Positions 1 to 24,632 of a stretch of DNA of 24,632 bases are shown here, piece by piece. A program made the translations under genes and the position numbers. Source of the stretch: a virus. The notes under the pieces are model-generated. The model was not told the origin of the DNA, did not search any database, and saw only the letters and a program-made list of their open reading frames with translations. Positions within the stretch are counted from its first letter, which is position 1; each line of letters opens with the position of its first letter. The stretch covers positions 1 through 24,632 of the IMG/VR virus record IMGVR_UViG_3300022074_000359; one strand, given 5' to 3'.

Positions 1-13
1 AAGGAATGTAGAA

Positions 14-625
14 ATGGCTTTAGGTTTGACAACAGAAAGTAAACCCGCAGGAGATATCCTGCCAATCGTGAAATATTCTGCGCAGTCTGGTGACTTTGTC
101 AGGGTCGACCGCTTCCAAACGAGCGACGGCACTTGGGACAAGTCAGAGGCCGAGCTGGAGTTCCCGGTAAAGATCGCAATGGACTTGGAGAACATCGAGG
201 TCGGGTGGATATCATTCGCCAGTGGCGCTCCAGATTTTGTTATGACCAAGCTGGGCGAGGCAATGCCGACACGCCCCAGTCAGGAACACAGTCAGGGTTT
301 CCGGGTGCGCATTGGCTCCAAGGACTTGGGCCTGCGTGAGTTCTCACACTCAGCCAAGACTGTCACCAAAGTGATGGACGCGCTGCACACGCAGTATGAG
401 GCCGAGGCCAAGGCCAATGCAGGCAAGATGCCAATCATTGAAATCACCGGCACCGAGCGCGTGACCGTGGCAACGCCAAAAGGCGAGAACGTTTTCAAGG
501 CGCCAAAGTGGTCAATCACAGGGTGGGTCGACCGGCCTGAGATGTTTGACGCTACGCAGGAAGAGGCAACCCCTCCCGAAGCCGAAGCTGCGCCAGCAAC
601 GGATGACGATCCGCTGTTTGATTAA
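14..625 (+). CDS. Candidate phage ssDNA-binding protein, acidic C-terminal tail
   Basis: This 203-aa protein probably coats single-stranded DNA at the replication fork. The assignment rests on context and tail rather than on a recognised fold. The body (about residues 1-175) looks globular and is rich in beta-type sequence. Residues about 180-203 are an acidic, Ala/Pro-rich disordered tail ending DDDPLFD. Such tails end bacterial SSB (DDDIPF) and T7 gp2.5, where the tip binds replication partners and competes with DNA. Here an extra Asp follows the Phe, which is atypical. The start is ATG 14, with AAGGA at 1-5 as ribosome binding site. The gene lies just before the primase-helicase and is separated from it by a strong terminator, so it may be transcribed in excess of the helicase. 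Alternatives are another early DNA-metabolism protein or a nuclease inhibitor. Confidence 0.55.
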   Translation: MALGLTTESKPAGDILPIVKYSAQSGDFVRVDRFQTSDGTWDKSEAELEFPVKIAMDLENIEVGWISFASGAPDFVMTKLGEAMPTRPSQEHSQGFRVRIGSKDLGLREFSHSAKTVTKVMDALHTQYEAEAKANAGKMPIIEITGTERVTVATPKGENVFKAPKWSITGWVDRPEMFDATQEEATPPEAEAAPATDDDPLFD

Positions 626-632
626 GCGTCAG

Positions 633-671
633 TGGGGTGCGGTTATCTCCTTTACCGCACCCCATTTTTTT
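633..671 (+). terminator. Strong intrinsic terminator between SSB-like gene and primase
   Basis: A perfect 11-bp stem TGGGGTGCGGT (633-643) pairs with ACCGCACCCCA (654-664) around a 10-nt loop and is followed by seven T (665-671). It sits 8 bases after the stop codon. The last stem base plus the loop, TTATCTCC (643-650), is perfectly complementary to GGAGATAA (674-681), the ribosome binding site of the next gene. Readthrough RNA could therefore hide that site. Confidence 0.9.
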
Positions 672-684
672 CGGGAGATAAACA

Positions 685-2502
685 ATGACAAATAATATCG
701 CGGCACACATTGAGACGGTCGCAAAACATTATTGGGGTGAGCCAAAGGAACGGCGCGGCCACACGCTGCGCTGGGGCAATCGCGGCTCAAAGGAAGTCGA
801 CTTGCGCAAGGGCACTTGGTTCGACTTTGAAGACAATGTCGGTGGCGGGGTCGTTGACCTTGTGCGCCAGAACGAGGGCGCCCAGCTCGGCAGCATACCT
901 GACGTGCTGGAGCGCAAGTTCGGCATACCAAAGCAGACACAGAAATCTATCAGCCCGGCTCAGTTCTTGAGCAAGTGCTACAACTATGTCGATGCGCAGG
1001 GCGAGCTACGCTATCAGGTGCTGCGCTACGAGCCCAAGACATTCAGGCAACGCAGACCCGACAGCAATGGCGACTGGATTTACAACATGAAGGGCGTCGA
1101 GGCGTTGCCGTACAACTTGCACGGCATCCTGTCGCGCCCGGACAAAACTATTTTCGTGGTTGAGGGTGAGAAATGCGCAGACAAACTCATCGAACTGGGC
1201 GCAGTCGCCACTACGTCACACGGCGGTGCAGGAAAGTGGAAGGCAGAACTCAACAAGTTCTTCGGCGGGCGGCGCGTTGTCATTTTGCCCGACGCCGATG
1301 ACGCGGGGCAGATGCACGCCGACGTGGTGACAAGTCATCTGGTCGACGTGGCCGGTGAGGTCAAGCGCATCGATTTGCCGGGGCTATCCGACAAGCAGGA
1401 CGTGTACGACTGGTTCAGCAATGGCAACACGGTCGATGACCTACGCCAGCTCGTGTCAGGCACTGAAGCCGTCACAGAGGCCAGCGAGGTGACAACCGAG
1501 GTGGCCGAGACGGACACGCCGGACGTGTTCCCGACCTATAATCTGTCCTACCTTCGCAACATGCCGCCACCCAAGTGGCTTGTCGATGGCCTGCTGACCG
1601 AGTTCGGGTTCGGCGTCATTTATGGCGAGCCCGGAGTTGGCAAAAGTTTTCTGTCGCTGGACATAGCCCTGTCCGTTGCGTATGGCCGGGCGTGGCACGG
1701 GGCTCCCGTGCAGCAGGGCGCGGTGCTGTACATTGCCGGTGAAGGCGTGGGCGGCCTCGGCAAGCGTGTCAAAGCGTGGCAACAGCATGTGGGCATCGAG
1801 GCAGACGCGCCGATGTTTGTGTTGCCAATCGCTGTGCATATGACGGAGACTGAAGAGGTCGAGAAGCTGTTGCGCACCATTGACAGCCTGCAACAGGACT
1901 TCAGCCTGTGCATCATCGACACGGTGGCGCGCAGCCTGCTGGGGGACGAGAACTCCAGCTCTGATATGTCGGCCTTCGTGACCGCTTGCAACGCCGTACA
2001 GCGCCATATCGACGGCGCGGTGATAGGTGTGCATCACGCCGGAAAAGACGCCACAAGGGGCATGAGAGGCAGTACGGCGCTTCTGGGCGCTGTTGACGCT
2101 GCCCTGCGGGTCAAGAAGGAAGACGACGGCCTGTTGTTGCAATGTGAAAAGCAGAAGGACGCAGAGCCGTTTGAAGACATGCAGTTTGATATGCTGCCCA
2201 TTGCGATGCTGGGCGACAGCTCCCTCATCATCCAACGCACCGAGGTCGAGCGGCAGGACAAGCGCCGGGCCAAGCTGACCACAGACCAGCAGATTGCTCT
2301 GGACAGTCTGCACGACGTGCTTGCGAAAGAGGGCTCCGACAGGTGCAAATTGGACATCTGGAAGGCCGACCATCGTGTGAAAACTCCTGATTTGACGGCG
2401 GGTAAGCGCAGGGATGCGCGGGCTGCATTGCAGTCAAAACGTGTGATTTTCATCGACGAGGGAATGGTCATATTAAACAGAGGGTTAGGTCAAAATGTGT
2501 GA
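685..2502 (+). CDS. Primase-helicase (Toprim + RepA-like AAA ATPase)
   Basis: This 605-aa replication protein joins a primase-like half to a hexameric-helicase-like ATPase. Residues 1-65 resemble a primase N-terminal module (WFDFED...GGGVVDLV) but carry no zinc-binding cysteines. A Toprim domain spans about 150-240, with the acidic residues of VEGEK (159-163) and PDADDAG (202-208). The RepA/AAA_25-like ATPase spans about 285-490, with Walker A GEPGVGKS (314-321), Walker B LCIIDT (408-413) and a sensor-like HH pair (450-451). The last 75 residues look like a winged helix and may bind DNA or a loader. The start is ATG 685, with GGGAG at 673-677. It probably unwinds DNA and lays primers for a polymerase encoded outside the window. 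Whether primer synthesis is retained without a zinc finger cannot be told from sequence. Confidence 0.88.
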   Translation: MTNNIAAHIETVAKHYWGEPKERRGHTLRWGNRGSKEVDLRKGTWFDFEDNVGGGVVDLVRQNEGAQLGSIPDVLERKFGIPKQTQKSISPAQFLSKCYNYVDAQGELRYQVLRYEPKTFRQRRPDSNGDWIYNMKGVEALPYNLHGILSRPDKTIFVVEGEKCADKLIELGAVATTSHGGAGKWKAELNKFFGGRRVVILPDADDAGQMHADVVTSHLVDVAGEVKRIDLPGLSDKQDVYDWFSNGNTVDDLRQLVSGTEAVTEASEVTTEVAETDTPDVFPTYNLSYLRNMPPPKWLVDGLLTEFGFGVIYGEPGVGKSFLSLDIALSVAYGRAWHGAPVQQGAVLYIAGEGVGGLGKRVKAWQQHVGIEADAPMFVLPIAVHMTETEEVEKLLRTIDSLQQDFSLCIIDTVARSLLGDENSSSDMSAFVTACNAVQRHIDGAVIGVHHAGKDATRGMRGSTALLGAVDAALRVKKEDDGLLLQCEKQKDAEPFEDMQFDMLPIAMLGDSSLIIQRTEVERQDKRRAKLTTDQQIALDSLHDVLAKEGSDRCKLDIWKADHRVKTPDLTAGKRRDARAALQSKRVIFIDEGMVILNRGLGQNV

Positions 2503-2605
2503 TGAAAAAAGGCAAGTTTTCACATATTATGTGACGATCACACAAAGTGTGTGTGATGTGATCCCCCCTATAGGGGATCACTTTTCACATATCTCACATT
2601 TCACA
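2498..2605. promoter_or_regulatory. TGTGA/TCACA repeat cluster, candidate operator array or origin
   Basis: Nine copies of TGTGA or its complement TCACA lie in 108 bp: TGTGA at 2498, 2530, 2552 and 2557, and TCACA at 2520, 2538, 2585, 2594 and 2601. Several pair into palindromes: TCACATATTATGTGA (2520-2534, seven bp each side of one base) and ATCACAC/GTGTGAT (2537-2543 with 2551-2557). A longer hairpin follows at 2558-2581. The block fills the gap between the primase-helicase and the next gene, two genes before a winged-helix protein. This matches what is known of iteron origins and of repressor operators, and the sequence alone does not decide between them. Two further TGTGA words occur inside the end of the primase gene (2376, 2442). 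Confidence 0.55.
2558..2585 (+). terminator. Hairpin with short T run, possible terminator
   Basis: GTGATCCCC (2558-2566) pairs perfectly with GGGGATCAC (2573-2581) around CCTATA and is followed by TTTT (2582-2585). The core also reads as a perfect 12-bp palindrome, CCCCTATAGGGG (2565-2576). The T run is short, so it is a weaker terminator than the others here and may instead be a protein-binding site. It lies 35 bases before the next start codon. Confidence 0.45.
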
Positions 2606-2615
2606 GGGGTAAGTG

Positions 2616-3182
2616 ATGCGTAAGCCAAACAGAGGGATTGAGAAGCAGATGGCACCGATGGGGTCGGTGAACCACCGCAAAGTGCAGTCGGCGTTGATCG
2701 AGTTTGATAGGGCTGTGACGGACATCGAAGACCGGTGGGGCGTTGACCGCTTGCCGGAGCTGGTAGACCACAATCTGCGGGAGAAGTTCTACAAACAGCG
2801 TGAGCGTCTTGATGCGGCGATACAGTCCGATGTCGGGACTGAGGTGCAGCGTGAGGCAGAGGTGATGCTGAAGGGCTACAAGCACCTGATCAAGGCGGCA
2901 GAGGTAAACGGGTTTGCAGAGCTGACCGGCGAGGTGTGGGAAGCCCAGATGCCAGACGGACGTGTGCTGGCTGTAGCCAAGACCATTGACGAGGCTAACA
3001 AGGCTGCCCGCGACAATCGGGATATGGTTGTGTATTCGATGGATGAGATGGCCCGCGTGCTGTGCGGGTGGGAAGAGTTTAAGCTGGCGACAATGGCAAA
3101 GCATACGTTCCCCGGTGCCGAGGTTGTTGAGATACGCGAGCGCAACACAGAGGAGCTGAAAGATGACGAACTCCCTTTCTGA
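2616..3182 (+). CDS. Unknown 188-aa protein with SSB-like DDELPF tip
   Basis: I do not recognise the family. The protein is soluble and charged, with a basic N-terminus and a long helical segment around residues 15-95 (FDRAVTDIEDRWGVD...EVMLKGYKHLIKAAE). A second domain of about 90 residues follows. It ends in TEELKDDELPF, nearly the same as the SSB C-terminal tip DDDIPF that recruits replication partners. The start is taken as ATG 2616 because AGGGG at 2605-2609 is well spaced from it; a GTG at 2613 would add one residue. The last 20 bases overlap the start of the winged-helix gene, so the two are probably translated together. Its place among replication genes and its tip suggest a role on DNA or at the replication fork, but this is inference. 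Confidence 0.8.
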   Translation: MRKPNRGIEKQMAPMGSVNHRKVQSALIEFDRAVTDIEDRWGVDRLPELVDHNLREKFYKQRERLDAAIQSDVGTEVQREAEVMLKGYKHLIKAAEVNGFAELTGEVWEAQMPDGRVLAVAKTIDEANKAARDNRDMVVYSMDEMARVLCGWEEFKLATMAKHTFPGAEVVEIRERNTEELKDDELPF

Positions 3183-3810
3183 ATGGAAGCGACCGTACAG
3201 CGTGTGTCCGTTCCGGGCCGCTGCTGACCGCGAGCTGAAAGAGACGGACTTGAGAGTGCTGATGGCACTGTGTGCGTTCACCAATCGTGCCGGTGTGTGC
3301 TGGCCTTCGATGGCAACGCTGATGGAGTTGACCGACCTCAAGTCGCGCACGTCCATCGACAGGTCAATGCGCAAGCTGAAGAAGCTGAAGTATGTCAGGC
3401 AGCTTGAGGCCAAGGACTACCAGAAGACCAAGACCGGCTGGAAGACGAACAGGTATCAGGTGTTGTGGGAAGTGGATATGGCGTTGCCCAGTCTTGAAGA
3501 GGTACACATCGCCAAGCCCTTGCAGCTCGTCAGTGACCAAGACGAGGTGCCTGAAAGTGAAGGGGGTCTGGGGGATGTAGAACCGTGTATGCACACGCAC
3601 GCTGAAGCCCTCGCCCACGGGTTCGTGCGTGCCGTGCAGCAGGCGACCGGCCAAGTGCTGCTGGTCGACAACGTGGTCAATCACGCGCGCCGGGTAGACG
3701 AGAGCGTGACAGTCGAGCAAGTGATGCAGGCCACGCTGACCGTGTGCCGCGCTCGGCTTCAGGCAAGGCAGGGGGTGCCCAGCTTCGCCGACGTTGCAGA
3801 GGTGCTGTGA
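3163..3810 (+). CDS. Winged-helix DNA-binding protein, possible replication initiator
   Basis: This 215-aa protein has a helix-turn-helix module at about residues 20-75: a helical run (LKETDLRVLMALCAF), then CWPSMATLMELT, then a basic recognition-type segment (SRTSIDRSMRKLKKLKYV). This resembles the HTH_36-type winged helix found in plasmid and phage replication proteins and regulators. The wing-like stretch (residues about 80-105) is also basic. The C-terminal half is unassigned. The start is ATG 3163, with GAGGAG upstream inside the preceding gene. The gene is the last before a strong terminator and lies downstream of the TGTGA cluster, which it could bind as initiator or regulator. That link is untested. 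It could equally be a transcription factor for early or late genes. Confidence 0.65.
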   Translation: MTNSLSEWKRPYSVCPFRAAADRELKETDLRVLMALCAFTNRAGVCWPSMATLMELTDLKSRTSIDRSMRKLKKLKYVRQLEAKDYQKTKTGWKTNRYQVLWEVDMALPSLEEVHIAKPLQLVSDQDEVPESEGGLGDVEPCMHTHAEALAHGFVRAVQQATGQVLLVDNVVNHARRVDESVTVEQVMQATLTVCRARLQARQGVPSFADVAEVL

Positions 3811-3947
3811 TGTACAACGAACAGACCGACGTTTGTTGTTGTACGCGCCCAGCCGCGTACACTTTTTTGCGAGGGCGACCCCTTGCCCCCCGCCCCCTGC
3901 GCTATGCGTATAGGGGGTTCACACAAAATTTTTGGAGAAACCGATGA
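3810..3947 (+). CDS. Possible 45-aa coupled small ORF
   Basis: ATG 3810 shares its first base with the TGA stop of the winged-helix gene, an arrangement often used for coupled translation. The frame stays open for 45 codons and overlaps the start of the next gene by 4 bases. The peptide is odd: a CCC triplet near the start, then Arg/Pro-rich and aromatic residues. It spans a strong terminator hairpin and a G/C-rich inverted repeat, which are enough to explain the sequence. A real gene is possible but not favoured. Confidence 0.15.
   Translation: MYNEQTDVCCCTRPAAYTFLRGRPLAPRPLRYAYRGFTQNFWRNR
3840..3868 (+). terminator. Intrinsic terminator after winged-helix gene
   Basis: TGTACGCG (3840-3847) pairs perfectly with CGCGTACA (3854-3861) around a 6-nt loop. 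One C and six T (3863-3868) follow. Upstream, GTACAAC (3812-3818) and GTTGTAC (3837-3843) form a competing inverted repeat that uses part of the same arm, so two folds are mutually exclusive. The hairpin separates the replication genes from the packaging genes. Confidence 0.85.
3893..3925. promoter_or_regulatory. CCCCCT...AGGGGG inverted repeat upstream of packaging genes
   Basis: CCCCCT (3893-3898) and AGGGGG (3912-3917) are inverted around GCGCTATGCGTAT, followed by TTCACACA. The string TATAGGGG-G-TTCAC resembles TATAGGGG-ATCAC at 2569-2581. Both lie 25-45 bases before a gene start and just past a terminator-like hairpin. This could be a shared phage promoter or binding site; no good sigma-70 -35 box was found. 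Two copies are too few to be sure. Confidence 0.3.
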
Positions 3948-4207
3948 AAGCTGATGTAGTGCTGGCCGCCGCAAGCCAGATTATTAAAAAACGCGGCAAG
4001 GATTATGGCTCTGCCTATGAGAACCACGAGCGCATTGCTGTCATTTGGACAGCGATACTCGGCTACGAGGTCACGGCGTCACAGGTGGCGCTATGTATGG
4101 CTGGCGTCAAGATGGCGCGACTGGTACAATCTCCAGACCACGAGGATAGCTGGATTGACCTAGCTGGCTATGCCGCCTTGGGATCGGAGTGTGTAGATGA
4201 CCGATAG
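3944..4207 (+). CDS. DUF6378-like small phage protein
   Basis: This 87-aa protein matches, from memory, the DUF6378 pattern: KRGKDYG.AYENHERIA...W...LG.EV...QVAL.M...K.ARL...PDHEDSWIDLAGYAALG. The function is unknown. The conserved HEDSWIDLAGYAAL segment (about 65-80) recalls the helical core of MazG-type nucleotide hydrolases, but no catalytic assignment is justified. ATG 3944 is preferred over an in-frame TTG at 3932 because GGAG (3934-3937) is properly placed only for the ATG. It is the first gene after the 3840-3868 terminator and overlaps the small terminase gene by 11 bases, so it probably heads the packaging operon. Confidence 0.8.
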   Translation: MKADVVLAAASQIIKKRGKDYGSAYENHERIAVIWTAILGYEVTASQVALCMAGVKMARLVQSPDHEDSWIDLAGYAALGSECVDDR

Positions 4208-4601
4208 AATGACCACCCGCAAACAGCGCGCGGCTCTGGCGTCGCCAGACCCAGACAAGCGCGAAGCCGTGGTGCAAGAGCTAGAGGCGATTGCGTCGGG
4301 TGAGATTACGGACGTTTTGAGCTGGGATGAGCTGGGCAATGTTGGCGTGTGCGCGTCGGATAACTTGTCCCCGCGCGCCCGTCGCTCAATCAAAAAGGTT
4401 AAGGTGACGCCGAATGCGCACGGAAATCAGATTGAGGTAGAGATGCACGACAAGCTGTCGGCGCTGCGCCTGCTGGCGAAACATCGCGGCCTGTTGGAGC
4501 CCAACTCGGATGAGCAGCGGCCTAGTATGATAGGCATCAACGTGACCGGCCCCAAGGCTACAACTTATGAGGTGAAGGACGATGACGGCGAAGATAATTG
4601 A
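4197..4601 (+). CDS. terS: Terminase small subunit
   Basis: This 134-aa protein is the likely DNA-recognition subunit of the packaging motor. Its position directly before the large terminase and the segment MHDKLSALRLLAKHRGLL (about 84-101), typical of small terminase oligomerisation or tail regions, support this. The N-terminal 60 residues are helical and would hold the DNA-binding part (KQRAALAS...LSPRARRSIKKVKV). The C-terminus is acidic (KDDDGEDN) and may contact the large subunit. ATG 4197 is favoured over ATG 4209 because GGAG at 4186-4189 lies 7 bases before it. It overlaps the gene before by 11 bases and the CxxC gene after by 20. Confidence 0.75.
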   Translation: MTDRMTTRKQRAALASPDPDKREAVVQELEAIASGEITDVLSWDELGNVGVCASDNLSPRARRSIKKVKVTPNAHGNQIEVEMHDKLSALRLLAKHRGLLEPNSDEQRPSMIGINVTGPKATTYEVKDDDGEDN

Positions 4602-4839
4602 TTTGAAAGAGCGCAAGGACGAGGAAAGGCCGTATGTGCGCTTTTATCGTGATTTTATTGAGTGTGATTTCTGCGGCCAGCTCACGCGGGGCCGTGTGTA
4701 TGAGGACAGCCAAGAGATTATTTGCGGCTCGTGTCACGCGACGCTGTGGGAGTTTGAGGACGACATAGCGATATCTTTTGAGAGTGACGGCAACTTGCGT
4801 GTCGTTGATATGGAGAATTTACTTGCCGAGGAAGACTAG
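4582..4839 (+). CDS. Small zinc-ribbon-like protein between terminase genes
   Basis: This 85-aa protein has CDFC (28-31) and CGSC (48-51), two CxxC pairs 16 residues apart followed by His52. This is a classic zinc-knuckle spacing. The rest is acidic. It overlaps the small terminase by 20 bases and the favoured start of the large terminase by 17, so the three genes are translated as a unit. The start is ATG 4582, preceded by GAAGG. Some phages need a small zinc-binding HNH protein beside the terminase for end cleavage, but no HNH motif is seen here. A role as packaging cofactor or DNA-binding protein is inference only. Confidence 0.75.
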   Translation: MTAKIIDLKERKDEERPYVRFYRDFIECDFCGQLTRGRVYEDSQEIICGSCHATLWEFEDDIAISFESDGNLRVVDMENLLAEED

Positions 4840-6376
4840 GGCGACGGACAGGTCGCCGCGCCGCAAGAGGCAGCCGGGGGTTGATGCCCTGACGGGGCTC
4901 AATCTGGATTTTTCGCAAAGCCCGACCGTTTGGAAATTTTTGAACGACGAGAGCTTTGTGCGTGGTTTGATGGGGCCGGTTGGCTCCGGCAAGACGTATG
5001 CGTCTTTGGCCGAGGTTATGTTGCGTGCCGTCAAGCAACCGCCATCGCCGGTCGATGGGGTCAGGTATTCGCGCTTTGCTGTTATTCGTAACTCGTATCC
5101 TGAGTTGCGCACGACCACTATCAAGACGTGGCAAGAGATATTCCCTGAGAATGTTTGGGGCGCGATGCGCTGGTCGCCGCCGATCACGCATCATATTAAG
5201 TTGCCGCCGCGTGATGGTGCCGCCGGTTTGGATGTCGAGGTTATATTTTTGGCGTTGGATCAGCCCCGCGACGTGCGCAAGTTGCTGTCGCTGGAACTGA
5301 CCGGCGGGTTTGTTGACGAGGCGCGTGAGCTGCCCAAAGCTGTGGTGGATGGGTTGACATCGCGTGTCGGTCGTTATCCGACCAAGAAGCACGGCGGGTG
5401 CCCGTGGCGTGGTGTGTGGATGTCGACCAACCCGATGGACAGCGACCACTGGTGGCATGAGCTGGCAGAGAAAAACCCTATTCGTGGTAAGTACCCTTGG
5501 AAGTTTTATAAGCAACCGGGCGGCGTGGTCGAGGGCACTAAAGAGCATGAGGATGCGATATATGCGGCGAACAAGTATTGGATGAACAATACCGAGGCCG
5601 AGAACGTGCAGAACTTGCCGCCGGGTTATTATGAGCAGCAGTTGGCCGGAAAGACGCTGGACTGGATACAGTGCTATGCCGGTGCCAACTATGTGTATGT
5701 GCAGGACGGCAAACCTGTGTGGCATGAGTTCTCTGATAGTTTGATGTCGTATGAGGTTGAGATCGAGCCCGACTTGCCTGTGCATATTGGTTTGGACTTT
5801 GGTTTGACCCCTGCGGCTGTGTTTGGTCAGAAGATGCGCAATGGCCGCTGGCACGTTGTGCATGAGCTGGTGGCGTTCTCTATGGGGCTGGAACGGTTTG
5901 CGCATCACTTAATGGCAGACATACAGCAGAAGTTTCCCAAGTCTGAGGTGTTCATCTGGGGCGACCCTGCCGGTGCCAAGCGTGATGAGATTTTTGAGGT
6001 GACTGCGTTTGAGCATTTGCGCACGCTTGGTTTGCGCGCGCAGCCGACGGCGTCGAATGATTTTATGGTTCGGCGCGAGGCTGGTGCTATGCCGATGAAC
6101 AGGTTGATTGATGGCAAGCCGGGCTTGCTTGTGTCGCGTGACTGCGTGCGCACCCGCAAGTCTTTGGCCGGTGGTTATCACTTCAAGCGCGTGGCGGTCG
6201 GTGCCGGGCACGAGAGGTTCAAGGATGCGCCCAATAAGAACGAGCATTCGCACGTCGGTGATGCGTATGGGTATTTGATGTTGGGCGGTGGCGAGCATCG
6301 TATGCTGACACGCAATCCAAATGGCCGGGCGCAGTTCAAGCAGTTGCGTGCTAACACTGAGTTCAGTGTGTTCTAA
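4823..6376 (+). CDS. terL: Terminase large subunit (packaging ATPase/nuclease)
   Basis: This is the motor that cuts concatemeric DNA and pumps it into proheads. Residues here are counted from TTG 4823 (517 aa). Walker A is GPVGSGKT (51-58). Walker B is VDEA (164-167), with the Glu as catalytic base. The RNase H-like nuclease has Asp residues at GLDFG (D325), WGDPAG (D381) and HVGDAYG (D480). The start is uncertain. TTG 4823 has GGAG at 4812-4815 and a 7-base gap, while the longer frame (TTG 4778) lies fully inside the CxxC gene and adds an unconvincing hydrophobic stretch. No ATG lies near the conserved start. The final base is shared with the next ATG (TAATG). Confidence 0.93.
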   Translation: MPRKTRATDRSPRRKRQPGVDALTGLNLDFSQSPTVWKFLNDESFVRGLMGPVGSGKTYASLAEVMLRAVKQPPSPVDGVRYSRFAVIRNSYPELRTTTIKTWQEIFPENVWGAMRWSPPITHHIKLPPRDGAAGLDVEVIFLALDQPRDVRKLLSLELTGGFVDEARELPKAVVDGLTSRVGRYPTKKHGGCPWRGVWMSTNPMDSDHWWHELAEKNPIRGKYPWKFYKQPGGVVEGTKEHEDAIYAANKYWMNNTEAENVQNLPPGYYEQQLAGKTLDWIQCYAGANYVYVQDGKPVWHEFSDSLMSYEVEIEPDLPVHIGLDFGLTPAAVFGQKMRNGRWHVVHELVAFSMGLERFAHHLMADIQQKFPKSEVFIWGDPAGAKRDEIFEVTAFEHLRTLGLRAQPTASNDFMVRREAGAMPMNRLIDGKPGLLVSRDCVRTRKSLAGGYHFKRVAVGAGHERFKDAPNKNEHSHVGDAYGYLMLGGGEHRMLTRNPNGRAQFKQLRANTEFSVF

Positions 6377-6849
6377 TGGACTTCAGCAGTATTCTGACAA
6401 ACAAGCACACCACGCTGATGCCGTTTCGTTGGTATCACCCGCGCGCGATGAACTTGCGGAGGTTTGACCGGCAAGCCTATGTCGAGCTGCCAGACTTTGA
6501 TTTGCGTCTGCAAAACTACGAACTGGAAAGGCACTCCTACACTGCTTTTTTGAAGGGCAAACCGTGGTCTTGCTTTGGCGTGCAAGAGATTTGGCCGGGT
6601 GTTGGCGAGGGCTGGCTGATTACTGACGAGATGGTTGTCGACTTACCCGTGACGCTGACGCGCAGCGCAATGCGTTATTTTAATCTAGTTGCTATCGAAA
6701 AGAAATTACATCGCATTCAGTTAACGGTGAACACTAAAGATTTGCTTGCGGTTCGGTGGGCTCATGCGTTAAAATTTGAGCAGGAAGGCGTCATGCGTAA
6801 GTATGGCCCAGACCAAACCGATTACCTTATGATGTCGAGGAATTATTGA
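6376..6849 (+). CDS. GNAT-fold, T7 gp13-like (DUF2833-type) protein
   Basis: This 157-aa protein resembles GNAT acetyltransferase-like phage proteins of the T7 gp13/DUF2833 type. It has a middle strand region (SCFGVQEIWPGVGEGWLITDE, about 67-87) and a C-terminal helix-strand arrangement (LLAVRWAHALKFEQEGVMRKYGP) of the kind seen at the end of GNAT domains. The canonical acetyl-CoA loop (Q/RxxGxG/A) is not clear, so catalysis is doubtful. In T7 the relative is a morphogenesis protein affecting the virion interior. Here the gene directly follows the large terminase and overlaps it by one base, while the other ejection genes lie more than 8 kb downstream. Confidence 0.65.
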   Translation: MDFSSILTNKHTTLMPFRWYHPRAMNLRRFDRQAYVELPDFDLRLQNYELERHSYTAFLKGKPWSCFGVQEIWPGVGEGWLITDEMVVDLPVTLTRSAMRYFNLVAIEKKLHRIQLTVNTKDLLAVRWAHALKFEQEGVMRKYGPDQTDYLMMSRNY

Positions 6850-7079
6850 TGAGCTTCCTATTTAAGACGCCGAAGATGCCAACACCCCCGCCGCCTGATC
6901 CGTCGATCAAGGAGGCGCAAGACCGGCAAGAGGCTCGCCTCGAAGCCGAGGAAAAAGAAACTCGCAAACAGATTGCCGCACGCCGCCGCGCTCGTCGACG
7001 TGGCGGCATGAGATTGCTTTTATCTGAAGAACGAGAGACGCCAATGGCTGGCCTCGAACCATTCAAAGGAGAATACTAA
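6849..7079 (+). CDS. Small charged virion-type protein, unknown
   Basis: This 76-aa protein has three segments: a short N-terminus with a proline run (PTPPPPDPS, about 10-19), a charged helix (about 20-43) and a very basic stretch AARRRARRRGG (about 44-54), followed by LLLSEERETPMAGLEPF. Small genes of this layout are common near structural genes in marine podoviruses, and their function is unknown. ATG 6849 overlaps the previous stop; a TTG one codon earlier is less likely. It overlaps the next gene by one base. The Arg-rich stretch could bind DNA. Confidence 0.6.
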   Translation: MSFLFKTPKMPTPPPPDPSIKEAQDRQEARLEAEEKETRKQIAARRRARRRGGMRLLLSEERETPMAGLEPFKGEY

Positions 7080-7414
7080 TGGGTGGCAAAGTTAAAAAAG
7101 TAATCCGCAAGGTCGCAAAGAAAGTTTTGCCTGACAAGGTTGAGAAAGCTGTTGTCGGCCCGACAGAGGCTGACTTGGTTCGCGCGCAGGAAGAGGCCAC
7201 AAAAGCTGCTAAAGCAGAGGCAGCAGAGGTAGCAGAGGCAGCAGAGGCAACCGAAGCTGTTGAGAAGGAGCGCGAGGTAGAAACTGCTACTCGTGAAGAA
7301 CGCAAACGGTCTTCACGCCGCCGCGCGCGCCGCACTGGTCGTCGGCAGTTGTTGAGCTATGGCCGCCTCGGTGCGCCAATCGCAGATGAAACCCAGAAAA
7401 GGACGTTAGGATAA
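7079..7414 (+). CDS. Ala/Glu-rich helical protein with basic ends
   Basis: This 111-aa protein has a basic N-terminus (KVKKVIRKVAKKVLP), a central Ala/Glu helix (about 38-70) partly made by a 9-bp tandem repeat, and an Arg-rich block RKRSSRRRARRTGRRQ (about 80-95). The C-terminal LLSYGRLGAPI recalls the LLLSEE segment of the preceding small protein, as both follow an RRRARR-type run. The two may be distant relatives. No known domain is recognised. The start ATG overlaps the previous stop by one base and its own stop overlaps the next ATG by one base. Confidence 0.6.
   Translation: MGGKVKKVIRKVAKKVLPDKVEKAVVGPTEADLVRAQEEATKAAKAEAAEVAEAAEATEAVEKEREVETATREERKRSSRRRARRTGRRQLLSYGRLGAPIADETQKRTLG
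7214..7249 (+). repeat. Four 9-bp tandem repeats (GCAGAGGCA type)
   Basis: Units at 7214, 7223, 7232 and 7241 read GCAGAGGCA, with one changed base in the second. They encode AEA/AEV triplets in frame and lengthen the Ala/Glu helix, so copy number could vary without breaking the gene. Confidence 0.9.
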
Positions 7415-7563
7415 TGCCAAAAGTTATTGGAAAAGACGGAAAGACCCGTCACTTTGCATATTCAAAGGCTGGCATGAAGAGTGCCAAAAACTACGCCAAA
7501 GCAAGCGGCGGTCGTGTAGAGAACACGAGCCCTAAATATAAAATGGCTAAAAAGAAAGCTTAG
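7414..7563 (+). CDS. 49-aa basic protein
   Basis: ATG 7414 overlaps the preceding TAA by one base and opens a 49-codon frame ending TAG 7561-7563. The product starts MPKVIGKDGKTRHFAYSKAG and ends in a Lys-rich run (KMAKKKA). It is strongly basic and low in hydrophobic residues. It fits the chain of overlapping small genes exactly, with the next ATG three bases after its stop, which supports it as a real gene. Similar tiny 'GKxHFPYTKKGM...AKK' proteins occur in marine phages as far as I recall; no function is known. Confidence 0.6.
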   Translation: MPKVIGKDGKTRHFAYSKAGMKSAKNYAKASGGRVENTSPKYKMAKKKA

Positions 7564-7566
7564 CTG

Positions 7567-7749
7567 ATGCGTAAATTTGCCAAGGTGCCGAAGGACAAAA
7601 AGTCTGGCCTACCGCGCAAATATGTTGCTGGGGCAAAGAGCCCGGACAAACAGCGAGCAGAGATTAAACGCACCCGGCGCCTGTACAAGCGCGGTCTTTT
7701 GACCGGCGCAATGATGGACAAGATATCGAAGGAAAGAGCCCGTGGCTAA
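7567..7749 (+). CDS. 60-aa basic phage protein, unknown
   Basis: This Lys/Arg-rich small protein has the pattern KVPKDKKSGLPRKYVAGAK followed by an amphipathic basic helix (EIKRTRRLYKRGLLTGAMMDKISKER). I recall close patterns in marine phage genomes, always unannotated. The start ATG 7567 lies just past the previous stop with only a weak purine-rich binding site, so translation may depend on the upstream gene. It overlaps the next gene's GTG by 8 bases. Confidence 0.65.
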   Translation: MRKFAKVPKDKKSGLPRKYVAGAKSPDKQRAEIKRTRRLYKRGLLTGAMMDKISKERARG

Positions 7750-7963
7750 GTTTGACAAGATACCCGGCGCCAGTCGTTTCGGTAACGACAAGTTGATGAA
7801 GGTCTACAAGCGTGGCCTTGGTGCATACTATTCATCGGGCAGCCGCCCGAAAGTATCAGCCCATCAATGGGCGATGGGTCGTGTCAAATCTTTTGTGTCC
7901 GGCAAGGGCGGGGCACGCAAGGCTGACGCTGATATCCTGAAAGGCAAGAAGAAAGATGGGTAG
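7742..7963 (+). CDS. DUF5824-like small phage protein
   Basis: This 73-aa protein has the pattern MKVYKRGLGAYYSSGSRP...SAHQWAMGRVKSFVSGKGGARKADADIL, which I recall as DUF5824, a phage family of unknown function. The GTG start at 7742 is supported by AAGGA (7729-7733) 8 bases upstream. The protein is basic and short, with conserved Tyr/Trp residues that suggest a small folded domain. It overlaps both neighbours by 8 bases. The family number is from memory and should be confirmed. Confidence 0.7.
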   Translation: MAKFDKIPGASRFGNDKLMKVYKRGLGAYYSSGSRPKVSAHQWAMGRVKSFVSGKGGARKADADILKGKKKDG

Positions 7964-8258
7964 CACTCCAGCTTGGCAACGTAAGGCAGGCAAGAACCCC
8001 AAAGGCGGTTTGAACGAAGCGGGCCGCCGGTCTGCTCGTGCGCAGGGCATGAACCTCAAGCGCCCGGTTAGGTCTGGCGACAATCCGCGCCGTGCGTCTT
8101 TTTTGGCTCGGATGGGCAACATGCCGGGGCCGGAGCGCGACAGCAAGGGCAAACCCACGCGCCTGCTTTTGTCTCTCCGCGCTTGGGGCGCGTCGAGCAA
8201 AGCAGACGCCAAACAAAAAGCCGCAGCAATAAGCAAGAGGAACAAAGCCAGTGCATAG
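7956..8258 (+). CDS. DUF6321-like small phage protein
   Basis: This 100-aa basic protein has the string AWQRKAGKNPKGGLNEAGRRSARAQG, followed by RRASFLARMGNMPGPERDSKGKPTRLLLSLRAWG. I recall this as the DUF6321 pattern, found in many marine phages. The function is unknown. It often travels with the DUF5824-like gene just upstream, as here. It overlaps that gene by 8 bases and the portal gene by 8. Strong positive charge suggests nucleic-acid contact, possibly in the capsid, but this is inference. Confidence 0.7.
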   Translation: MGSTPAWQRKAGKNPKGGLNEAGRRSARAQGMNLKRPVRSGDNPRRASFLARMGNMPGPERDSKGKPTRLLLSLRAWGASSKADAKQKAAAISKRNKASA

Positions 8259-9813
8259 CGTTGAAGAAATTATGAAACGTCACGCGGTCGCGCAGCGCCG
8301 CAAAGACAACTGGCGGCAGATTTACGAAGACTGCTACGAGTTCGCCCTGCCGCAGCGCAACCTGTATGACGGTTATTACGAGGGCGGCGGCTCGCCGGGT
8401 CAGAACAAGATGGCTCGCGTTTTTGACAGCACCGCCATCAATGCGACACAGCGGTTTGCCAACCGCCTGCAAGCTGGGCTGTTTCCTGCCTATGCTCAGT
8501 GGTGCCGCTTAGAGCCCGGCCCCGACATCCCAGAGGATCGTCGGCTGGAAGCTCAGATGGCACTGGATATTTATGCAGACAAAATGTTTGCGCTTTTGCG
8601 CCAGACAAACTTTGACCTAGCTATGGGCGAGTTCTTGCTTGACCTTGCAGTGGGCACTGCTGTCATGTTGATACAGCCCGGTGACGACCTCACGCCAATC
8701 CGCTTCACAGCAGTGCCGCAGTATCTGGTCGCCATTGAAGAGGGCGCCTATGGCAAGGTGGACAACATCTATCGCCGTATGCGTATGAAAGGTGAGGCGA
8801 TAGCGCAGCACTGGCCTGACGCTGAGATACCGCCGCGCCTGCAACGCATGATTGATGATAAGCCTACGGAAGAGATAGAGCTAATCGAGGCCACGTTGTA
8901 CATGCCAAACGAAGGCGACTTTTGCTACCACGTCATCTGGCCGGAAGGCAAAGACCAGTTGCTTATGCGCCGCATGAAGTCCAGCCCTTGGGTTGTGGCT
9001 CGATATATGAAGGTCGCTGGCGAAGTATACGGACGCGGGCCATTGGTCACAGCCATACCCGACATCAAGACGCTAAACAAAACACTTGAGCTGCTGCTCA
9101 AGAATGCGTCGCTGTCTATTGCCGGTGTGTACACCGCCGCCGATGATGGCGTGCTGAACCCGCAAACCATACGCATTGCTCCCGGTGCGATTATACCTGT
9201 AGCGCGCAATGGCGGCCCGCAGGGTGAGAGCTTGCGCCAGCTACCACGTTCTGGCGACTTCAATGTCAGCCAGATTGTGATTAACGACCTACGCATGAAC
9301 GTCAAAAAGATTATGCTCGATGACACGCTGCCGCCCGACAATATGTCGGCTCGTTCAGCGACTGAGGTTGCCGAGCGCATGAAAGAGCTGTCGCAAAACT
9401 TGGGCTCTGCTTTTGGGCGCCTAATCAATGAAACGATGATACCGATGATTTCGCGCATCCTGTACGTTATGGACGAGCGAGGACTAATTGAGTTGCCTCT
9501 CCGGGTCAACGGCCTTGAGGTTAAGGTGACGCCAGTGTCTCCGATTGCGCAGGCACAGAATATGGGCGACATCGAGAAGATCATGCAGTGGGTGCAGCTA
9601 TCGTCTGCGCTTGGCCCGCAGGGTCAGATTGCAGTCAAGACAGACAGCATATCAGACTACGTTGCTGACAAACTCGGCGTGCCTGCTGATTTGAGAACCA
9701 CGCCGCAAGAGCGCGAACAAATTTTGGAGCAAGCAGCGCAGGCTGCTGAGATGGCAATGCAGGCAGAGGGCGGCGGCGCGCTCCCCACCGAAGAGCCGCA
9801 AGAGACTTTATAG
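8251..9813 (+). CDS. Portal / head-to-tail connector protein (T7 gp8-like)
   Basis: This 520-aa protein matches the podovirus head-tail connector family (T7 gp8 type), which forms the dodecameric ring at one capsid vertex through which DNA enters and leaves. Characteristic stretches are NWRQIYEDCYEFALPQR (about 20-36), VFDSTAINATQRFANRLQAGLFP (about 56-78) and PPDNMSARSATEVAERMKEL (about 365-385). The length fits the family (about 500-550). The last 40 residues are Ala/Gln/Glu-rich. The start is GTG 8251, with AGAGG about 10 bases upstream; an ATG at 8272 is an alternative. It is the first gene of the head module, and the next gene starts 3 bases after its stop. Confidence 0.92.
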   Translation: MHSVEEIMKRHAVAQRRKDNWRQIYEDCYEFALPQRNLYDGYYEGGGSPGQNKMARVFDSTAINATQRFANRLQAGLFPAYAQWCRLEPGPDIPEDRRLEAQMALDIYADKMFALLRQTNFDLAMGEFLLDLAVGTAVMLIQPGDDLTPIRFTAVPQYLVAIEEGAYGKVDNIYRRMRMKGEAIAQHWPDAEIPPRLQRMIDDKPTEEIELIEATLYMPNEGDFCYHVIWPEGKDQLLMRRMKSSPWVVARYMKVAGEVYGRGPLVTAIPDIKTLNKTLELLLKNASLSIAGVYTAADDGVLNPQTIRIAPGAIIPVARNGGPQGESLRQLPRSGDFNVSQIVINDLRMNVKKIMLDDTLPPDNMSARSATEVAERMKELSQNLGSAFGRLINETMIPMISRILYVMDERGLIELPLRVNGLEVKVTPVSPIAQAQNMGDIEKIMQWVQLSSALGPQGQIAVKTDSISDYVADKLGVPADLRTTPQEREQILEQAAQAAEMAMQAEGGGALPTEEPQETL

Positions 9814-9816
9814 ACA

Positions 9817-10092
9817 ATGTCAGAAACAATCGAAGGCTGGGAAAGCCTGAACCTAGTGCAGCCAGAGCTGCGACTTACACAGCAAGATAGTCAGGACGAT
9901 ATCGACCGACTATATTTGCGTGTGTTCGGCAGCGACGATGGGCAAGAACTTTTAACACACTTGCGGTCGCTGACGATTGAACAGCCGACGTGGTATCCGG
10001 GCGAAGACGCTTCGCACGGTTTTGCCCGCGAAGGCCAAAACTCACTAGTGCGCGAAATTGAGCGCCGTATTAAGAGAGCATCAGAACTATGA
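9817..10092 (+). CDS. Bbp19-like small structural protein
   Basis: This 91-aa protein matches what I recall of the Bbp19 phage family: a central motif like YLRVFGSDDGQELLTHLRSL (about 32-51) and a later GQNSLVREIERRI (about 75-87). Members sit between portal and scaffold or capsid genes in podoviruses; the role is unclear and may be structural. The protein is acidic in its first half, basic at the end and probably helical. Its stop overlaps the scaffold start (ATGA), so the two are co-translated. Confidence 0.7.
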   Translation: MSETIEGWESLNLVQPELRLTQQDSQDDIDRLYLRVFGSDDGQELLTHLRSLTIEQPTWYPGEDASHGFAREGQNSLVREIERRIKRASEL

Positions 10093-10886
10093 GTGAAACT
10101 GAAGGGCTGTTGGCCGAAGCTACCGTTGAAAGCGACGACAACCAACAGCAGGAAGAAACCACCATCCCCCATCAACAGGCAGACACTGAGCCGTCTGTTG
10201 ATGACCTTACGATTGCCACCGAAGACGAGGAAATAGATTTCGAGCGTCCAGAGTGGTATCCAGAAAAATTCTGGGGCGATGACGGCCCAGATTTGGAAAA
10301 CCTAGCCAAGTCTTACGGCGAGCTGCAAAAAAAGTTTTCGCAAGGCAAGCACAAAGCTCCCGACGACTATGACACCAAAATTTTTACTGAAGCAAGCGTC
10401 GAGGTTGAAGACCCGCTGCTTGAAACCTTTGTCGGCTGGTCAAAAGAAAACGGTATTAGTCAAGCTGCTTTTGAAGACTTGGGGCAGCAGTTTATCGAAA
10501 TAGCTGGAGAAGTTGAGCAGGACGAGCAAGTGTCTGCCGAGGAAGAATACAAAAAGCTCGGAGCCAATGCTGACGCCACCATTAAGTCAATGACGGATTG
10601 GGCGTCTGGCCTTGTTCGCAAGGGCGTGTGGGGCGAGGATGACTTTGACGAGTTCAAGATTATGGGCGGCACCGCACAAGGTCTTCGAGCTTTGCAAAAG
10701 ATACGCAGCTACTATGGCGACCAGACCGTGCCGGTCAATGTGGGTGTGCCAGAGGGCGCGCCCTCAAAAGAAGAGCTTACGTCTATGGTATCCGACCCGC
10801 GCTACCAAAGCGACCCGGCCTTCCGCGCCAAAGTCGAGAAGGCTTTTCAAACCGTATACGGCAACTCCGAGTACACAGGCTCCTAA
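10089..10886 (+). CDS. Capsid assembly scaffolding protein
   Basis: This 265-aa protein is very acidic and helix-rich and lies directly before the major capsid gene, as expected for the internal scaffold that shapes the prohead and leaves before DNA is packaged. The stretch RPEWYPEKFWGDDGPDLENLAKSYGELQKKF (about 54-84) is typical of T7 gp9-like scaffolds. The first 50 residues are disordered, Gln/Glu/Thr-rich. The middle (about 120-215) is helical, and the C-terminal region (residues 235-265) would contact capsid subunits. A strong terminator follows four bases after its stop, so capsid transcription is at least partly uncoupled from it. Confidence 0.88.
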   Translation: MSETEGLLAEATVESDDNQQQEETTIPHQQADTEPSVDDLTIATEDEEIDFERPEWYPEKFWGDDGPDLENLAKSYGELQKKFSQGKHKAPDDYDTKIFTEASVEVEDPLLETFVGWSKENGISQAAFEDLGQQFIEIAGEVEQDEQVSAEEEYKKLGANADATIKSMTDWASGLVRKGVWGEDDFDEFKIMGGTAQGLRALQKIRSYYGDQTVPVNVGVPEGAPSKEELTSMVSDPRYQSDPAFRAKVEKAFQTVYGNSEYTGS

Positions 10887-10889
10887 ACT

Positions 10890-10925
10890 ATGGCGAGGGT
10901 GTGTTTACATCCTCGCCATTTTTTT
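10890..10925 (+). terminator. Intrinsic terminator between scaffold and capsid genes
   Basis: ATGGCGAGG (10890-10898) pairs perfectly with CCTCGCCAT (10911-10919) around a 12-nt loop, followed by six T (10920-10925). A promoter-like pair overlaps it: the loop carries the candidate -35 box. Confidence 0.9.
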
Positions 10926-10932
10926 GTACTAT
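10904..10932 (+). promoter_or_regulatory. Candidate sigma-70 promoter for the capsid gene
   Basis: TTTACA (10904-10909, five of six matches to TTGACA) and TACTAT (10927-10932, four of six to TATAAT) are separated by exactly 17 bp. The -35 box lies in the loop of the preceding terminator. Transcription would start near 10939, giving a leader of about 120 nt before the capsid start at 11060. The leader includes small inverted repeats (such as GTATC 10995-10999 with GATAC 11012-11016) and ends in AAGGA before the ATG. No small ORF or RNA gene was recognised in 10933-11059. Confidence 0.35.
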
Positions 10933-11059
10933 TCGGGTGACGGACAACCTTACGGCCCGACAGACCCGCTCCGGGGTGCAGCGTGAGCGCCCAAGTATCA
11001 GCCCGGCAACGGATACCTGAAACGATTTGTATGAAAACTTAATCTGAAAGGAACTTGTA

Positions 11060-11893
11060 ATGGCTCTAGGCATTACTAACGCTTTCGTTCAGTTGTTCGA
11101 TGCAGAGGTTCATCAGGCATATCAAGGCGCACGCGCCCTTGCCGGTGTAACTCGTGAGCGAACAAATGTCGAAGGCAATCAGGTGAAGTTCCCTAAAATT
11201 GGTAAGGGAACTGCCACTGTTCGCGTTCCGCAAGCAGATGTAACTCCGCTGAACGTGACCTACTCTCAAGTCACCGCCACTATGTCGGACTTCATTGCTG
11301 CGGAATATTCCGATATTTTCCAACAGCAGAAAGTCAACTTTGACGAGCGCCGTGAGCTTGTTCAGGTTGTCGGTAACGCTATTGGTCGTCGTATGGATCA
11401 GCTCGTCATTGACGCTCTGAATGCTGCATCCAGCCCGTCGACTGTTGCAACCACCGTTGGTGGATCAGGCACAAACCTGAACCTCGCCAAACTGTTGGCG
11501 GCCAAAAAAGCATTGGACACGAAAAACGTACCGGCAGAAGGCCGCTGCGCTATCATCCACGCAAACGGCTTGTCAGCTCTGTTGGACGAAACCGAATTGA
11601 CTAGCGCAGACTTTGCCACCGTTAAGGCTCTGTCGACTGGTGAGATTGACACCTTCCTTGGTTTCAAATTCATCACGATCGGCGACCGCGACGAGGGTGG
11701 TCTTCCGCTTCCGTCAACTCGGACTAACTTCTTTTTCCACCGCGACTCAGTAGGTCTGGGCATTGGCATGAACCAACGCTCCGAGATCAACTACGTCCCA
11801 GAGAAGACTTCGTTCCTCGTCTCTTCAATGTTCTCGGCTGGCGCCGTTGCCATTGACGACGAAGGTATCGTAAAAGTCTCGTCAACCGAGTAA
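11060..11893 (+). CDS. Major capsid protein
   Basis: This 277-aa protein forms the icosahedral shell. It sits after portal and scaffold and before the tail tubular genes. Its sequence has the expected HK97-fold character: an N-terminal arm (ITNAFVQLFDAEVHQAYQGARALAG), an extended strand region (KFPKIGKGTATVRVPQADVTP), a long spine-like helix (FDERRELVQVVGNAIGRRMDQLVIDALNAA, about 93-123) and later strand-rich sequence ending VAIDDEGIVKVSS. It is shorter than T7 gp10A (345 aa). ATG 11060 has AAGGA about 8 bases upstream. It probably has its own promoter behind the 10890-10925 terminator, as suits the most abundant protein. No frameshifted longer form is evident. Confidence 0.9.
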   Translation: MALGITNAFVQLFDAEVHQAYQGARALAGVTRERTNVEGNQVKFPKIGKGTATVRVPQADVTPLNVTYSQVTATMSDFIAAEYSDIFQQQKVNFDERRELVQVVGNAIGRRMDQLVIDALNAASSPSTVATTVGGSGTNLNLAKLLAAKKALDTKNVPAEGRCAIIHANGLSALLDETELTSADFATVKALSTGEIDTFLGFKFITIGDRDEGGLPLPSTRTNFFFHRDSVGLGIGMNQRSEINYVPEKTSFLVSSMFSAGAVAIDDEGIVKVSSTE

Positions 11894-11904
11894 GGAGAAA
11901 TATT

Positions 11905-12189
11905 ATGGCTTTTGTATTAGCTGACTTCTCGCCTCTCGGTGGACAGTCCAAAGCAGGCAACACGCCAGCTCTGTATGTCTACACGACGACTGAGGCACAC
12001 ACCGCTGTTGACGCATCGGGCTACTTCAATGACATTTCGGACACTTTAGCAGTGGGCGACATGATTATTGTACACGGCTCGACCGGCGGCACCCGCACGG
12101 TAACGAACCACATTGTGGTATCGAATGCCAGCGGCGTCGTCGACGTGTCCGATGGCACCACCATTGGCGCTGTTTCTGACAGTGACTAA
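11905..12189 (+). CDS. Small beta-rich protein, possible capsid decoration
   Basis: This 94-aa protein is rich in Thr, Val, Asp and Gly with almost no charged helix, which suggests a beta-sandwich or beta-spiral. The stretch ASGYFNDISDTLAVGDMIIVHGS (about 37-59) resembles, from memory, a motif found in small phage proteins next to capsid genes. The gene follows the capsid gene by 11 bases with its own GGAG (11895-11898), and a hairpin follows it, so it would be made at high level with the capsid. A head decoration or fibre-like protein is the best guess. No known decoration family was recognised. Confidence 0.55.
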   Translation: MAFVLADFSPLGGQSKAGNTPALYVYTTTEAHTAVDASGYFNDISDTLAVGDMIIVHGSTGGTRTVTNHIVVSNASGVVDVSDGTTIGAVSDSD

Positions 12190-12196
12190 ATCCGGC

Positions 12197-12232
12197 TGGG
12201 GGTGGTTAGCGCCACCCCCATCCATTTTCTTG
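12197..12232 (+). terminator. Terminator-like hairpin after capsid unit
   Basis: TGGGGGTGG (12197-12205) pairs perfectly with CCACCCCCA (12212-12220) around TTAGCG. The tail is TCCATTTTCTT, T-rich but interrupted, so some readthrough into the tail genes is likely. This fits a step-down in expression after the capsid and the small protein. The hairpin ends just before the GGAGG binding site of the next gene. Confidence 0.65.
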
Positions 12233-12241
12233 GAGGCGTAG

Positions 12242-12856
12242 ATGGCTGCTGGCGATACCAAACTATCAATCTGTTCTGACGCACTAATCATGCTGGGCGC
12301 GACACCGTTGTCCAGTTTTTCTGATGGCACAGATGAAGCTCAAGTCGCAGACCGCCTCTATGACGATGTGCAAGACACATTGCTCATGCAATACGCATAC
12401 TCTTGGTCGGTTAAAAAAGTGAAGCTGTCGCGCCTTGCTGACGCCCCGATCAATGAATGGAAATACAAGTACCAGCTCCCCGGCGACATGCTGGGCAACC
12501 CAAAGGCTGTGTTTAGCACCAGCTCTGTGGGCGGCCAGCCGGTGCGTGATTTCGAGATTTATTCAGACGGGCTGTTTACCAATCTGGAAGAAGTCTGGAT
12601 TGATTACCAATTCAAACCAGAGCCGTCTGTGTTCCCGCCATATTTTGTGCGCCTGCTTCGCACCTCTCTGGCCGCTGAGTTTGCGGAGCCGATTACCGAC
12701 CAAATTACCAAGGCGCAATATTACCATCAGCAAGCCTATGGCGCGCCATCGGAAAACATGCGAGGCGGTCTGGTTCGTGTTGCAATCAATATTGACGGAG
12801 CTGATAGACCGGCACAGGTCATACAGGAGTTCCCGATCTCGGACATCCGTGGATGA
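12242..12856 (+). CDS. Tail tubular protein A (T7 gp11-like adaptor)
   Basis: This 204-aa protein matches the gatekeeper/adaptor family that forms a ring between portal and tail nozzle. Typical features are the N-terminal LSICSDALIMLGATPLSSF (about 7-25), the helical AQVADRLYDDVQDTLLMQYAYSW (about 33-55), then LPGDMLGNPKAVF and a C-terminal helix (PYFVRLLRTSLAAEFAEPIT). The length is near that of T7 gp11 (196). ATG 12242 has GGAGG at 12232-12236. The stop overlaps the next start as ATGA, coupling it with the nozzle protein it contacts. Confidence 0.88.
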   Translation: MAAGDTKLSICSDALIMLGATPLSSFSDGTDEAQVADRLYDDVQDTLLMQYAYSWSVKKVKLSRLADAPINEWKYKYQLPGDMLGNPKAVFSTSSVGGQPVRDFEIYSDGLFTNLEEVWIDYQFKPEPSVFPPYFVRLLRTSLAAEFAEPITDQITKAQYYHQQAYGAPSENMRGGLVRVAINIDGADRPAQVIQEFPISDIRG

Positions 12857-14874
12857 GCCGGGTCATCCAAATACAGAATGACTTTACGGCTGGGGAGCTA
12901 GACCCCAAGCTGCGCGCCCGCACGGACTTGCAGCAATACAGCTCTGGCCTCACAACCGCAAGAAACGTCACAATCCAACCACAGGGCGGCGCCAAGCGTC
13001 GACCCGGCACCAAGTTCATACACCAGCTTGACAGCGGTGCAGCAAACGCGGTGCGTATGGTGCCCTTTGAGTTTAGCGTCGATGACAGTTATATGCTGGT
13101 GTTTACGCCGGGCAAAATGTACGTCTACAAGGATGGCGCACTAATTACTAACATCAATGGCACTGGCAACAACTTTCTGACCGTGTCGGCTCTTACCGCC
13201 TCTATCCTGCCAGACATGAACTGGATACAGTCGGCAGATACGTTGATTGTTGTACACGGCAGTCTGCCCCCCACAAAGATTGTGCGCGGTGCAAACGACA
13301 GCAGTTGGACACTCAGCACAATCAGCTTTGACTTTGCCCCGTACTTTGCTTTTTCAATTAGCACGCAGGCAGGCACATCTCCCTTCAATAGCGTAAGCTA
13401 CGACCACATCGAAGTTAACTCAGCGTCTGGCAACATACGTTTTGCGGCATTCCATAGCGGTTCGGCTAGAAACATTTTTACGTCTAGTGCGGCGACCTAC
13501 GAAAATCAGTACATAAACGTCCAGCCATTTGGTCGTTTGCGTGTTGTGCGCAAGGTGAGTAATAGCGTCTTGGAGTGCTTCGCCGAGGTGCCGTTGTTTG
13601 ACACCACAAACATTACACCGGGAAGCTGGGAGCTGGAGACGGGCTACGAGCTGACTTGGTCGGCAACTCGCGGCTATCCAAGAGCCGTGACATTTCACGA
13701 GGGTCGTTTGTACTTTGGCGGCACGTCAACTCGGCCATCAACCATCTTTGGTTCGCGCGTCGGTAACTTTTTTAACTTCGATCCGGGCGAGGCTTTGGAC
13801 GACGCAGCGGTCGAAGCAACGATGGATACTGGCACATTCAACGCAATCTTGGATATGTACTCTGGCACGCACTTGCAGATATTTACGTCGGGCGGTGAGT
13901 TCTATGTGCCGCAGGGTTTCGACGACCCCATAACGCCAACTAATCTCATTGTGAAGGCGCAGACAAGTTTTGGCACCAAGCCCGGCATCCGTGTGCAAAA
14001 CTTGGACGGTTCAACCCTGTTCATCCAGCGTCAGGGCAAAGCTCTGCAAGAGTTCATCTACAGTGACACGGTGCAGGCATATACGTCTGCCAAGATTAGC
14101 TTGCTGTCGTCTCACTTGCTCAAGTCGCCCATAGAGATGGCTGTGCGCCGGTCGACCAGCACAGACGAAGGCGACCGTCTTCTAATCGTAAACGGCACGG
14201 ATGGCAGCATAGCGTGCTACACAATCCTGCGATCACAACAGGTGATTGCGCCTAGCGAATGGACAACAGACGGGGAGTTCATAAATGTCGGTGTTGATGT
14301 CAATGATATATATGTTGTGGTTAAGCGTACTGTTAACAGCAGTGTCGTTTATTATACTGAGCTATTTGATAGTACAGTTTTGCTGGACAGCGCCAAAACG
14401 GGCAGTGCCGCATCTTCAACGACTATGGGTCATCTGCAAGCCGAGACTATCAAGATTGTTAGAGATGGAATTGTGGAAGCAGACCAAACTGTCCCGGCTT
14501 CGCCGTTTACAATCACATTTGCTGGTGCAGCTACGTCAAGTTTTCAAGTAGGTCTAAACTTCACACCAGAGGTCAAGACCCTGCCGGTCGAGCCGCGCCT
14601 TGCCAGCGGCTCCCTCAAGGGCTTCAAGAAGCGCATCTTTGAGGTGAACGCCGAGCTGTTCGAGACGCAGGCTTTGACTATCAATGGCAAAGAGGTGCCT
14701 TTTAGAAACTTTGGCGCAAGCGTCTTGGATGACGATGTCGACGAGTTCACAGGCATCAAGACATTGCACGGCATTTTGGGTTATACTTTCGATGGACAAA
14801 TCACAATCGGTCAGACAGTGCCACTGAAGATGACGCTGCTTGGCATCGATTACAAAGTAAGCGCGGGGCAATGA
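12853..14874 (+). CDS. Tail tubular protein B (T7 gp12-like nozzle)
   Basis: This 673-aa protein forms the tip of the short tail. The opening is characteristic of the family: IQNDFTAGELDPKLRARTDLQQYSSGLTTARNVTIQPQGGAKRRPGTKF (about 6-55). Beta-propeller-like repeats follow, including YPRAVTFHEGRLYFGGTSTRPSTIFGSRVGNFFNF (about 275-310). It is somewhat shorter than T7 gp12 (794). The start overlaps the adaptor gene by four bases, and the following gene starts two bases after its stop. In related phages six copies contact the fibres and close the channel until infection. Confidence 0.9.
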   Translation: MSRVIQIQNDFTAGELDPKLRARTDLQQYSSGLTTARNVTIQPQGGAKRRPGTKFIHQLDSGAANAVRMVPFEFSVDDSYMLVFTPGKMYVYKDGALITNINGTGNNFLTVSALTASILPDMNWIQSADTLIVVHGSLPPTKIVRGANDSSWTLSTISFDFAPYFAFSISTQAGTSPFNSVSYDHIEVNSASGNIRFAAFHSGSARNIFTSSAATYENQYINVQPFGRLRVVRKVSNSVLECFAEVPLFDTTNITPGSWELETGYELTWSATRGYPRAVTFHEGRLYFGGTSTRPSTIFGSRVGNFFNFDPGEALDDAAVEATMDTGTFNAILDMYSGTHLQIFTSGGEFYVPQGFDDPITPTNLIVKAQTSFGTKPGIRVQNLDGSTLFIQRQGKALQEFIYSDTVQAYTSAKISLLSSHLLKSPIEMAVRRSTSTDEGDRLLIVNGTDGSIACYTILRSQQVIAPSEWTTDGEFINVGVDVNDIYVVVKRTVNSSVVYYTELFDSTVLLDSAKTGSAASSTTMGHLQAETIKIVRDGIVEADQTVPASPFTITFAGAATSSFQVGLNFTPEVKTLPVEPRLASGSLKGFKKRIFEVNAELFETQALTINGKEVPFRNFGASVLDDDVDEFTGIKTLHGILGYTFDGQITIGQTVPLKMTLLGIDYKVSAGQ

Positions 14875-14875
14875 T

Positions 14876-15322
14876 ATGAGTAACGCAGTAATTGGGGTTT
14901 TAACAGCCGCGACCGCATCTATGCAGTACAAGGCTGGCAAGCAAGCCGCCAGAGGTTATGCAATGCAGGCGACGCAGGCGCGCATCGAAGCGCGCCAAGC
15001 GTCTTTGCAGTACCGGCAGCAAAGCCTCGATGTTATGAAAAACATCTTGGCGACACAGGCCACCATTGTGGCGCGGTCTGGCGCTGGCGGCATTGACGCT
15101 TTTTCCGGCAACTCAGACACGTTGCAAACTTATGCGCTGGCTACCGGGGTCAATGAGTTGTACACCATCAAGGACAATCAGATATTGGCCTTGGAAGGTG
15201 GAGAGCTACAGGCCAAGCAATATCTCATACAAGGCCGGGCTGCACGACTACAGGCTAACGCGCAGGCGCTTGGTACACTAGCTTCTGGTGTGGCTATGGC
15301 AAAACAGGCGATGCCCAAATAA
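14876..15322 (+). CDS. Internal virion / ejection protein, T7 gp14-like
   Basis: This 148-aa protein has the common layout of T7 gp14-type proteins: a short N-terminal apolar helix (NAVIGVLTAATASMQYKAG, about 3-21), a long Gln/Ala-rich helix (QATQARIEARQASLQYRQQSLDVMKNILATQATIVA, about 30-65), the segment RSGAGGIDAFSGNSDTLQTYA (about 66-86), and a C-terminal helix with an apolar end (LGTLASGVAMAKQ). In T7 this protein leaves the head and forms a pore in the outer membrane for DNA entry. The position between nozzle and larger internal proteins agrees. It is shorter than T7 gp14 (196). Confidence 0.75.
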   Translation: MSNAVIGVLTAATASMQYKAGKQAARGYAMQATQARIEARQASLQYRQQSLDVMKNILATQATIVARSGAGGIDAFSGNSDTLQTYALATGVNELYTIKDNQILALEGGELQAKQYLIQGRAARLQANAQALGTLASGVAMAKQAMPK

Positions 15323-16950
15323 TGGCAGAGAGACTTCCCAGATACAGACCACTAGGCGCCCGCATCGCGCAAGTGCCGCGCGTTGATTACGCGGCTACTG
15401 CGCGCGCGCAGGCTTCGGCCTCTACTGCTATTGCAAGCGCGCTCGACCGGGTGAATGATTTTGCGTTTGAGTATGCCAAACTTGAGGCCGTTGAGTATGG
15501 CGTCGAAAACGCGCCGACAGCACAGCAGATTGAGGACGCGCAGAAAACTGGCGCAGAACTTGATTTGCCGACAGGTACTATTGCGCGAGCTGCGGCCCTA
15601 GACGTTGTTTACAACACGATGTCCACCGCAGCGCGCAGCGAAATCACGCTTCTGCGACAAGACCAGGAGAATAGGCTGCTTTCTGCGGAAGACTTTGCAA
15701 ACAAGATAAACGCCGTCATCAATGGCTACGCAACGACACTGGCCGACTTGCAGCCCAGCGTCGGCGCAAAGTTCAAGGCGGCGATGTCTGTAGAGGGCAA
15801 CACGTCTTTGCGTGCGCATTTGGCCCAAGCAGTCAAGCTGCAAACAGAGCAAGACAGGGCGGCGCAGTTTGAAACGTCGCAAAGTATTATTGATGGCATC
15901 CCAGAAATAATGGCAGCAGGCGCGTCTGTAGGTGAGGACGGGACGGTGCGCACTGTGTTTGACCAGATTGCAACAAAACGCGCCGACATTATGGGGCTGC
16001 ATCTTTTGACTGGCACGGAAAGAAACGGTTCTTTAACTAAGTTTGACGAAGCGGTCGACAAAGCAATCAGCGCGCAAGTCGTTGACTGGATGATGGCAGA
16101 CCCTACACACAGCGAACAATTCTTGACCGGCGAAATCGAAGACCCAAACGTCAAGATGATTTACGAAGCACTAGACGATGTCGAAAGAATAGACATGATG
16201 GTGGCGTCTGGCAAAACCGCCGCAGAGCTTGAAGCGGCGAGCATTGCGTTCTCTGAGGCGCAAGGAAAAGCAAGGGATGTGCGAGCTTCCGAAGCGGGAA
16301 GATTGGCGCACGTTGCTCACTTAAATAACGACCCAGAAGAGTTTGAAAAGCAAATGGCTTTGGTTAAGCAGCTAGACCCGGACACTTATGAAAACATAAA
16401 GGACGCGACGGTCTACCAAGACACCAAGACCGTGCCCGACGTGTTGGCAATGTTGCGACTTCTTCATTTCGATGGGCGCCTTACTCAAAAGGACATTCTT
16501 GATAATGCGGAGTTTCTTTCTCAGCCTGACCAAAAATCACTGTTAGATGCTATCAACAGTCAGCGCGACGACGATTACAAGGTTGCGATAGCTATGGCAC
16601 GCGAAAAGTTTGCGGTGCCCGACGGCATTGTCCTAAACCCCGCAGCAGAAAAAACAAAAAAGCTGACAGCATTTCAAAGTAAGCTGCTACAAGCAATTAA
16701 GAAAGAGCCGGGCCTAGACAGAGTGCAGTGGGCCGAAGAATATCTTGCAGGACAGTCACGCCCTGTGTCTGAAATTATGGATGATTTGGAAGCGCGGGCT
16801 GTAGCACTAAAAGGCTCAGAGGGAAGAAACTTTCCGGGCGAAGCAAATATTGAAAACCTCAAAAGATTTATTGCCAGCGACAAGGCGTCTAAAAATATCA
16901 AAGCCAAAGTTCAGGCACTGCTTGAAGAATTAGAGGCGGCGCAAAAATGA
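15322..16950 (+). CDS. Internal virion protein, gp15-position helical protein
   Basis: This 542-aa protein is almost wholly helical, with Ala/Glu/Lys/Asp-rich coiled-coil-like segments throughout (for example 50-75 and 290-320). It begins with a basic segment (MAERLPRYRPLGARIAQVPRVDYAA). No enzymatic motif was recognised. By position and character it corresponds to T7 gp15, a core protein that assembles on the portal and forms part of the periplasmic tube during DNA entry, although it is shorter (T7 gp15 is 747 aa). The start overlaps the previous stop by one base (TAATG) without a clear binding site, so coupled translation is likely. The end overlaps the next gene as ATGA. Confidence 0.65.
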   Translation: MAERLPRYRPLGARIAQVPRVDYAATARAQASASTAIASALDRVNDFAFEYAKLEAVEYGVENAPTAQQIEDAQKTGAELDLPTGTIARAAALDVVYNTMSTAARSEITLLRQDQENRLLSAEDFANKINAVINGYATTLADLQPSVGAKFKAAMSVEGNTSLRAHLAQAVKLQTEQDRAAQFETSQSIIDGIPEIMAAGASVGEDGTVRTVFDQIATKRADIMGLHLLTGTERNGSLTKFDEAVDKAISAQVVDWMMADPTHSEQFLTGEIEDPNVKMIYEALDDVERIDMMVASGKTAAELEAASIAFSEAQGKARDVRASEAGRLAHVAHLNNDPEEFEKQMALVKQLDPDTYENIKDATVYQDTKTVPDVLAMLRLLHFDGRLTQKDILDNAEFLSQPDQKSLLDAINSQRDDDYKVAIAMAREKFAVPDGIVLNPAAEKTKKLTAFQSKLLQAIKKEPGLDRVQWAEEYLAGQSRPVSEIMDDLEARAVALKGSEGRNFPGEANIENLKRFIASDKASKNIKAKVQALLEELEAAQK

Positions 16951-19628
16951 CCAGCTTCAAAGAAGAGTTTATGAGATCAAGAGAGCTGGCCGAGGTTGGG
17001 GTCGAGGCAGAGTTGTACCGCAACGACGATGGTATGCTCTTGGTTCGACAGGTGCCGCCGCCACCAGTAACCATAACGCCAGAGGGCGAGATTGATATGG
17101 GCACTGTTGGCGAGGCGCTTGAAGAGCTGCCAGAGGCTTTGGCAGCGGGAGCGTCAGGTTTGGTGCAGGGCGCAACAGCCGCCACAGTTGGCCTGCCCGG
17201 AGACTTGGTTGCCATCGGCAATGCCGCAGTCGACTACTTTAATCAAGGCGACGTTGCACAGGCTCTTACTATATTGAGCGATATGTCTGAACAGTATGGC
17301 TCTGGCCGCGTCAAACAATTCTTTGACGAAAACTTGCCCGAAGTGTTCAGCGACAAAGCAAAGGTTGCTGCCGACGTTAGCAGGACATATGGCGAGTTTG
17401 GCGGCGTTGGTACGGCAGCCGTCGCAGGCGCACGCCAAGTGCCACCAGCTTTGAGAGCGATAGACCGCGCCGGGCAACGGGCGCAAGCGCGGCTTGACGA
17501 GAATGTAGGCACAACCCTTATGTCGGGCATCGACCCCAAGAGGGCGGCAGACGAGCTGACCGCCGGTGCCGGTCAGGTGGCGCGCCTTATGTTGCCAGAC
17601 GTGCAAAAGCAGATGAAGATGGACAAGCGTATGTCGATGCAGCCGCCTGCTGTTCTTGAGGCGCTGACAGATCAGGACAGAGAGCTTATCAAAAAACTTG
17701 GCGGCGAGAAGCGCGCGTCCGAAAGCGTTGAGCCCGGCCTAGATGATATGGACATCATTAACGCCGACGAGTTTATGCGTGCGCGCTCAAAGCAAGAGCC
17801 AACGCCACCACCAGCACGCAAACAAGACGAGCTGGGATTTTACAGCCGCGCCCAAGACTTCATTGACAACATCAAGCAAGAAAAGCTGACGGGGCAACAA
17901 CTCAAAGGGCAGATGCTTAATGCTGGCGTCAAGCCCGACGAGCTGAAGTGGACAGGGTTGGACAAGTTTTTGGAAGAGAACCCCAAGCTAACTAAGCAAG
18001 AGGCTATGGACTTCATCGAAGACAATAAGGTTAGGTTGGAAGAGATTACATATGAAGGCAGCACGCTTGACCCTGATACGCATCAGAGTTTTACTGGGCC
18101 AGAATCTATACGAGATGAAGCCGAAATTATGTTTCATCGTGAAAGAATAGATGAATATGTGGACGAACACTTAGAAGATGTTTTCACATCGCTAGGGGTG
18201 GAGCCAGATGACATTCCTATGCACATAGATGCTTATACAGATTTACAGGACGCCACAGGAGGGCGTGTATTCAACCCAAGTCAAGAGGTTTTGGGGCCAT
18301 TGCAAGCAAGATATCCTGAAGTAGACGTGGAAAATATTGGACGACAAGTTGACGAAAAACTTGATGAACTGGCTGAAGATTTCTACAACGATAACCCATT
18401 CTATCAAGTTGACGGCGAGGGTGCGCTTGAGGACTACCGCATCGTCGGCAATGACGACGTTGGCTACTATGTTACTTATAAAGGCATTTCCACAGGTATG
18501 GATGATGTTTACTCAATTAACGAGGCGCAAGTGCAAGTTCAGACCCACGCTATGGAGCGCGGCCTCGTTAATTTTGGGGGTGAGACACAGTACTCCGAGT
18601 ACACCCAGCCCGGCGCAGAAAATTACCGCGAGGTGTTGCTGACCAACCCCGGCTATAAGGGTGACCCGTCGTTCGAGTTAAACGAGACGCAGCGTGAGCG
18701 CTTGAAGGAGCTGAAGGAAAAAGTAACCGCTGAGATGAAGCGTCGCGCCCAATCTGGAGAAACTCCAATTTACGGGCCTCAAGATGCTCTTAGTGCTAAA
18801 GAGATGACGGACTACGAAGCCCTTCACTTTCAAGACCGGAAAGTCGGTATGCCGTCTCCCTCACCTCACTGGCAAGAGGACGATGTTGTCGCACACGCTC
18901 GTTTGAGTGACCGGGTGGCGCCCGACAGCTTTACCCACAGCTCTGGCTTGCGCGCCGATGGTAAGGTGCTTTACATCGAAGAAATACAAAGCGACTGGGC
19001 GCAGACTGGTCGTCGTCGCGGCTTTGGCGCGCAAGAGGTTGAATTTTCAGAGCCAATTTACAAAGGAAAAGATGACAAGGGCCGAGACACTTGGGTTGTA
19101 AATTCTAAAGATGCAGACGGCCTTGATCGGCCACACAAATTTTTGGGCGGCCCAACGGACTTCCCCACCAAAGAGGCGGCCCTTGAAGCGATTGAACGAG
19201 AGAAAAAAATACGTCCTAAAAGTCTTGGCAGAGTGCAAGAAGGCCCTGTGGTTGGCACGACTGAAAAATTTACAGAGGCAACTATGCGCCGCTTGATACG
19301 CAAAGCAGCCGACGAGGGCTATGACTACATCGCTTGGACGCCGGGCTACGTTCAGGTTGATCGTTGGGGTGAGCAAGGCTTGGAAACTTACTATAATAAG
19401 GTGTTGCCTAAATCGACCAAAAAGGTTGCCCAGAGCTTGGACAAAGAAGCTAAAGTTGAGGTCATTAGCGTAAATATTGAGGGCGAACCACAAGAAACAC
19501 TGGCCTTGCGCATTACAGACAAACTGAAGAAAATGGCAAAAGAAGGGCAGCCATTGTTTGCTGTTCCGGCAGCAGCAGGGACTGGCGCCGCACTAACATC
19601 AAAAGAGGAACGCAATGGCAATCTCTAA
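16947..19628 (+). CDS. Large polyvalent-type ejection protein (893 aa)
   Basis: This long internal protein seems built of modules. Residues about 50-125 contain an apolar Gly/Ala segment (EALAAGASGLVQGATAATVGLPGDLVAIG) followed by VKQFFDENLPEV, a combination I recall from phage core proteins. The middle (about 220-560) is charged, helical and variable. Residues about 620-820 hold a conserved module of large polyvalent phage proteins: HFQDRKVGMPSPSPHW, VLYIEEIQSDW (EEIQSDW 678-684), LIRKAADEGYDYIAWTPG (783-800). Its biochemical role is unknown to me. The C-terminus has the common GQPLFAV ending. No lysozyme or transglycosylase motif was found. By position it would travel into the host with the DNA; the conserved module could act on host targets, but this is inference. 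Confidence 0.7.
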   Translation: MTSFKEEFMRSRELAEVGVEAELYRNDDGMLLVRQVPPPPVTITPEGEIDMGTVGEALEELPEALAAGASGLVQGATAATVGLPGDLVAIGNAAVDYFNQGDVAQALTILSDMSEQYGSGRVKQFFDENLPEVFSDKAKVAADVSRTYGEFGGVGTAAVAGARQVPPALRAIDRAGQRAQARLDENVGTTLMSGIDPKRAADELTAGAGQVARLMLPDVQKQMKMDKRMSMQPPAVLEALTDQDRELIKKLGGEKRASESVEPGLDDMDIINADEFMRARSKQEPTPPPARKQDELGFYSRAQDFIDNIKQEKLTGQQLKGQMLNAGVKPDELKWTGLDKFLEENPKLTKQEAMDFIEDNKVRLEEITYEGSTLDPDTHQSFTGPESIRDEAEIMFHRERIDEYVDEHLEDVFTSLGVEPDDIPMHIDAYTDLQDATGGRVFNPSQEVLGPLQARYPEVDVENIGRQVDEKLDELAEDFYNDNPFYQVDGEGALEDYRIVGNDDVGYYVTYKGISTGMDDVYSINEAQVQVQTHAMERGLVNFGGETQYSEYTQPGAENYREVLLTNPGYKGDPSFELNETQRERLKELKEKVTAEMKRRAQSGETPIYGPQDALSAKEMTDYEALHFQDRKVGMPSPSPHWQEDDVVAHARLSDRVAPDSFTHSSGLRADGKVLYIEEIQSDWAQTGRRRGFGAQEVEFSEPIYKGKDDKGRDTWVVNSKDADGLDRPHKFLGGPTDFPTKEAALEAIEREKKIRPKSLGRVQEGPVVGTTEKFTEATMRRLIRKAADEGYDYIAWTPGYVQVDRWGEQGLETYYNKVLPKSTKKVAQSLDKEAKVEVISVNIEGEPQETLALRITDKLKKMAKEGQPLFAVPAAAGTGAALTSKEERNGNL

Positions 19629-22506
19629 GGGCAGCCTAGAGCAACGACTTGACAAGGTCGCGCTGGACGAAGAGCAGCACGACTTGGAGTTTCAGCAGCC
19701 GGTCGAAGAACAGACAGAGGCGCAAGCCTTTGCATCCGAGCTTGCCGAAGCTAGTGGCGACTTGCCACCGCACGTTGAGCCCGAAGGCGTACAGGTTGCC
19801 GGGCTCAAGGATGTTGTCGAAAGCGTAGCTAGGCGCCTGATACCCGATGAGAAGCGCATTGTCGAAGCCGAGAAAAAGGTTTTGCCGCCACTGTCTGACA
19901 AGCCTATTCAAGAAGTTGATGGGCAACTTGTCGTGCGTGAGGCAACGACAGAAGAAGTCGCAGACCTGATGGAAGCCGTCGGCGGCGAATACACCAAAGG
20001 TCTGAACGTCGTGCGCATCGGAGACAACTTAGATGCCTATGATGTTGGTCAGCATCTTGCAAAAGTTAAGGACGCCAACTCAACTTTGTTTGAGGCGCAG
20101 CGTCGCGGCACCCTAAACATTGAAGCGCTTACCAAGCTGGCAGAGCAACAGGGCGCAGACAACATTGTGGCGCACTGGCTTGCGCGCTCACCCGGCGACG
20201 GAGAGGTGGCTGAGAAAGTCTTGGCTGGCCTCATAGCGGCGCGTCAGGTAACGGACGAAACAGTGGAGCAACTGGCAAAGGCTCGCGCTATGAACCCCGG
20301 CTCAGAACGGGACGAGGCGTTTAAAAAGTTTTACAGGCTTATGACAATCGAAAGCAATCTATACGCCAACTTGTCTGGTGCCATAAGCGAGGCCGGTCGC
20401 ACGCTGTACATGACGAGTAAAATACCAGACGTTGATCTGACTGGTCGGGCAGGAGAGCTGCAAAAAATATTTGGCGCAGACAGCGCCGAGGACTTTGAGT
20501 ATATCGGCGAGCTGTATTCTTTGCTGCCAACGCGCGCCCAACAAAGCAAGTTTGTGCAGCAAGGTATTCTAAGCAAGTCTATGGACGTAGTTACCGAGGT
20601 GTGGATTAACTCAATCCTGTCTGCCCCCACAACGCATATGGTCAACATCGCTGGCAACGCAACGTACCAAGGCTTGCACATGCTTGAGACAGTTGCAGCC
20701 GCTGGCATTGGTCGCGTGCGGTCAATGGCTACGGGAAGCAAAGACCGCATGCATTTGCGAGACGCGATTGTTCACTTGGACGCTGTGCGCGAGAGCGTGA
20801 GAGACGCACTGGTTGTGTCATCGAAAGCAATGCTGAAAGAAGAGGCGTCTGACTTGGGGTCAAAAATAGACGTGCGCAACAGGCGCGCGATTGGAACGAC
20901 GGGCGACCCGCGTGACGTGATACAAATGTATCGTGACGGCAATATGGCAGGGATGGCCGTAAACGCTCTTGGCATATATGCACGCATCCCCGGTAGGTTC
21001 CTGACGGCAGAAGACGAGTTTTTCAAGGCAATCGGGTATCGCGTAGCTATACGCAAACAGGCGGCGTATGCTGGTTATGATGCGTATGATGCCGCCATAG
21101 CTGCGGGCAAAACACCAGACGAGGCCGCACACCTTTCTGCAATGGAAGAGGCGCGCCTTATGGCTAACCCGCCTGTGTCGTTTGTGGACAACGCAAAGGC
21201 AGCGGCCAAAGAAATGACATTCCAGTCAGACCTGACCGGTGCTATGGGCAACCTACAGGGCGCCTTTTCACATCCAATAATGAAATTGTTTGTGCCGTTC
21301 TTTAAGACGCCGACAAACGTAATCACAGCCGTAATGAAGCGCTCGCCAGCAGCCGCGCTTTTCCCAAGCGTGCGAAACGCTATACAAGCTGGCGGCAGAG
21401 AAGCAGACGAGGCACTGGCACGCATTGCAGTGGGCTCAACTATTGGCGCAACATTTGCTGGCATAGCTATGGGCGTGGACGACCCCGACAAGGACACCTT
21501 GATAATGGGCGCAGGCCCGATGGACTACAAGGCGCGGCAGGGTATGCAGCGTTTGGGTATACAGCCCTATTCCATAAACTTCAAACAGGAAGATGGCACA
21601 TATAAGTCCGTGACCTTTTCGCGCCTAGACCCGATCTCTGGCGTCTTGGCAATGGCTGCCGACTTTGCGTACTACTCTCAGTATGAGGACGACGAGGCGA
21701 CTTTGGGCAATCTTGCAATGGCGATGACTTTGGGCATTGCTCAATATGCAGAAGAGCTTCCGTTTTTAGACGGCGTCAAGGATATAAGCTCTGTGCTGAC
21801 TAACCCAGATATAGAGGGAAGGGCTGTAGCGTTTGCCGAGCTTTTTGCCAAAAAAGGCTTTGACGCTGGCATGTCATTCATTCCCGGCAATAGCTCGTTC
21901 TTTGCTGGCATTGAGCGCATGAACGACCCTGAAATGGGCAGCAAGTTGCTCCCAGAAGAGGGGCTGTTCGGAGAAGACCCGACGACCTTGCCAGCCCCGT
22001 TGCGCGCGTTCTACACGTCTTTGCAAACTGCCAAAGAGCGCAACCCGTTCTTCAACGCTGAAATCGAACCGCGCCTCAATCTCTATGGTGAGGTTATGAA
22101 AGCTGGCACCGGCGCTGGCTGGGAGTTCGTGTCTCCCATCCGTGTCAAGAACACAAAATACAATATTGTGGACAGGGAGCTGATGGAGCTGGGGCTGGGC
22201 ATTGCGATGCCGAGAAAAAAGATCGACGGTGTTTTGTTGAACGCTACGCAGTACAACCAAATCATCAAGTATATGAACATTGACAAAGCTGGGCGCGTGC
22301 CCGGAGATGATGACTATGACGCGGCAGACGGAATGCTGGGCGACCTCACAAAGATTGTTTTGTCTGACGCCTACAAGTCTTTGCCGACAAAAGAGGACAA
22401 GCGCAACTTTTTGAACAAAACAGTTTCAGAAAGAAAGTCCTACGCTGTGAAGAGGTTGCGCAGCGAGGACATAGCCCTAGACACGAAGATTTTGCAAGTG
22501 CAGTGA
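19615..22506 (+). CDS. Large ejection protein with LPD38-like region (963 aa)
   Basis: This is the largest complete gene here, in the place of T7 gp16. Residues 1-130 are acidic and probably disordered or a small domain. Residues about 240-260 (NLYANLSGAISEAGRTLYM) and 330-375 (INSILSAPTTHMVNIAGNATYQGLHMLETVAAAG) match a pattern shared by large phage internal proteins. Residues about 550-720 resemble LPD38 as I recall it: KLFVPFFKTPTNVITAVMKRSP, a possible membrane-seeking segment VGSTIGATFAGIAMGV, MGAGP, GIQPYSI and SRLDPISGVLAMAADF. The C-terminus is basic and helical. No catalytic peptidoglycan-degrading motif was seen. ATG 19615 has GAGG (19605-19608) and overlaps the previous gene by 14 bases. 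Amphipathic regions suit a tube crossing the inner membrane. Confidence 0.75.
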   Translation: MAISKGSLEQRLDKVALDEEQHDLEFQQPVEEQTEAQAFASELAEASGDLPPHVEPEGVQVAGLKDVVESVARRLIPDEKRIVEAEKKVLPPLSDKPIQEVDGQLVVREATTEEVADLMEAVGGEYTKGLNVVRIGDNLDAYDVGQHLAKVKDANSTLFEAQRRGTLNIEALTKLAEQQGADNIVAHWLARSPGDGEVAEKVLAGLIAARQVTDETVEQLAKARAMNPGSERDEAFKKFYRLMTIESNLYANLSGAISEAGRTLYMTSKIPDVDLTGRAGELQKIFGADSAEDFEYIGELYSLLPTRAQQSKFVQQGILSKSMDVVTEVWINSILSAPTTHMVNIAGNATYQGLHMLETVAAAGIGRVRSMATGSKDRMHLRDAIVHLDAVRESVRDALVVSSKAMLKEEASDLGSKIDVRNRRAIGTTGDPRDVIQMYRDGNMAGMAVNALGIYARIPGRFLTAEDEFFKAIGYRVAIRKQAAYAGYDAYDAAIAAGKTPDEAAHLSAMEEARLMANPPVSFVDNAKAAAKEMTFQSDLTGAMGNLQGAFSHPIMKLFVPFFKTPTNVITAVMKRSPAAALFPSVRNAIQAGGREADEALARIAVGSTIGATFAGIAMGVDDPDKDTLIMGAGPMDYKARQGMQRLGIQPYSINFKQEDGTYKSVTFSRLDPISGVLAMAADFAYYSQYEDDEATLGNLAMAMTLGIAQYAEELPFLDGVKDISSVLTNPDIEGRAVAFAELFAKKGFDAGMSFIPGNSSFFAGIERMNDPEMGSKLLPEEGLFGEDPTTLPAPLRAFYTSLQTAKERNPFFNAEIEPRLNLYGEVMKAGTGAGWEFVSPIRVKNTKYNIVDRELMELGLGIAMPRKKIDGVLLNATQYNQIIKYMNIDKAGRVPGDDDYDAADGMLGDLTKIVLSDAYKSLPTKEDKRNFLNKTVSERKSYAVKRLRSEDIALDTKILQVQ

Positions 22507-22519
22507 ATTACGATATAAT
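22491..22519 (+). promoter_or_regulatory. Possible promoter before the tail fibre gene
   Basis: A perfect TATAAT (22514-22519) lies 17 bp after TTTGCA (22491-22496, four of six matches). RNA would start around 22526, leaving only about 11 nt before the ATG at 22537 and putting the GAGG binding site at the very 5' end. That makes a working promoter doubtful. Confidence 0.25.
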
Positions 22520-22536
22520 CCAACCAGAGGTACGAT

Positions 22537-24632
22537 ATGGCCGACTATAACATTAACGCAGCGACACGACGTGTGGTCTTATCCGGGTCTGCCGGAACGG
22601 GGCCATACTCCTTCACGTTTGCCGTACTGGTGCAAACTGACCTTGCTGTCTACCTCAACTCTACCAAGCTAACGCTGACGACTGACTACACTGTCAGCAT
22701 CGCAACAAACGGCACCGGCACTGTGACGCTAAACACCGGCACGACCAATGTGCCTACGACGCCAGGGTCAAGCGACAGCGTTATTATTGTGGGCGCGCGC
22801 GCACTAGAGCGCACGACAGACTTTGTGACTGCTGGCGACTTGCGCGCCTCGGCGCTGAACGAACAGCTCGACGCAAACGTAATCTTTGACCAGCAGCTTG
22901 CCGAGGAAAACCAGCGCACAGTCAAGGCGCCGGTGTTTGACCCGGCGACGACTGAGGGTGGTGGCTCTGTCGACATGACACTGCCTGCCAAGGACACGCG
23001 CAAAGGCAAGTACCTTGCGTTTAACGCTACGACCGGCAACCCCGAAGCCGGGCCAAGCGTGTCAGATGTCACGACTGTATCGGCTGCCGCCACAGACATT
23101 GCGCTGCTGGCCGACATACAGGACGGCACCACGGCCACCAACGCCATTACGACCGTGGCATCCAACAATGCAAATGTTGCTACGGTCGGAGGTATTTCGG
23201 CTAACGTCACGACGGTTGCAGGCATTTCCAGCAACGTGACAACGGTGGCTGGCAAGGCCAGTTTGATCACCTCAGACTTTGTTGCCGATCTAAATACTTT
23301 AGCTACAGCCGATATTGTTTCAGACTTAGATACAGTATCTACAAATATTAGTGCAGTCCAAGGTGCTTCGGGAAATGCTACTACAGCAACTACAAAAGCA
23401 TCTGAAGCAGCGGCCTCGGCTACAACTGCTACAACAAAAGCAACTGAGGCCGCATCCTCGGCTACTGCGGCGGCTAGTTCTGCAACTGCGGCGGCATCTT
23501 CCGAGACTGCGGCGGCGGCTTCTGCGGCAAGTGCGGCTACAGCTTTGGATAGTTTTGATGATCGTTATCTTGGAGTAAAATCTAGCAATCCAACAGTAGA
23601 CAATGATGGAAACGCCTTAGTTGCAGGTGCATTATATTTTAACGATAGTGCCAATGAGATGCGTGTCTATGATGGTGCAAACTGGATAGCCGCAACCTCG
23701 GCTGGCAATGTCTCTCTTATTCTCTATGAGTACACCGCAACCGCAGGTCAGACTACATTCTCAGGCTCTGATGATAACAGCGCAAGCCTGTCTTACACTG
23801 TAGACAATCTTCAGGTTGTAATGAATGGTGTGGTGCTTGACCCAGCAGACTTTACTGCAACCAATGGCACCAGTGTTGTGCTGGATAGTGGTGCAACTGT
23901 TGGCGACCAGATAAACATCTATGCTTTCAAATCCTTTACTACCGCAGATATGGTTTCCAAAACTGCTGGTGGTACGTTTAGTGGTGCTGTTGGATTTAGT
24001 GGTGGGATCACAGGTGATGTTGCATTTGATACAAACACTCTGAAGGTAGACAGCACGAACAATCGGGTTGGGATTGGGACAACCAGCCCTGACACCATTG
24101 CTGAAATTGTTGGTGCTAATCCTATTGTTACCATTAGAGACACAGAAACATCGTCTGGTTCCGCAGAAGCAACATTGCGACTGGCTGAATCAGGTGCAGG
24201 CGATAGTCTGGGGTCTTACTGGGATATCAAATCAAGCGGTGGGTCGCTTCATTTTATAGACAACTGGGATGAAGGTGGCGGCACTGGCACCAGAGTTACC
24301 CTTACCGATTCGGGCGATATTCAAATCCCAATATCAACAAATGCTATGGGTACGTTTGCCGATAGCATTGGTGAAGTCGGTAGTGGAAACTTTGCACTAC
24401 AAGTAACCAATACCGCACAATCAGCGTTAAAACCTTTTGGTATTCGTGCTGAAGATATTCGGTTTGCTACGGGTTCGTCAGAACGTATGCGTATCGACAG
24501 CACCGGTCAGGTAGGCATCGGCACGAGCAGCCCAAGTGCAGGTTTGCATATTGACAACCCTAGCAATAGTGCAATTACAGCTATTTTAGATACCGACAAT
24601 TCTGCTGTAAAAATGGTTTTTCGTAATAATAC
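22537..24632 (+). CDS. Tail fibre protein, T7 gp17-like N-terminus (3' end missing)
   Basis: One frame stays open from ATG 22537 (AGAGG at 22526-22530) to the window end, giving at least 698 residues without a stop. Residues 1-140 match the tail-attachment domain of T7-type fibres: YSFTFAVLVQTDLAVYLNSTKLTLTTDYTVS and ERTTDFVTAGDLRASALNEQLDANVIFDQQL. Three 10-residue repeats (213-242) are followed by an Ala/Thr/Ser-rich stalk (about 278-336), then LGVKSSNPTVDNDGNALVAGALYFND...VYDGANW (about 343-390). Two VGIGT-SP units (about 510-518 and 657-664) follow, a pattern often found before a self-cleaving C-terminal chaperone, which would lie beyond the window. It binds the host surface. Base composition and codon use change sharply near 23270. 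Confidence 0.9.
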   Translation, partial: MADYNINAATRRVVLSGSAGTGPYSFTFAVLVQTDLAVYLNSTKLTLTTDYTVSIATNGTGTVTLNTGTTNVPTTPGSSDSVIIVGARALERTTDFVTAGDLRASALNEQLDANVIFDQQLAEENQRTVKAPVFDPATTEGGGSVDMTLPAKDTRKGKYLAFNATTGNPEAGPSVSDVTTVSAAATDIALLADIQDGTTATNAITTVASNNANVATVGGISANVTTVAGISSNVTTVAGKASLITSDFVADLNTLATADIVSDLDTVSTNISAVQGASGNATTATTKASEAAASATTATTKATEAASSATAAASSATAAASSETAAAASAASAATALDSFDDRYLGVKSSNPTVDNDGNALVAGALYFNDSANEMRVYDGANWIAATSAGNVSLILYEYTATAGQTTFSGSDDNSASLSYTVDNLQVVMNGVVLDPADFTATNGTSVVLDSGATVGDQINIYAFKSFTTADMVSKTAGGTFSGAVGFSGGITGDVAFDTNTLKVDSTNNRVGIGTTSPDTIAEIVGANPIVTIRDTETSSGSAEATLRLAESGAGDSLGSYWDIKSSGGSLHFIDNWDEGGGTGTRVTLTDSGDIQIPISTNAMGTFADSIGEVGSGNFALQVTNTAQSALKPFGIRAEDIRFATGSSERMRIDSTGQVGIGTSSPSAGLHIDNPSNSAITAILDTDNSAVKMVFRNN
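23173..23262 (+). repeat. Three 30-bp in-frame repeats in tail fibre gene
   Basis: Units 23173-23202, 23203-23232 and 23233-23262 encode NVATVGGISA, NVTTVAGISS and NVTTVAGKAS. A weaker unit (NAITTVASN) precedes them near 23140. Such N-V-T-T-V repeats form slender trimeric stalk segments in phage fibres. The drop in G+C content begins directly after the third unit. Confidence 0.85.

Follow-up and report, generated by a model that had tools for sequence, protein, structure and literature searches.

The window, the whole stretch of 24,632 bases analyzed here, carries genes for a primase-helicase, a replication initiator, the terminase, the portal, the capsid, tail tubular and internal virion proteins, and it ends within an open tail-fibre gene. 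Its main features are as follows.

1..24632, no strand assigned: whole window, a podovirus genome fragment with four GANTC sites
685..2502, plus strand: primase-helicase (PHROG 906/239), the query for relatives covering the early region
3163..3810, plus strand: replication initiation protein (PHROG 270)
4778..6376, plus strand: terminase large subunit (PHROG 2)
8251..9813, plus strand: head-tail connector or portal (PHROG 332, E=1e-86), the basis of the family tree
11060..11893, plus strand: major capsid protein (PHROG 3437)
12853..14874, plus strand: tail tubular protein B (PHROG 376)
22547..24632, plus strand: tail-fibre gene, open at the contig end, with two of the four residual GANTC sites

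Near-complete relatives measure 33-35 kb; one of them (G076), which contains four GANTC sites in total, shows its start a second time near its end, consistent with a circularly closed sequence of about 33.6 kb. The closest isolate is the Methylophilales phage MEP301 (MW452941; 68% in the portal and 52% in tail tubular protein B), and the portal, capsid and tail tubular proteins follow the same order in the window and in MEP301-related podoviruses. A search for the single-subunit phage RNA polymerase (PF00940) returned nothing in the window and eight long relatives, none of which is certified complete, and gave clear matches in the control phages HTVC011P and HTVC019P. This implies that the window and these relatives do not belong to the Autographiviridae lineage, where GANTC depletion has mainly been reported.

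A machine count recovered only four GANTC sites in the window, identical to those listed in the initial annotation.

11744..11748, no strand assigned: GACTC in the major capsid gene
18102..18106, no strand assigned: GAATC in an 893-amino-acid open reading frame (16947-19628)
24187..24191, no strand assigned: GAATC in the tail-fibre gene
24307..24311, no strand assigned: GATTC in the tail-fibre gene

The first two sites are also found in contig L002, which is 99.4% identical to the window. The chance expectation of about 95 sites given in the initial annotation agrees with the 93.8 sites predicted from zero-order composition, while a maximal-order Markov model predicts 46.0 (46-48 across counts). 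When synonymous codons were permuted such that every protein and the codon usage were retained, 56.2 ± 5.9 sites were expected (n=500; z = -8.9), and the smallest count among the 500 shuffles was 40. This confirms that the GANTC shortfall is real and does not follow from the encoded proteins or their codon choice.

Other gapped palindromes were not equally affected, as neither GTNAC (60 sites, O/E 0.82) nor CANTG (143 sites, O/E 1.23) is notably depleted in the window. The view that GATC and other four-base palindromes are not rare had to be corrected, because GATC (34 vs 79 Markov-expected, 0.43) and CATG (36 vs 97 Markov-expected, 0.37) are moderately depleted, as is GGNCC (31 vs 69 expected, 0.45). 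These milder shortfalls are common to relatives that keep GANTC, and values are still low in the sister clade without GANTC depletion (GATC 0.65, CATG 0.59); they therefore look like a separate background. General palindrome avoidance was ruled out by the window counts and by the pooled pattern ranking described below.

We fetched 80 IMG/VR relatives by their portal and built a portal tree. Zero-order GANTC O/E values are mostly 0.00-0.10 in the clade of the window and mostly 0.22-0.63 in one large intermediate subclade, and lie at 0.68-1.01 in a 15-member sister clade that includes MEP301 (108 GANTC sites, O/E 0.86). The depletion classes require 10 changes on this tree, compared with 36.7 when labels are shuffled. 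GANTC depletion is a lineage trait, and because it marks a clade and is lacking in the sister clade that includes the betaproteobacterial phage MEP301, we regard the avoidance as long-standing. In the 45 extreme contigs (601 kb pooled), 70 GANTC sites were counted vs 1,079 expected (0.065) and GANTC ranked lowest of 1,792 two-plus-two patterns, followed by CATG at 0.51; since these contigs were selected for low GANTC, the rank is informative and the pooled value is not. The pooled ratio is 0.49 in the intermediate group and 1.02 in the sister clade. All four N variants of GANTC are low in the pooled clade, and one-base neighbours of the motif are about as frequent there as in the sister clade. 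In the proposal that such strong avoidance reflects long selection, the age of the depletion and its specificity to GANTC are supported. The lineage has a GC content of about 47-57% and is mostly marine or estuarine. Two distantly related contigs binned as Verrucomicrobia TMED56 (L090 and L091; portal 25-26%, 33-34% GC) contain zero GANTC sites in 8.5-8.9 kb and are possibly misbinned phages of an alphaproteobacterium.

That two of the four residual sites lie in the fibre segment had been pointed out in the initial annotation, and this pattern generalizes over the seven contigs with a mapped fibre. With the fibre module taken as at most 6 kb from the start of the fibre, residual GANTC stands at 0.172 of expectation within the module vs 0.033 elsewhere (p = 1.6e-7), so that across relatives the module is about fivefold richer in sites than the rest of the genome. 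This agrees with a recent exchange of fibre segments from less depleted genomes. Within the tail-fibre gene of the window, GC drops to 0.46 over the final 630 bases (24001-24632), compared with 0.51-0.58 before, in line with an exchange of the fibre tip. In the pooled 45 contigs, residual GAWTC is about twice as frequent as GASTC relative to expectation (0.042-0.043 vs 0.015-0.020).

Evidence on hosts comes from a relative (portal 67%) integrated in a Hyphomicrobiales MAG, on a contig of 186 kb (G049:C36, about 63,600-98,000; L136, L137, L084), where its integrase and YqaJ genes lie beside host hflX and mazG; these gene names were read from the translations. Based on this integrated member, the family seems to include temperate phages. 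Another contig of the same MAG encodes a 386-amino-acid CcrM with a RAMA C-terminal domain. The 29 kb of prophage hold seven GANTC sites (0.076) and the flanks 208 (0.448), a sixfold difference in ratio, and none of the sampled 29-kb flank windows had fewer than 21 sites. A similar contrast between prophage and flanks was described for the provirus of Pelagibacter NP1 (Seong et al. 2022, PMC9516812). Other host links obtained by GTDB portal matches were discarded as mostly short or misbinned contigs, exemplified by a close relative of the window that appears as a 34-kb contig in an Opitutae bin; only the Hyphomicrobiales contig represents a convincing integration. The suggested link to CcrM-bearing Alphaproteobacteria is hence supported by a relative, and we infer that the window's own host is likewise an alphaproteobacterium with CcrM.

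Alphaproteobacterial phages often carry GANTC methylases (PMC5537653, PMC7139368), and the specificity of the phiLM21 enzyme (phiLM21_p027) for GANTC has been measured (PMC5537653). We surveyed homologues of enzymes with tested specificity, plus relatives of these; PF01555 matches were rejected as a marker of CcrM-like methylases on account of their too mixed specificity in phages. IMG/VR contigs with relatives of phiLM21_p027 (n=77, at least 8 kb) had a median O/E of 0.39 and a minimum of 0.20, those with relatives of the L031 enzyme (n=47, at least 8 kb) a median of 0.35 and a minimum of 0.15, and those with relatives of the DSS3-P1 enzyme, whose relative PhiOC_p213 was tested (n=14, at least 4 kb), a median of 0.78. 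None of these 138 methylase-bearing viral contigs, for which the GANTC specificity of the individual homologues is assumed, fell below 0.11; two shorter methylase contigs of 5 kb (L463 and L469) are at 0.05.

Within the family, a phiLM21-type methylase occurs in L031, L409 and L411-L414, with GANTC O/E values of 0.18-0.33. In L031 and L409-L414 the gene follows the initiator and lies just upstream of the terminase and a homologue of the open reading frame at 3932-4207. It is absent from this initiator-terminase locus in the window, and no phiLM21-type methylase was detected elsewhere in the window, itself an incomplete genome, nor any GANTC-type methylase in the near-complete extreme relatives. 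The L031/L412/L413 subclade (0.18-0.23) nests inside the extreme clade on the portal tree, and its neighbour L005 (0.00) has no methylase though both methylase loci are covered. Another subclade, L399-L401 (0.20-0.28), adjoins L045, which has a methylase. An early-region methylase was suspected in L399-L401 and none was detected in their 19-22 kb of sequence, so the acquisition of a methylase cannot account for every intermediate value. Contigs with a methylase thus lack extreme depletion, but a genome can be intermediate without one. When methylase presence and depletion were compared over independent pairs in the family, three pairs were obtained, of which one provides a clean, informative contrast, and the association has no phylogenetic significance. 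Four related, strongly GANTC-depleted contigs (L094 of G030, L372, L373 and L374) carry an early-region N6_N4 methylase; the two of these enzymes that were read contain an SPPY motif, which we take to suggest cytosine-N4 activity. In L045 (G023), the phiLM21-type methylase is directly followed by a phosphoadenosine-phosphosulfate-reductase-like gene (21618-22436), by eye reminiscent of DNA sulfur modification genes.

On balance, we consider restriction-like selection against unmethylated GANTC in alphaproteobacterial hosts the probable and best explanation for the window. According to this working model, the podovirus lineage would infect Alphaproteobacteria whose methylase CcrM marks GANTC, and unmethylated GANTC in incoming phage DNA would be costly to the phage in these hosts. 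The simplest such cost would be cutting: some cells may possess a nuclease that cleaves unmethylated GANTC, with CcrM shielding the chromosome. A phage could then escape by losing sites through point mutation, as in the window, or by acquiring its own GANTC methylase, after which sites could build up again. The initial annotation had offered escape from restriction and avoidance of methylation side by side; the former is now favoured, because phages with their own GANTC methylase are not extremely depleted, which would be unexpected if the methylation of phage DNA did the damage, and cutting by a host nuclease is the presumed form of the cost. An earlier proposal for Alphaproteobacteria holds that orphan CcrM-like methylases are the partners of solitary Type II endonucleases (PMC3488263). 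In the neighbourhoods of alphaproteobacterial plasmid CcrM homologues we found no GANTC endonuclease, and these methylases lie in a housekeeping context (rnhB-ccrM) with no adjoining nuclease; cassettes of two methylases and a nuclease near CcrM-like plasmid genes of Firmicutes were set aside as probable GATC-type, DpnII-like systems. Published SAR11 genomes are said to be devoid of R-M systems, yet their phages are GANTC-depleted (PMC9516812). A more far-reaching and rather speculative version would have CcrM double as the protecting half of a distributed, class-wide restriction, with phages either erasing GANTC or carrying a methylase in a mutually exclusive manner. If so, any solitary GANTC nuclease would be a usable defence in Alphaproteobacteria, and the phages of the whole class could be sorted by escape route from sequence alone.

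We weighed this selection for restriction escape against other explanations. Sites might instead have been removed because CcrM methylation, or binding of GcrA, would disturb transcription or replication of the phage, so that the phage stays outside host cell-cycle control. Most Alphaproteobacteria have CcrM, and GcrA binds GANTC in a methylation-dependent manner (PMC3667746); the depletion is strong, genome-wide and found in a lineage linked to CcrM hosts. However, phages bringing GANTC methylation of their own are frequent in these hosts (PMC5537653) and not extremely depleted, and regulatory selection would be expected mainly near promoters, whereas sites are missing throughout coding sequence; we therefore judge this explanation rather unlikely. 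Less likely again is that the phage mirrors the bias of a host whose chromosome is itself GANTC-poor. GANTC is under-represented in Ensifer genomes (PMC8725594), the host flanks of the prophage stand at 0.448, and methylase-bearing phages show host-like medians of 0.35-0.39. Host mimicry can account for the intermediate class but not for the window, as values in the extreme clade are roughly a tenth of the host level (0.03-0.04 vs about 0.45, zero-order), and the contrast between the integrated relative and its own flanks largely refutes it. A GANTC nuclease made by the phage or by a co-infecting element against host or competitor DNA, with the lost sites serving as self-protection, would also yield a strict, lineage-wide loss, but CcrM-methylated host DNA would be safe from an ordinary nuclease of this kind, and we give this scenario little credence. 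Chance, an assembly artefact, or amino-acid and codon usage can practically be dismissed. Protein and codon usage do contribute to the difference between the 94 and the 56 expected sites, but no codon-preserving shuffle went below 40, and 45 contigs from many samples share the deficit.

The prevailing view holds CcrM to be an orphan methylase of the cell cycle that lacks a restriction partner, although separate phage lineages are purged of its target. Because the lineage described here offers close relatives whose depletion ranges from strong through partial to absent, some encoding a GANTC-type methylase and others not, it makes a defence role of CcrM testable; in addition, GANTC depletion may serve as a cheap hint to the host class of uncultured phages. 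GANTC depletion has already been published for half of the pelagiphages, where it clusters on the head-tail connector tree (PMC9516812), and the lineage of the window resembles these phages in its near-absence of GANTC, in its presumed CcrM-type hosts and in this clustering. New here are a second lineage with GANTC depletion beyond the pelagiphages, the contrast with an outgroup that includes a betaproteobacterial phage, the integrated relative beside the DNA of a ccrM-bearing host, and the finding that extreme GANTC depletion and GANTC methylases hardly overlap. Most of the depleted pelagiphages are said to belong to the Autographivirinae, which have a phage RNA polymerase; none was found in the window or its long relatives. 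MEP301 has a gene content similar to that of the window but a betaproteobacterial host and undepleted GANTC. Phages of the phiLM21 type, whose methylase has homologues in the window relatives L031, L409-L414 and L045, represent the alternative answer to GANTC. Loss of one short palindrome, as in the window, is also known from restriction-site avoidance in phages (PMC4687349). The proposal of solitary nucleases with orphan CcrM-like enzymes (PMC3488263) assigns the methylase a protector role.

Strong multi-motif avoidance is present in several marine alphaproteobacterial phages. Our recount gave one GANTC site in HTVC011P and six in HTVC019P (NC_020482, L489, and NC_020483, L490), which also have zero GATC (vs 116 and 132 expected), zero CCNGG and zero GGNCC. 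The joint loss of these motifs with GANTC resembles an evasion of Type II restriction, and it differs from the lineage of the window, in which GANTC alone is extreme. The first 50 kb of HMO-2011 (NC_021864, L218) contain zero GATC (188 expected), zero CCWGG and 30 CCSGG, and roseophage SIO1 (NC_002519, L316) has a single CCNGG vs 113 expected.

Follow-up and report, generated by a model that had tools for sequence, protein, structure and literature searches.

The window analysed here comprises 24,632 bases of virus record IMGVR_UViG_3300022074_000359, and the phage is podovirus-like, as judged by a head-tail connector encoded at 8251-9813. Near the left end (Table 1), a primase-helicase gene is followed by ORF 2613-3182, for which no Pfam or NCBIfam family was found, and then by a gene for an HTH_36 protein, the same neighbours that had been named in an initial reading made from the sequence only. 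The gene upstream of the helicase encodes a protein with no Pfam match that is likely the phage SSB. The C-terminus of this protein carries an acidic tip, DDDPLFD, represented by DDLF in relatives. The product of ORF 2613-3182 ends in DDELPF, and the C-termini of its homologues match [DN]D[DEKN][IL]PF exactly or nearly, the only exception among the listed homologues being L030, whose contig stops there. These acidic tips resemble the C-terminal tip of bacterial SSB and, speculatively, the protein may recruit or dock host replication proteins through it. Further downstream, a DUF6378 protein (3932-4207) matches PHROG families labelled phosphofructokinase, which looks like an annotation error.

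Table 1. Features at the left end of the window, with the basis for each assignment
Feature	Positions	Strand	Basis
SSB-like protein (weak)	14-625	+	Upstream of helicase; position matches ssDNA-binding-annotated genes of CRP-406 and CRP-823
Primase-helicase, 605 aa	685-2502	+	Primase-like N-terminus, RSF1010-RepA-like core (~293-467), C-terminal winged helix
Predicted C-terminal winged-helix domain, codons 529-600	2269-2484	+	AlphaFold models, ORC1/Cdc6-like fold
Predicted recognition helix, codons 572-584 (AGKRRDARAALQS)	2398-2436	+	Residues 573, 576 and 580 covary with the word
A+T-rich left flank	2440-2540		60-68% AT (40-bp steps) vs ~40-47% upstream
Array of nine TGTGA/TCACA words (iterons)	2498-2605	both	Sequence count, simulations, conserved position
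15-bp palindrome TCACATATTATGTGA	2520-2534		Two opposed words
GC dyad GTGATCCCC-CCTATA-GGGGATCAC (hairpin)	2558-2581		Plus-strand words adjoin on the left, minus-strand words on the right
ORF 2613-3182	2613-3182	+	Follows the array in all family loci holding both
HTH_36 (O-like replication protein family) gene	3163-3810	+	HTH_36 and O-like family matches

Most of the gap between the helicase gene and ORF 2613-3182 is filled by an array of TGTGA/TCACA words, located on the plus strand at 2498, 2530, 2552 and 2557 and on the minus strand at 2520, 2538, 2585, 2594 and 2601. An exact count confirmed the nine copies reported from the initial inspection, and all are intergenic except the first (2498-2502), which contains the helicase stop codon (GTG TGA). 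In loci with TGCGA or TGAGA words (L027 and L097), the stop TGA is changed to CGA or AGA and the protein is one to two residues longer (...NVRL, ...NVR). The word is not common in the window as a whole, with 40 copies compared to 53.7 expected from shuffles. In 80 Markov simulations of the whole window, the maximum was four copies of the word per 108 bp, and nine copies were never reached when the local 108 bp was shuffled 20,000 times. When any 5-mer was allowed, however, low-complexity GC words equalled the density of the array elsewhere in the window. Clusters of such words are found near 15366 and 23449 (CGCGC x11 and GCCGC x10 per 108 bp). Because GC-rich words are as dense elsewhere, density alone is not proof, and conservation is the decisive evidence. 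The claim that the words are far more numerous than expected by chance holds given the word-specific simulations together with the conservation in relatives described below.

Only one array was seen in the window. The palindromes and the GC hairpin noted in the sequence-only reading are present, and single-strand folding of the array region was better than for 200 of 200 shuffles (z = -4.9). As for an intrinsic terminator, the dyad is absent from the list of terminator-like sites, and no Rfam match at gathering thresholds was found in the window. The array region is richer in A+T than the DNA on either side of it, and the A+T-rich left flank is a possible strand-opening region. GC skew, proposed earlier as a check for initiation at this position, shows no turn at the array and is uninformative because the window is a genome fragment. 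On either side of the array, at 2475-2484 and 2627-2636, is a direct repeat of 10 bp, AAACAGAGGG, with its copies 152 bp apart; each copy lies in a coding region, and the repeat may be coincidental.

Conservation of the array at the same place in related phages, a check suggested along with the initial observation, was examined by searching IMG/VR with the primase-helicase, which gave 51 loci with 51-100% identity, and by a profile search that gave 476 relatives, of which the best 80 of 476 were kept. Matches also included two bacterial MAG contigs, one of which belongs to an Opitutae MAG. This uncultured Opitutae MAG contig (L124) carries an 81% identical helicase and the same word, which could be a hint to the host or a binning error. 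The array is kept in dozens of relatives, down to ~50% helicase identity, and in nearly all loci holding the region, the helicase gene is directly followed on its 3´ side by an array with this layout. The word itself varies by lineage and is replaced throughout each array, with TGTGA, TGCGA, TGAGA, CGATAC-like, GCAACC, ACCCCAC plus TGCGA, and GGTAAG words all found directly 3´ of the helicase. In L120 (GTGTGA) and L122 (GGACA), the array precedes the homologue of ORF 2613-3182, with the helicase several kb away. Four loci (L075, its near-copy L076, L106 and L125), where the stretch before this homologue was absent as far as checked, are uninformative. For 51 of 65 loci, no 6-mer cluster anywhere in the locus was denser than the array; mixed arrays made up most of the exceptions, and in the window itself one low-complexity stretch was denser.

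Despite the changes in the word, the spacing is kept, with ~20-22 bp spanning the dyad, a 5-bp step within tandem pairs and a first gap of ~19-22 bp in most word classes. Nearly all relatives have a dyad core of the CCC-TA-GGG type, and where arm bases beyond the words change, both sides change in concert. For one clade (word class F; L086, L095, L113-L115, L082, L087, L105, L109, L116-L119 and L123), the arrays are mixed or degenerate, with TGCGA beside ACCCCAC/CCCACC words. Two specificities may be in use in this clade, or its phages may be in transition. A tree built from helicase residues 1-515 requires at least 10 changes of the word, with TGCGA arising twice on well-supported branches. 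The array, its conserved position and the concerted change of its words can be read directly from these loci.

The core of the primase-helicase matches AAA_25 and RSF1010 RepA (sequence E 3.7e-7 over 293-467, with a fold match as well), rather than DUF927 or D5, and has the RecA fold of hexameric helicases like 1g8y/1nlf. Whether the full-length protein or the isolated domain is modelled with AlphaFold, the C-terminal ~70 residues are predicted to form a winged helix, with a domain pLDDT of ~90. The C-terminal domain was modelled alone because structure searches with the full-length protein were dominated by RecA-fold helicases. The best structural matches of the predicted domain were the winged-helix domains of ORC1, Cdc6 and archaeal ORC2 (Z ~10, with a Foldseek E of only 0.014). 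In these models the likeness to ORC1/Cdc6 is one of shared fold, not proof of function.

We compared sister lineages that differ in the word, with two contrasts for TGTGA and TGCGA and one for TGTGA and TGAGA. Residue 573, at the start of the predicted recognition helix, has a fixed difference in three of three contrasts (G to S twice for TGCGA and S to R for TGAGA). Residue 580 is changed to D or N and residue 587 from V to A in both TGCGA lineages, while residue 576 is changed from R to S or A in TGAGA. In the closest contrast (TGTGA/TGAGA), there are 10 fixed differences across the 605 residues, and six of the 10 are in the winged helix (p = 3e-4). Across 45 loci with TG[T/C/A]GA words, each combination of residues 573, 576 and 580 pairs with one word only. 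An exception to the rule for residue 580 is L120, with D580 and TGTGA. About five independent word switches are usable for single-residue tests. The independent-pair tests all agree, though with two to five pairs, sign tests cannot reach 0.05. Given helicase residues 1-515, the recognition helix had a partial correlation of 0.51 between word mismatch and protein distance, and the winged helix one of 0.39, compared to about 0 for the upstream protein. The adjacent helicase core also gave a partial r of 0.35 (controlled for the N-terminus), probably due to linkage. In these comparisons, switches of the word track the C-terminal winged helix of the helicase, above all residues 573, 576 and 580, and we propose that this domain binds the iterons.

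Two loci point to exchange of the domain. L097, which has TGAGA words, falls among TGTGA phages on the helicase tree. The helicase DNA of L097 is mostly 85-95% identical to that of L098 (TGTGA), but identity drops to 40-80% in the final 400 bp, in the array and further downstream. With L096 (TGAGA), identity is lowest (~46-76%) across the first half of the helicase gene and climbs through the second, reaching 83-91% for the winged helix and early array before decreasing in the next ORF. Because identity to L096 starts to climb upstream of the winged helix, the left breakpoint is blurred. From these identities, it looks as if the winged helix and the array of L097 were exchanged together by recombination. 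L112 is a natural domain swap: its helicase C-terminal domain is unrelated and so is its word, GGTAAG (~3300-3760), yet the dyad is of the same kind and the next gene is the same.

Searching cultured phages at the DNA level with the array region gave no match. Of the cultured phages with RepA-like primase-helicases, 15 were examined: seven are clearly array-positive, seven are without an array beside the helicase and one, PSKM, is ambiguous. The positive phages have a word array and central dyad beside the helicase despite unrelated C-terminal domains. Their words are GGCGGAGAT in Rhizobium phage RHph_N65, GGCTGGAAA in Roseobacter phage CRP-406, TGGGAACG in Rhizobium phage RHph_Y3_1, CGGTACA in Idiomarinaceae phage 1N2-2, GGTTCA in Alteromonas phage PB15, ACTACAAA in Roseobacter phage CRP-823 and GCGGGACA in E. 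coli phage PaulFeyerabend. An array beside the helicase was not found in Mae-JY30, GB2A, MW202711, Bas76, Vibrio 1225, Mahdia and Donny. Eight loci were obtained in a scan with a two-sequence helicase profile; seven distant helicases gave a profile too divergent for scanning. Members of the PB15/1N2-2 family that differ in the C-terminus also differ in the word (GGTTCA, GGTACA, GCGGTATT and GTAACA).

Collectively, we consider it likely that the array is a replication origin, with iterons arranged around a GC dyad, and that its reader is the primase-helicase encoded just upstream, acting through the C-terminal winged helix. Several primase-helicase subunits would bind words on both sides of the dyad, and the subunits assembled there would melt the adjacent A+T-rich DNA. 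The RepA-type helicase ring could then load itself onto the single strands, with priming by the same polypeptide. The covariation supports the binding specificity in this scheme, while physical binding, melting, self-loading and origin activity are steps that we infer. A joint autoregulatory effect on the downstream genes is possible.

The sequence-only reading had held that an iteron-type origin and a multi-site operator both fit the array. The origin is well supported, and the array is conserved, but a role as operator now appears unlikely. As an operator, with or without origin function, the array would allow the primase-helicase or another phage protein to control the genes starting at 2613, as an autoregulatory or late switch. 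This would account for the position of the array, which throughout this family immediately precedes the ORF 2613-3182 homologue, including in L120 and L122 with their distant helicases, and there is a sigma-70-like match inside the array (2502-2530). This promoter-like match is weak (9/12), however, and nine or more words with a conserved dyad exceed what is usual for an operator. In addition, the array of Rhizobium phage RHph_N65 lies between convergent genes, where an operator is not needed, and thus fits an origin better than an operator.

We also considered whether another protein of the locus reads the word. The HTH_36 protein, the binder proposed in the initial reading, could be an O-type initiator, given its matches to O-like replication families and the proximity of its gene to the array. 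Its recognition region, however, is the same in L034 (TGTGA) and L043 (TGCGA), no changes in the protein parallel those of the word, its partial r is -0.17, and the gene was not found between the flanking genes in L039, L040 and L112, all of which keep the array. These observations do not support the earlier suggestion and leave it very improbable. We give equally little credence to the possibility that the product of ORF 2613-3182, the most constant neighbour of the array, reads the word and that the winged helix covaries by linkage only. This protein has one fixed difference in the TGTGA/TGAGA contrast compared to 10 in the helicase, no parallel changes and a partial r of -0.18, and L097 and L096 share the winged helix and early array while their identity drops again over this ORF. 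Finally, TGTGA/TCACA is the half-site of CRP, but the array is almost certainly neither a set of host CRP/FNR-type sites (TGTGA-N6-TCACA) nor a functionless chance cluster, as opposed words are not 6 bp apart, relatives replace the word (TGCGA, TGAGA, GCAACC and others) in the same layout, and conservation excludes chance.

The assignment of the array as an origin read by the primase-helicase predicts an origin and an initiator domain for a large set of uncultured phages as well as for the cultured phages PB15, 1N2-2, CRP-406, CRP-823, RHph_N65, RHph_Y3_1 and PaulFeyerabend. The TG[T/C/A]GA series, with recognition helices that differ at few positions, provides a natural test set for a protein-DNA recognition code, and the many phages in which the word and domain change together are a natural data set on the evolution of origin recognition. 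RepA-type helicases would be added to the few kinds known to have their own origin-binding domain. In the open-access literature, we found no description of such an arrangement for RepA-type phage primase-helicases. Tentatively, these phages might represent an undescribed, widespread class of replicon, a suggestion in which we have less than even confidence, in which a RepA-type primase-helicase with an interchangeable origin-reading domain loads itself without a separate initiator or loader, and in which the word and domain diversify as a cassette. This diversification is possibly under pressure from rivals that target the origin or serves to avoid cross-replication.

Parts of this organization are seen in known systems. 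The helicases of RSF1010 RepA and of the DUF927 and D5 families belong to different superfamilies, and the helicase of phage P4 alpha is of the SF3 type. P4 alpha combines primase, helicase and an origin-binding C-terminus in one protein, in a system with ori and crr; compared from this description only, it resembles the primase-helicase here, for which origin binding by the same chain is proposed. In lambda, the gene that holds the iterons is O. As for lambda and Stx-phage O, a phage-encoded initiator would be combined with iterons here, and an HTH_36/O-like gene is nearby. The lambda iterons, however, are inside a replication gene (PMC11447400), whereas those described here are intergenic and track the helicase instead of the O-like protein.

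RSF1010 has a RepA-type hexameric helicase, an iteron origin and a dedicated primase, with the helicase, primase and iteron binder being three proteins (PMC2200642), in contrast to the single chain that here contains the helicase, the primase and the proposed iteron binder. As for a separate RepC-like binder, no candidate in the window, which is a genome fragment, tracks the word. PLE RepA of the Vibrio cholerae satellites shows the same pattern: the origin-binding domain covaries with the iterons, and the module was apparently swapped more than once (PMC8263062). PLE RepA differs in that it is not a primase-helicase but a RepA_N initiator, with its binding domain at the N-terminus and three iterons of ~30 bp. 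In function, the closest analogues are SaPI Rep and SCCmec Cch2. In both, the C-terminal domain of the protein recognises iterons that immediately follow its gene, 5-nt AAGTG iterons in the case of Cch2 (PMC7581432). Here too, short repeats are found directly downstream of a helicase gene (except in L120 and L122, where the array is kept elsewhere), and the helicase has a C-terminal DNA-binding domain, predicted in this case to be a winged helix. SaPI Rep and Cch2 are helicases of the DUF927 and D5/Primase_Cterm families (PMC7581432), whereas the protein described here has an RSF1010 RepA-type core and a primase-like N-terminus, and is associated with 9-11 words around a GC dyad. By analogy, the replicon in the window would work like the SaPI Rep and Cch2 replicons while not being a member of their helicase families.
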